The notes under the pieces: generated by a model
Told to the model about the DNA's origin: nothing
Database searches by the model: none
Seen by the model: only the letters and a program-made list of their open reading frames with translations
Part shown: positions 1 to 64,000 of the stretch, in pieces
Position numbering within the stretch: position 1 is the first letter of the stretch
Layout of the letters: each line of letters starts with the position of its first letter
Program-made: the position numbers and the translations under genes
DNA from: Porpolomopsis calyptriformis
Lineage: Eukaryota; Basidiomycota; Agaricomycetes; Agaricales; Hygrophoraceae
NCBI GenBank assembly: GCA_951640195.1
Contig: OX621176.1
Location: 372,001-436,000, forward strand
Direction of reading: 5' to 3'
DNA: 64,000 nt

Positions 1-1778
1 CTGTTATATTTGAAGCCAGTGTACAATAAGTACGCTAACAAATGAGGTCTATACAGACTGTATAGACCAACTGACAACTGTCAGCCTTACAGACTACTGC
101 CAAATCAACCAAGTGGTTCTGGAAGTAGACTGACACTGCAGGCACTGGCACTGAATTGAAACCAGACTGGATTGTCTAGTGTGAAATGCTACATGTGTGG
201 CAAGTTTGGCCACTATGTGACTGATCTGAAATGTCCCAATTTTGGGAAGCCCCACATGGCATCTATCCAAGAGGGGGAGGATGCATTCAAAATGGTAGCA
301 GAAGATGCTATCGACAAGAACAACCAAGAGGCAGACAAGCCTCAAAACAACTACAGAATCGTAGTTGAGGAAGAGGAGGACAATCCTTTACAAGAATCAC
401 AGTATACATGTCAGGACCGAGGTTCCAAGGGGGTTCTCTGGGCCTAGCATGACAATATAGAACTGACAAGTGTTCTGAAGAGACTGTTGGATTCAGGATG
501 GAACCACAGTATGTAGACAAGTAAGTCAAAACTAGGGAGTCTACTATGAAAAAGCATATCTTTATATATAAAGCAATAAAAGGGAAATCTATGAAGGACT
601 ATAAGGGACGAGTGTTTGAAGGTCATAGGGACCTGATATGTAAGGGATAATGGTCCATAATATAGTCTTTAAAGGGGGTTCAATAAGAGTATAGAATGAA
701 GTGAAATGAAAGGGTAAAAGGGACTGTCATGAATGATCCGAGTGGCACAGTGGCTCAGAGTGCGCGAAACGAGTGTGCCCATTTGGCGCAGCTTTCAAGG
801 AGCCCGGTGAACCAAGTTTGGAGTCAATCCAATCACTGGTTCTTGAGTTACGGTCTCTTTAGTGATTTTGGCATAAACACTATAAAAGGTGTGTGGAATG
901 AGTATGCTTGTTTCACACAAGGTGTCACAATGTCACCTGAGAGTGCGCAAAATGAGTGTGCTCATTTGGCACAGATATTTCTGACAATACATCACAAGGT
1001 GAAGAGTATCACCTCCAAGAATATGATGAGTATGAAGAGTACTTACAAGAGGAAGACAACAATAACATTGTCAATGAACAGATACGTTCAATCAGAGAAA
1101 TGAGTAACCCTGCTTGTGAATTTATAGCATCTATAAACGATGAACAAGTGTTCAAAGAGGACACTCAACCCAAATCATGGGTTATAAGTCCAGCAGACAG
1201 CAGAACTGCCCAGCAAAGCTGAGCACAAAAGTAAGGCCTTTAGTGGCTCACATAGAATTAAACAGCCTTGTAGCTTTTGTAATGTTTGATACAGGCAGCA
1301 CCTCTGATGCCATTAGCCTAGAATTTCCAAGAGTTGCAAATTTGAAAATATATCAGTTAAAGGACCCTGTTCTGATCCAACTAGGATGCTGTGGGAGCAG
1401 ATCGTGGATTAACTACAGTACTTACTATCCTGTGCAGTATGAAAGTATCACAAAGAAATACTACTTCAATATTGTAAATATCAACAGATTCGATGCTATA
1501 ATTGGCATTGGGTTCATGCATGAATTTGAAATTATGCTAGAGCCTAGTGTGAACCAGATAATGGTCCACAGGGTGGCTGCTCCCACTCTAACTGAAGGGG
1601 AGGAAAACGATGAAATTGTGTGCAGACAATCGCTGCGACAAACTGAACAAAGGTCTGCTGAATGACTAGCAGATGCAGAACCGAAAGGTTCTGCAGGGAA
1701 GACATCTGGACAGGATGTTATAGAAACCAACAAACCAAGAGAGTTTGTCAAGGAGTTCTCAAGAAAAAGGTGTTCAGA
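1..1778 (+). pseudogene. Ty3/gypsy family A fragment: gag zinc knuckle and protease remnant
   Basis: This is a second, partial copy of the element found at 33038-46399 and matches its 35390-36590 part base for base over long stretches. It reads a CCHC-type zinc knuckle (CYMCGKFGHY, about 187-230), an acidic linker, then a retroviral-type aspartic protease with the DTGS active site (about 1289-1300). The coding frame is split by a solo LTR at 409-986 and ends with a stop at 1663-1665. At about 1778 the element stops and KDZ DNA begins at a short shared AGATG-like stretch, so the rest of pol is lost. Many positions that are CG in the other copy are TG or CA here, which marks it as an older or more heavily methylated copy. 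Non-functional. Confidence 0.85.
409..986. repeat. Solo LTR (578 bp) inside the Ty3-A fragment
   Basis: The sequence begins TGTCAGGACC and ends TTTCTGACA. It is flanked by the 5-bp direct repeat ATACA (404-408 and 987-991). The empty site is seen in the other Ty3-A copy at about 35791, which lacks the insert. A roughly 45-bp motif (GAGTGCGC...CATTTGGC) occurs twice inside, near 757 and 943. No internal retroelement genes remain, so this is the product of LTR-LTR recombination of an otherwise unseen LTR family. Confidence 0.9.
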
Positions 1779-1881
1779 TGTGATGGTCATGCAGCATATG
1801 CATATAAGCAGGAATGGATGTGGGCTCAAATTGCTTTAGATGCTAAGATATAATTCAAAAATATATTACCAAAGTCCCAAA

Positions 1882-3207
1882 TTATATAAATCTATCTAGT
1901 ATTCCTTTCAATGTACTCCATCCTGGATTAGCTACCCTTATCCTTTCATAAACATTAGAGCTTATAAAGTTAGTATAACAAACCCTTTCACCATTGAAGG
2001 AGTTCACTGCATGCCTGATAACTCAGCCACCAATCCCTACCACTGACCCCAAGTTATACTTCAACTCCACACCGATATTTAGTAGGCTTATCCAGCCATT
2101 GGTATATGGGCTGATGGTAGCTAGGATATCATACCACTCAGCTCAGGATTTGAGGTCTCGGTACTCTGGTGTAATCCAGTTGGCAATGATTTGAGACCCT
2201 AAAAACACTGAGGGCCACAGCCAAATGGCTTCAGCAAAGTCTTTATTTTTCTCCAACCTCTAGAGAGCTTTGGCGCTAGTGGGGTATAGTTCAGGGTGGA
2301 TGACTGAGAGGATCCCACTCATCAATATGAAGTACATTGCCAATTGATTGATGAAGTTCCTTGCATTGGCAGTCCGAAAATCTTGTGAAACGTAGAGTTG
2401 GTCAGTAGGCATCTGATAATACTCTATCAGCCCATCAATTCCTCACAATATTGTAAATCACTCACATCATCCCCCTGGGCAAACCATGCCAGAGACAATG
2501 TTGCAAGTCCTAGCAAAAGCAACATTGTCGGAGTTGGCTTGGCGAAATTTTGATGATGCCACGATGCTTGTCAGTGATTGGAGCTCTCGGCCATTGGCTC
2601 GGCAGTCGCTCGGTGAGGTATGTTTTTTCGGAGGACCACCTTAAGAGGCCTGCATGCCTTCCACATCTCACCTTGGGCCTGGTTGGACAGTGCCGATAGC
2701 AAATGCAAGACTACAATCTGGCCAAAGATATCAATGATAACTGCTGGATTGGTGATATGCCAGATCAGCACATCTCTGTTGACCAGAAAACCTCTGCCAA
2801 AGGGACTTTGGCAGATGTCCATTGGCGTTGGCGCTGGGTTTTCCATTCGGAATGTCACCAGTGGATATCATTTCAGAAGCATTTCCTCAACCTTCGGTGC
2901 CCTCTGATTTGGCACTGATCTACTGTAACAGTCAACATCCTAGTCTATAATGTCTGATATATTAGTTAGTACCATTCTATTATAATAATCCAACCTACTC
3001 ACAAGGATTCCTGACTGCTTTCACTAACACATCTACTATCCCTTCACATTCATAGAGCATTGCAATACTAAGAGAGGGGGAAGGATGGGCTCCCTTATCC
3101 TCAGTTCTCACAACTCCACAATCCTCTTGAAGTTTGGTAGAGAATCTGGCTTGCATGTATTGTGCCACCATTTCTGTAGTATCTGAGAGTGATTGGCTAG
3201 TGTCCAT
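1882..3207 (-). pseudogene. TET/JBP-like 2-oxoglutarate/Fe(II) dioxygenase pseudogene (copy 1)
   Basis: This matches the three exons of the better copy at 57078-55753: exon 1 from 3207 (starts MDTSQSLSDT), exon 2 about 2920-2466, exon 3 2412-1882. It keeps the WYDILATVGPY segment and a late RHAVN/GERVCYTNFM block, but has extra changes and stops, many from CpG loss. The TGA just after the HxD region (near 2143-2150) is shared with the other copy. In the family, HxD and a distal H bind iron and a following R binds 2-oxoglutarate. It lies tail-to-tail with the end of the KDZ transposase, as in copy 2. Non-functional. Confidence 0.75.
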
Positions 3208-3440
3208 CTAAAATAACATTGTATTTACTATTAAAGGTGTAATATGTTAAGGGAAACATAGCTTGTGTAAAGTTAGCTTAAGTGGAAGGATTGAAGGGTT
3301 GAAGAGAAGAGTTGCACCAGTTAGAACTCAGCCGGACTCAGCCACCAGTCAACCACTGATTAGATAAGCTAAGTTGGAAGCCACTGATGGTGTCCCAAAA
3401 GAGATTAATCACACCAATCCATATATCCCCACCGATCTGG

Positions 3441-4049
3441 TGATATGTCGGCTTCATGTATGAGAACCGAACACAGAACAAGGTGCAAGGACGACTATAA
3501 AGAGTCTCGACACAGTCTATGATTGACGATCATGGAAAGGAAGTCTTCAATCGTTCGCGAATGAGATCGATCGGGGAATCGGAAGGATCAGAAAGTCAAA
3601 AGAGGAAATCGAGAGGAAGTCTTTAGAAGATCTAGACTCGAGGGCGAGAGAGAAGCGAATATCTAACTTGTTGGATCACTAGCTACAACATACAGTATAT
3701 ATATCTTCTAGTACAAGGATCCCTTTGAGTGTATATGATAAAAGGGGAGCCTCTCTAATGATCTAAGGGAAAAGTAGTAAATGGGAATGAAGGAATCGAA
3801 TGAAAAGGGAGAAATAGAAGAGAACTGATGCCTTTGAATAGTGTCTTCCCTTTGATATACAAACTTTCATTTGCGTTCGGAAAGCTTCGATCGCGTTCGG
3901 AGCGTTCGATGATTTTCGAAGTCGTTCGGGATGTTTGGGAGCTATCGGGAGTGTTTGAAGGGTTCGTGTTCGTGTTTGAAGGACTTGGTAGGCGTCTAGT
4001 ATTCGTATAGTTGAATATATGGTGCTCAGGGGACAGAGGGGTCATATCA
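3441..4049. repeat. Probable solo LTR (609 bp) inside KDZ copy 1
   Basis: The insert starts TGATATG and ends CATATCA, and is absent from the same site in the 57-kb KDZ copy (near 57312). The flanking 4 bp are CTGG (3437-3440) and CCAG (4050-4053). These fit one CCGG duplication decayed by C-to-T change on opposite strands. A TATA-like stretch (TATATATATC) lies near 3697. No coding content is convincing. A short TIR element is the main alternative. Confidence 0.6.
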
Positions 4050-4149
4050 CCAGTTGAGAGGGCCAATTACTATATGCCTGCCGATCCAGTCGAGAGCACC
4101 GATCCTGATAATACCACCAATCCTCATCCATCATTGGGGGTGAGGGATC

Positions 4150-4945
4150 ACTAATATATTACTCATAACAATCTCAGCCACTCTGTTAACAATACAATCC
4201 TGCCTAGCTGCACTGTGCTTCATGGGCTATAATAGTCTTGGCCACTCTTTTGAAACTACTACTCCTGGCTGGCCAAGCTATGGTAATGATTGATAATGGA
4301 CTCAGCTGCCCTGTTGACAGTTATACCCTTGCTTAGCTGATTTGTAGTTATAATGCTCTTGGCCACTCCATTAGCATTACCATACATCGTTGGCCAAGCT
4401 GATACATAGACAAAGATGGGTTTGGCCACTCCTTTTCTGTCCTATCTGTGCTCAGCCCATCTAGTGTATATAGGTGATGATCCTTTCAGCCACTCTGTCA
4501 GTAGTTCCAATCCTTCTTGGCTGATCCATAGACACAGGCTATGGTATATTCGGCCACCTCATTGATAGTCTAATCCTGGCTGGGCCGATCCATAATACAT
4601 AGGCTGCGATACACTTGGCCAATCAGTTGACAATGCTATAATGCTCTCAGCTGCTCCATCAACGATGATATCTTTGCTCAGCAAATCTGTACTACATAGT
4701 GTATAACAGTCAGCTGCTCTATCGGCCACTCTCAAGGACCTTATCCTTCTACAGCTACACTATAGTACATGGCTGTAAATGGTCTCGGCTACCCCTTTGG
4801 TAGTACTATCCTTGCTCAGCCTATCCATAGTATACATATTATAATAAAACCTTGGCCACTTTGTAAACATCACTATCCCTGTTTAGCTGGGCAGTGTTAC
4901 ATGAGTTATAATACTCTCAGCCATTCCATTGATACTGCTTATCTT
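4150..4945. repeat. KDZ subterminal repeat array (copy 1, partial)
   Basis: Degenerate short repeats with a CTTGGCCACTC/CTCAGCCACTC-like core recur every 40-70 bp. They correspond to 57420-58200 of the intact right end, where the core more often reads CTCGGCC. No gene is seen. Probably transposase-binding or structural sequence of the KDZ element. Confidence 0.65.
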
Positions 4946-4951
4946 CCCTTG

Positions 4952-5146
4952 TGTAAGGGTTTGGGATAAGTTATCACACTTTGCTCAATACTAGGATATG
5001 CACAGAACCAATGTATTGGGGCAATCTGGTATAAGCAGGAGTGGGATGTAAACTTATTGTTTACCTAAGCATAACTGGTACTTAAGGTATCCGGTACAAA
5101 TATGTACAAACACAGCATGGTGGCTGTATGTAACATATCTGTTACA
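4952..5146 (-). repeat. Ty3-A 3' LTR (195 bp)
   Basis: Read on the minus strand it runs TGTAACAGAT...CCCTTACA. It matches the LTR at 33038-33232 with only about 6 mismatches in 195 bp, same length. A purine-rich tract (AAAGGGGGAGGA on the minus strand, 5147-5158) lies just upstream in element sense, as expected for a polypurine tract before a 3' LTR. It sits in opposite orientation to the 33-kb LTR because of the 12963-46399 inversion. The outer flank (CCTTG, KDZ DNA) does not match the flank of the other LTR. Confidence 0.9.
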
Positions 5147-5292
5147 TCCTCCCCCTTTGGCTTAACTGCCAGGGTAAGTTAAGCCTGATAGCTAGGCAGA
5201 ATACACATAAAACAATCTATATACTGCATAGAGATAACTAAGAGAAACAGAGAATAAACACTGTAGTAATACAACTGCGGCGACGGCTACAT

Positions 5293-6048
5293 TCATCTGT
5301 AGTCCATCAGGATGTCAGGTATCTCTGATGTACTATCAATACGTTCCTGAAGCGAAGCTGGCTCAGGTTCGGGTATCGGCAAGCCAAGTGAAACTTGCTC
5401 ACTATCGCTGCCTGGCAGCGCAGCGCTGTCTTGTGAGTCACGCCATGAACGGCGTTGTGAAGTGTGGGACGAGTCCCAGCCATGGGGTGGTCCATGCTTG
5501 GTGAGTGTGTACATGATTTGTCCACACCGAGTGAACGAGTTAGATACATCAAATGCGTCTTGTGTGATAAGGCCCACAGATGGGGCAACAGACTTGTCAT
5601 TAGACAAGATATGAGACTGGGGACGTCAGCGAGGATGTCCGTCCAGGAACCATGTGTCATTTCCGTCATGAAGTGACGAAGGAACGCCATTCCTTGCCAA
5701 TGTATTATGCACAGACTCTCTGTACATCTCGAGGGAGGATAAGTCTGAGACATTACCCTGGAGGGTGTCCTCAAGCCATTGAAAGGCATAGACAAAGGCG
5801 TCATCTGCCTGTTTAAATGTAATGCCTTGTCCGGCGAAGAACGGAACGAGGGATTGTTCTATGACATTGGATGATCCAGAGTACTGGGCTGGTTCTCTGG
5901 TGGGTTCCACAATGGACAGGTTCGATCCCATCACAAGTGAGCGATAGTGGCCGGGCATTCCAAACAGGAGGGCCACCGCTCTGATGTATTGCAACCGTAT
6001 CTGGTCAGCGTCTGTCAATGATCTGGTGGGAGCACGGGTCTTAGGTGA
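5293..6048 (-). pseudogene. Ty3-A third ORF, C-terminal part
   Basis: One minus-strand frame is open from the Ty3-B junction (6048) to 5293 apart from one TGA near 5626 (CGA expected). It encodes about 240 residues ending at 5293, with a segment LLFGMPGHYRSLVMGSN and a helical region QADDAFVYAFQWLEDTL. With the inversion undone, it continues the ORF that lies at 42969-46392, downstream of Ty3-A integrase; similar 3' ORFs occur in Ty3-B and D. I do not recognise a biochemical function. It is followed by the element's polypurine tract and LTR, so it belongs to the retrotransposon rather than to the host. It was broken by insertion of Ty3-B (duplication GGTGA at 6044-6048 and 46395-46399). Confidence 0.65.
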
Positions 6049-6407
6049 TGTCAGAGATATATTTTTTCTTTTTCCTTTGCTCGTCTGTTGCTATTTACAT
6101 CAGACAGTTTACATCAATAGCCGCTTAGCCACCCAAGCTCCGCTTAGTAATAGAAGGTGACCAAGCCATATCTATATTTAGTCTACCATCACTCTCCTTA
6201 TCTACATGACTCATCCATAGTCATTACAACTCACACATAGTCAGTATGACTCATACTTAGCTAGTATATAAAGCTAGCAGTAGATAGACTTAGGATAAGT
6301 CTGTTTCTTTCGTTAACACCCCAATCAGTAGTCTTCCAACCCTTTAAAACCCTACACCCAGAGCCTGAAGTAAAACCTTGCGATCAACCCTAGACTGCCG
6401 TCTAACA
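6049..6407 (+). repeat. Ty3-B copy 1 5' LTR
   Basis: 359 bp, TGTCAGAGAT...GTCTAACA, almost identical to the LTRs at 12604-12962, 46400-46758 and 52977-53335. It contains a TATA box (6265-6272) and, 25 bp further, the AAGTCTGTTTCT motif that pairs with the PBS. Confidence 0.95.
6265..6272 (+). promoter_or_regulatory. TATA box of the Ty3-B LTR
   Basis: TATATAAA lies 25 bp upstream of AAGTCTGTTTCT (6297-6308). That spacing would place the transcript start at or very near 6297, as needed for the self-priming model. The same arrangement occurs in all four B LTRs. Confidence 0.7.
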
Positions 6408-6419
6408 AGAAACAGACTT
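6408..6419 (+). other. Self-complementary primer-binding site of Ty3-B
   Basis: AGAAACAGACTT starts directly after the 5' LTR and is the exact reverse complement (12/12) of 6297-6308 inside the same LTR, close to the predicted transcript 5' end. This is the arrangement of Tf1/sushi-type elements, where the RNA 5' end folds back and primes its own minus-strand synthesis instead of a tRNA. The same pairing is present in copy 2 (52965-52976). Confidence 0.8.
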
Positions 6420-6538
6420 CCTTCTTGCTCACTCCACGCTATACAACCCCTACTCTGTCTGGCCAGTGCTGAAGGCTTGCTCTCTCCCCTTGTATTCCCA
6501 TCAAGCCCCCCCAATATCTAACTGCCACCATTCCACCA

Positions 6539-7942
6539 ATGGTTTTGACTCATTCGTCATCCACTATCCCTCACCCTGCTATCCCTCTCTCCCAGGAAGG
6601 CTCTCTCCCTCCTGCCCCAGCTCCCATCCCCGATGAGACAGTTGACCCTGCCCAAGAAGAAGAACAAGAAGAACAAGAAGAACAAGTGGGTCCCTCTCAC
6701 TCAAAAGGGAAAGGTTGAGCTGAGGACAATGATGAGGATGAAGAAGAAGATCCACGCGTAGCCTTCGAGATTATGAAGCAGGATTATCAACAATTGCTGC
6801 AGGTCCAACAAGACCAAGCGCAAGTGAGTCATAGAATCGAACAACAACTTCAAGTATTGATGGCCAACCTCATAGGCCCCCAACCTGTCCCTGCCCCTCT
6901 TGGGCTATTCCCCCAGCCCTTCCAAGCACCCCCAGTATTCCCCCAACCTGTCCCTGCCCCTGCCCCTGCCCCCGGCAAGATCAAGATGAACCCTCCTGAC
7001 GAATTCTCTGGTGATCCCACCAAGCTCTGCAACTTCCTGCATCAAGTGAAGTTGAATCATTTGGGATGACCAGGAATCTCAGAGGCTGACAAGATTATCT
7101 ATGCCTTGTCGTTTATGATCGGAGGAAATGCAGAACCATGGGCTGAGCGTCAAGTGGATGCTTACACAACGTTGAACTAGGTTGGTGCCGATTGGGCTGT
7201 CTTTGAACAAGCCCTCACCGAAGACTTTGGAGACTTGGACCCCAAGTCAACTGCTCAACTGAAGATCAAGGACGTCAAGCAGTTCAACAAGAGCGCAGAG
7301 GAGTACAACATCAATTTCAATTGATGGGGCCATGATACTGGATACGGACAAGAAGCTTTGGTGACTTTATATAAAGACGGACTCAACCCCTCCCTTTTGC
7401 GACAGATCTACCTTTCAGATCATCAACCCACCACCCTCTTTGAATGGCAGTCTCGTGCTGCAGAACTTGACAGACGACATTGAGAATTCCTGGCTAGAAC
7501 ATCTTCTAAGCCCCAGACTCGTAACACTCGCATCACCAACACCCCCTACCAACAAGGACCACCTGCTGGTCCCTCCACCTATCCCAACCCTGCTGCCCCC
7601 AGAATCAAACAAGAAGAAAAGCCTGCTTCACTAGGAGGAATTCCCAAAGGAGCATGTTTCAACTGTGGATGATTTGGCCACTTTGCCAGTTCTTGTCCCA
7701 ATGCTCCTAGGACAAGTACTTCTGGTTCTGGAAGCCGCTCCTTCACCCCAGCAGCTAGAGGTCGTGGAGGAAAGAAACCTGGTCGAGGGAGAAACGTTCA
7801 AGTTCTGGAGACCTCAGCCTCGATTGAGGAGGTTAACTCCAATGAAGATTCTCGTCAAGACTTCGAGAAGTGTGGTATCGTCAACTGGGAGCCTAGGAGG
7901 AAAGAAGAGCTGAAGAGAGCTTTGGAGAAACAGGGTTTTTGA
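6539..7942 (+). pseudogene. Ty3-B gag polyprotein (copy 1)
   Basis: The frame starts at MVLTHSSS (6539) and ends at TGA 7940-7942. It encodes a proline- and acid-rich N-terminus (poly-Glu near 6655-6690), a helical stretch rich in Gln (QDYQQLLQVQQDQ), a PAPAP linker (about 6930-6975), the capsid core (NPPDEFSGDP to about 7490) and a nucleocapsid zinc knuckle (about 7655-7695). In-frame stops break it: 6718 (TGA), 7067 (TGA where NHLGRPGI is expected), 7179 (TAG for W, intact in copy 2), 7323 (TGA, intact R in copy 2), 7481 and inside the knuckle at about 7669. All fit C-to-T or G-to-A changes. Gag forms the virus-like particle and binds element RNA. Confidence 0.85.
7933..7939 (+). promoter_or_regulatory. 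Putative -1 ribosomal frameshift site between Ty3-B gag and pol
   Basis: GGGTTTT in gag phase (CA-G GGT TTT TGA) fits the X XXY YYZ rule, with the gag stop codon directly after it. One nucleotide back, reading continues as LNSPDNSS into the protease, with no ATG needed. The identical heptamer and stop occur in copy 2 (51426-51432, minus). A downstream RNA structure was not assessed. Confidence 0.6.
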
Positions 7943-10900
7943 ACAGTCCGGACAATAGCTCGTGCATTGCGGACTCCTTTTCTATGTGTACCACTACCCC
8001 TATGCAATCTATTTCCCAAATTCTTGGTGCACTTGATTCGAGCGAAGAAGCTTTAACCATACCCCTTTGGTTGGAAACCACAGACACTGGTAGACGAATT
8101 GCCGCCAGTGCATTGATAGACTCTGGCACCTCTGGATGCTTTATAAACTGGAACTTCATGCAGGAGCGCGATATCCCTTTTTATCGATTGGAAGGACCAA
8201 TCCCCGTGCGGAACGCAGATGGGACAGACAACTGAGGAGGTCCCATCGAATATGCTGTAGACCTGTGGATGGAGACGCCGGATTTTCCTAGGGAACGAAC
8301 CCATTTGGAAGTGACAAATTTAGGAGATATGATACAGGTTATCCTCAGCTACCCGTGGCTCAAACGTAACGATCCCCTGGTTGACTGGAAGGCTGGAACA
8401 CTGACTTCACGTCAGACTGTGGCCCCAACCAAGACTTCTCAGGCTGGAGTGATAGTGTCACGAGTAGGCTCTACATTGAATGGCGACTCCTACGCCAAGA
8501 TTATCAGATTGGTCTCACTGGGAGACCATGCAAGACCCACTAGCATGGAGGAAGATATGAAGAAGTATGTGCTGAAGAAATACTGGAGGCACTGGAAGGT
8601 GTTTATGAAGACCACCTTCGATGAACTTCCCCCACGACAACCAGAATTTGACCATGCGATCAATCTCGAACCTACCTTTAGACCCAAGATCGGAAAGGTG
8701 TACAAACTCACTGAGTACGAACAGGGAAAGCTGAATGAATTCCTGGAGGAACAACTTGCAAGTGGACGAATACGACGATCAAACTCCAAACAAGCTGCCT
8801 CCTTCTTTGCTGCCAAAGGTGAAGAAGTTAATGCCCAAGGACAAGATGCTGGACTACGTCCAATCCAAGACTATCGCTATCTGAATGCTCACACAATCCC
8901 AGATGCCTATCCCTTACCTCTCATCTCTGAGATTATTCAACAGACCAAGTTATCAGAAGCGGAACTGTTCACAGTCATGGATATCCGATGGGGCTTTAAC
9001 AATATTCGTATCAAAGAAGGAGACGAATGGAAAGGAGCCTTCAACACTCGACGAGGGCTGTTCGAGCCCACCGTTATGTTCTTTGGAATGCGAAACTCGC
9101 CTGCCTCCTTCCAACGAATGATCGATGTTCTCTTCAAAGAGGTTATCAATTCCAAGCAGGTCCATATCTATATTGACGATATCCTGATCATGGGAAAGGA
9201 CCTCACTGAACTCACCTATTGGACGGAACGAACTCTAGAGATCATGGAGAAGAATCAACTGTCCTGCAAACCTGTCAAGTGCCAGTTTGAGAAGAAGGAA
9301 GTGATTTATCTGGGGATGATGATCTCAAAAGGCCACATTGCTATTAACCCCAAGAAGGTTGAGGTGATCAGAACCTGGCCTATCCCCCAGAGAAAACGAG
9401 ATCTCCAATCCTTCCTTGGCACTGCCAACTTTTGGCGGAGGTTTATCAAGGATTACTCCCTGATTGCTCGTCCTCTTAATGAGCTCCTACGAAAGGATCA
9501 AGAATGGATTTGGACCCCTAAGCAACAACGTGCTTTTGATACCCTTAAGAATGCGCTTACCTCTGCTCCTGTTTTGAGGACCCCAAAGCCAAATCTTCCT
9601 TACCTTCTGGAGACGGATGCTTCTGGTGTTGCACTGGGTGCAGTCTTGACCCAGAAAGAGAATGATGAAGAAGATTGGCATCCCATTGGCTTCTACTCCA
9701 AGACCCTCCTCCCAGCTGAACGAAATTACCCCACCCATGACCAAGAGCTTTTAGCCATTATATCTACCTTGAATGAATGGAGATACCTCCTACAAGGGAC
9801 ATGACAGCCCATTATGATCAAGACTGACAACCAGTCCCTCCAATACTTCATGACCAGCCATCAACTCTCCAGACGCCAGGCTAGATGGTCTGAGTTTTTA
9901 GCTTGCTTTTGGTTCAGAATCAGCTACCAGCCCAGGATCAAGAATAAGGCTGATGGACTCTCCAAACGTTCAGATCATTACCTGGAGTCTTATGAGGAGG
10001 TGGAGGACAAGGTTCTTCTGCCAAAAGAACTTTTTGTCAATGCGCTTTTCATCAATGCGATCATCAGTTTATCGTCCCCCAACTTTTTATCCAAGCTTTG
10101 CTTTCATTCCCCCCTACCCCTCGAGATCATGGCCAAAATTGAAGATCCCTCTTCCGGATACACCCATGTAGATGGCATTGTGCGTGATGCTGGAGATCAT
10201 ATAGTTGTGCCAAAGGACGTATCTTTGCGCACAGAAATTATTCGATTGACCCACGACACACCCACTGGTGGCCATCCCGGTATTGAGAAGACGAAGGAAT
10301 TGCTCCTCCGTAATTACACATGGGAAGGTGCCCCACAAGATATCACCAATTATGTGAAGTCCTGCCTTGCTTGTCAATAGACCAAGGTTTATCCACAGAA
10401 ACCCACTGGACTTCTCCAACCGTTACCCCCTCCTACTAAACCGTGGCAACAGATCACTGCTGATCTAATCATGGAACTCCCTAATTCAAAAGGATTTGAC
10501 GCTATTCTAGTTGTGGTGGACAGATTCACCAAACGAGCTCACTTCATCCCAACAACTGGAAACCTATCTGCTAAAGGAACTGCTGCGCTGTTTCAAGAAC
10601 ATGTCTGGAAGCATCATGGATGGCCAGAGAAGATCATTACCGATCGAGGAACCCAATTCTCATCAAAATTCGCTACATCATTGAACGAACTCCTAGGAAC
10701 CACTTCTGGACTTTCTACTGCCTATCACCCCCAAACAGATGGACAAACCGAACGGACCAATCAAGAGTTAGAGCAATACGTACGGCTCTACACTAACTTC
10801 ATGCAAGACAATTGGAAAGATTGGTTAGCTCTGGCGGAGTTCGCTTATAACAACCGAGAACATTCCTCCACTCACCAATCCCCCTTCTGGCTTGAATATG

Positions 10901-11517
10901 GCCAACACCCTCACACCCCCTTATCAGTTCCAACCCAAACCTCAAATCCCGATGCCAACGAGTTTTACGTGCAGCTTACTAGAGCTAGAGAGAACGCTGA
11001 AGAGTCTCTTCAAAAGACCGCTAACTCAATGAAGCTCTATGCCAATCGAAAACGTCAAAAGGAACCCACGTTTTACGAAGGACAAAGGGTCTGGCTTGAT
11101 GCCAAGAATTTGAAAACTGGCCGGCCCGCAAAGAAACTGGATGTCCGCTGGCTCAGACCTTTTATAATTCTAAAACAAGTATCGCCTGTGGCTTACCGAC
11201 TAAAGCTACCACTGTCATGGAGGATCCATCCCGTGTTTCACGTTTCGCTACTCAAGGCTCTAGAAGAGAATCTCGATCTCCACCCCCCGATCGGAGAAGA
11301 TGACAATCTCCGACCACCTCCAGATGTGATCGAAGGAGAGCCCGAGTATGAAGTGGAACGTATCTTAAATCACACCCCAGGAAAACGAAACCGACAATAT
11401 CTAATCAAGTGGAAAGGCTACCCGATAGAGGCAGCCACCTGGGAACCACGATGGAACCTCAAACACGCAAAAGACGTCTTAATGAATTATGAAAAGTCTA
11501 TTCAAGCGGCGATTTAA
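7939..11517 (+). pseudogene. Ty3-B pol polyprotein (copy 1)
   Basis: A single frame holds, in order, aspartic protease (IDSGTSG near 8116), reverse transcriptase (LRPIQDYRYLN, YIDD at 9169-9180), RNase H (LLETDASGVALGAVL near 9610), integrase zinc domain (HPGIEK...CLACQ, 10250-10376), integrase core (DRFTKRAHF, ITDRGTQFSSKF, HPQTDGQTERTNQEL, 10470-10760) and a C-terminal chromodomain (YEVERIL...YLIKWKGY...TWEPRWNL, about 11346-11470). Stops at 8233 (TGA), 9802 (TGA; CGA in copy 2) and 10378 (TAG after CLACQ) inactivate it. The chromodomain places it among the chromoviruses, which use it to target chromatin during integration. Confidence 0.9.
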
Positions 11518-11631
11518 CTCTCTTTTACAAATACTACCAACATCACGATCGTTGAATCTCCTTTTCTCCTTTTCAATCTCCGACAATTATAAGGACTTCC
11601 CCTTTCCAACAATCATCAAAAGAAGCACGAA

Positions 11632-12324
11632 ATGCCCTGTGAAGTTCGTTACGCCTGCAAGCCGACTGGGAGGCGTCCACCCCGAGGGAACCCCACCGCT
11701 TCTACCTCCAACCTCCCCCCCGATTCTTCTTCCTCCTCTTCCTCGTCTGACAGTGTCTTGGTTACCTGACGGTTCAAGAAGCCGAAGTGACGTACCAATA
11801 CTATCGACAAGCCGGGACGAAACCGTAACTACCAAGGGCTCCCCTTTGCCAAGGTCGAGCACCTATCTGGGTGCCCCGAAACCTATGTCCCTTTTATCTC
11901 TGGAGCACGTCGATGCGAACTTAACTACGACCATCACTGGTACACGTTTGACAAGGACAGCGACTTTGACGACAAGAAGAATCAACTTGAAGATTGGCTG
12001 GAGGCATACCAAGTTGGGCGCCAACTTTTGATGGTTATACCGGACCAGGACGAATCCAACATCACCACCCCCACTATCCCCAAAGACCCCATCTCGCACC
12101 GCATCCATCACGTCGCCGACCAACTCTATGCTGCCTGAAACGGGTACCGCTCGATGATGGATGCCAAGTACGAAAGGATCCTTGACCTGGAGGAGAATGC
12201 TGTGATGTGTAGGGAGCTGGCTGAAACTTGGTTGCGACGTGCCCGGGAGTTGGATGGCCGTTACCACTGGTTTGACCCAGATGGACACCTGCTTCAACCC
12301 CCAGTTTATGATGGCGCGACCTAG
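11632..12324 (+). pseudogene. Ty3-B third ORF (copy 1, broken)
   Basis: About 230 codons follow pol after a 114-bp gap in the same strand. The intact version is in copy 2 (47730-47038, minus). Here TGA codons replace arginines near 11768, 11785 and 12136. The protein has a basic N-terminus (YACKPTGRRPP), a Ser-rich tract, a central part WYTFDKDSDFDDKKNQ and a C-terminal helical part. I see no known domain. It is a sense-strand ORF between integrase and the polypurine tract, a place where some retroelements carry accessory or env-like genes. Confidence 0.7.
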
Positions 12325-12603
12325 GGACCGGATGCTGTTTCCAAACGAACAGTATTCCTTACGCCTCCCTTCTGGATGTGTGGTTAGAGAAGGTGATATC
12401 TACTGGAGAGTTGAGGAAAAGTATACCTAGTGGATAGTCTTTGATCCGACAACTATCCACTCATCCCTCCTCTTCATCGCTCACCCATCTCATCACCCCT
12501 CTACCCACCTCTACCATCCCTTTACACCTCCCCTTGACACCCTTCCTTCGCTTCGAAGGGTCTCCTCAAAATTCGGGACGAATTTCCTTTTTGTGGAGGT
12601 GAA
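12325..12603 (+). other. Ty3-B 3' non-coding region and polypurine tract
   Basis: A pyrimidine-rich stretch (12470-12560) without ORFs is followed by GTGGAGGTGAA (12593-12603), the likely polypurine primer for plus-strand synthesis, directly before the 3' LTR. Confidence 0.65.
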
Positions 12604-12962
12604 TGTCAGAGATATATTTTTTCTTTTTCCTTTGCTCGTCTGTTCCTATTTACATCAGACAGTTTACATCAATAGCCGCTTAGCCACCCAAGCTCCGCTT
12701 AGTAATAGAAGGTGACCAAGCCATATCTATATTTAGTCTACCATCACTCTCCTTATCTACATGACTCATCCATAGTCATTACAACTCACACGTAGTCAGT
12801 ATGACTCATACTTAGCTAGTATATAAAGCTAGCAGTAGATAGACTTAGGATAAGTCTGTTTCTTTCGTTAACACCCCAATCAGTAGTCTTCCAACCCTTT
12901 AAAACCCTACACCCAGAGCCTGAAGTAAAACCTTGCGATCAACCCTAGACTGCCGTCTAACA
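12604..12962 (+). repeat. Ty3-B copy 1 3' LTR
   Basis: 359 bp, nearly identical to the 5' LTR (e.g. C for G near 12645). Followed by GTTAG (12963-12967), which does not match the left flank GGTGA but is the complement of the right flank of copy 2 (CTAAC, 53336-53340). Confidence 0.95.
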
Positions 12963-14017
12963 GTTAGTTGGTTGGTGCAGTTCAGTGGTGTTGGGAGGAT
13001 AACCAATGCCGTACCATTTCTGAGCTTTGAGATATTGCCATTGTCGGCTCACCCTTAGGAGCTCTCAGTATTGATCTGGTACTGAATTCGGGAATGCCTT
13101 GCTAGTTATCCGCCGAAGTTTAGAATAGAAGTTAAGAGCTGAAGTCTTGCATTCCAAGTTTTGCATCAGGAATTCATTTAGGACATGAAATGTGAAGACA
13201 GTTTGGATTCGTTGGAAGCTAGCTGGATAGAGACCGATAGATAAGAGGTCTAAGTCCTTTCACCGATTCTCATGGGCCGCTCGGCATGTGCACCAGACAA
13301 TAGGTATTTTGTGGACCCCAGAAGTATCAATGACCAGCACCTCTGTCATGTCTGGTGCTGTGGGCTGGCTGCCAAAGATGTCAGCGTTATCATCGCCCAC
13401 CAAGCCAATCACGGTATCCACCAAAAGATTCGCCGAGGCATTGGCGCCAGGGCATGAGTCGCCGAAATGGCCAGTATATAGTTTAATACTGGCCTTGGCC
13501 AAACTGCTTGGTTGGAAAAAGTTTCCAACCCATTGCTCCACTTGGTGGAACGGGAGCCGAGGGTGGGAGGCCAAGAGACATTCAGTACAAAACATCAGTG
13601 ACCCAAAGCAATCCTGGCATCTCCAACTGCCTTCTCGGTGTCAGCATCCTAAGCAAGTTCTTCCCAGAGTTGGAGCTTCTGATGCTAAAATAGTATAAAG
13701 GAATTCCTCCCAGCGAGGAAGCCATTCGCGCATGAAATCATTCTGAGACTAGATGGGTTTCAGATAGCCAAAGCTGTAAGACTTGTTCAGTGGAATATTA
13801 CCTTTCTTGTAGTTGGTAGGCGGAATGGATTTATAGGTGGGGAGTTGACAAACATGCTGCTGTCATCCTGCAGGGACTTGGATGGAGAGGAAGTTGATAC
13901 AGAGCTGGTAGATGGTATATCCTTCCTTTTGACACTTAGCCCCCTGGATGTGTGTTTTTCTACATACACAGTCTGAACACTCTTTCTCACAGCTGTTTTC
14001 TTGAAGCATTTAGTCAT
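12963..14017 (-). pseudogene. KDZ transposase, N-terminal half
   Basis: Reading on the minus strand from MTKCFKKTAV (14017), a Ser-rich N-terminus is followed by an intron-like gap (about 13800-13750, GT...CTCAG), then a Cys-rich CxC-type segment (CQDC...FCTECLLASHPRLPFHQVEQW, about 13630-13520), the GHFGDSCPG motif, VIDTSGVHKI, and a helical part that runs to 12963. The last codons (HQPTN) continue in frame into TGADETT at 53341 once the Ty3-B copy and one pentamer are removed. Stops (near 13258, 13085 and others) show it is dead. The C-terminal half with YDIACQ is at 53341-55760. Role in the family: binds transposon ends and catalyses cut-and-paste transposition. Confidence 0.85.
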
Positions 14018-14458
14018 TTCGGCAGTGGTACAGAAGGAGGGATGGCTCGGAGGGTAGTGGATAGTGCTCAGGAAGTGGAGGGAATGGTCAAAAGAACTGG
14101 AATGGAATATGGGTTACAACACAACTAGTACCGCATTTCATGCGCAAATTTGAAGATAGCCTCGGCTGAGATTGGTAGCCATCGGTCGGCTTCGGTCTTT
14201 TCACTGATAGCTCAGAGGTTGCATTCCCTCCATCTCTTACTGCCATTACAACTTCCCAATCTCTCACCATGAACCAGTAGAGCGTTTGGTCTTTGAACTT
14301 CAGAACCTGTGGTTGTAACTTTTGTCCCAGGCACTGATGAAATTAAGGTTCAATTAGATGAAATGATCAGGTTGTCCACATGATCACGCTATTGATCCTC
14401 ACTTATCTTTAACAACATGTAGCATCTTATGGGCCAATTTTTATTTCTCTTGTCAACC

Positions 14459-16901
14459 ATGTCGCTCAATCTCACCCAAGTTGAAATTCTCCAAGCCATC
14501 CGAGATGAGTACAAGACAGCTGATGACAACTGCCGAAGGGTTCTCCTAGGCAAGATGGTCAAAAAATTCATTCACACTGATGGTAAAAGGACTGAGGAGG
14601 TCTCAGCCACCAACAAACAGGAATTTTTATTGGTGCCCATATAGTCATTTCCTGTTTATCGAACGGTACTCACCTCAATGAGCAGCTCATAGTCACATGG
14701 TTCGGTAAACATGCTCGGAGACCGAAGGTAGCGCAGGTGACCAAGGCTCACCATGTCAAGCAGTGGAACCTACACACTGTCATCCAAGAACTTCACCGAA
14801 ATGAGATCATGTGGTTGTGCGAAACTCTCAGCGGAGCTAAACCTGGAGATCATTCCTACATTGGATCTTACCAAGTAGCAACCAAGAATTTTATCGCCCA
14901 GAAAATGTCTGATGCTGACCGAGCCGAGTACTTACTCAAGGCTGAACAGTGGAACAAGGATGGTACACCAGCTGAAACTCATTGGCGGTTTGTGGTATCA
15001 TTATTGAAGAGTTCACAACATCTCACAATAATTTGCAGCCTTGCTGACAAGGAGGCCTACAGCGCTATCAAAGACTTCACTCTTCAAATGCAAAAAAGGC
15101 TCGGCGTTCGGCTCTTTGTATTATCAACTCATGTGGATCCAAAAGGCACTGTCACATTCTGCAAGTATGTGGAATGAATGCTCTAATCGGCACACATCTG
15201 ATACATCTCTCAGCCATGACCATAACGACCAATTCGGCAATCAACCCTTCTTCAAAGTCTGCCCCACCACCGAACCCATAATGGTTGAATGGGAATATTA
15301 TGCGAATCAACTTTTTGCGGAGGATATTGGCAGTGACCATGATAGCGCCGCTGAGGATACTACTGGCCGAACCAATTTCATTAAGGCCCGAAAGGAAATT
15401 GAAGATAATATTCTAATGACTGATGGTCAGCCAACCCTCCCTGAACTCAATCTTCAAGACTTGCCGAATCCACTGCTGTTAAAGCACCTCATCCGAACTT
15501 TCTTGACTGCTCACTACAGTATGTATTTATTCATCTACCACCTCCAACACTATTCTTATCATTCCCACAGATATCCAAGTTCAGAACAAGAAGGCTAGTG
15601 TACCTTGGGGTGCTATTTCATCTGACCAAGATCATTACATTGCTCCGAAATACCTTCCTCCGAACTTTCAGATTGCTGAGCCATCCAAGTTGAAGAAGGA
15701 TGAAGCTGAAGCCCTTGTTACCCATTGGCTTGCGAGGGTTGAGGCTAACAAGACCCCTTTCCAATTTCAAAACCTTGCTCCGAAGCCTCTGCCAATCCCC
15801 AAGGTGCCCCGAAAGAGGCAAACTTTAGCTTCGGCGGTGCTCATCAACTTGGAAACTTCCTCCGACGATGATTCCGATGACAATCAGTCTGCTGATAACC
15901 ACTCTGATGAATCCAACAAATTGCATGCTAGACATCCCTCCGACTCCACTTCCACTTCCACTTCCAATCCTCGGCTGAAGCCTATCCCCAAACCCCCACC
16001 AATCAACCTTTGTTCCCCAGCCAGCTTTTCAAAAAGCAAACACCACTGACAACATTTCCTTCAGTCCCTTTCCAAGCATGACCCATACCAGTCCATGCTC
16101 AAGTATATCAAGCTGTTGCCTGAAGGCGATATCACTGACGCCAAGCGTCAAGTTCTACAGCCATGGGCCAATTGGAAATACACCAGTGTGCACCTACCTG
16201 AAAACATCCATATAAATGGTGAAGTATTCGCCGATTTCACCCAGTGGCTCCATAGTCGACCCTATCTCCTCCCAACTAATACTCTGGTCCACCAAACCGC
16301 TGCCGAATCCATAGCCTTAGTCATCGGCCTGCTCTTTCGAGATCTCCAATTCAATGAGACACCCGAGGATGACCCTCTTGCTGAAGTCCTCCCTGAGTTT
16401 ATCACAGAATCAAGGATTCCTGCAGATAAAGCTCATGTACGTCTGTTGACATTGAGTAGGGAGATCAAGGATGCTATCAAAAGTTGGATTAAGGATAGGC
16501 TGCCTCCGGCTACTACCTCCATTGATGCCAACATTACTGCTCCCACCCCCAATACTACTGCTACCACTGCTGCTAGTACCACTGCCGCAGCTGCTACACC
16601 TGCCTCCCCCATTGCCACCATTGCTACCACTGCTGCTGAAGATGAGCATGATGCTAACGGCACCAATGAGGATTCTCACCCTAATCCTAACAGTTCTTCC
16701 TTCGGCCCACTATCTAAGCCAACTGCCCGCCGAGCGAAACCGTCAACTGCTGATTGGATCATCAAGACCCGATCCCAATCAGGGACATGCAGAGGTAAAG
16801 GGCTGAAAACTATTTTCGAGGCTGAGCCATCACCAAAGAAGAGGGGAGGTGAAATTTTGAAGGTTGGACTGCCGAAAGGCACTAAGAGAAATCGGCGGTG
16901 A
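14459..16901 (+). pseudogene. KDZ-linked accessory gene 1 (unknown function)
   Basis: Four exons can be modelled with clean phase: 14459-14632, 14686-15164, 15214-15518, 15571-16901 (introns GT...AG of 49-53 bp). The protein begins MSLNLTQVEIL, has a conserved-looking core (MSDADRAEYLLKAEQWN; LLLKHLIRTFLTAHY), then a low-complexity acidic/Ser part (about 15850-15980), and an Ala/Thr/Pro-rich tail (16530-16640) with a basic end. An in-frame TGA at 16047-16049 (context suggests CGA) breaks it. It lies head-to-head with the transposase and shares about 440 bp of upstream DNA with it. Similar ORFs are, to my knowledge, frequent near transposons in Agaricomycete genomes. No enzymatic motif seen. 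Confidence 0.7.
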
Positions 16902-17124
16902 TCCTGAATTGAATATTGGCGGAGCTAAGGCCTGTCAGCGGTGACTTTCTTTATCTTTGCCTAGCTAAATGACACCCATGGCATTGTCAATATTATTAGT
17001 ACTCAGTCACAACTTAGAGCAAAGCAAACATGAGTTTATTCAAAAAAAATGAAACAGAACATTAAAAAGAAACAGGCCCTGACATGTTGAATATCTAGAG
17101 TGAAAATGCCACCCCTGATTCCTT
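16902..17124. other. Spacer between convergent KDZ accessory genes
   Basis: 223 bp without ORF between two genes that end toward each other. AT-rich with an A-run (17040-17050); probably shared 3' ends. Confidence 0.4.
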
Positions 17125-18994
17125 CTATTCCTGCGGCAAGAGCTCCATTTCCTTCACTACTATACTAGCATCTTCGGCTGACCTGTTTTCATCCTCCATC
17201 ATCGTCTGGTCTTCAGCGAGGGGGGAGTCCTCGGTGGTGCCCTCCGGAGTGTCTGCAGCCAACCCCTTAACGATCTCCTTGGAGGGATTGGTGGGACTCG
17301 TCTCATCGCTTTCAGCCTTCATCGGCCCCGACCCATACCCAGCCACCACGTCCGACGCCTCCATCTCAGTCTCTGGCTTGTGGGACTTTTCGGTCTCAGT
17401 CTCGATGTTGGCACTGGCTCTGCCTTGCTCCGCTGTCCTGATGGCGGTCCAGTCGGGAACCTGGTCCTTGTCGGCGGCCCCACCCTGTTCTCCGCAGCTG
17501 GCTTCGGTGGTTTGGACCAACACCTTGATGAGGCATCGGAGGTGTTTGACTTCACCAGGTAACCCTTCGAGAGCCTTGACCTGTTCGCGTAGGGTGGCTA
17601 CTTCGTGAATGAGATCAGACATGTCGGAGCTACTCCACTCGGCGGCGGTCTTTTGCTTGACCGATGGTTCTGAAGGAGGGGGGAGGTAGTCAGAGGTCTC
17701 GGCATCGGTCCTCATAGCCTTGACCGGTTTGGGTTGCGGTCGCTCGGTGGGGTGGGAGCTGGCTTTGGTGGCTTTGAGCTTGATCTGGACCTCGGCGGTC
17801 TTCATCTTGCTGTTGGTGGTCTTCATCTTAATCTTTAGCTTGGGCATGACCTTGTTCTCATAGTTGGCGTATGGCTTGCCTCGCTCCTCGCATCGAACCT
17901 TGGACATATGGTAGTCATGGCAAACTGCATATGCTCAGCCTTCTTCGCGGTAGCAAAGAGCCTGCCGACTAGCGCATCGGAGGCATGCAGGAATCTAACA
18001 TATTTATTAGCTTAAGAATGAGCTGAAAAGAAAATACTCATGAAAATCTCTCAGGTGCCACTTTTGACCTTCTCTGACTCAGCTACCTTTGTCTTCTCCG
18101 TCTTCTCCCGCTTCACTACTACCTCATCTGTCTCGGACCCTTCGGAGCTTGTCTCTCGGTCATCCTGCTTGCGTTTCCTACTTGTCGGCGCCGTGTCCTC
18201 ATTGCTGTCTTCTATCATGATGGCTGACTTTGGTGCTTGTCTAACCTGCGCGGGCTTCAGCTTCGGTGCCCTGGCGATTATCAGCTGACCCTTTGGCTTC
18301 TTTTTGCTCCACCCGCTCTCATCAGCGGTGTCGGCGTTGTACAACCGAGATGGGCCAGGAATCGGTGTTGTTGTTTTGGCCTTCAGGACAGGAACAGAGG
18401 GCGGCCGCTTCTTTGGCACTGGTGGTGGTAATTTCTTTTGAGGGGGGGCAGGAACAGGATTAAACATATCTACAAATATGTTAGTAAAAAATACTTTAGG
18501 GATGAGGGAACTCACCTTGGATTCTTCAAACTTCCTTGTCCATTGCATTTGTTAGCGTGCAGGGCCGAGTCAGCTGTCGAGGTTGGTGCCACGGATGCTC
18601 AATGACCCGCGGGTCGTCTCAGCACACTGCTCCCAAGTTTACCTTCTCCGGATCTTCCATTGCCTCTGCCCACTCCTCCCATGCACTCAGAACGAGCGAG
18701 GGGATCTTTGGCACTTCCGACGCGGCAGAGCATTCATCCAACAGTTCGTGTGATTCAAACTAAAAAAACCCAAGTCAGTTTTATTTTTGGATTGTTATGT
18801 GGCACTTACCAGCAACTGTATAAAGTTGTCTTTCCAGTCACCGAAGTCAGTGTCTGACTCCTCTTGCTTGTAGGAGAGGAGCCAGTCGAGGCAGAGGTGG
18901 AGGCCGTAGGCCTCGCGCGTGAGGGCGGTAGTCGGCTTCAACATGTTGATGGCGATCGGTGTGGTGGTTGCGGGTGGTGGTTGCGGGTGGTCGT
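17125..18994 (-). pseudogene. KDZ-linked accessory gene 2 (charged, coiled-coil protein)
   Basis: Exon-like blocks on the minus strand: up to 18810 (INMLKPTTALTREAYGLHLC...DNFIQLL), 18759-about 18510 (FESHELLDEC...), about 18469-18050 (MFNPVPAPPQKKLPPPVPKK..., Pro/Lys-rich, then Ser/Asp-rich) and about 17990-17125 (CHDYHMSKVRCEERGKPYAN, basic region, a coiled coil near LREQVKALEGLPGEVKHL, acidic tail). Intron borders GTAAGT/AG are visible at 18809-18760. In-frame TGAs break it (near 18610). The 5' part was interrupted by unit U: the reading frame on the U side of 19000 differs from the KDZ sequence beyond 20712. Function unknown; could be DNA- or chromatin-binding. Confidence 0.55.
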
Positions 18995-19000
18995 CGTCGT

Positions 19001-19211
19001 TGTCACAACTGTAGTTGCAAGTCTTTTCGTCAATCACAAGGCAGGCCTTGGAGCTTAATAAGTCTAGTAGGATGTAGAAGAAAGTCCTGACGGGGACGTC
19101 CTCGTAAAGGGTGATGATTCCTTCTGAGTTAAGTTTTACTTCTACAAAGAAGTTGTTCTGCGAGTTAAATCCGTTGCGTGCCTCTGCTGAGAGTTTAGGG
19201 AATATGGGCAT
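19001..19211 (-). pseudogene. Truncated gene start inside unit U
   Basis: An ORF opens at 19211 (MPIFPKLSAEARNGF) behind a TATA box (19354-19361) and reaches the end of the unit after about 70 residues (KTCNYSC). The same first 69 residues are present in the other U copy (44548-44757) and are cut at the same base, so the gene is truncated in the mobile unit itself. In this copy it runs by chance in frame into accessory gene 2. Function unknown. Confidence 0.55.
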
Positions 19212-19718
19212 GAACGATTGGCTCAGTAGTTATGGGTTTATGTTTCTCTTTTCTTGTTCTGATGGAAAAGAAGTCTGATGATTCTGATTGCATTCGTGCT
19301 ACTACAAGTAATCTCACAGGAGGACGAAGTGATGATCCGCTTCGCCCTCAGGGTTTATATAGTATTTCTAAAATAGGAGTCATTATGAGTCAGCCTCTGC
19401 AGTCACCCCATTTTCTATTGTTCACAGCCTTCAATTAAGGTTTGCCATTGTTCCTAGTCATTCTGCAAAAGGCTGTGTGCTTCTGATGACTCAATTCTAT
19501 TGGGCATAGCCTTCCGCAGAATGAGGCTGTGTTATCTCATGACTGGTTTCTATTGTTCTTCTGGTTATGAGATCGCCGTTGTTTCTATCTCTTGCCCAGC
19601 GTATCGGGTTTCTCTTCTTTGACTGAGGAACCTCTTTTTGGTCTTCCCTTTGTTTTCTGAGCATATAAAAGGTGTGGGGTTGTATCCCTACGCTTCAGTT
19701 CAATCCTTGTTAATCATC

Positions 19719-20548
19719 ATGGCTCCTTCCCACCAAGGCCACTATGTTCGATTCTTCAAGCAGTCTGGAGTGGTGCACTGCACTGCTCCTGTCTTTCTTG
19801 ATTGCGATTCGTTTCACTACTACCTCCAGCGCATCCCCTCCGACGCCGACCTCTATTGGTCTTCCTTCTCCTGCTTCGCTTGCGGTGGCAAGCACAAAGT
19901 CAAGAAGTGTCCGTTCGTTCGCTGGCCAATCCAGCATGCTTGTGGGTTGATGGAGGATCCGCTTGGTGAGTATTTTGTTTTGTCTTTATTAGTCTGTGTT
20001 TGTTGATAATAGGCTTTCCTTTTCTTAGCTTGGGACGATGACGCCCCTCCCCCTACTTCCCAGCTCCCTTTGGAGGAGCGGGTTAATTGGGGGTCTGACA
20101 AGTGGGCTGATTCCCTCCCTTCTGTCAAGAAGGAGGCAGTCGACTGGGCTGCCAGTCCCCCCTTCCATCCTTGGACCCCTGGTCCAATGAGTTCTTTATC
20201 TAGTGGTAAGCTCTCAATTCTCTCGCTCTCTTCGTGATTGTTGACTCTTTATTTTTAGTGGAAGATTTGTCGTCGTTGTTGACTAACGTCAATGTTAAGA
20301 TCGAGGAGGAAGAAGTTCCTCCTAGTTTGTTATGGAGTCCCACCAACGATTGGTTGGGTGAGGAAGCGAGAAAGATAGCAATGAGTTTCGTCGAGGGGAA
20401 GGCTGCCGAGTTGCAGGCCTCCGGTGGTGACACTAATGGGGCAATCTACTGGGGTAATAAATTGGCCGCTTTAGATGGTCAAGTAGTTTCTAGTTTCATA
20501 GAGTTTTTGAGAGATAGTATGGTGCAGGAGATTGCCAAGACGGACTAG
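19719..20548 (+). CDS. Zinc-knuckle-like protein gene carried by unit U
   Basis: Three exons (19719-19965, 20029-20205, 20259-20548) with GTGAGT...TTAG and GTAAGC...TTTAG introns give an uninterrupted 237-residue protein. It starts MAPSHQGHYV and contains CFACGGKHKVKKCPF (about residues 55-70), a CxxC...C metal-binding-like knuckle, then an acidic/Trp-rich middle and a helical C-terminus (WLGEEARKIAMSFVEGKAA). A TATA box lies about 50 bp upstream of the ATG. This is one of the few intact genes in the window; the other copy (44039-43233, minus) has a TAG in exon 1. No known full-length family is recognised; nucleic-acid binding is a guess from the knuckle. Confidence 0.65.
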
Positions 20549-20880
20549 TATAAATAGTTAGTCGGACATAGACTCCTCCTTTTGTACAAGTAGTTTCCGC
20601 TGCCAACAAAGACAGCCCCCCTTCCAAAGAGAAAAGGCATAGAAAAGAAAGGAAAAGAATAAAGAAAAAAGAGGAATTTTAAGAGAGCGAATGCCAATTT
20701 CATGATAGTCATCGCGGGTGGTGGTGGTGGTGATTGCGGTGGTGGTCGCGGAAAGAAAAATGGTTGCTTACGAAATCAGCATGCAATTGCTTATATAGGC
20801 ATCCCATCAATGTTAGACTGCCACATGAGTCATCGATCATCAGCATTTCCCATATATCCATATAAGGAAGGTACCATTCT
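20549..20880. other. Edge of unit U and KDZ spacer
   Basis: Contains the A-rich 3' end of unit U (20600-20690), the duplication at 20708-20712 and a GGTGGTGGTGGT microsatellite (20712-20750) that, read on the minus strand, encodes Thr/His runs and probably belongs to accessory gene 2. Confidence 0.4.
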
Positions 20881-22390
20881 CGGCACTGACAATCCATCGG
20901 CGCCGACTTCTTTCGCAGCTCGGCGGTTTTCCTTTACAATACTCGGCCATTCTGATACCCATTCCTCTTTGGCCCACCTGTAAATAACTTTATAATTCCT
21001 TCAGCCCTACCTAATGCATAGCCTTTGTGCTTCGGCCAAACCGGTAGCTTCCCACTGGGCCTTCAGCCCTCCTCTAGTACGCGGTCATCAATGGCCCTCG
21101 GCCCACCTTTGGTACAGAGCTACCAATGGCCTTCAGCCCACCTATAAATCCCTTTATCCTTCCTTCAGCCCTAGTTAATACATGCCTTTCCTACCTCGGC
21201 TGAACCATGTCGCTAACCATTTCACTCCTGGCCCACCCGTAGTACAGAGTTACTAATGTCCCTCAGTCTCCCAGTAGTATACAGTTACCAATGGCCCTTG
21301 GCCTCTCAGTGGTTCTCTACTTATTACTCTCAGCCATTCCATCGCTCATTACAGCGACTCTGCTTCGGCCCACCAGTAATCATCTGTATATGTACCTCAG
21401 GCCCTACCTAATATCTACCTATCACCCCTCGGCCGTACCATGTAGCTAACCATTTCGTCCTCGGCCCTCTTATAATACAAAGCCACCAATACCCTTTGGC
21501 TCCTCAGCTGTTCTTTGCTATTATACTGGGCCATTTCGTTGCTCATTACAATGATTCCTCTTCAGCCCACCTGTAAATATCTTTATACTTGCTTCAGCCC
21601 TACCTAATACCTACCTATCGAACCTTGGCCCAACGGTAGGGCTAGCTATTCTCCCATCGGCCCTCCTCTAGTACAAAGCTACTATTAACCTTTGGCCCCT
21701 CGGTGGTCCCCCTCTATCAGCTTTCAGCTATTCAGTAGCCCATTGCAATTATTCACCTTCAGCCCATCCATACATACCTTTATCTATTTCGGCCCTTCCC
21801 TAAGCATGGGTTATTATGTTTCAGCCGAGTGGCATACCCAACTAAATCATTCTCAGCCCTGTTGTAGTACACACCTATTAATGCCATTTAGCTGCTCAGT
21901 TGCTTTGAGCTATGAGCCCTTGGCCCCTTTATTATACATTACAATTAATTCCCTTCGGCCCGACCATACATCTTAGTACTGCCTTTGGCCCTTCCCTATC
22001 CATAGCTTATTACTCCTCAGCTAAGCTGTGTTACCAACTATTACATCTTCGGCCTCTCTCCATATATAGGTTATACTACTTTGGCCAAGCTGTGTCAATA
22101 TCAATATAGGTCTCGGCCCCCTCATGACATGGCTATAATTGTCTTCGGCCCATTCATGTATCTACGCTTACATCTCTCGGCGATTCAGTATTCTATGACT
22201 ATTATACACTTTCGGCGGACCTGTATATAATACAGGACTTACTTCAGCCAACCTTGAATACATTGTAACATCTCTTCGGCTCTCCCGTACCGCTTCTACA
22301 AACTAACTATCAGCCGAGATGAATTTTATAGGAAAACATTAGTTTCGGTGCTTTGGTATCCCTCGGCTATATTTGTACTTTTGGCTGAAG
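20880..22390. repeat. KDZ left subterminal repeat array
   Basis: About 1.5 kb without ORFs of interest is made of degenerate repeats with the core TTCGGCCC / CTCGGCCC / TTCAGCCC every 40-70 bp, each followed by a variable CCTACCTAATAC- or TAGTACAAAGCT-like tail. A similar array with the core in the same present-day orientation occurs at 57420-58750. Undoing the inversion makes the two arrays inverted to each other at the two ends of the KDZ element, as expected for subterminal binding sites. Confidence 0.75.
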
Positions 22391-22452
22391 ATCGGTGTGC
22401 CGAGAAACACCACTATATAGCAAGTTCATTTCACTGTAAGTCACCACTATCT
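22384..22452. repeat. KDZ terminal inverted repeat, left
   Basis: GCTGAAGATCGGTG(T)GCCGAG...ACCACTATATAGCAAG...CACCACTATCTT matches 58755-58825 with few differences over about 65 bp. They are direct in the present order and inverted in the restored order. The copia reading frame begins again a few bases further (22460). A candidate 8-bp duplication is GCTCAGTC (22464-22471) against ATTCAGTC (complement of 58826-58833), 6 of 8 identical, so the exact edge is uncertain. Confidence 0.75.
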
Positions 22453-23971
22453 TGGCTGAATGGGCTCAGTCGAATATGCGACTATGGAACCCACTACCAG
22501 TTCCACTGATCTAATCAATAAGGCCGGAATGCTAGCAGAGGCAAATGTGACTGAGGCCATCGAACCCCACACACTTGCGGAAGCAAAATCACTTGTCGAT
22601 TGGCCCGAATGGGAATCAGCCATCATGGAGGAACTGAAGATGCTTGAAAGAGCAGGAACTTGGGTGATCGACCACCCACCGCCGGAAGCAAACATTGTCA
22701 GATCAAAATGGGTTTTCCGACTGAAGCGAAATGCCGCTGGAGAAATCGTACGGAGAAAGGCCCGACTTGTCGCGCAAGGATTCTCCCAACTTCCCAGAGT
22801 GGACTACTTTGATACGTTTGCACCCGTCGCCAAGCTAGCGACAATCCGCACCTTCCTTGCCATATCCATGCAGACTGATCTCGAACTACACCAGATTGAC
22901 ATCAAAGGCACATATCTGAATAGCGAACTCACCAATGATGAGCGCATCTACATGCGCCAACCCCCCGGATATTCCACCCCCAATTCTGATGGCCAAGTGT
23001 GCCGACTTGTCAAAACAATCTATGGCCTGAAGCAGTTGGGCCGCCGCTGGTACCAAAAACTCATCAGAATCCTTGTCAACCGGATAGGATTCACTGTATG
23101 CAATGTCGACGAAGCCGTGTTCTTCCGTCGCAATGAAAAGTCCCAGATAATCATAGTTGTCCATGTCGACGACTGCATGATTGGGGCAACGAATCTCGAT
23201 TTGATTGTCAGTTTCAAGTCGGAGATACAGAAACACCTCGAAATAACTGACCTCAGAGAGCTGCATTGGCTCTTGGGAATTGAAGTCATCCGTGACCATC
23301 AATCCCGCACAATCTCACTGTCGCAGCGAGCCTATATTGATTCAATTGTGCATCGTTTCAGATTTGATAACGACAAACCTGTATCGACCCCAATGGACCC
23401 ACAAACCTGCCTAATGCAGGCGCAATCCCCTACGACACCCCTTGAATGCGCCCGGATGTGCAATATACCATATCGCGAAGCAGTCGGATTGCTAATGTAC
23501 GCATCACTTGGAACCCGACTGGATATATCGTTCGCCATAACTACGCTTTCCCGATTCTCAAGTGATCCTGGAGAAGCTCACTGGGAAGCTGTAAAATGAG
23601 TATTCTGATACCTGAAGGGAACAAGGGACCTATGGTTGGTCTATGGGGGAGTCGAGAAGAAGCTCACTGGGTGGGCAGATGCAGATGGAAGCATGGCTGA
23701 AGACCGCCGTGCGATCTCGGGATACGCTTTCCTTATAAATGGCGGAGCCATCTCCTGGAGCACCAAAAAGCAAGAAATCGTCTTGCTTTCCACGACTGAG
23801 AGCGAATATGTGGCTGTAATGCATGCAGCCAAGGAGGCCATTTGGCTCCAGTCACTAACAAGCCAACTTTTCAGATTCGCTAACCCGGCGATGACCCTGT
23901 TCTCCAACAACAAATCCGCCATCGCTCTCACACAAAACTTGCAGTATCACGCCCAGATGAAACATATCGAT
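22453..23971 (+). pseudogene. Ty1/copia reverse transcriptase and RNase H (3' half of the element)
   Basis: The frame reads WPEWESAIMEELKMLERAGTW, WVFRLKRNAAGEIVRRKARL, YFDTFAPVAKLATIR, IYGLKQ and the copia-type active site HVDD (23162-23173), then the RNase H segment (DADGSMAEDRRAISGY...TTESEYVA). TGA codons at 23598 and 23607 (both where arginine is expected) break it, and one RNase H position reads SNNKSA where DN is usual. Ty3-C is inserted at 23972 (TCGAT duplication) and the frame resumes at 31879-32039. The gag/integrase half is at 61630-58834 on the minus strand. The copia 3' LTR here and the 5' LTR there share the AGAAA duplication. Confidence 0.92.
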
Positions 23972-24373
23972 TGTTACGATACATTCATTCTTTTTCTTTT
24001 TTGTTCTTATCTTATCGCAGCCTATCTAATCTTGTCTCACTCATTCACCACCTTCCTTATCCCATCGTTTCCTTCTTGTCACTTGTGACCATGACTGTCA
24101 CATCTGTGACTGTCACACATGAGCGACTTCCGCCATTGGTCAGCAATAACACCATCCGCAGTTGCGCAGCCATCCGCAGCAGCTGAGTCAGCCGTTCCAT
24201 GGATCGTTGTTGAGTCGTAGGATTCAAACTCAGAGGTAGATAAGTAGCATAGTTAGAGTTTGTATCCTTAGTTTCGACCTCAACATAGACACCCCACCCT
24301 AGTTGTTTGACTGGGATCTCTGCTCTATCCGTTGACCACTCTAAGCTGACCGAAAGACCACTGCGCCTTAACA
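23972..24373 (+). repeat. Ty3-C 5' LTR
   Basis: Starts TGTTACGATA, ends GCGCCTTAACA. Contains AGTTTCGACCT (24270-24280), complementary to the PBS just outside the LTR. No clear TATA box seen. Confidence 0.95.
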
Positions 24374-24375
24374 GA

Positions 24376-24386
24376 AGGTCGAAACT
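24376..24386 (+). other. Self-complementary primer-binding site of Ty3-C
   Basis: AGGTCGAAACT, 2 nt after the 5' LTR, is the exact reverse complement (11/11) of 24270-24280 in the LTR. Same logic as in Ty3-B and the Tf1/sushi type: the RNA 5' end probably primes reverse transcription. Confidence 0.75.
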
Positions 24387-24594
24387 CATTCTTTCCCTCT
24401 GCTTTTCTTCGCAACAGTCCCGGGTCAAGATTCGTCTGACATCGTCCATCGTTGTTTTGGGTTACCAGACAAAGACCGTCGTTGTTGCCTTGGAATCCCA
24501 ACCCAGGCTCCCTCTGCAAAGCCAACCTTTCTCATTCAGAGAACCACAGGTGACTCTGACATCCCCGCACGGTAACTGATTCGACCACCACCCT

Positions 24595-26454
24595 GGCCTC
24601 GCGCTCTCCATCGCCGCCTCCGCCCTATGCCCTCACCAATCCCGAACCACACCAGGCATCGACGTCCGAGCTCATTAGCAACGCACATCTGATCACTGCT
24701 GCCGCATTAGACTTGTCACCAGCAGAGCTCGATTCTCTCACAGAACAGCTCAGCCTGTTGGTCGACGAATTCTACGAACCCGACCTCGCCCCTTCCCCAC
24801 CTTTGTCTCCTTCGTCGTCCTCATCTGAGGAATCTTTTGATACCGCCCCGTCTTCCCCGATTGAAGATCCATCCGACCCGTCTACACTCCTTGAAGTAGA
24901 GCCCGTCGTCCACCTCCAAGTTCGTTTTTACGTTCACCGCCCTTGTCGCCTCACAGAACAAGTCATTGTCCCCGTCATTTATGTTTTCCAACGTCGTGAT
25001 ACGCAAGACGTACGAGAAATCCATCTCGTACTCGATCATTAGTCAACACGTCTCGCCCATCGCGAAGGCCCTCTTACAGCGCCTCGGAACCCGAAGAAGA
25101 ACAAGAATTCGAAGACGCTGAAGATCACGAGATCCACTCGCCCTTCTCGTCGCAGTTTCTTCCCCCTCTTCTTCCCTCCATCTCTTCGCTCGAATCCGGG
25201 CCCTCCACCTTCGTACCGCAGACTCCCGTCTCGTTCTCCTTTCTAGGTCTCAGACCTCGACGAACCCCTCCTCCACCGGTTGATCTACCTTTCCCACGAC
25301 CTCATTCCAAAGGAAAGCAACGGATCACTTCCGTAGAATTTGAACCAGAACCCGAACCTTCAGACCCGCCTCCTTCTGCTCCTTCTTCCCTTTCCTCCAA
25401 AAAACCAAGTCCTTCTCCTCGAGAGCCGTTAGCTCTCCCCCTCGACACAGACCCCGAATTGGATCCAACCCCGCACACATCTCCTTCTCCATCACCGCCC
25501 AACAGTCCCCTCCTTGTTCCTCTTCCAATGGCTGCCCCTGTCTCCAGTAAGATTAAGCTCGCAGAACCCAGCACCTTCAATGGTGATCCAAAGACCTACA
25601 AGGACTGGTATCGACAAGTCATCATCTTCCTTGCCGGTCGTGGCATCACCGACAAGACTGAATGCGCCCTCGTCACTCTTTCTTATATGAAAGAAGGGAT
25701 TGCTGCCATCTGGGCCCAACAGTTCGTCGACGACTTCCTCGACCAGACTGACACCCAAGGCAATGCTGTCCCCTTCCCTGATTGGGCAGACTTCAAGCTC
25801 GGTCTTGACAGAGCTTTCACAGACACCGCCTCGGAGCAACGCGCGCGAGAAGAGATTGAGACCATGATGCAAGGGTCGTCACTCATTGTGGAATACCTCG
25901 TTAGGTACGAGATGAAGGCAAAACTCGCTGGCCTCAGCCAGGATAAAGAAAAAATTCGAATCTTCGAGAAAAACATTCATCGCAACATCGTTCGCCAAAT
26001 GTATCTCAACCCTCCCCTCCCCACGGTATGGACCGACTACGTCGAAAAGGTCGTAGCCATCGGACAGCTCCACGAGCGTTATCGTCAACAGGAACAGGCT
26101 CGTCGTCCGGCTGCCCCTTCTTCGCGATTCGTACCCCGAACCTTCTCTCGTCCCCAAGCCCAACCTGCTGAAGATCGTCGTGTTCCCACTGGGATCATTC
26201 ATGGCAGTCAAGGAAGGCCTATGGATGTCGACAAGACACGCCAGGCCCACCGATGCTTCAACTGTGGGGAGATAGGACATTTCCGTCGAGATTGTCCCAA
26301 GGAGAAGGCTGTTGTGAATGTCCGCGCCCTCTTCTACAATATGACCACGTCGGAGCTGGACGAGCTGAAGAACCTCCTTTCCGAAGAGGAGCACAGCTCG
26401 GCGAACGGAACCTCCACCCTGGAAGATGAATCGGATTTTGTCGACGGTCGATGA
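24595..26454 (+). pseudogene. Ty3-C gag polyprotein
   Basis: The C-terminal frame is open from about 24998 to TGA 26452-26454: Ser/Pro/Glu-rich N-part, capsid core (IKLAEPSTFNGDPKTYKDW, about 25549 onward), and the zinc knuckle CFNCGEIGHFRRDC (about 26254-26295). The N-terminal part (LSPAELDSLTEQLSLLVDEFY, 24713-25042) is in another frame, so a frameshift near 25000-25040 or an unseen intron separates them. Gag ends in ATGA overlap with pol. Structural particle protein. Confidence 0.75.
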
Positions 26455-29400
26455 AGATGCGTTCCCTTCACTCGACTGGTAGCTGCTTGCTCTGGCAGAA
26501 CACTGTATCGGATATTTCTCCATTATTTACAACAACGGCATGTACAATACCTACTATACCCGAATCCAATACCCCCACTGTTTCTCCCCTTCCGAAACTT
26601 GTTCCGTCAGATGCATGCATTGAACGCCCCGAAACCCCCATTCCCGAACCATTGTCTCCTTCTGTCGTTTCAATTGACATCAACTCTCTTTCAACACCTC
26701 TAGACATCGTTAATGCTATTAAGGGCAACGCTAATTCTGTGATCTCCATCCTTCAACATTGGTCGCATCCTGCACGTTCACGAGAAATGGTGCAGTCCAC
26801 CATCGATGAAATCACCGCTCTCACCCCAGAGAATGCCATCCGAGCCCTGAATGAACTCAAACAACCTCACGTTTTCATTCGCAGTTCCAAAGGAAATCAA
26901 CTCGTCCTCAAGGCCCATCTTGTCACCTTGGACAATCGTACGGAGCACACTGCCACCGCTCTTGTCGATAGCGGATGCGAAGGCTCCTGTATCGATGTCA
27001 AATACGTCCGAGACCATGACCTCCACACGACTCCCCTTGCTCGACCCATCCGAGTGCACAACACTGATGGACAACCTAACACTGAAGGCCCCATCACGGA
27101 TATGGTCACTCTCGAGCTATGGATCAGAACCCACGTGGAAAGGATTAGTTTTGGCGTAACCAACCTCGGCAAAGGACAAATTTTCCTCGGACATGATTGG
27201 CTTAGGACTCACAACCCCTCCACGGACTGGAAGGCTGGTACTCTCGATTTCGATCGATGCCCACCGGACTGTCGTCCCTCTGTCGATTCCTCCGACATCA
27301 ACAACCTCACTCTGGAGGATGACGATCATCTCCTCATGATCGATCTCACTCCTGCCATCCAAATTCGGTTGATGACCAAGTCGCAAGAACTCGCGATCAA
27401 AGCTGCCGAAGCCCAGAAAAAGGACCGCAATTGGAAGGATATTGTCCCTGACTATCTTCACGAATTCCAAGACGTCTTTACCAAGAAGGACTTCGACGAA
27501 CTACCACCACCTCGCCCTTGGGACCACGCGATTGAGCTACTCCCTGGAACTGAAGAAAAGCTCGATTGCAAGATCTATCCTCTCAGCGTGGACGAACGTT
27601 CGCAACTTGACAAATTCCTCGAAGAGAACCTCCGAACCGGACGAATTTGCCCTTCCATCTCCCCCATCGCTTCCCCCTTCTTCTTCATCAAGAAGAAAGA
27701 CAGTCGATTACGCCCGATCCAAGATTACCGCAAGCTGAACGATTTGACCATCAAGAATCGCTATCCACTCCCTTTGATCACTGAACTCATCGACGCTCTC
27801 CAGAATGCCCGTTACTTCACTAAATTGGACATTCGTTGGGGCTACAACAACGTTCGCATCAAGGAAGGCGACGAACATAAAGCCGCGTTCAGGACTAACC
27901 GTGGCTTGTTCGAACCCTTGGTCATGTTTTTTGGACTCACGAACTCGCCTGCTACCTTCCAAACAATGATGAACGACATCTTCCATGTCCAGATCCACCA
28001 AGGTCACGTATTGATCTACATCGACAATATACTGATCTTTGACAAGGATCTTGAGACGCATCATCGGCACGTCCACGAAGTCATGTCTCTACTTCGTGAG
28101 CATAAGCTTTACCTCAAGCCTGATAAATGTGAATTCGACCAAAAGCAAGTGGAATATCTCGGAGTTGTTGTCTCGGAAGGCCAAGTCAAGATGGACCCAA
28201 TCAAGGTCCAAGGTATCACCGATTGGCCGACTCCGACCTGCAAGCGCAACATTCAGTCTTTCCTTGGGTTTTGCAATTTCTACCGTCGTTTCATTCACCA
28301 CTTTGCCGGCATTGCCCGCCCCCTTAATATCTTAACTGGTAACACTCCTTTCGAATGGACTGATCAATGTCAGGATGCCTTTGACGTCCTCAAAACTATC
28401 ATTACTTCCGCTCCTGTTCTTTCTATCGCCAACGATCACGACTTACTCTGTATCGAGACTGATGCCTCTGAATACGCTCTGGGCGCTATACTTTCACAAA
28501 AACAAGAAAACATCTGGAAGCCCATTGGATTCCTCTCAAAATCATTCAGTCCTGCGGAATGAAATTATCAAGTTTACGATCGCGAACTCCTTGCAATAAT
28601 GGCTGCTCTCCAAGAGTTTTGCAAGCATTTGTTGTCTGCAAAGCAAGTCTTTGAGGTTTGGACTGATCACGCCAACCTCCAATACTTCAAGAAACCGCAG
28701 AAGCTTAACAGACGTCAGGCTCGCTGGCTCACGGAGTTGCAGGACTTCCACTTCACCCTTCATCATGTCGCTGGTAAGGCCAACTCGAAGGCTGACATCC
28801 TGTCGAGACGACCAGGATTTGAGAGGGGGGTGGACGACAACGACGATGGACACATGGTGTACTGGTAGGGCGTACAGAGTGCGCTAACAGGGGAAAGCCA
28901 GTGGGTCCTGGGTTCGAACCCAGCCCCCAACTGAATGCCGGAAAGATCCGGGTCTCAGTTGTACACTCCGTTATAAAACCATCCGATGGCCTTAGCCGAC
29001 AGGACACTCCTGGGGGAGTGAGACCTCAGCCTAGGTCCTCTTTAGGACAGGTGGACTTAGCGTGGAAGTCCTTAATGAGGGAATCCCAGACTCCTTTGGT
29101 TAGTCTTCCCCTGAATGGTCAGGTTGGGACTTGTCACCCGTAAAAGGCGAGACCTGGTGGGCCCTTCTAGAGTAATCTATTAGGGTAATGGGAAGCCTAG
29201 CCGTGAGGCGGGTGAGCCGTAGCTGCATGTGAGAGAGCCCATGATCTCGGGAGGTTATGACCTGAGGGTTCAGGGCGCGCCATACCTTAACCTAAGAGTG
29301 GCATCTCAGGAGCATGATACCTCCCCCTACATGTGAAATAGGTCACATGGGGTCATGTGCAGGCTCGAGAGGACAGCACGCCCAGGTCGGTTCAACGAAG

Positions 29401-31458
29401 GACAGTCTCTATCCTGTCCAAGTTGGGCTTAAGGTGTAAACAGGTATATGGGATATGGCTCTGGGAGGGATGTGTCACCCAGAGGCGAGGTCCTGATGCT
29501 TGATGATTCTCTTACCTGACTCTCTTTTTTCTATTAATTCTCACCCTGTCGTAGACCTTCGACCAGTTCAACTCGATGTTGAACCTGACCACTTTCGCTT
29601 ACGCATCAAGAGTTCCTATCGGAACAAAGAAGATTCCATCACGCTCCTTCAAAGAAAACAAGAAAACGGTTGGAAGACCCAAGACGATGGTATTCTCACC
29701 TTCAACGATCAGATTTATGTCTCCATTGACAAACCTCTCCGTGGCGAAATTATCTCTTGGTATCATGACAGCCCTTTATCAGGACATTACGGTCCCTTTA
29801 AGACTACCGAAGTCCTTTGTCGTGATTACTAGTGGCCCACTATCCGTCGAGATGTGAAACAGTATATCTCCAGCTGTGAGACTTGTCAACGCACCAAGGC
29901 ATCTCATCTGCCCACGAAGACCCCACTCCACCCATTCGATCCCCCGACTCGCCCTTGGGACACGATCACTGTCGATCTCGTAGGACCAATCCCCGAATGT
30001 CAGGGTTACAATGCTGTCCTGACTATCGTCGACACGTTTTCGAAAGCCGTCAAGTTCGAGCCCACCCACATCGAACTCAATTCAGAAGGCTTCGCAAAGA
30101 TCATTCGGGACCGCGTCATCCGAGATCATGGAGTCCCACGACGGATTATTCACGATCACGATCCACGATTCATATCCAAATACATGACTGATCTCTTTCG
30201 CCTCCTAGGCACGACACAAAATGTTTCCACCGCTTACCACCCTCAAACTGATGGTCAATCCGAACAAATGAATCAGACTCTCGAACAGTATTTACGAGTC
30301 TTCATCAATCATCGTCAGGATAATTGGAAGGAATGGTTAGCACTGGCTGAGTTCTCGTATAACAACTCTACCCATGCTGCTACCACCCAAACCCCTTTCT
30401 ACGTCAACTACGGCCAACATCCCTGGTCCAGAAACGATACCCGAAGAGAAGTCCGAAACGAATCTGCCACCCAGTTCGCAGAGCGAATGAAACGTGTCCG
30501 TCAAGACACTGAGTCTGCCCTCGGACAGGCCAATGAAAGAATGAAGGCCAGTCACGATAAACGATCCCGACCTGCTCATGAGTATACCCCTGGAGACAAA
30601 GTCTGGCTCGCCGCCACGAACATCAAAACCAATCGCGCAATGAAGAAGCTCGACAATAAACGCTTCGGACCTTTTAAGGTCATCGAAAAAATTGGTCGTT
30701 CTGCCTACCGACTCGAACTCCCTCATGAATGGATGGGCTTACACCTAGTCTTCAATGAGTCCTACCTGTCCCCTTACCATCGTTCTTCCTATCTGAATCA
30801 AAAAGCTCCTCCTCCTCCCCCTCCCCTCCAGTTGGACGATGAAACCGAATACGTCGTCGAGAAAATCTTGGACTCCCGAGTCCACCGAAAGCAGCTCCAA
30901 TACTTAGTGCATTGGGAGGGCTATACCAACGAAGAGAACACTTGGCAGTCCGCATCTGATGTCGCGCACGCCCAAGAATTGGTTGACAAGTTCCACGCTC
31001 TGAACCCGAAACGACCAGCCCCGAGACTTCAGATCCGCGTCATTCGTATGGACGATTTCTTTGGCATCGACGATCGCCTCTATGACCCAATCACCGACTC
31101 GCACGGCGAAGGCTATAAACCACCAACGGTATCCGATAACATTGATGTCATTGTCCCACTCACGCCCACTGAAATTGATCGTGCTCTGGACTCCGATTTC
31201 GACATCTCTGTCCTCTTCCCCCATCTCCCCGCCCATGTGCGACGAGTCTGGATCTACAAGGAAGGTCCAACCAACGCAGTCACTCTCGTTGTGCGACTGG
31301 ACAGTCGCGGCCAAATGCTTCGCTTATACCAGCTCACACTCCCTCTTTCGGCCTTGGACATCCAACGACGATACGGTCATTACCTCCCTGTTATTCCCTG
31401 TCACACACCTCGCTGGCTTCTACGAGATTGCTCAAGACATCTCCAACGCCTACGTTGA
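26451..31458 (+). pseudogene. Ty3-C pol polyprotein with C-terminal extension
   Basis: Pol begins at 26451, overlapping the gag stop (ATGA). Domains: protease (LVDSGCEGS, about 26963), RT (LRPIQDYRKLN; active site YIDN at 28017-28028 instead of YIDD), RNase H (ETDASEYALGAIL; TGA at 28560), then a SINE (about 28850-29499), integrase zinc domain (YISSCETCQRTK; TAG at 29830), integrase core (DTFSKAVKF, HPQTDGQSEQMNQTL), chromodomain (YVVEKIL...YLVHWEGY...NTWQ, about 30850-30960) and about 150 further residues with MDDFFGIDDRLYD. Frames agree apart from the SINE. The RT active-site Asp-to-Asn change fits GAC GAT to GAC AAT, a CpG decay. Inactive. Confidence 0.9.
28848..29499 (+). mobile_element. 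tRNA-derived SINE inserted in Ty3-C pol
   Basis: About 650 bp without ORF interrupts the RNase H/integrase linker (VDDNDD before, MILLPDSLF after). Its head resembles a tRNA gene with RNA polymerase III promoter boxes: A-box-like TGGTGTACTGGT (28855-28866) and a perfect B box GGTTCGAACCC (28911-28921), about 45 bp apart. The tRNA-unrelated body follows. A GATG on both edges may be a short target duplication; exact ends uncertain. No poly-A tail seen. Confidence 0.7.
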
Positions 31459-31491
31459 ACTCGCGCGGATGCGATTCTGAAGGGAGAGTGA

Positions 31492-31878
31492 TGTTACGAT
31501 ACATTCATTCTTTTTCTTTTTTGTTCTTATCTTATCGCAGCCTATCTAATCTTGTCTCACTCATTCACCACCTTCCTTATCCCATCGTTTCCTTCTTGTC
31601 ACTTGTGACCATGACTGTCACACATGAGCGACTTCCGCCATTGGTCGGCAATGACACCATCCACAGTTGCGCAGCCATCCGCAGCAGCTGAGTCAGCCGT
31701 TCCATGGATCGTTGTTGAGTCGTAGGATTCAAACTCAGAGGTAGATAAGTAGCGTAGTTAGAGTTTGTATCCTTAGTTTCGACCTCAACATAGACACCCC
31801 ACCCTAGTTGTTTGACTGGGATCTCTGCTCTATCCGTTGACCACTCTAAGCCGACCGAAAGACCACTGCGCCTTAACA
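31492..31878 (+). repeat. Ty3-C 3' LTR
   Basis: 387 bp, starts TGTTACGATA after the purine tract GAAGGGAGAGTGA (31479-31491) and ends CCTTAACA, followed by TCGAT. Confidence 0.95.
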
Positions 31879-32039
31879 TCGATGTACGCTACCATTTTAT
31901 TCACTGGATCATTGAAAATGGGACCCTCCGACTTGTCTACTGTCCCACCGACGACATGATTGCAGATACCCTCATGAAAGCACTACCATCTCCAAAAGTC
32001 AAGCATTTTGCTTTGGAACTTGGACTTAGCAAGGCTTGA
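31879..32039 (+). pseudogene. Copia pol, last 50 codons
   Basis: Frame continues from 23971: VRYHFIHWIIENGTLRLVYC, DDMIADTLMKALP, ending TGA 32037-32039. This is the usual end of copia RNase H. A G-rich polypurine tract (32040-32046) follows. Confidence 0.9.
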
Positions 32040-32046
32040 GGGGGAG

Positions 32047-32261
32047 TGTTGGAATAACAAGCCTTACATGGCTACAGGATGGAGGCGGAAGTGGACTCAG
32101 CTCGGGACCTGCTCAGACTATGTAGTATTGCACTTATTCCGACTTACTCAGGATAACGGACCGGATTAGTGCCAGCGCATAGCCGCGTGGCTGTGCTGTA
32201 TGTACAAAAACCCGAGGGTGATCCCGAATTACCCTCTGTGCTATTTCATCTCCATCTTTTA
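32047..32261 (+). repeat. Copia 3' LTR (215 bp)
   Basis: TGTTGGAATA...CATCTTTTA, same length and nearly the same sequence as the 5' LTR at 61700-61914 (opposite strand today). Followed by AGAAA (32262-32266), the complement of TTTCT at 61915-61919: the two are the duplications of a single insertion now split by the inversion. Confidence 0.93.
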
Positions 32262-33037
32262 AGAAAAGGAATACATGTGATCAGTCTCTATATATAAAAT
32301 GGTAAGGTGGAAGGGTAAACAGAACAGAGACTAATCAAGTATGACTAAAGAGAAAAATGAAAAAAGTACATCCATGACATACACCCACACTAAAAGGAAT
32401 TTTGTCCCAAAATTCAAGGCAGCATTCAAGAGTGTTGATGGGTGCGGAGGAGGGGAAGGACTAAGATAAGTCCTTATTAGGAAGGGTGGTCGACGGGGAA
32501 ATAATGTCAGCTAGGGAAGCATTGTTGTTATCAGGAATAGTGATGGGGTTTGATGACAAACCAGGGGAAATGATGAGTAGACCTGGGAAAACAGGGGGAG
32601 TGGGGGAATCGAGATGGGGAAGTACCTTTGCAACTTCCTCATGTTTCACCTCCCAGTACTTGGCCTGTTCTTGCCAGTGTTTGCTCATTCTCTTCTCCTG
32701 ATCCAAATCCAACCACTGGTTATACAGTTCTTCATTCAGTCTCGCAATCTCACTCTTGTAGTAATCAACATCCTTCTTTAATGACTTGATAATTTGCTCA
32801 GGTGGGATGGGTGGTGTGACAATTTCTTCTGGCCACAAGGAGAGGGCCTGATTCCGTGAGCAATGGTTGTGTTGCTAGAGTTGTCCAGTGAGCTTGGCTT
32901 CACCATAGGCAGATGAGGTGGAAGCAAGCAGAGGAGGAGCACAATGAGGGGGTTGTCCTCCAGTGGACATGTGAGGGGTATGGGGTGGACGACTACCAGT
33001 AGACTTGCAAGCGGTTTGATAGTGATGAGTATGTTTG
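32262..33037 (-). mobile_element. Ty3/gypsy family D fragment: third ORF and start of 3' LTR
   Basis: On the minus strand an ORF runs from the Ty3-A junction (33037) to 32461, with one TAG near 32875. Its N-part (TACKSTGSRPP) resembles the N-part of the Ty3-B third ORF (YARKSTGRRPP), and it ends with a predicted coiled coil (KSLKKDVDYYKSEIARLNEEL). Downstream comes the same 3' context as in Ty3-B (...TTTTGGGACAAAATTCCTTTT, then a purine run) and LTR start TGTCATGGAT (32379). The LTR is cut at 32266 by copia and resumes at 61915-62173. Gag and pol of D are not in the window. Confidence 0.7.
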
Positions 33038-33232
33038 TGTAACAGATATGTTACATACAGCCACTGTGCTGTGTTTGTACATATTTGTACCGGATACCTT
33101 AAGTACTGGTTATGCTTAGGTAAATAATAAGTTTACATCCCACTCCTGCTTATACCAGATTGCCCCAATACATTGGTTCTGTGCATATCCTGGTATTGAG
33201 CAAAGTGTGATAACTTATCCCAAACCCTTACA
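33038..33232 (+). repeat. Ty3-A 5' LTR (195 bp)
   Basis: TGTAACAGAT...AACCCTTACA; mate of 4952-5146. Followed by a T-rich run and gag. No convincing tRNA-type PBS was recognised. Confidence 0.9.
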
Positions 33233-33323
33233 CTTTTTTGCACATCCACAAGAAATTGTGGAATATCTGTGTAAATCAACTTTGACTGTAAAAGCTTCCC
33301 TGTCGATAACATGGCCTCCATCA

Positions 33324-36300
33324 ATGACAAAGACCCACATGAAGACTCGAATCATGTGGGCCTCAATGGCGCACAACTCGCAAGGCAAACTGCCTGATGA
33401 TGACAACCCGGGAATGGCGCAGATGAGTGCCATCGCTGATTCCGGCATGCCACGTCACAACCTCAGCGACACCCAAAGATGGCCAGCGTCAGCCGTAAAT
33501 TCACCCCAGAGTGAACAAAGACATTGTGCCAACTTAGATGATGGCAGTTCCCAACTTACGGAAAGAGAGGAGTCGTCGCTGACGACAAGTCGGCATATAA
33601 GTATGACGATCAACCCAATACTCGATACATTAATGCACACCCTCACTGAGGGTCAAACGAGGACAGGAGTCCCTTCCTCATCACGAAACCTGAATGAACG
33701 AGTATACATTCATCAAATGTTAAATCTATTACAGCGTAATGAAATAGACGATCAATATAAGCGACGAGACCCATCACCCACACCCAGTCAGATGTCAACT
33801 GTGACCCATACTAAGAGACGACAAGAAAAGCGCCTGCAGAATCGTGAGGCACCAAGCGAGATGCTCTCTGACGTAGTTGATAGGGTCAATGCACTTGTTC
33901 AGACGAGAACGGGTGGAATTAGTCATGATGAATTCATGAAGCTAGCCAATGACCTTAACAAGGTTATGGTGTGTAAGAATAGTGACAACACCTGCCGAAA
34001 TAAGACAGATACAACCATCCACCCAGATAGGGACGAAGAAGATGAACTTCTGCAACAAGCGGAAGCTGAGCTTTGCCATCCTCAACAAGAAGATAAGATG
34101 AGTTCCATCTATCAGAGATGGCGAGCTGTGGCTGATCGAGTTGATAAACATTGACATGGAAGTAAGAAAAGGAATGACTGGAACAGATCGTTCGAACAAG
34201 AAAACGAAGTGGCCTTGAGACTGGGCACATTCACACTCAAGGATAGAGTGGCCATCCAAAGGTTGAGAAATGGCGACATCCATGAAACCAGAAGATCCAG
34301 CCTGGATGATCAAGGCATCGCCTTCAATGCTTCTGGAGAAACCATAGATTTATGGGCAGAAGGACAAAATGAGTGGTCCAAACAAGACTGCAGGCCGCCC
34401 TCAGATAGAAGGCGGTATCACCAGTCAGACGACGGTGATTCAGATGACCCAGATCAAGGATCGTCTTCTGATGATGGGTCCGATCATAGCGAAACGACGG
34501 ACACTGGAAGTGACCAGTTGAGGAATCGACCATCCGACGCTACCAGACATGGTAGTAAGAGAATGTCTAAACAGACATCAAAAGCAACAATATGACACAG
34601 AAGTCATAGCCATAAACCTCATAAATATGAGGGGAAAGATCAATGGTCTGATTACCTCAGAGACATTCATCGTAAATATCATAAATTAATTGATGAACAA
34701 GTGGGCAAACTACTGAAAGGAAACCTATCTGGTCTCCAAACCTCATCACCTAAACTGCCTACCCCAAAAGAGTATAGTGGTGAGGAGGACATTGAGAAAT
34801 TTGATGGGTGGCTTCAATCATTCCTGAGATGGTTGAAATTGTCCAACTATGCTGGACCTAATGCTAAGCCAGAGTGTATTGCTTTAACAGCTATTTATCT
34901 TGCAGACAAAGCAAGACAATGGTTCAATGACAATGTCAACAGCATGTCTAGGCAGAAACGCCAATGGACATTTAAAGAGGTCATCACTGGACTGTATGAC
35001 CGGTTCATTCATGAAGCATCTATACAGGATGCTATGACGAAATTCTATTCGAGAAAGTACACCACGGAAGGTTGTGTCTCAGGATTTTTCTACGACCTTG
35101 AGAGGTACACAGGTCATATGATACAAGAGCCTGACTCGTATACATTTAAAACCCAATTGTTATTGGGTCTACCTGCAAGGATAACTGACGCAGTTGTCCA
35201 GAAAGGCATTACTGCTGAAACCTCGTCACTTGAGACGATCCTCAAAGTTGCTCGACGTGTTGAAGAGAGCATTCGAATAAAGCATCGCTATAATGAGCAA
35301 TGCAAGGCAACATCTGGAGTAACCAGTCAGCCTAAAGCAACCACAAATATGCGGTCGCCAACAAATCAGACAACGAATAAAGAGATGCCATCGTATTCGA
35401 AGCCAGCATACAATAAGTACGCTAACAAATGAGGTCCATACCAACCGTATAGGCTGACTGACAACCGTCAGCCTTACAGACCACTGCCAAATAGACCTAG
35501 CGGTTCTGGAAGTAAACCGACGCCGCAGGCGCTGGCATATAATAAGAACCAGACAGGATCATCTGGTGTGAAATGCTACACCTGTGGCAAATTTGGCTAC
35601 TATGCGACAGATCCAAAATGTCCCAATTTTGGGAAACCCCGAATGGCAGCAATCCAAGAGGGGGAGGATGCATTCAAAATAGTAGCAGAAGATGCTATCA
35701 ACGAGAACGATCGAGAGGCAGACGAGCCTCAAAACAACTACAGAATCGTAGTTGAGGAAGAGGAGGACGATCCTTTACAAGGATCGCAGTATACATCACA
35801 AGGTGAAGAGTATCACCTCCAGGAATATGATGAGTATAAGGAGTACTCACAAGAGGAAGACGACAGTAACATCATTAACGAACAGATACGTTCAATAAGA
35901 GAAACGAGTAACTCTACTCATGAATTTATAGCATCTATAAACGACAAACAAGTGTTCAAAGAGGACACTCAACCCAAATCATGGGTTCATAAGTCCAGCA
36001 GGCAGCAGGACCACCCAGCGAAGCTGAGCACAAAAGTAAGGCCTTTAGTGGCTTGTATGGAATTAAACGGCCTTGTAGCCATTGTAATGTTCGATACAGG
36101 CAGCACTTCTGATGCCATTAGCCCAGAATTTGCGAGAGTCACAAATTTGAAAATATATCAGTTGAAGGACCCTGTTCTGATCCAACTAGGATGCCATGGT
36201 AGCAGATCGTGGATTAACTATGGTACTTACTGTCCCATGTGATATGAAAGTATTGCAAAGAAATACTACTTCGATATCGTAAATATCGACAGATTCGATG

Positions 36301-36855
36301 CTATAATTGGCATCGGTTTCATGCGTGAATTCGAAATTACGCTAGAGCCTAGTGCGAACCAGATAATGGTCTGCAGGGTAGCCACTCCCGCTCTTACTGA
36401 AGGGGAGGAAAATGATGAAATCGTGCGCAGACAATTGCTGCAACGAACTGAACAAAGGTCTGCTGAATGACTAGCGGATGCAGAACTGAAAGGTTCTGCA
36501 GGGAAGACGTCCAGACAGGATGTCATAGAAACTGACAAACCAAAAGAGTTTGTCGAGGAGTTTTCAAGAAAAAGGTGTTCAGATGTGAACACAAAGAAAA
36601 TAAAAGAGAGTACCCCTACTGGGTCTAATGAAAAGATGCTACTGAGTGTAGCTCAAATTGTTCAACCAAATGAAAGGACCGAAACATCCCTAACACACGA
36701 GGACAGACCTTGCCTTCGAGCCAAATGGATCGAAGCGTGCCAAGATATCATGCACGGAGTACCCGAGGAATTGCCTCCGGTACGTGGTGTCAATCACCAC
36801 ATACCTCTTATCAACAAAGATAAGAAGTACAACTACTACCTTCTGAGATGTCTGG
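33324..36855 (+). pseudogene. Ty3-A gag, nucleocapsid and protease
   Basis: One frame from MTKTHMKTRIM (33324) holds a long polar N-part, the capsid (KLPTPKEYSGEEDIEKF, GWLQSFLRWLKLSNY, about 34755-35290), a zinc knuckle (CYTCGKFGYY, 35577 on; usual H read as Y), and a protease (VMFDTGSTSDA near 36085). It runs on to VNHHIPLINKDKKYNYYLLRC, the start of RT, where element E interrupts it. TGA codons at 34152, 34593, 35430, 36240 and 36468 disrupt it. No gag stop separates gag from pol by design, so family A seems to be a single gag-pol ORF. Confidence 0.85.
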
Positions 36856-37073
36856 TGTAAGGCAGTCAAGGGGGGTGGGACTGCACAGCGAGGTTATGGT
36901 CCTGGGTATCGACAGTGAGGGTCTGTGATATGGTTCTGGGGGTGTAATCTCTCATTCTCTAGTATATTTATTTTGGGTGGCTATGGTGTCGAAGTATATA
37001 TACTGTAAATACCTTTATGTACCAGATAAGGAAATACTTTGTTTCAGCATGTAGAGTGTTCAACACACCTACA
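36856..37073 (-). repeat. Element E 3' LTR
   Basis: 218 bp, mate of 38849-39648 without its insertion; a third, solo copy is at 45792-46007. Confidence 0.88.
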
Positions 37074-37102
37074 TATCCTCTGTACTTAGATATTGACTGT
37101 CC

Positions 37103-38794
37103 TTAGTCAATCAACGTAATAAATCTAGTTGCGTCGTAGGTGCCTTGTCCAAAAGTTGTGTCGAATGCCATCTGTATAATACCGGTGACAATCCTACGAG
37201 CTTCGATAGGATCCATGCTATCAAGTGGATCAGGAGATGTGGGGAAGGGGAGAGTGTCATCTGGTGTATCAGATGGTTGCGTAGTGGAAGCAAAGGTTGT
37301 TGGAGGGGATGAAGACATGGTTGGGGGTGTAGATGAAGGCACATGAGGTAAATTAGTGTCGCGAGGGTGAATAGGAGGGTTAGAAATGGATCGGGCAGAT
37401 GTGTCAGAGGTCAGGGATGATGATTCAAGAGAGTGACTGGGCTGGGAAGAGGTAGATGGGTGTGTGGGGTTCAATGTGTGTTGAGAGCACGAAAGGGGTG
37501 GATTTGTGTTAGCTGTGGAATGGAAGTGGATTGGGTGCTCAGAACTGGAAGGGAAGGACCTGTTGGAGGTCCCCAGGGATGGTTGAAGACTAATGGCAGG
37601 GGAAAATGAGGTAAATGGGGGGCCGGGGGCTGACATGTGTTGGGGGGGAGGTAATGATATACATGAGGCATTGATGTCGTTGGGAGGTGTGAGATACATG
37701 GAAAGGGGTGGGATGGACTCATTGGAGGTCCTGGATGATACACAAGGTGAGGAAACAGTGTCCTTTATAGTGGACGACAAGGGGGGTGATGATATGTGTT
37801 GAGAAGGTGAAAAAAGCGAATATTTTGCGTTGGGGTCGTTGGGGGGCAATTCCTGTGGTCTGAGAGGTGGAAAACGTAGGCTAGGACGTACTGTACGTGA
37901 TCTAACAGTTCCGGTATTAAACGAGGGCGTGGACGTGGTGAAATCGGGACGAGGAGGTAGAGGATGGGTCTTGAAAGTAAAAACATCGTCGGGGTCGTTG
38001 GTGCGGATCGGAGGTGTGGATCGTTTGCGTCTAGCGTTGTATGGGTGCAGAGGCGTGTCCGGAAGTGAACGCGAAAGTTTCGTGTTGAATGGTTGAGTGG
38101 ATGTAGAGATATGGGGCAACGGAGGTAGGGGGTGGTTTCTAGAAGTGAAAACATCGTTCGCAATATTGGTACGGATCGAGGGTGTGGATTGTGTCTGTTT
38201 AGCATCGAATGGGTAGCGAGAGGCGTACGGAAGTGGACGTAAAGGTTTCGTGTGAATCGGCCCAGTGGATGTGGAGATATGAGACAAAGGACGTGGGGGG
38301 TAGTTAATGGAAGTGAAAGCATCGCTCGTGATATTGGGGAGGACGGAGTGGGTGGATCGTAGCTGTGTAGTATCGGAAGGGTACTGAGAGACGTATGGAA
38401 TCAGACGTGAAAGTTTCGTGTAAAATGGTGCAGTGGACGTTGAGATATGAGACAAAGGATGGGGGGGTAAGACTGAAGTGTTGGAGCCACTTGGAATCAT
38501 TGAGGGCATCATTGGTGATGAAGGGGAGTGGCATAACAAAGCTGGATGGGGAGAAGGAGGGACATAGAGGTGTCCTTTGATATGAGATGAGACCAATGAT
38601 GGTGGTCGGGATGGGAGACGGCAGTGGTTGGTGGCTGCGCAAATGGTTGAGACAAAGGCAAAGACAAGAATAATGGTGAACACGATGATGGAAGTGAAGG
38701 GAACCTTGAGCAGGGATTCATTATAGAGGGTCCAGGAGGTGGAGGGTAGCAGAGAGATGTCGTACAAGTGCTGAGAGGGAATGGTGGTGGACAT
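37103..38794 (-). CDS. Element E ORF: Pro/Ser/Thr-rich protein with N-terminal membrane anchor
   Basis: The ATG at 38794 lies 55 bp inside the 5' LTR border and opens a 563-codon frame without stops. After about 30 residues there is one hydrophobic segment (FTSIIVFTIILVFAFVSTI, about residues 33-54), a likely signal anchor. Then come at least three imperfect repeats of about 50 residues (each with HISTST, TKLSR/TKPLR, FTS..HP), long Pro/Ser/Thr-rich stretches, and a short conserved-looking C-terminus (MDPIEARRIVTGIIQMAFD). The frame is open upstream to 39001, but that part lies in LTR and foldback DNA. The composition suggests a cell-surface or secreted mucin-like protein. Origin as a captured gene or an env-like protein is undetermined. 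Unusually for this window it has no stops. Confidence 0.6.
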   Translation of the reverse strand: MSTTIPSQHLYDISLLPSTSWTLYNESLLKVPFTSIIVFTIILVFAFVSTICAATNHCRLPSRPPSLVSSHIKGHLYVPPSPHPALLCHSPSSPMMPSMIPSGSNTSVLPPHPLSHISTSTAPFYTKLSRLIPYVSQYPSDTTQLRSTHSVLPNITSDAFTSINYPPRPLSHISTSTGPIHTKPLRPLPYASRYPFDAKQTQSTPSIRTNIANDVFTSRNHPLPPLPHISTSTQPFNTKLSRSLPDTPLHPYNARRKRSTPPIRTNDPDDVFTFKTHPLPPRPDFTTSTPSFNTGTVRSRTVRPSLRFPPLRPQELPPNDPNAKYSLFSPSQHISSPPLSSTIKDTVSSPCVSSRTSNESIPPLSMYLTPPNDINASCISLPPPQHMSAPGPPFTSFSPAISLQPSLGTSNRSFPSSSEHPIHFHSTANTNPPLSCSQHTLNPTHPSTSSQPSHSLESSSLTSDTSARSISNPPIHPRDTNLPHVPSSTPPTMSSSPPTTFASTTQPSDTPDDTLPFPTSPDPLDSMDPIEARRIVTGIIQMAFDTTFGQGTYDATRFITLID

Positions 38795-38848
38795 GGTGAC
38801 AAAGAAGTGGTGTGTGTCGAAAATGGACCCTTGCGGTGGGCTCCAATA

Positions 38849-39648
38849 TGTAAGGCAGTCAAGGGGGGTGGGACTGCACAGCGAGGTCATGGTCCTGGGT
38901 ATTGACAGTGAGGGTCTGTGATATGGTTCTGGGGGTGTAATCTCTCGTTCTCTGGTATATTTATTTTGGGTGGCTACGGTATGAGGGACCAAACTGGACA
39001 AAAATCAAAATTTGTCAATTTGACAAGTCTGAATTACCAAAAAAGGCACTCTCCTGCACTCTCCTGCACTCTCCTGCACATTTCCTGCAGGATCTCACAC
39101 TCTCCTGCAGGATCCTGCACATTTCCTGCAGGATCCCACACTCTCCTGCAGGATCCTTCACCTTTCCTGCAGGATCCTGCACCTTTCCTGCACTCTCCTG
39201 CACTCTCCTGCATGTGTAGGATCCTGCACTCTCCTGCAGGTGTAGGATCCTGCACTCTCCTGCACCTTTCCCACACTCTCCTGTGGGATCCTGCACTCTC
39301 CTGCAGGTGTGGGATCCTGCACTCTCCTGCAGGTGTGGGATCCTGCAGGAGAGTGCAGGAGAGTGCAGGAAAGGTGCAGGATCCTGCAGGAAAGGTGAAG
39401 GATCCTGCAGGAGAGTGTGGGATCCTGCAGGAAATGTGCAGGAGAGTGCAGGAGAGTGCAGGAGAGTGCAGGATCCTGCAGGATACTGCCTTTTTTAGTA
39501 ATTCAGACTTGTTAAATTGACAAATTTTGATTTTTGTCCAGTTTGGTCCCTCATACTACGGTGTCAAAGTATATATACTGTAAATACCTTTATGTACCAG
39601 ATAAGGAAATACTTTGTTTCGGCATGTAGAGTGTTCAACACTCCTACA
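38849..39648 (-). repeat. Element E 5' LTR, interrupted
   Basis: LTR parts 38849-38979 and 39562-39648 join to 218 bp matching 36856-37073 once the foldback element and one CTACGG copy are removed. Confidence 0.85.
38980..39555. mobile_element. Foldback element built from CTCCTGCA repeats
   Basis: A 576-bp near-complete inverted repeat flanked by the 6-bp duplication CTACGG (38974-38979, 39556-39561). The outer 68 bp of each arm (TATGAGGGACCAAACTGG... / ...CCAGTTTGGTCCCTCATA) are unique sequence. The inner arms are tandem 10-11-bp units such as CACTCTCCTG, CACATTTCCTG and the palindromic CAGGATCCTG, pointing toward each other with the turn near 39335-39345. No ORF of its own. Short MITE-like elements use TIRs, but here the whole element is stem. 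Confidence 0.85.
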
Positions 39649-42600
39649 CCAGACTCGCTAAAGCCTCAGCTTATGGTGAAGATCACGCGGTATATGTGCA
39701 CTGGGTGGTGGGAATCGGTGCAAACTGATCAAGCAGCTCCGATGCTGTGCATTCCAAAGAAGAATGGCACTCTACAGATGCCAATTGATTGTCATAAACG
39801 CAACGACAATACTTTGAAGGACGTTACACCCTTTCCTGACCAAGACCAGATCAGATATGATGTGGCTGGCAGAACAATAAGGTCAAAAATCGACCTATCA
39901 GATGCTTATGAGCAGGTACGGATAGTACCTGAAGATGTGTATAAAAGCACATTTGCAACTATATATAGCACCTATGTGAGCCATACAATGCAGATAGGAG
40001 ACTGCAACACACCTGCTACGTTCCAGCAGGTAATGACAATGATCTTTTGAGATTTTATCGGCATATTCATGCATGCCTATCTCGATGATCTATTCATCTA
40101 TAGTGCTTCCATCTCAGAGCATGAAAAACACTTGGGTCTCGTGTTTGGTAAACTACGAGAATACAAGTTCTACCTCCAAGAGGAGAAGTGCGAACTGTAT
40201 GCTGATGTAATCGACTATCTAGGTCATAAGATAGACGACAAAGGGCTACACACAGACGCCGATAAAATGGCAAGAATATGCAATTGGCAACAACCGCGCA
40301 ATTACAACGATGTCTAGAAATTTATAGGACTCATACAATATCTGGTGCATTTCCTGCCAGATATCTCAAGTTATACAGGGCCATTAGTAGCCATGACAGC
40401 GAACAGGCAACCGTTTGTGTGGAGACCAATCCACAATAAATGCTTTGAAACAATAAAGCAGATATGCTGCTTGACACCTATACTAGTGCCGATACGTCAC
40501 AAGAAAGATGAACCCATATGGGTTATCTGCGACGCCTCAATACATGGCGTCAGCGCAATGTATGGACAAGGTCCTACCTGGCAAACCTGCAGACCAGCAG
40601 GATTTATGTTGCGAAAGTTTACGGATGCTCAATGGAATTATCGTACGTTCAAGTATGAAACGATTGCGATACTCGAAGCCCTCCTTAAATGGGAGGACAA
40701 ACTGATAGGATATCAGGTTCACATTGTGACCGACCATCAAGCTCTTGAGTTTTTCAAGATGCAAAGACGCCTGTCTAGCCGACAAGCTCATTGGATGGAA
40801 TACCTGTCAAGATTTGACTTTGACATAACATACGTCAAAGGGCAACTGAATAAAGTTGCCGATGCATTGTCATGTTATTATGAAAGTGATACATGGTATG
40901 ATGCTCACCCTATGAGTGAATATGTAGACGTAGATATATGTCTAGACCCAGAAAAGGATGATCTCCCTTGGGATCATCTAAACGAAATTTATACTGGAGC
41001 CATTGAAATGAAGGCTATCCAGGTCGTCGAAGACATTCAACGACGCCAAAGCAATCATCTTCTCGAAAGAGAAGAAGATAGAGATGCGCAAGCGGCAGCA
41101 CTCGCGCTAGTTCCGATTCCAGAAATGGAACCGATGAAAAAATTAAGATCATCCCCAGACGACCCAACGATATTCCAATCCTGTAAACAGGGAGAGAACT
41201 TGCGCGCTCATATAGAGCATGATAAATCGCTGACAGTAGCGATTCGTGGAGGATACATATCCGATGCATTATTCAGCAAGGTTCTCGAGAACCCTGATCA
41301 CTATAAGGCATTCACTGTCTGTGAAGGGCTGATTTGGTCCAAGAATTTGGGGGGAGAGGAAGTACTATGTATCCCATCTGCAAAGATGGGACAAGAATCA
41401 ATTTTCGGCCTGATCATTGATCAAGCACACTCAATAGTGGGCCATTTTGGTCCACAATGTACTGCTGACTATGTAAGATGATGGTACTGGTGGCCTAAGA
41501 TATTTAGCCACATTAAACAATTCTGCAAGTTGTGTCAGACTTGTCAAACGTCGAAAGACAATATGCAGCGCCTGACAGGACTGTTGCATTCATTACCCAT
41601 ACCCACGGAACCATGGAAATCAATAGGAATGGACTTTATTGGTCCATTTCCCAAAATTGATGGGTACAATTACCTATGGGTAGTCATTTGTCGAATGACA
41701 TCAATGATCCACCTAATTCCGGTGAATACCAAAACGAAAGCATCAGAGCTTTCGTGGATCTACTTAAAAGAAGTAGTAAGGCTTCACAGCCTTCCAGAAA
41801 GTATAGTCTCGGACAGAGACTCGAAATTTACCTCCAAATGGTGGAGCGAACTTCACAGGCTCTTAGGAGCTAAACTATTGATGTCTACATCTTTCCATCC
41901 TCAGATGGATGGCGCAACTGAATGAGCTAATCGCTCAATAGGTCAAATCCTCTGAGCAACCGTAAGCTTGGATCAATGAGACTGGATCACAAAGATCCTG
42001 ATGACCAAATTCGCGATCAACATGAGTATCAGCAAAGCTACAGGCTTCACTCTGTTCGAGCTGAATGGAACATATATGCCCGCTATGATTAAGCAGGTAG
42101 AAAATACTGCTGAGACACCGCCAGGTGTCCAAGCATTTGCTCAACAAGCACTGCAAAATCTGGCAGCTGCTCATGACGCGATCATTGCGCATCGCGTATT
42201 TCAAAGACACTACGCTAATCAGCGTAGAAGGGAAGAACCATTGATTAAAGTAAACGACTTTGTGTACCTATTGACTAAGAACCTTAAACTACCGCAAGGT
42301 AGAGCAGGGAAACTACTGCCAAGGTTTGTTGGGCCGTACAAAGTCATATGGGCCTTTCCTAATGAATCCAACTATGAGTTGGAACTCCCCGATGAGCTCG
42401 TGAAGCAACAGATTCATCCGCGCTTTCATGTAAATTTGCTGCATCCGCACCATCCAAACGATGATGCGTTATTCCCTAACCGAGCGTCAGTAGACGCTTA
42501 TGACTTCGGTGAACCACTTCAAACTGAATGGTTAGTCAACGAAATAGTTGGCCATAGGTGGGACAACTGAAAACTCGAGCTGGAGGTTCATTGGAACCTT

Positions 42601-42723
42601 GGAGACATGACATGGGAGCCTATCTCGTCATGTAAAGAGCTTAGTGCTCTAGATAAATATCTAACCCTAATGGGTGTAGATACCCCTCATCAACTGCCAA
42701 GACAGCCAGTTAAGAGGCACTGA
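39649..42723 (+). pseudogene. Ty3-A reverse transcriptase, RNase H, integrase and chromodomain-like end
   Basis: All parts lie in one frame: RT (GWWESVQTDQAAPMLCIPKK; YLDD at 40078-40089), RNase H (WVICDASIHGVSAMYGQG, VTDHQALEFFK), integrase zinc domain (HSIVGHFGPQC...CKLCQTCQ), integrase core (MDFIGPFPKIDGYN; VSDRDSKFTSKWW; HPQMDGATE), and a chromodomain-like end (EWLVNEIVGHRW...TWEPISSCKELSALDKYL). Stops at 40048, 40315 (TAG), 41479, 41923, 41953 and 42568 break it; in nearly all cases family context predicts CGA or CAG. Catalytic residues are otherwise kept, so the damage is late decay. Confidence 0.92.
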
Positions 42724-42968
42724 ATGCCGACTGCACTCAGAGCCTTGAGGCATGCCGACAAGCACACCTTATATGCACACTAAACTGAGTGCAACCAATA
42801 ATTGCCTTAATCGGCAATCAATGGACTGGACATACCTGGTCTGGTGGCGGACTCACCCCAATTGGGGTAATTAGAGGCACCAGAATGATGCTACAAGTCT
42901 AAGCATGACTTGTATAAAAGCACGATAAACAAAAAACAATAGTAGAAAATTTTCTACCCTGTACGACG
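42724..42968. other. Spacer between Ty3-A pol and third ORF
   Basis: 245 bp without ORF. A TATAAAAG-like sequence (42913-42920) lies about 50 bp before the third ORF and might be a separate promoter. Confidence 0.4.
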
Positions 42969-43232
42969 ATGTCGAATGAAAACAACATGCCCACAAGCGT
43001 AAGAACAAGCCCCTACCCCATAGACCCGAGACCACCAGAAACAGTGGATGTCATGAAATTGGCGTTCACTCTCTTAAAATTCCTCTCTTTTCTTCGTTCT
43101 TTTCCTTTCTTTTCTATGCCTGTTCTCTTTGGAAGGGGGGCTGTCTTTATTGGCAGCAGAAACTACTTGTACAAAAGGAGGAGTCCAAGTCCGACTAATA
43201 AAAAACCTAAACTAGTCCGTCTTGGCAATCTC

Positions 43233-44039
43233 CTACACTATACTATCTCTCAAAAACTCTACGAAACTAGAAACTACTTGACCATCTAAAGCGGCCAACT
43301 TATTACCCCAGTAGATTGCCCCATTAGTATCACCACCGGAGGCCTGCAACTCAGCAGCCTTCCCCTCAACGAAACCCACTGCTATCTTTCTCGCTTCCTC
43401 ACCCAACCAATCATTGGTGGGACTCCATAACAAACTAGGAGGAACTTCTTCCTCCTCGATCTTGATGTTGACGTTGGTCAACGACGACAAATCTTCCACT
43501 AAGAATAAAGAGTCAACAAATCATGAAGAGGGCGAGAGAATTGAGAGCTTACCACTAGAAAAAGAACTCATTGGACCAGGGGTCCAAGGACGGAAGGGGG
43601 GACTGGCAGCCCAGTCGACTGCCTCCTTCTTGACAGAAGGGAGGGAATCAGCCCACTTGTCAGACCCCCAATTAACCTACTCCTCCAAAGGGAGCTGGGA
43701 AGTAGGGGGAGGGGCGTCATCATCCCAAGCTAAGAAAGGGAAAGCCTATTATCAACAAACACAGACTAATAAAGACAAAACAAAATACTCACCAAGCGGA
43801 TCCTCCATCAAGCCGCAAGCATGCTGGATTGGCCAGCGAACGAACGGACACTTCCTGACTTTGTGCTTGCCACCGCAAGCAAAGTAGGAGAAGGAAGACC
43901 AACAGAGGTCGGCGTTGGAGGGGATGCGCTGGAGGTAGTAATGAAATGGATTGCAATCGAGAAAGACAGGAGCAGTGCGGTGCACCACTCCAGACTACTT
44001 GAAGAATCAAACATAGTGGCCTTGGTGGGAAGGAGTCAT
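43233..44039 (-). pseudogene. Copy of the unit-U zinc-knuckle gene, broken
   Basis: Same three-exon structure as 19719-20548. Starts at 44039 (MTPSHQGHYV), but TAG replaces CAG in the FFKQSG segment and the ORF ends slightly earlier (…FLRDSIV). The knuckle CFACGGKHKVRKCPF reads as YFACGGKHKVRKCPF. Confidence 0.65.
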
Positions 44040-44547
44040 GATGATTGACAAGGATTGAACTGAAGCATAGGGACACAACCCACACCTTTTATATGCCAAA
44101 GACACAAAGGGAGGACCAAAAGGAGGTTCCTCAGTCAAAGAAGAGAAACCTGATATGCCGGACAAGAGATAGAAACAACGGCGATCTCATGACTAGAAGA
44201 ACTATAGAAACCAGTCATGAGACAACACAGCCTAATGCTGCGGAAGGCTATGCCCAATAGAATTGAGTCATTAGAACAACACAAGCCTTGCGCAGTATGA
44301 CTAAGAACAATAGCAAACCTTAAACTGGGGGCTGTGAACAATAGAAAATGGGGTGACTGCGGAAGCTGACTCATAGTGACTCCTATTTTAGAAATACCAT
44401 ATAAACCCTGAGGGCAAAGCGGATCATCACTTTGTCCTCCTGTGAGATTACTTGTAGTAGCACGAACGCAATCAGAATCATCAGACTTCTTTTCTATCAG
44501 AACAAGAAAAGAGAAACACAAAACCATAACTACTGAGCCAACCGTTC

Positions 44548-44758
44548 ATGCCCATATTCCCTAAACTCTCAGCAGAGGCACGCAACAGATTCAACCCGCA
44601 GAACAACTTCTTTGTAGAAGTAAAACTTAATTCAGAAGGAATCATCACTCTATACGAAGACGTCCCTGTCAGAACTTTCTTCTATATCCTACTAGACTTA
44701 TTGAGCTCCAAGGCCTGCCTTGTGATTGACAAAAAGACTTGCAACTACAGTTGTGACA
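44548..44758 (+). pseudogene. Truncated gene start in unit U copy 2
   Basis: MPIFPKLSAEARNRF... to KTCNYSC, cut at the same base as in copy 1, then runs into Ty3-A sequence. Confidence 0.5.
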
Positions 44759-45791
44759 GTGGAAGGCGATGGGGATCAGCTAATGGCTGGTCCCAACGAA
44801 GTCATCAGATCCCCATGCCAGACACGGCGTAGGCCCTCTTCTGAAGGGGAGAGAGAGCACCGCTCTCGACAAAACACAAGTAACTCATCAGAGTTACCCC
44901 CGCAAACATGGGTGTGTAACAGCACCATCAATGTCACAATACACTCCAGTCACCGGAGGTGTAAAGTCTGCAAAGACTATGTAATGCATGTTGTCGAAGA
45001 TAGTGTATACCAAGACGCCTCGTTGAAAGAGGCATTCGATGACTGCTGCAAGGCACACCAAGAGGAACTCATCACAGAGATCTGAAACCTAACCGTCTCA
45101 CTCGAGAAGGCTCAAGACAATGGTGATTACTATCGCACTCATTATGAACGAACTCAAGATGAGCTCTATAAAGCCAATCAGCTTATAGCCAAGCTGAATA
45201 AGTCTAATGACACTAGCGAAGCCGAATCGCTAGGAAAGCGCAAGCGCTCCCATACTGAGGGATCGCATTCACGATCGTCAGAATACACAAGGGTGGCCAG
45301 CCCTGTGACCAAGACCCCCTCTGCCCAAGACAAGGGCAAGGGAAAAGAAACAGACGAGGCTCAACGAAGAGCCGATATGGAACACTTCGATCTGTACTCA
45401 GACGATGAGTTAGCGGGCTGTGGCCTGATGTTTGAAGACCTTGACAAGGAGGATAACACATACATCAAGAGACGCTTCCCTCAAATCATTCGAGAGAATG
45501 AGGAACTGAAGGCTCGCCTTCAACCCACCTCATATGTCAAGTTCCCAAACCTCCCAGATCTGGGAGTGAATAATCAATCTGGCCCTAGTGGCGAGATGAT
45601 CAAAAAGCGCAAGAAGCGCTTGACTATTACTGCTTGGCCCAGCATCCCTCCTAGGGCCCATTACTCACCTGTTGACTAGACTGTCTGGGTTGGCGCAAGC
45701 ACTGAAGCAGCATGACGAAACGAAGCAATGGGATTGCCCTCTCCACGTGGAACTTGATCTGCGGATAACCACGGATACCCCATCAATGCGC

Positions 45792-46007
45792 TGTAGGAGT
45801 GTTGAACACTCTACATGCCGAAACACAGTATTTCCTTATCTGGTACATAAAGATATTTACAGTATATATACTTCAACACTGTAGCCACCCACAGAATATA
45901 CCAGAGAACGAGAGATTACACCCCCAGAACCATATCACAGACCCTCACTGTCAATACCCAGGACCACGACCTCGCTGTGCAGTCCCACCCCCCTTGACTG
46001 CCTTACA
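45792..46007 (-). repeat. Solo LTR of element E
   Basis: 216 bp, TGTAGGAGTG...CTGCCTTACA in present + reading; same family as 36856-37073 and 38849-39648. Flanks are GCGC (45788-45791) and GCAT (46008-46011), two transitions apart; a decayed 4-bp duplication is possible but not proven. Confidence 0.8.
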
Positions 46008-46399
46008 GCATGCTAATGGCATGCTCTGTTCATTCAAGCCTAAGAATCAGGCAACAATGAGGCTCTCGAACTTGCGCGATCGTTTATCATGACAGCACAG
46101 GTGACTCCTCGAGAGAGCAGAATGGACACTCAATGCATCGCGTTAATCAATTGGAGAGTTCCCACCTGGGCTTCAGGTGATTCCACCAATGCACCTGTAC
46201 AGGTGCTGACTTCTTCTGTGCCTGGATGGATTAACACATCTCAGCCAACCGCCACGAGCTCCCTGGAAGAGTGGGCTCATTGGTTCTACATAAACTGCTG
46301 TGCTGCGCACCCTGGAGTGCGCTTAGAATGAGATGGCAGCATTTCGCTGCGAAGCCTCCGCAGGATGCTTTTGGTTAGTCGACACAAACCAAAGTCACC

Positions 46400-46758
46400 T
46401 GTTAGACGGCAGTCTAGGGTTGATCGCAAGGTTTTACTTCAGGCTCTGGGTGTAGGGTTTTAAAGGGTTGGAAGACTACTGATTGGGGTGTTAACGAAAG
46501 AAACAGACTTATCCTAAGTCTATCTACTGCTAGCTTTATATACTAGCTAAGTATGAGTCATACTGACTACGTGTGAGTCGTAATGACTATAGATGAGTCA
46601 TGTAGATAAGGAGAGTGATGGTAGACTAAATATAGATATGGCTTGGTCACCTTCTATTACTAAGCGGAGCTTGGGTGGCTAAGCGGCTATTGATGTAAAC
46701 TGTCTGATGTAAATAGGAACAGATGAGCAAAGGAAAAAGAAAAAATATATCTCTGACA
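46400..46758 (-). repeat. Ty3-B copy 2 3' LTR
   Basis: 359 bp; the left flank TCACC (46395-46399) pairs with GGTGA at 6044-6048. Confidence 0.95.
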
Positions 46759-47037
46759 TTCACCTCCACAAAAAGGAAATTCGTCCCGAATTTTGAGGAG
46801 AGCCTTCGAAGCGAAGGAAGGGTGTCAAGGGGAGGTGTAAAGGGATGGTAGAGGTGGGTAGAGGGGTGATGAGATGGGTGAGCGATGAAGAGGAGGGATG
46901 AGTGGATAGTTGTCGGATCAAAGACTATCCACTAGGTATACTTTTCCTCAACTCTCCAGTAGATATCACCTTCTCTAACCACACATCCAGAAGGGAGGCG
47001 TAAGGAATACTGTTTGTTCGGAAACAGCATCCGGTCC

Positions 47038-47730
47038 CTAGGTCGCGCCATCATAAACTGGGGGTTGAAGCAGGTGTCCATCTGGGTCAAACCAGTGGTA
47101 ACGGCCATCCAACTCCCGGGCATGTCGCAACCAAGTTTCAGCCAGCTCCCTACATATTACAGCATTCTCCTCCAGGTCAAGGATCCTTTCGTACTTGGCA
47201 TCCATCATCGAGCGGTACCCGTTTCGGGCAGCATAGAGTTGGTCGGCGACGCGATGGATGCGGTGCGAGATGGGGTCTTCGGGGATAGTGGGGGTGGTGA
47301 CGTCGGATTCGTCCTGGTCCGGTATAACCATCAAAAGTTGGCGCCCAACTTGGTATGCCTCCAGCCAATCTTCAAGTTGATTCTTCTTGTCGTCAAAGTC
47401 GCTGTCCTTGTCGAACGTGTACCAGTGACAGTCGTAGTTAAGTTCGCATCGACATGCTCCAGAGATAAAAGGGACATAGGTTTCGGGGCACCCAGATAGG
47501 TGCTCGACCTTGGCAAAGGGGAGCCCTCGGTAGTTACGGTTTCGTCCCAGCTTGTCGATAGTATCGGTACGTCGCTTCGGCTTCTTGAACTGTCGGGTAA
47601 CCAAGACACTGTCGGACGAGGAAGAGGAGGAAGAAGAATCGGGGGGGAGGTTGGAGGTAGAAGCAGTGGGGTTCCCTCGGGGTGGACGCCTCCCAGTCGA
47701 CTTGCGGGCGTAACGAACTTCACGGGGCAT
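47038..47730 (-). CDS. Ty3-B third ORF, intact (230 residues)
   Basis: The reading frame is fully open, MPREVRYARKSTGRRPP to PPVYDGAT, in an element whose gag and pol carry stops. Parts: basic Arg/Pro N-terminus with a run of Ser (residues about 25-45), a middle domain with spaced Cys and Trp (LSGCPETYVPFISGACRCEL, WYTFDKDSDFDDKK), a helical C-half (ISHRIHRVADQLYAARNGYRSM, LDLEENAVICRELAETWL) and a short aromatic tail. It lies 115 bp downstream of pol and about 280 bp before the 3' LTR. Family D has an ORF with a similar N-terminus in the same place. Function unknown; a role in particle assembly, targeting or host interaction is open. Confidence 0.65.
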   Translation of the reverse strand: MPREVRYARKSTGRRPPRGNPTASTSNLPPDSSSSSSSSDSVLVTRQFKKPKRRTDTIDKLGRNRNYRGLPFAKVEHLSGCPETYVPFISGACRCELNYDCHWYTFDKDSDFDDKKNQLEDWLEAYQVGRQLLMVIPDQDESDVTTPTIPEDPISHRIHRVADQLYAARNGYRSMMDAKYERILDLEENAVICRELAETWLRHARELDGRYHWFDPDGHLLQPPVYDGAT

Positions 47731-47844
47731 TTCGTGCTTCTTTTGATGATTGTTGGAAAGGGGAAGTCCTTATAATTGTCAGAGATTGAAAAGGAGAAAA
47801 GGAGATTCAACGATCGTGATGTTGGTAGTATTCATAAAAGAGAG

Positions 47845-50800
47845 TTAAATTGCCGCTTGAATAGACTTTTCATAATTCATTAAGACGTCTTTTGCGTGTT
47901 TGAGGTTCCATCGTGGTTCCCAGGTGGCTGCCTCTATCAGGTAGCCTTTCCACTTGATTAGATATTGTCAGTTTCGTTTTCCTGGGGTGTGATTTAAGAT
48001 ACATTCCACTTCATACTCGGGCTCTCCTTCGATCACATCTGGAGGTGGTCGGAGATTGTCATCTTCTCCGATCGGGGGGTGGAGATCGAGATTCTCTTCT
48101 AGAGCCTTGAGTAGCGAAACGTGAAACACGGGATGGATCCTCCATGACAGCGGTAGCTTTAGTCGGTAAGCCACAGGCGATACTTGTTTTAGAATTATAA
48201 AAGGTCCGAGCCAGCGGACATCCAGTTTCTTTGCGGGCCGGCCAGTTTTCAAATTCTTGGCATCAAGCCAGACCCTTTGTCCTTCGTAAAACGTGGGTTC
48301 CTTTTGACGTTTTCAATCGGCATAGAGCTTCATTGAGTTAGCGGTCTTTTGAAGAGACTCTTCAGCGTTCTCTCTAGCTCTAGTAAGCTGCACATAAAAC
48401 TCGTTGGCATCGGGATTTGAGGTTTGGGTTGGAACTGATAAGGGGGTGTGAGGGTGTCGGCCATATTCAAGCCAGAAGGGGGATTGGTGAGTGGAGGAAT
48501 GTTCTCAGTTGTTATAAGCGAACTCCGCCGGAGCTAACCAATCTTTCCAATTGTCTTGCATGAAGTTAGTGTAGAGCCATACGTATTGCTCTAACTCTTG
48601 ATTGGTCCGTTCGGTTTGTCCATCTGTTTGGGGGTGATAGGCAGTAGAAAGTCCAGAAGTGGTTCCTAGGAGTTCGTTGAATGACGTAGTGAATTTTGAT
48701 GAGAATTGGGTTCCTCGATCGGTAATGATCTTCTCTAGCCATCCATGATGCTTCCAGACATGTTCTTGAAACAGCACAGCAGTTCCTTTAGCAGATAGGT
48801 TTCCAGTTGTTGGGATGAAGTGAGCCCGTTTGGTGAATCTGTCCACCACAACTAGAATAGCGTCAAATCCTTTTGAATTAGGGAGTTCCACGATTAGATC
48901 AGCAGTGATCTGTTGCCACGGTTTAGTAGGAGGGGGTAACGGTTGGAGAAGTCCAGTGGGTTTCTGTGGATAAACCTTGGTCTGTTGACAAGCAAGGCAG
49001 GACTTCACATAATTGGTGATATCTTGTGGGGCACCTTCCCATGTGTAATTACGGAGGAGCAATTCCTTCATCTTCTCAATACCGGGATGGCCACCAGTGG
49101 GTGTGTCGTGGGTCAATCGAATAATTTCTGTGCGCAAAGATACGTCCTTTGGCACAACTATACAATCTCCAGCATCGCGCACAATGCCATCTACATGGGT
49201 GTATCCGGAAGAGGGATCTTCAATTTTGGCCATGATCTCGAGGGGTAGGGGGGAATGAAAGCAAAGCTTGGATAAAAAGTTGGGGGACGATAAACTGATG
49301 ATCGCATTGATGAAAAGCGCATTGACAAAAAGTTCTTTTGGCAGAAGGACCTTGTCCTCCACCTCCTCATAAGACTCCAGGTAATGATCTGAACGTTTGG
49401 AGAGTCCATCAGCCTTATTCTTGATCCTGGGCTGGTAGCTGATTCTGAACCAAAAGCGAGCTAAAAACTCAGACCATCTAGCCTGGCGTCTGGAGAGTTG
49501 ATGGCTGGTCATGAAGTATTGGAGGGACTAGTTGTCAGTCTTGATCATAATGGGCTGTCGTGTCCCTTGTAGGAGGTATCTCCATTCATTCAAGGCAGAT
49601 ATAATGGCTAAAAGCTCTTGGTCATGGGTGGGGTAATTTCGTTCAGCTGGGAGGAGGGTCTTGGAGTAGAAGCCAATGGGATGCCAATCTTCTTCATCAT
49701 TCTCTTTCTGGGTCAAGACTGCACCCAGTGCAACACCAGAAGCATCCGTCTCCAGAAGGTAAGGAAGATTTGGCTTTGGGGTTCTCAAAACAGGAGCAGA
49801 GGTAAGCGCATTCTTAAGGGTATCAAAAGCACGTTGTTGCTTAGGGGTCCAAATCCATTCTTGATCCTTTCGTAGGAGCTCATTAAGAGGACGAGCAATC
49901 AGGGAGTAATCCTTGATAAACCTCCGCCAAAAGTTGGCAGTGCCAAGGAAGGATTGGAGATCTCGTTTTCTCTGGGGGATAGGCCAGGTTCTGATCGCCT
50001 CAACCTTCTTGGGGTTAATAGCAATGTGGCCTTTTGAGATCATCATCCCCAGATAAATCACTTCCTTCTTCTCAAACTGGCACTTGACGGGTTTGCAGGA
50101 CAGTTGATTCTTCTCCATGATCTCTAGAGTTCGTTCCGTCCAATAGGTGAGTTCAGTGAGGTCCTTTCCCATGATCAGGATATCGTCAATATAGATATGG
50201 ACCTGCTTGGAATCGATAACCTCTTTGAAGAGAACATTGATCATTCGTTGGAAGGAGGCAGGCGAGTTTCGCATTCTAAAGAACATAACGGTGGGCTCGA
50301 ACAGCCCTCGTTGAGTGTTGAAGGCTCCTTTCCATTCGTCTCCTTCTTTGATACGAATATTGTTAAAGCCCCATCGGATATCCATGACTGTGAACAGTTC
50401 CGCTTCTGATAACTTGGTCTGTTGAATAATCTCAGAGATGAGAGGTAAGGGATAGGCATCTGGGATTGTGTGAGCATTCAGATAGTGATAGTCTTGGATT
50501 GGACGTAGTCCAGCATCTTGTCCTTGGGCATTAACTTCTTCACCTTTGGCAGCAAAGAAGAAGGAGGCAGCTTGTTTGGAGTTTGATCGTCGTATTCGTC
50601 CACTTGCAAGTTGTTCCTCCAGGAATTCATTCAGCTTTCCCTGTTCGTACTCAGTGAGTTTGTACACCTTTCCGATCTTGGGTCTAAAGGTAGGTTCGAG
50701 ATTGATCGCATGGTCAAATTCTGGTTGTCGTGGGGGAAGTTCATCGAAGGTGGTCTTCATAAACACCTTCCAGTGCCTCCAGTATTTCTTCGGCACATAC

Positions 50801-51432
50801 TTCTTCATATCTTCCTCCACAGTAGTGGGTCTTGCATGGTCTCCCAGTGAGACCAATCTGATAATCTTGGCGTAGGAGTCGCCATTCAATGTAGAGCCTA
50901 CTCGTGACACTATCACTCCAGCCTGAGAAGTCTTGGTTGGGGCCACAGTCTGACGTGAAGTCAGTGTTCCAGCCTTCCAGTCAACCAGGGGATCGTTACA
51001 TTTGAGCCATGGGTAGCCGAGGATAACCTGTATCATATCTCCTAAATTTGTCACTTCCAAATGGGTTTGTTCCCTAGGAAAATCCGGCGTCTCCATCCAC
51101 AGGTCTACAGCATATTCGATGGGACCTCCTCAGTTGTCTGTCCCATCTGCGTTCCGCATGGGGATTGGTCCTTCCAATCGATAAAAAGGGATATCGCGCT
51201 CCTGCATGAAGTTCCAGTTTATAAAGCATCCAGAGGTGCCAGAGTCTATCAATGCACTGGCGGCAATTCGTCTACCAGTGTCTGTGGTTTCCAACCAAAG
51301 GGGTATGGTTAAAGCTTCTTCGCTCGAATCAAGTGCACCAAGAATTTGGGAAATAGATTGCATAGGGGTAGTGGTACACATAGAAAAGGAGTCCGCAATG
51401 CACGAGCTATTGTCCGGACTGTTCAAAAACCC
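47845..51432 (-). pseudogene. Ty3-B pol polyprotein (copy 2)
   Basis: Same domain order as copy 1: protease (IDSGTSG), RT with intact YIDD, RNase H, integrase (HHCC and DDE motifs) and chromodomain. In-frame stops: after NADGTDN near 51131 (shared with copy 1), after MIKTDN near 49528 (TAG), after AEFAYNN near 48508, in the linker near 48315, and in the chromodomain near 47969. Copy 1 is intact at the last four and copy 2 is intact at 9802 of copy 1, so a complete pol could be read only by combining copies. Confidence 0.88.
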
Positions 51433-52844
51433 TGTTTCTCCAAAGCTCTCTTCAGCTCTTCTTTCCTCCTAGGCTTCCAGTTGACGATACCACACTTCTC
51501 GAAGTCTTGACGAGAATCTTCATTGGAGTTAACCTCCTCAATCGAGGCTGAGGTCTCCAGAACTCGAACATTTCTCCCTCGACCAGGTTTCTTTCCTCCA
51601 TGACCTCTAGCTGCTGGGGTGAAGGAGCAGCTTCCAGAACCAGAAGTACTTGTCCTAGGAGCATTGGGACAAGAACTGGCAAAGTAGCCAAATTGTCTAC
51701 AGTTGAAACATGCTCCTTTGGGAATTCCTCCTAGTGAAGCAGGCTTTTCTTCTTGTTTGATTCTGGGGGCAGCAGGGTTGGGATAGGTGGAGGGACCAGC
51801 AGGTGGTCCTTGTCGGTAGGGGGTGTTGGTGATGCGAGTGTTACGAGTCTGGGGCTTAGAAGATGTTCTAGCCAGGAATTCTCAATGTTGTCTGTCAAGT
51901 TCTGCAGCACGAGACTGCCATTCAAAGAGGGTGGTGGGTTGACGATCTGAAAGGTAGATCTGTCGCAAAAGGGAGGGGTTGAGTCTGTCTTTATATAAAG
52001 TCACCAAAGCTTCTTGTCCGTATCCAGTATCATGGCCCCATCGATTGAAATTGATGTTGTACTCCTCTGCGCTCTTGTTGAACTGCTTGACGTCCTTGAT
52101 CTTCAGTTGAGCAGTTGACTTGGGGTCCAAGTCTCCAAAGTCTTGGGTGAGGGCTTGTTCAAAGACAGCCCAATCGGCACCAACCCAGTTCAACGTTGTG
52201 TAAGCATCCACTTGACGCTCAGCCCATGGTTCTGCATTTCCTCCGATCATAAACGACAAGGCATAGATAATCTTGTCAGCCTCTGAGATTCCTGGTCATC
52301 CCAAATGATTCAACTTCACTTGACGCAGGAAGTTGCGGAGCTTGGTGGGATCACCAGAGAATTCGTCAGGAGGGTTCATCTTGATCTTGGCGGGGGCAGG
52401 GGCAGGGGCAGGGACAGGGGCAGGGGCAGGGACAGGTTGGGGGAATACTGGGGGTGCTTGGAAGGGCTGGGGGAATAGCCCAAGAGGGGTAGGGACAGGT
52501 TGGGGGCCTATGAGGTTGGCCATCAATACTTGAAGTTGTTGTTCGATTCTATGACTCGCTTGCACTTGGTCTTGTTGGACCTGCAGCAATTGTTGATAAT
52601 CCTGCTTCATGATCTCGAAGGCTACGCATGGATCTTCTTCTTCATTCCCATCATTGTCCTCAGCTCGACCTTTCCCTTTTGAGTGAGAGGGACCCGCTTG
52701 TTCTTCTTCTTCTTCTTCTTCTTCTTCTTGGGCAGGGTCAACTGTCTCATCGGGGATGGGAGCTGGGGCAGGAGGGAGAGAGCCTTCCTGGGAGAGAGGG
52801 ATAGCAGGGTGAGGGATAGTGGATGACGAATGAGTCAAAACCAT
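51423..52844 (-). pseudogene. Ty3-B gag polyprotein (copy 2)
   Basis: Frame from MVLTHSSS (52844) to TGA 51425-51423. It differs from copy 1 by a longer Glu run and extra PAPAPVPAP repeats. Stops after NHLG (near 52293) and after LDRQH (near 51880) are the same as in copy 1. The zinc knuckle reads CFNCRQFGYFASSC, with H replaced by Y. The GGGTTTT frameshift site is at 51432-51426. Confidence 0.82.
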
Positions 52845-52976
52845 TGGTGGAACGGTGGCAGTTAGATATTGGGGGGGGCTTGACAGGAATACAAGGGGAG
52901 AGAGCAAGCCTTCAGCGCTGGCCAGACAGAGTAGGGGTTGTATAGCGTGGAGTGAGCAAGAAGGAAGTCTGTTTCT

Positions 52977-53335
52977 TGTTAGACGGCAGTCTAGGGTTGA
53001 TCGCAAGGTTTTACTTCAGGCTCTGGGTGTAGGGTTTTAAAGGGTTGGAAGACTACTGATTGGGGTGTTAACGAAAGAAACAGACTTATCCTAAGTCTAT
53101 CTACTGCTAGCTTTATATACTAGCTAAGTATGAGTCATACTGACTACGTGTGAGTCGTAATGACTATGGATGAGTCATGTAGATAAGGAGAGTGATGGTA
53201 GACTAAATATAGATATGGCTTGGTCACCTTCTATTACTAAGCGGAGCTTGGGTGGCTAAGCGGCTATTGATGTAAACTGTCTGATGTAAATAGGAACAGA
53301 CGAGCAAAGGAAAAAGAAAAAATATATCTCTGACA
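52977..53335 (-). repeat. Ty3-B copy 2 5' LTR
   Basis: 359 bp; followed in element sense by the self-complementary PBS at 52976-52965. Right flank CTAAC (53336-53340). Confidence 0.95.
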
Positions 53336-53340
53336 CTAAC

Positions 53341-55760
53341 ACTGGCGCCGATGAAACTACTGATAGCCAAGGGAATATGGCCATCTTTTGCCCAGCTTGC
53401 CCACAACCTGGAATAAACCTCCCTGACAATTGGAGAATGATACCAGAGCAGTAATAACATACTAGTAGTGTTATTCTCAGCTAATTATAGTGATGTAGGT
53501 GGTTGATGACCCGAGGGTATGTTTTAGATGGCAACTTCTCTGCTGAGCACCTCCAGATGAAGAATCCTCAAGATGAAGTTATACTTAGTGATGGAACAGC
53601 ATTCTTTGTGAAAGAGGAGGACTACAAGAAGCATCTAACCCTATCGGTGGAGCGCAAAGAAGTAGGTAATTTCAATCTGAATAGTAAGCCATGGTTAACT
53701 CGGGGGGTAGAGATCAACTTGTAATAATCACAAGGCTGTTAACCGAGCTAATGCTGAAAGGCATAGGTTGGAAGCCAGTGGCATCGGCACCGCCGCTTGC
53801 TCTCAGCATGGCTTTTTTGTTCCTCATTCAGTGGTCGACTTCCAAAAGGGTGAAAGGCAGATGAACATGGATTACTCCCTTTGTCAAGCCCTCCAATATA
53901 ACACTGGTGGACTTACAAGGGCTGTCATTTGCTATGACATTGCTTGTCAATTCTTCATTCATTTCCTGGACCGAGTCCAATCTAGTCCCTTCCTTTCGGT
54001 CCCACCGAAAATGGTGATAGAACCAGCAATCGGCCTCTTCCATATTCATGGTCATCAAGAAGAGTGTTTTCCCAAGTATGCTCCAAACTTCATTCCTGGT
54101 ATCGGCCAAGTTGATGGGGAAATCCTGGAAACTCTTTGGTCTCAATTAAATGAGGTAACCGGCAGCACTCGGAGTATGTCTACCTACCACCGCCAAGAAA
54201 CTCTGGATGATCATATGAATGATTCCAACTGGAAGAAGTTGCTTCAGATGGCCTCGGCACTTTGCAAAAAACTCAAACATACTATTCATCAACAAAACCT
54301 TGCCAAACAAGCTTATCATGATTTATCATTTTCGGCTGATCCCCAAATGCTCCGAGAATGGGAAGAGGTTGAGGAACAGGCACTCCGAGACCGTCTCGCC
54401 GATTTAAATGCTATGAAAGTGTTTGATGTTAATGTTCAGAAAGGTATGTACTTAGTAGGTATTACAACTCTTTTCTCACATTCGGAAACAGCACCTGGGC
54501 AAGCTAGGAAACAGCAAGAATTATCAGAAAAGAAGAAGCATTCGGCAATTAATATCCCTGGCTTGGCGGCATGGATTTCCCTAGGTATCAAGATTCAAGA
54601 ATTTCAGTGAGCCTTCCATCTATACATGTAACTACAACATCTATCTTACCTATAGTTAGACATGCATTGAATCAGAGTGCTATTAAACTCAGCCGATCTC
54701 CCTCCACTGCCGAACAAAATAAACTCACCGAGCAACACAATCGGCTCCAGCGCAAGATTTCAGCATTCAATAAAGATGCTTTAATTTTTGCTAATCTTCA
54801 ATATTACGATGACGATGATGACACCAATCCCTCTGAACACATCCCTACTCTCTGTGGTGACAATTCCGATTCTGAAAGTGATCTGTCCGTTGAAGAGGCT
54901 AAAGACCAGCTTGAAGATACCAATGCCAAGGCCAATGCCAATGCCAATGCCAATGATCCCCCATGGGTAGATGATTCCCGACTCCTCCTCCCCTCAGTCC
55001 TTGGTTTCAAATCATGTTACTCTCATGGACTCTCAGCCCTTGTGGACCAAGAGTTACAACTTTGTATCGGTCAAGCCAATGATGCCCTACATCAACTTCA
55101 ATTCAACCTTGGTCACAAGGCTTTCCTCTACTGAACATCAGTACATTATGCTAACAGTCAGAAGAAAAAGACAAGAGCTTTCAGCTCGGCGGCCATCATT
55201 GAGACCTCTGTCAAAACTCAATATCATATCTACTGCCAAGCTAGGAAAGCTATGATCAATCTCGGCACCACCGACTCCCTGTTGTCAAAGTACCAGAAGT
55301 TATCAAGAGCCAATCTGAAAGTCACTACTGCTACTCATGATCCAAGTATTCACGGCCAACAAAATAGCCATCTTCCATGGTTCTGGACTATGGATGTCAC
55401 TCTTGCATCCGCTGAAAGTGATTGGATGAAAGAATGTAAGCACTGAAATGATCTCAGCAGTGTATAATCCCACCCCAATTAACCTTCGGCGCAGTTTATC
55501 GAGTACATTGGCTGAAGGCCAAGGCAAGATTCGATTGGTGGTCCGAGGAATTCATCCTCCTCAAACATGAAATGGATTGGACAGTCAGATATTTCAATCA
55601 CAAGTCCTACCTATGGAGGGACCTAGCCACCAATGCAAAGAACAGCTCTTTAGATGGTCATGCAGCCTATGCATATAAGCAGGAATGGATGTGGGCTCAA
55701 TTTGCTTTAGATGCTAAGACACAATTCAAAAATATATTACCAAAGTCCCAAATTATATAA
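53341..55760 (+). pseudogene. KDZ transposase, C-terminal half
   Basis: Continues in frame from the half at 12963. Exons: FCPACPQPGINLPDNW (53385-53453), GYVLDGNFSAEHLQMKNP (from about 53505), then CNNHKAVNRANAERH (from about 53710), VPHSVVDFQKGERQMNMDY, the KDZ hallmark CYDIACQFF (about 53930), LFHIHGHQEECFPKYAPNF, VDGEILETLWSQLNEV, DDHMNDSNWKKL. Later exons hold KIQEFQ, LLPSVLGF, ELQLCIGQANDALHQL, SMDV-like TMDV and the end MDWTVRYFNHKSYLW...KSQII. Introns of 45-60 bp fit at 53453, 53662, 54446, 54607 and 55438. One TGA (near 55132, after KAFLY) disrupts it. The stop (55758-55760) almost touches the stop of the TET/JBP gene (55755-55753). Confidence 0.9.
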
Positions 55761-57078
55761 ATCTATCTAGTATTCCTTTCAATGTACTCCATCCTGGATT
55801 AGCTACCCTTATCCTTTCATGAACATTAGACCTCATAAAGTTAGTATAACAAACCCTTTCACCATTGAAGGAGTTCACTGCATGCCTGATAACTTGGCCA
55901 CCAATCCCTACCACCGACCCCGAGTTATACTTCAACTCCACACTGATATTCGGTAGGCTCATCCAGCCATCGGTATATGGGCCGACGGTAGCTAGGATAT
56001 CATACCACTCAGCTCAGGATTTGAGGTCTTGGTGCTCTGGTGTAATCCGGTTGGCGATGATTTGAGACCCTGAAAACACCAAGGGCCAACGCCGAACGGC
56101 TTCGGCAAAGTCTTTATTTTTCTCCAACCTCCAGAGAGCTTCGGCGCCGGTGAGGTATAGTTCAGGGTGGATGACTGAGAGGATCCCACTCATCAATATG
56201 AAGTACGGCGCCGATTGATTGATGAAGTTCCTTGCGTCGGCAGTCCGGAAATCTTGCGAAACGTAGAGTTGGTCGGTAGGCATCTGATAATACTCTATTA
56301 GCCCATCAATTCCTCACAATGTTGTAAATCACTCACATCATTCCCCTGGGCAAACCATGCCGGAGACAATGTTGCAAGTCCTGGCGAAAGCAACATTGTC
56401 GGAGTTGGCTCAGCGAAATTTTGATGATGCCATGATGCTTGTTGGCGATTGGAGCTCTCGGCCATCGGCTCGGCAGCTGCTTGGTGAGGTACATTTTTTT
56501 GGAGGACCGCCTCAAGAAGCCCACATGCCTTCCACATCTCACCTTGGGCCTGGTTGGACAGCACCGATGGCAAATGCCAGACTACAATCTGGCCGAAGAT
56601 ATCAATGATAACTGCCAGATTGGTGATATGCCGGATCGGCGCATCTCTGTCGACCAGAAAACCTCTGCCAAAGGGACTTCGGCAGATGTCCATCGGCATC
56701 GGCACTGGGTTTTCCATTCGGAATGTCACCAGTGGATATCGTTTCAGAAGCGTTTCCTTGACCTTCGGCGCCCTCTGATTTGGCACTGATCTACTGTAAC
56801 AGTCAACATCCCAGTCTATAATGTCTGATATATTAGTTAGTACCATTCTATTATAATAATCCAACCTACTCACAAGGATTCCTGACTGCTTTCACTAACA
56901 CATCTACTATCCCTTCACATTCATAGAGCATTGCAATACTGAGAGAGGGGGAAGGATGGGCTCCCTTATCCTCAGTTCTCACAACTCCACAATCCTCTTG
57001 AAGTTTGGTAGAGAATCTGGCTTGCATGTATTGTGCCACCATTTCTGTAGTATCTGAGAGTGATTGGCTAGTGTCCAT
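55753..57078 (-). pseudogene. TET/JBP-family 2-oxoglutarate/Fe(II) dioxygenase carried by KDZ transposon
   Basis: Three exons in phase: 57078-56870, 56793-56337, 56283-55753 (398 codons). N-part MDTSQSLSDTTEM; exon 2 has the VIIDIFGQIVVWHLPSVLS segment usual before the core; exon 3 holds HPELYLTGAEALWRL, RRWPLVFSG, ANRITPEHQD with the HxD iron ligands (H about 306, D about 308), WYDILATVGPY, the distal H (VIRHAV, about 356) and GERVCYTNFMR with the 2-oxoglutarate Arg (about 365). Members of the family oxidise 5-methylcytosine or thymine in DNA. A TGA at about residue 312, two codons-worth after HxD, cuts the core and is shared with copy 1. Fungal TET/JBP genes are known to travel with KDZ elements. 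Confidence 0.82.
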
Positions 57079-57419
57079 CTAAAATAACATTGTATTTACT
57101 ATTAAAGGTGTAATATGTTAAGGGAAACATACCTTGTGTAAAGTTGGCTTAAGTGGAAGGATTGAAGGGTTGAAGAGAAGAGTTGCACTGGTTAGAACTC
57201 AGCCAGACTCAGCCACCGGTCAACCGCTGATTAGATAAGCTAAGTTGGAAGCCACCAATGGTGTCCCAAAAGAGATTGATCACACCAATCTGTATATCCC
57301 CGCCGATCCAGTTGAGAGGGCCGATCACTATACACCCACCGATCCGGTCGAGAGCACCGATCCCAATAATACCGCCGATCCTCATCCATTGTCGGGGGTG
57401 AGGGATCGCTAATATATTA
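57079..57419. other. Upstream region of the TET/JBP gene
   Basis: About 340 bp with no ORF between the gene start and the subterminal array. Short CCGATCxxGT-type repeats (57302-57372) begin here. No clear TATA box. Confidence 0.4.
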
Positions 57420-58750
57420 CTTATAACAATCTCAGCGGCTCTGTTGACAATGCAATCCTGCCTGGCCGAACCGTGCTTCATGGGCTATGATAGTCTCAGC
57501 CACTCTTTTGAAACTACTACTCCTGGCCGGCCAAGCTATGGTAATGATTGATAATGGACTCAGCCGCCCTGTTGACAGTTGCACCCTTGCTCAGCCGATT
57601 TGTAGTTATAATGCTCTCGGCCACTCCATTGGCATTACCATACATCGTCGGCCAAGCCGATACATGGACAAAGATGGGTTCGGCCACTCCTTTTCCATCC
57701 TATCCGTGCTCAGCCCATCTAGTGTGTATAGGTTATGATCCTTTCGGCCACTCTGTCAGTAGTTCTAATCCTGCTTGGCTGATCCACAGCTACAGGCTAT
57801 GGTATATTCGGCCGCCTCGTTGATAGTCCAATCCTGGCTGGGCCAATCCATAATACACGGGCTGTGATACACTTGGCCAATCGGTTGACAATGCTGTAAT
57901 GCCCTCGGCCACTCCATTGACAATGATATCTTCCCTCGGCAAATCCGTACTACATAGTGTATAACAGTCAGCCGCTCTGTTGACCACTCTCAAGGGCCTT
58001 ATCCTTCTACAGCTACGCTATAGTACATGGCTGTAAATGGTCTCGGCTACCCCTTTGGTAGTACTATCCTTGCTCGGCCTATCCGTAGTATACATATTAT
58101 AATAAAACCTTGGCCGCTTTGTAAATGTCACTATCCCTATTTAGCTGGGCAGTGTTACATGTGTTATAATCCTCTCGGCCATTCCGTTGATACTGCTTAT
58201 CTTCCCTCGGCTGATCTGTAGTAACTGTCTTGGCCACCCTGTTGACGGTACCATCTCCTTCAGCCACCCGGAAGCATATCTCTTATTGCATCCTCAGCCC
58301 CTCCATTGGCCACTATCTAGTTCTCAGCCTTGGTGGGATATAGGTTATAATTCCCTCGGCCATTCCATTGATAGTGCTTTATCTTCCCTCGGCCGATCGG
58401 TAGTAACAGTCTCAGCCACCCCATTAATGTAGCTATCTCTTCTCAGCCTCTCTGAGGTACTTCTTCCATATCACCCTTGGCCTGTCTGTTGACAGCTTTG
58501 TTATATTCCCAGCCCTTCGGTGGTACCAAGCTACAATATCATTGGCCATTCCGATGGCATGAATATCTCTCACTCGGCTGAGAGCGTATCCTAACCTACT
58601 GTTTCAGCTAGACCATGTTATACTCCATCTAAGCATTCTCCACATTTGGCCAACCAGTTGCCTGTAGGCACCCTGATTTTTGGCTGACCCTTTACTACTT
58701 GGTTGATATTAGTCTTCGGCGCTTCAGTGTTCATCGGCTATAAATGATTT
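57420..58750. repeat. KDZ right subterminal repeat array
   Basis: About 1.3 kb of degenerate repeats with the core CTCGGCCACTC / CTCGGCCGATC every 40-70 bp, without genes; the related left array is at 20880-22390. Subterminal repeats next to TIRs are expected transposase-binding sites. Confidence 0.75.
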
Positions 58751-58754
58751 TTCG

Positions 58755-58825
58755 GCTGAAGATCGGTGCGCCGAGAAACACCGCTATATAGCAAGTTCAT
58801 TTCACTATAGTTCACCACTATCTTT
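58755..58825. repeat. KDZ terminal inverted repeat, right
   Basis: CGGCTGAAGATCGGTG(C)GCCGAG...ACCGCTATATAGC...CACCACTATCTTT; mate of 22384-22452. Copia coding sequence starts again just outside. Confidence 0.75.
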
Positions 58826-58833
58826 GACTGAAT

Positions 58834-60525
58834 CATGTGTTTGACTATCGATGCTGTTAGGTCGTCTTGGGGGTGGTCATTCAGCATTTGGTTGGCATCG
58901 GCTGTATCATGTCTGGTGGTGGTCAGGATTGTTGGCAGTTGTACTCCGGTTGGTACAATTGGGTCTCTTCTTGAGGTGGAAGCAACACCTCTGCCTGCAA
59001 TTAGGTCCGCTATACGTTGGCTAGGTTTTTGATCACGTTGGGGGTGATCCGGGACTTCTATTATCATTTTTGGGGGTGCCGGTGGTGGTTCCGGTGCTTG
59101 TACTGGTTGAGGTTCTGGTGCTGGTGGGGGCGTTGGTGGGGGTGCAGGTGTGTCTGCGCGCTGTGGATAAGTCTCGGCAATCTCAGGTAAATCCTCTCCT
59201 TCGAGACTTCATTCGACAGTTGCGGCATCTTCGTTCCAATAAACATTCCGTTCGACAGTGACTGAGCAGGTTTCAGGCCAATAGATTCGATATCCATTGC
59301 TTTTCGAGTCAAATCTGATCCATCGTCCTCTCCAAACGCGGCCTCCAAGTTTGTTGCCTGCTTCGATTCTAACCCATACGTGGTTTCCCCATTCCTGTAG
59401 CCCTTTAAGGCTCGGTTTCCGACCATACAGTGCTTCATACGGCGTCATGCCGTCGAGAGCCTTTGTTGACATGCAGTTCATTAGCCAGATGACATGTCCA
59501 GTGGCTTCAGCCCATAGCGATCGTGGAAGTCCACTTGCATAAATGAGTGTGTGCACCCTCTCAAGGATGGTTCGATTTCGACGTTCCGCTACACCGTTGT
59601 GCTGTGGGGTGTCATGTACTGTGAGTTTCTGTTTAGTTCCGGCAGCCTCTAGGTGCCTAACAAACGCTTCCGACAGATACTCTCCTCCACGGTCTGAGTG
59701 GAGGACCTTGATTTTGGCATCATGCTGGGTCTGGGCCCATGCTTCATACTTCTGGTAGGCATCGAACGTTTCCGATTTTCTTGCTAACGGGTATAGCCAG
59801 GTATGTCATGTTGCATCATCAGTAAATGAGACGTAGTAGCGTCGCCCTCGGAGTGTTTCAACTGGGGACGGTCCCCACACATCGGTGTGTACTTCGTCTC
59901 CAAAGTTCTTGGTGCGCTCACCAACTCTCTCCCTTGCGATGGACTTTCGCGTTGCCTTGGCATATACACAGGCTTCGCAAAACAAGGATTCGCTATCCTT
60001 CTTTGGGTCAAGACGTAGTCCGGTGACCAGGCCTTTTTCAATGAGCTTTCGAGCGGCAGTGGGGGATACATGTCCCAGGCGACTGTGCAGGTCCATTACG
60101 CCGATGGCATCTTCGATGGCATTCGCAGATTCGTTTTGCGCATCGTGGGTGACCTTGTATAGTCCTTGGCAGCTTTTGGGGATTTGCCCCACTATATTGC
60201 CATTGCGATTTCGTATCGTGCAAGTTCCGTGTTTGAAGTCCATGGAGTATCTGTCTTCATTGAGTTGTCTGATTGATACAAGCATGTATCCAACAGCAGG
60301 CGAGTATAAGACATCCGTGAGTCGTATTTTCGACATTCGCGATCCATTCGGGATTTCAATAACCATATCGCCCTTGGCCGGCGTTTCCTTCAGCATCAAC
60401 TGATGCAATCGTGATGGGGTCAGGGTCAACTGGTGTTCCATCCGTGATGAAACGAGTGCTCGCATCGGAATTGTCATTGCATGCGAGATCCCGCCTGCGA
60501 CGCTCCAGGTCGCGACGGTCAGCAT
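58834..60525 (-). pseudogene. Copia integrase and linker (5' half of element)
   Basis: Frame on the minus strand: protease end and GDMVIEIPNG...LTDVLYSPAVGYMLVSI, integrase zinc domain (LHSRLGHVSPTAARKL...CEACVYAKATRK), integrase core (EVHTDVWGPSPVETLRG, VLHSDRGGEYLSEAFV, DTPQHNGVAERRNRTI), Pro-rich linker (TPPPAPEPQPVQ), to KHMIQSK where KDZ interrupts. TGA at 59806 and 59209 (arginine expected). The frame is shifted by one relative to gag. RT and RNase H are at 22460-23971 and 31879-32039. Confidence 0.92.
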
Positions 60526-61630
60526 TTACTTGGTCGAACCAATCCATCTCATATCCATCATTGTAATTCTCCCCCTCATTGTCATTGCCATTCGTGATGA
60601 TGCCTAGCTCCGGCATGGAGGTGCATCTGTCGTGGGGTGGGTTGGTCATCGTTTGCGATTCGTTCGAGGACTCGACATCGGGTTCAAAAGTGTAACAGGC
60701 TTCCGAATCAGAATCAATTGCAGTATTCACGCTGCCTGAGGGTTTGGGCTTTTGGGGTGCAAGACAGTCCCGAGAAAAGTGCCCCCACTTGCCACAGTTG
60801 TAGCATTCATCCTTGGGACCGGCCGTTCGCCGTCCCGTTCGTCTTCCAGGTCGTTTAGAGTCGTTGGGTGCGACTGACATTGCTTCGTCGCCGTCGCAAC
60901 GGTTTCGTTGGTTCCAACCAGGCTTCCATTGTCGCATAGTGACTTGCCTGTCGTACTCTTCGGAGATGAGCGCGATAAGCGCATCCGGCTTGATGTCTTG
61001 AGAGGTAACGTTGGGTTGTTGGGAGGCTAGGAGCCTCGCGGCGCTTACCATACTTGCGGCGAAAGTTGATAGCGAATGTGGAATAGCTGATAGTATCGTT
61101 GACGCATAGTCCTTGTCATCGATCTTGACATCGACAGCTGCCAGTTGCTCCTTCTTGCTGTGCAGTTCTGTTAGGAATTCACGGACGTTGGCATTTTCTC
61201 TGCACTTTAATTGCAGGAAGTCTTGCTGCAGGTCAGTCTTCGCATACGCTCCCTTCTCTGTGTAGTCGGCAATGATGAGTTTCCACATGGCAGCAACGGT
61301 CGTCAGCCCCTTGATCTGAAAGATAATCGAATCCGGGATCCGTTGCATGAGGAGGTACATCGCGGTTGCCTCGTCTTCATCCCACCTGTCGAGCTCGGCC
61401 TGTTGATCAGTGGTAACAATGCCGGTGTGAACTGGCCTTTGTCCTCCTACAAAATGCCGCCATTTTCGTTTAGCCTTCACAGCAACTTCGAAACGAAATG
61501 ACCAGATGGCCCAGTTTGAGCTATCAATTTCAAGCTTTGGGACATTCGCGGGTAAAGTGTTGCTCGAAAGTGTTGTTGCTTGAGGGGTTGAAGCTGGCGC
61601 GGCAGAGGTAGTAGCTGCGATGGTGCCCAT
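60356..61630 (-). CDS. Copia gag, intact 424-residue frame
   Basis: MGTIAATTSAAPAS, then LEIDSSNWAIWSFRFEVAV and LLMQRIPDSIIFQIKGL, typical of the copia gag (UBN2-like) domain, and the zinc knuckle CYNCGKWGHFSRDC (about residues 280-295). The end of the frame covers the protease region (NDNSDASTRF, a changed DSGAS), so protease motif and pol lie across a one-base frameshift near 60390. Gag itself has no stop. Forms the virus-like particle. Confidence 0.85.
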   Translation of the reverse strand: MGTIAATTSAAPASTPQATTLSSNTLPANVPKLEIDSSNWAIWSFRFEVAVKAKRKWRHFVGGQRPVHTGIVTTDQQAELDRWDEDEATAMYLLMQRIPDSIIFQIKGLTTVAAMWKLIIADYTEKGAYAKTDLQQDFLQLKCRENANVREFLTELHSKKEQLAAVDVKIDDKDYASTILSAIPHSLSTFAASMVSAARLLASQQPNVTSQDIKPDALIALISEEYDRQVTMRQWKPGWNQRNRCDGDEAMSVAPNDSKRPGRRTGRRTAGPKDECYNCGKWGHFSRDCLAPQKPKPSGSVNTAIDSDSEACYTFEPDVESSNESQTMTNPPHDRCTSMPELGIITNGNDNEGENYNDGYEMDWFDQVNADRRDLERRRRDLACNDNSDASTRFITDGTPVDPDPITIASVDAEGNAGQGRYGY

Positions 61631-61684
61631 AGTGGAATGATGGTAAGTCTAGTAGTAAAGGAAAATATGACTGCGAGTGGTTAT

Positions 61685-61699
61685 GCAGGGCTCATAACC
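61685..61699 (-). other. Copia primer-binding site, half-tRNA type (initiator Met)
   Basis: The + strand GCAGGGCTCATAACC equals the anticodon arm of fungal initiator tRNA-Met (CAT anticodon included). The PBS, directly inside the 5' LTR, therefore pairs with an internal tRNA segment and not with its 3' CCA end. Drosophila copia uses the same kind of half-tRNA primer. Confidence 0.75.
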
Positions 61700-61914
61700 T
61701 AAAAGACAGGGATGAAATAGCACAGAGGGTGATTCGGGATCACCCTTGGGTTTTTGTACATACAGCACAGCCACGCGGCTATGCGCTGGCACTAATCCGG
61801 TCCGTTATCCCGAGTAAGTCAGAATAAGCGCAATACTACATAGTCCAAGCAGGTCCCGAGCCAAGTCCACTTCCGCCTCCATCCTGTAGCCATGTAAGGC
61901 TTGTTATTCCAACA
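61700..61914 (-). repeat. Copia 5' LTR (215 bp)
   Basis: Mate of 32047-32261; outer flank TTTCT (61915-61919) is the complement of AGAAA at 32262-32266. Confidence 0.93.
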
Positions 61915-62173
61915 TTTCTGACTCTTCACGAGTCACATTCTGCTTCCACCATTCTTTTTGTGACTCTTCACTAGTCACATTCTGGATTCTGCTTTGTAAT
62001 CATCCTTACGACTGACTCATAGTGACTCAGGTAGTTAGTATATAAAGCCTGACCTCTAGCCAGTAGATTAAGTTCAATTCCTAGTTAAGCTCCCCCACTC
62101 TTTAGTCAAATTCATATTCCTTATCAGCCCCTCCAATGTGAGAAGTAAAACCTTCAACTACCAAATCATAACA
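61915..62173. repeat. Ty3-D LTR, distal part
   Basis: Continues the LTR begun at 32379-32267 on the other side of copia. Contains TATATAAAGCC (62039-62049) and ends AGTAAAACCTTC...CATAACA. The order TATA box, AGTAAAACCTT and terminal AACA is the same as in the 359-bp Ty3-B LTR, and the combined length is about 370 bp. A GACTCTTCAC(G/T)AGTCACATTCTG repeat (61919-61985) is present twice. Confidence 0.65.
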
Positions 62174-62702
62174 GGATGAAACATAATGAGTTGGAAATGA
62201 AAGGTATCCTACTATGGATAAATGAAAAGGAAAGTCAATGGGGAATCCCATGACATGATAGTGGGGAATCCCTGGGGAGTCCCAAGCAAGATAAGACTAT
62301 CTCTGACTAGATACAATAACAAGTATAGAGAATAAAAGGAAAAATTGAGACTGTAACAGTGTCACTATGCAATGACTGGGTTATTCCAAGTCCTTTCTAA
62401 CCCTATCACATCTCAGTCTAACTGATCGCACTCAAAAATCTGATTCACTCACTTCCAGTTAAAAATCATTAACATTTTCTCTTTGTTAAGTGTTTTTACA
62501 CTCTCAGTGAGTGGATCAGATTTTTCCCCCAAACTCTGAAAAATTGTAATTAAAATTCCATCACATCATATCTCTGTTAATTACAAAATTTTATCATGTC
62601 TATTTCAGTGTCACATTCTACAAAGCTGGACATTGCCTATCTGGATTTTCTGATGTCACGTGCGAAGGAATTGTAATTCCCAACTCATCGATCATCACTA
62701 CT
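62174..62702. other. AT-rich intergenic region with a small inverted repeat
   Basis: No ORF. A 19-bp inverted pair AAAAATCTGATTCACTCAC (62434-62452) / GTGAGTGGATCAGATTTTT (62507-62525), one mismatch, spans 92 bp and looks like a tiny MITE or hairpin. The rest may be the upstream region of the HNH gene. Confidence 0.5.
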
Positions 62703-64000
62703 ATGTCCTCCAGCACCCCAGACCTGGTCCCATCAGACGCAAATGTGCATCGATTCTTCGATCGCAATGACTTGCACATATTCATCAATGACAAGCTGTT
62801 CTTTGGTGAGAGCTCCCATCCTTCATTGCAAATCTCCGCCTATCACACCGCCCTCAGGCTTTCGGACCGGTCCCAACGTCACTTGGGGGAATCTGTGCGC
62901 CTGTTTGAGCACCGTTCTCGGTCTCGTCGGTGGCTATAACTATTTCTTTCAATCAAAACAACCTCCTACGGGCGAGTTGATTTCCTGGGACTTGCGATCC
63001 AGACAAACGTTTGGAAACTGCAAAGCTTACGATTTCCTAGGCATGTACATCCCACGCAAAGATATAGTAATTCTCCTAAACTTGTTATATAGCTTCGTAC
63101 CAGGAACAAACTCCTGAGCATCCTCGGCCAGGGGATGTCCTTTACCGACAAGTCCTGCCACGACCAAGAGTCAGAAGCAGGGCGGGCACACCCTCGGGGA
63201 CGCCAACTAAGACAGCATCTAACTCCCCATCCCCAATGACGCCCTCTGGCAGTCGCTCAGGCGTCTCCACTCCAGTCGATACCCAGTCGCAGGTTCGCAT
63301 CACCTCTTCTTCCCATTGCGATCCTGACCGACCACGCCAATCTATAGGCACGCGATTTCCGTGCTGCCCGTCGCTCCTCCACGATTCCCTCTCCTGTGCA
63401 GAACAAGGCGCGGGTGAGACACTCAGGAACTTTCACATCCTTGCTCTTCTGACCTCTCTTCAGGCAACTAAGGCACCCCAGAGGTGTTGGGATATGTACA
63501 AGCAATGTTGCATTACTAGTAGAGGTCGGCTGCTTAAAAGCGACACTTTAAAGCCACCAGACATCATCGCTTGTCATATATTCCCTTATGCATACCAGGA
63601 TCTAGTTAGTAACTTCCTTCGACTCTTCGTCCACTGAACTGATTTCTGGCCAGTGGGTGGCCAACAGATGGCCGGCATCATGCAATGACCGTGGGCCGGA
63701 CGGTAACTGCAGCCACGACTACACGGGCTATCACCAGATATGTTGCCTCAACAACATGATCCCGTTACGTTCCGACGTCCACGACCTCTGGGACGCATAC
63801 GAAATCGGGGTGGATGTCCTTGTAAGTCCTCCTAACCCATGACCTAGAATGCGTCTCACCCAAATTTGACAGGATAACAATCGCGTGATCAGTTTCTCTG
63901 TGGGCCGCGAGGACCTCGCCGCATGCCACCTCCGGGTAGATCTAGTGGATTCGCGGTACCGCCCAATTCCTCAGCTACTCACCGACCATCTCGCGCAAGG
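62703..64000 (+). pseudogene. HNH nuclease domain-containing protein, partial and probably degraded
   Basis: Coding-like blocks: MSSSTPDLVPSDANVHRFFD and HIFINDKLFFGESSHPSLQISAYHTAL (62703-62860), then in another frame LVGGYNYFFQSKQPPTGELI (62905-62990) and a Ser/Pro-rich part (PTKTASNSPSPMTPSG, about 63205). The HNH-type core follows: CWDMYKQCCITSRG, IIACHIFPYAYQDL (63490-63605), and NMIPLRSDVHDLWDAYEIGVDV (63755-63822). After an intron-like GTAAGT...ACAG (63822-63872) the sequence is DNNRVISFSVG to the window end. The CxxT...CHI+P...NxIxLRxDxH pattern is that of fungal HNH-domain proteins of unknown role. Frame changes and a stop between blocks (63636) suggest decay, though unseen introns could explain some. 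Only candidate host gene. Confidence 0.6.

What the first reader, a model, noticed from the sequence alone, without database searches (positions are those of the whole stretch)
12963..46399. 33-kb inversion between inverted Ty3-B copies, proven by swapped target-site duplications
Copy 1 (6049-12962, +) is flanked by GGTGA and GTTAG. Copy 2 (46400-53335, -) is flanked, in its own orientation, by GTTAG and GGTGA. Reversing the segment between them gives each copy matching 5-bp duplications. It also joins the KDZ transposase in frame (HQPTN|TGADETT), gives one copia with AGAAA duplications, and one Ty3-A with LTRs at both ends. Four independent repairs from one operation make chance very unlikely. 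The open question is whether the inversion exists in the fungus or is an assembly flip between 6.9-kb repeats.
Basis: seen in the sequence. Interest (0 to 1): 0.95.

Follow-up and report, generated by a model that had tools for sequence, protein, structure and literature searches.

The report
Retrotransposon-mediated 33-kb inversion with swapped duplications
Two copies of one jumping element sit at the ends of a flipped 33-kb stretch of a fungal genome and carry each other's insertion scars, a clean textbook-type inversion by recombination between repeats, although only sequencing reads can show that it is not an assembly flip.

Summary
Two inverted Ty3-type copies (6049-12962 +, 46400-53335 -) carry exchanged 5-bp target-site duplications, GGTGA and GTTAG. 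Of 13 surveyed copies, 9 have matching duplications, 2 have none, and these two match only each other; no other cross-match occurs in 156 combinations.

Stronger proof comes from natural uninterrupted paralogues in the same genome. At 20 Ty3-A places, window 6048 continues into the reverse complement of 46399, the flanks overlapping by exactly 5 bp. At 2 of 2 KDZ places, the reverse complement of 12963 continues into 53336 with the same overlap, and both read HQPTNTGADETT in frame. At 10 copia places, the next nested boundary is continuous.

Best explanation: two independent insertions, then one crossover between inverted copies. Not shown: the crossover point (chimerism tests gave no signal; the one informative LTR site goes against an internal crossover) and physical existence. 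The longest identical tract is 316 bp, so an assembly flip would be surprising but is not excluded. The mechanism is known (Drosophila Galileo, PMC2775673): a new example, not a new kind.

The parts
6049..12962 (+). Ty3-type copy 1 (c1); LTRs 6049-6407 and 12604-12962; flanked by GGTGA and GTTAG
   Evidence: Pfam RT, RNase H, integrase, chromodomain in three ORFs
46400..53335 (-). Ty3-type copy 2 (c2), inverted; 98% identical to copy 1; flanked in its own orientation by GTTAG and GGTGA
12963..46399 (.). segment inverted relative to its flanks (33,437 bp)
   Evidence: paralogous continuity at both ends
6044..6048 (+). GGTGA, left target duplication of the insertion in Ty3-A
46395..46399 (-). 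GGTGA (own orientation of copy 2), partner of 6044-6048, carried to the other end
12963..12967 (+). GTTAG, one target duplication of the insertion in KDZ
53336..53340 (-). GTTAG (own orientation of copy 2), partner of 12963-12967
4952..6048 (-). 3' end of the Ty3-A element with its LTR, cut off from the rest by the inversion
33038..46399 (+). rest of the Ty3-A element (5' LTR 33038-33233; capsid-like, protease, RNase H and SH3 matches), with further nested inserts
12963..22467 (-). 5' part of the KDZ DNA transposon, with a 1.7-kb nested insert at about 18980-20711
53336..58838 (+). 3' part of the KDZ DNA transposon, with the KDZ domain in the ORF 53711-54607
22338..22461 (.). KDZ terminal repeat, direct with 58708-58833 now
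58708..58833 (.). KDZ terminal repeat, partner
22468..32261 (+). 3' part of a copia element (RVT_2 in the ORF 22460-23596; LTR 32047-32261), AGAAA after it
58837..61914 (-). 5' part of the same copia element (gag; LTR 61700-61914), TTTCT (AGAAA reversed) after it
23972..31878 (+). Ty3 element wholly inside the inverted segment with matching TCGAT duplications: internal control

Best explanation
Two copies of one young Ty3-type retrotransposon family inserted independently and in opposite orientation about 33 kb apart on this chromosome, one into a Ty3-A element and one into a KDZ DNA transposon nested in a copia element. A single crossover between the two copies (ectopic, non-allelic homologous recombination) then turned round the 33,437 bp between them, leaving each copy with one end of its own target duplication and one of the other's. 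Shown: both insertion sites, their 5-bp duplications, and the reversed connection of the flanks. Inferred: that one reciprocal crossover did it, and that it happened in the fungus and not in the assembler.
For: Exchanged GGTGA/GTTAG, the only 2 cross-matches among 156 combinations of 13 copies. Ty3-A paralogues: of 25 places that reach the 46399 end and 32 places that reach the 6048 end, 18 pairs abut, all at exactly 5 bp overlap; two more places, C2:2363248 and C1:3705006, were read in fetched loci and are continuous with the same overlap: 20 distinct places. KDZ paralogues: 2 of 2 continuous. Copia paralogues: 9 of 9 places that begin at window 22468 abut a place that begins near 58837, and a tenth on C5 was read and is continuous. 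Copia LTRs and AGAAA, and KDZ terminal repeats, come into their proper relative orientation in the same operation. The exact 5-bp overlaps show no loss or gain of bases at either breakpoint. The copies differ at 116 sites plus 3 indels, with no identical tract over 316 bp, so reads of modest length separate them.
Against: Chimerism of the two copies, a third hallmark, is not shown. The one parsimony-informative LTR site (position 180, a CpG) joins the two LTRs of copy 1, not the pairs expected after an internal crossover, and a switch scan along 115 polarised differences finds nothing (1538 of 2000 shuffles do as well). That can mean a crossover in an LTR, a repeated CpG mutation, or gene conversion. 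Ty3-A has no matching duplication even in the un-inverted order. Unpaired and unread Ty3-A places remain: 6 on the 46399 side and 13 on the 6048 side. The assembly holds exactly periodic hits near contig ends elsewhere, a reason for care.
Confidence: 0.8

Rival explanations
1. Assembly flip: the fungus has the un-inverted order and the assembler joined the wrong flanks inside the 6.9-kb inverted repeats.
For: Gives the same sequence signature; the repeats are 6.9 kb long and 98% identical, and their flanks are themselves repeats. Exactly periodic hits near other contig ends (49,281 bp on C16, 29,310 bp on C5) show that repeats in this assembly need care.
Against: 116 substitutions spread over the copies, longest identical tract 316 bp; contigs of 1.4-4.0 Mb suggest long reads. 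The sequencing method is not known here.
Confidence: 0.17
2. A variant of the best explanation: the crossover lay inside an LTR, or an internal crossover was followed by gene conversion, so there was not one clean internal exchange.
For: LTR position 180: a derived A in both LTRs of copy 1 and in none of the other 38 of 40 LTRs compared; this fits a switch in the outer half of an LTR.
Against: The site is a CpG, and 76 of 116 differences between the copies are at CpG, so a repeated mutation is easy. One site only.
Confidence: 0.3
3. No inversion: two unrelated insertions whose flanking 5-mers match crosswise by chance.
For: None found.
Against: 20 + 2 + 10 paralogous places with continuous flanks.
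Confidence: 0.005

Closest known systems
Galileo-generated inversion 2z3 of Drosophila buzzatii (PMC2775673; passages seen)
   Same: Two copies of one element in opposite orientation at the two breakpoints, exchanged target duplications, single-copy target at the un-inverted sites, no loss or gain at the breakpoints.
   Different: There a P-superfamily DNA transposon whose copies are reported chimeric, with sequenced un-inverted chromosomes; here an LTR retrotransposon, a 33-kb segment, both breakpoints inside other mobile elements, chimerism not shown, and the un-inverted state known only from paralogues of the target elements.
Ty-mediated rearrangements in yeasts (recalled, from no call)
   Same: Crossovers between dispersed LTR elements give inversions and translocations.
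   Different: Not compared here.

Membership tests
Inversion by ectopic recombination between inverted mobile-element copies | homologous copies in opposite orientation at both breakpoints | tested here: met
Inversion by ectopic recombination between inverted mobile-element copies | exchanged target-site duplications | tested here: met
Inversion by ectopic recombination between inverted mobile-element copies | single-copy target sequence at the uninterrupted sites | tested here: met
   on paralogous copies of the target elements, not on an allele of this locus
Inversion by ectopic recombination between inverted mobile-element copies | no deletion or duplication at the breakpoints | tested here: met
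   overlap of exactly 5 bp at all 18 Ty3-A pairs and at both KDZ paralogues
Inversion by ectopic recombination between inverted mobile-element copies | both copies chimeric | tested here: inconclusive
   LTR comparison and switch scan give no support
Inversion by ectopic recombination between inverted mobile-element copies | physical existence in the organism | not testable with these tools
   no reads and no relative held for this genome
Ty3/gypsy chromovirus-like LTR retrotransposon (copies 1 and 2) | RT - RNase H - integrase - chromodomain order, two LTRs, 5-bp duplication | tested here: met
   Pfam on copy 1 ORFs; LTRs and duplications. Copy 2 only by 98% DNA identity; gag and protease of these copies not scanned
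KDZ DNA transposon (target) | KDZ transposase domain | tested here: met
   PF18758, E 1.9e-46
KDZ DNA transposon (target) | terminal inverted repeats with 8-bp target duplication (length recalled) | tested here: inconclusive
   repeats present, inverted in the un-inverted order; flanks TTCGACT and TTTGACT differ at one base

The most novel reading that the evidence does not exclude
The 33-kb segment is a recurrent switch: with two 6.9-kb inverted repeats at 98% identity it flips back and forth in mycelium or between nuclei, so that both orders coexist, and crossovers in LTRs are the usual route.
Probability: 0.12. Interest if true: 0.5.

Novelty: new member of a known kind. Interest (0 to 1): 0.33.

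Why it matters
It is an unusually complete footprint of a retrotransposon-mediated inversion in a basidiomycete-like fungus: both empty target sites survive as paralogues in the same genome, so the ancestral order can be read without a second strain. The same test (crosswise matching of duplications, then paralogous continuity) can be run over whole assemblies to count such inversions or to catch assembly flips. Every Pfam match found in the window is to a mobile element (30 of 54 ORFs of 150 aa or more scanned), so a direct effect on a host gene is not expected.

Tried and rejected
Dating and mapping the crossover by LTRs. Un-inverted pairing gives 5 and 1 differences of 359, present pairing 2 and 2; 40 LTRs compared. 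Too few sites; the one informative site, a CpG, goes against an internal crossover.

Switch scan along the copies by unequal numbers of derived bases: no signal. A change in density would have been expected only if the two insertions differed in age; derived bases are 60 and 55 (1 site of 116 dropped as ambiguous).

Organism. Searches did not settle it.

Partners for the two copies without matching duplications (C8, locus L007; C1, locus L039): none among the 13. L007 lies between two repeat families common near contig ends, which gave no empty site that I could use; L039 was not followed.

Rows left out before counting. From (13 of 861 candidates scored, so the family is larger): 4 fragment rows. 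From: 4 Ty3-A places that end at 6045 or 6046. From: 1 that ends 4 bases short. From: the copia place C6:2173322, which begins 37 bases in; its likely partner C6:2181270 is 6.5 kb away, so it is not continuous. From: on the 58837 side, 2 of 12 places taken (C6:2181270, C12:374414) have no abutting partner.

Literature: searches (0 papers; 2 papers, both Drosophila) and 43 search open-licence PMC only; no title or abstract start in the listings names a fungal inversion with exchanged duplications. Apart from passages of PMC2775673 and PMC3489678 I saw listings only, so this is weak evidence of absence.
Full report
What is there. Two full-length copies of one Ty3-type element, 6914 and 6936 bp, lie in opposite orientation. 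Copy 1 has Pfam reverse transcriptase, RNase H, integrase and chromodomain matches in consecutive ORFs. Both begin TGTCAG and end CTAACA. The 5 bases outside are GGTGA/GTTAG for copy 1 and GTTAG/GGTGA for copy 2 in its own orientation. I surveyed the 13 full-length or nearly full-length copies, which scored 13 of 861 candidates: 9 have identical 5-mers on both sides (one of these, L006, in a run of C), copies 1 and 2 have each other's, and 2 have none. Over all 156 left-right combinations of different copies the only matches are these two. The family is larger: one search lists 40 LTR places, some of them solo LTRs.

Empty sites. The strongest evidence does not rest on 5-mers. The flank left of copy 1 is the end of a repeated Ty3-A element, and so is the flank at 46399. 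In other Ty3-A copies these two flanks are one continuous sequence: 18 pairs from the tables, each overlapping by exactly 5 bp, plus two more found by aligning 75-base flanks to the fetched loci (C1:3705006 and C2:2363248). Of 25 places that reach the 46399 end, 18 are paired, 1 of the remaining 7 was readable and continuous, and 6 were not read. Of 32 places that reach the 6048 end, 18 are paired, 1 more was readable and continuous, and 13 were not read. Both searches scored only part of their candidates (40 of 528, 34 of 380), which probably explains missing partners. The flanks at 12963 and 53336 are both KDZ transposon; in 2 of 2 other copies (C3, C2) they are continuous with the same 5-bp overlap, and both natural copies read NTTELHQPTNTGADETT without a break. 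Among the loci examined, only those that are the window itself have 6048 and 12963, or 46399 and 53336, at the two ends of one insertion.

One level out. The KDZ transposon itself sits in a copia element: 9 of 9 copia places that begin at window 22468 abut a place on the 58837 side, overlapping by 10 bp at 7 and 14 bp at 2; a tenth place, on C5, was read and is continuous with a 10-bp overlap. One copia place on C6 that begins 37 bases further in is not continuous (its likely partner is 6.5 kb away). The copia LTRs (32047-32261, 61700-61914) are inverted now, with AGAAA outside one and its reverse complement outside the other. The KDZ terminal repeats are direct now. All of these become normal if the segment is turned round. 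They follow from one operation, so they are consistent readings of one event and not independent events. One thing is not made normal: Ty3-A has LTRs at both ends of the un-inverted order but GTTTG against CAAGG outside them. Its 5' side abuts a common repeat (32262-33037, 39 other places listed), so some other rearrangement may have touched that end. As an internal control, the Ty3 element wholly inside the segment (23972-31878) keeps TCGAT on both sides.

How it arose. Two insertions by an integrase that makes 5-bp duplications came first; both are complete. A crossover between the inverted copies then reversed the segment. Exchanged duplications with no lost or added bases are what ectopic recombination predicts, as argued for Galileo in Drosophila (PMC2775673, passages of the abstract, introduction, results and discussion seen). 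The aberrant-transposition alternative discussed there is for cut-and-paste elements and does not fit an LTR element (established knowledge).

What I could not show. If the crossover was internal, LTR pairs of the original elements should be copy-1 5' with copy-2 3', and copy-2 5' with copy-1 3'. There are 5 and 1 differences in these pairs and 2 and 2 in the present pairs. Only one site is informative, a CpG, and it joins the present pair of copy 1; none of the other 38 of 40 LTRs has that base. CpG changes make up 76 of 116 differences between the copies, so a repeated change is plausible; a crossover in an LTR is the other simple reading. A scan for a switch along the copies gave no signal.

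Real or assembly. Sequence alone cannot decide. For real: the copies differ at 116 sites and 3 indels, and no identical tract exceeds 316 bp, so a wrong join needs reads that fail to link sites a few hundred bases apart. For caution: the sequencing method and the organism are unknown to me, and the same assembly has exactly periodic hits near contig ends. I put the real inversion at about 0.8; this is a judgement, not a computed value.

Verdict. It is a clean new example of a known kind of rearrangement in a region where every Pfam match found is to a mobile element; interest is moderate, well under the 0.95 first given.

Noticed in passing
G000 C16 and C5: Hits of a repeat common near contig ends recur at exactly 49,281-bp spacing on C16 (17721, 67002, 116283, 165564) and exactly 29,310-bp spacing on C5 (31840, 61150, 90460, 119770; spacing checked): large exact tandem copies, real or an assembly loop.
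   Followed up: no
window 4946-4952 and 33033-33038: Ty3-A lacks a matching target duplication even in the un-inverted order, and the KDZ-like fragment 1782-4949 beside its 3' LTR was not found to continue beyond its 5' LTR: a possible second rearrangement.
   Followed up: partly
G000 C8:2132644-2139627 (L007) and C1:3599568-3606551 (L039): Two further copies of the same family without matching duplications; possible partners of other exchanges, none found among the 13 copies.
   Followed up: partly
window 6049-12962 against 46400-53335: C/T and G/A changes make up 108 of 116 differences between the copies and 76 are at CpG: decay that looks like cytosine methylation.
   Followed up: partly
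window 19001-20705 and 43049-44758: A 1.7-kb repeat, with at least 25 further places, is inserted in both the KDZ and the Ty3-A element, again as an inverted pair in the window.
   Followed up: no
window 38849-39648: Short repeated units around CTCTCCTGCAGGTGTAGGATCCTGCA with inverted repeats, inside the Ty3-A region.
   Followed up: no
G000 C12:689496-698186: A copy of the same family lies in inverted orientation between fragments of another copy, with matching GAAGG duplications.
   Followed up: no
L043 and L046 (G000 C1:1308534-1308892, C6:2152833-2153191): Solo LTRs of the same family with matching 5-bp duplications, showing that recombination between LTRs of this family also happens within single copies.
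   Followed up: no
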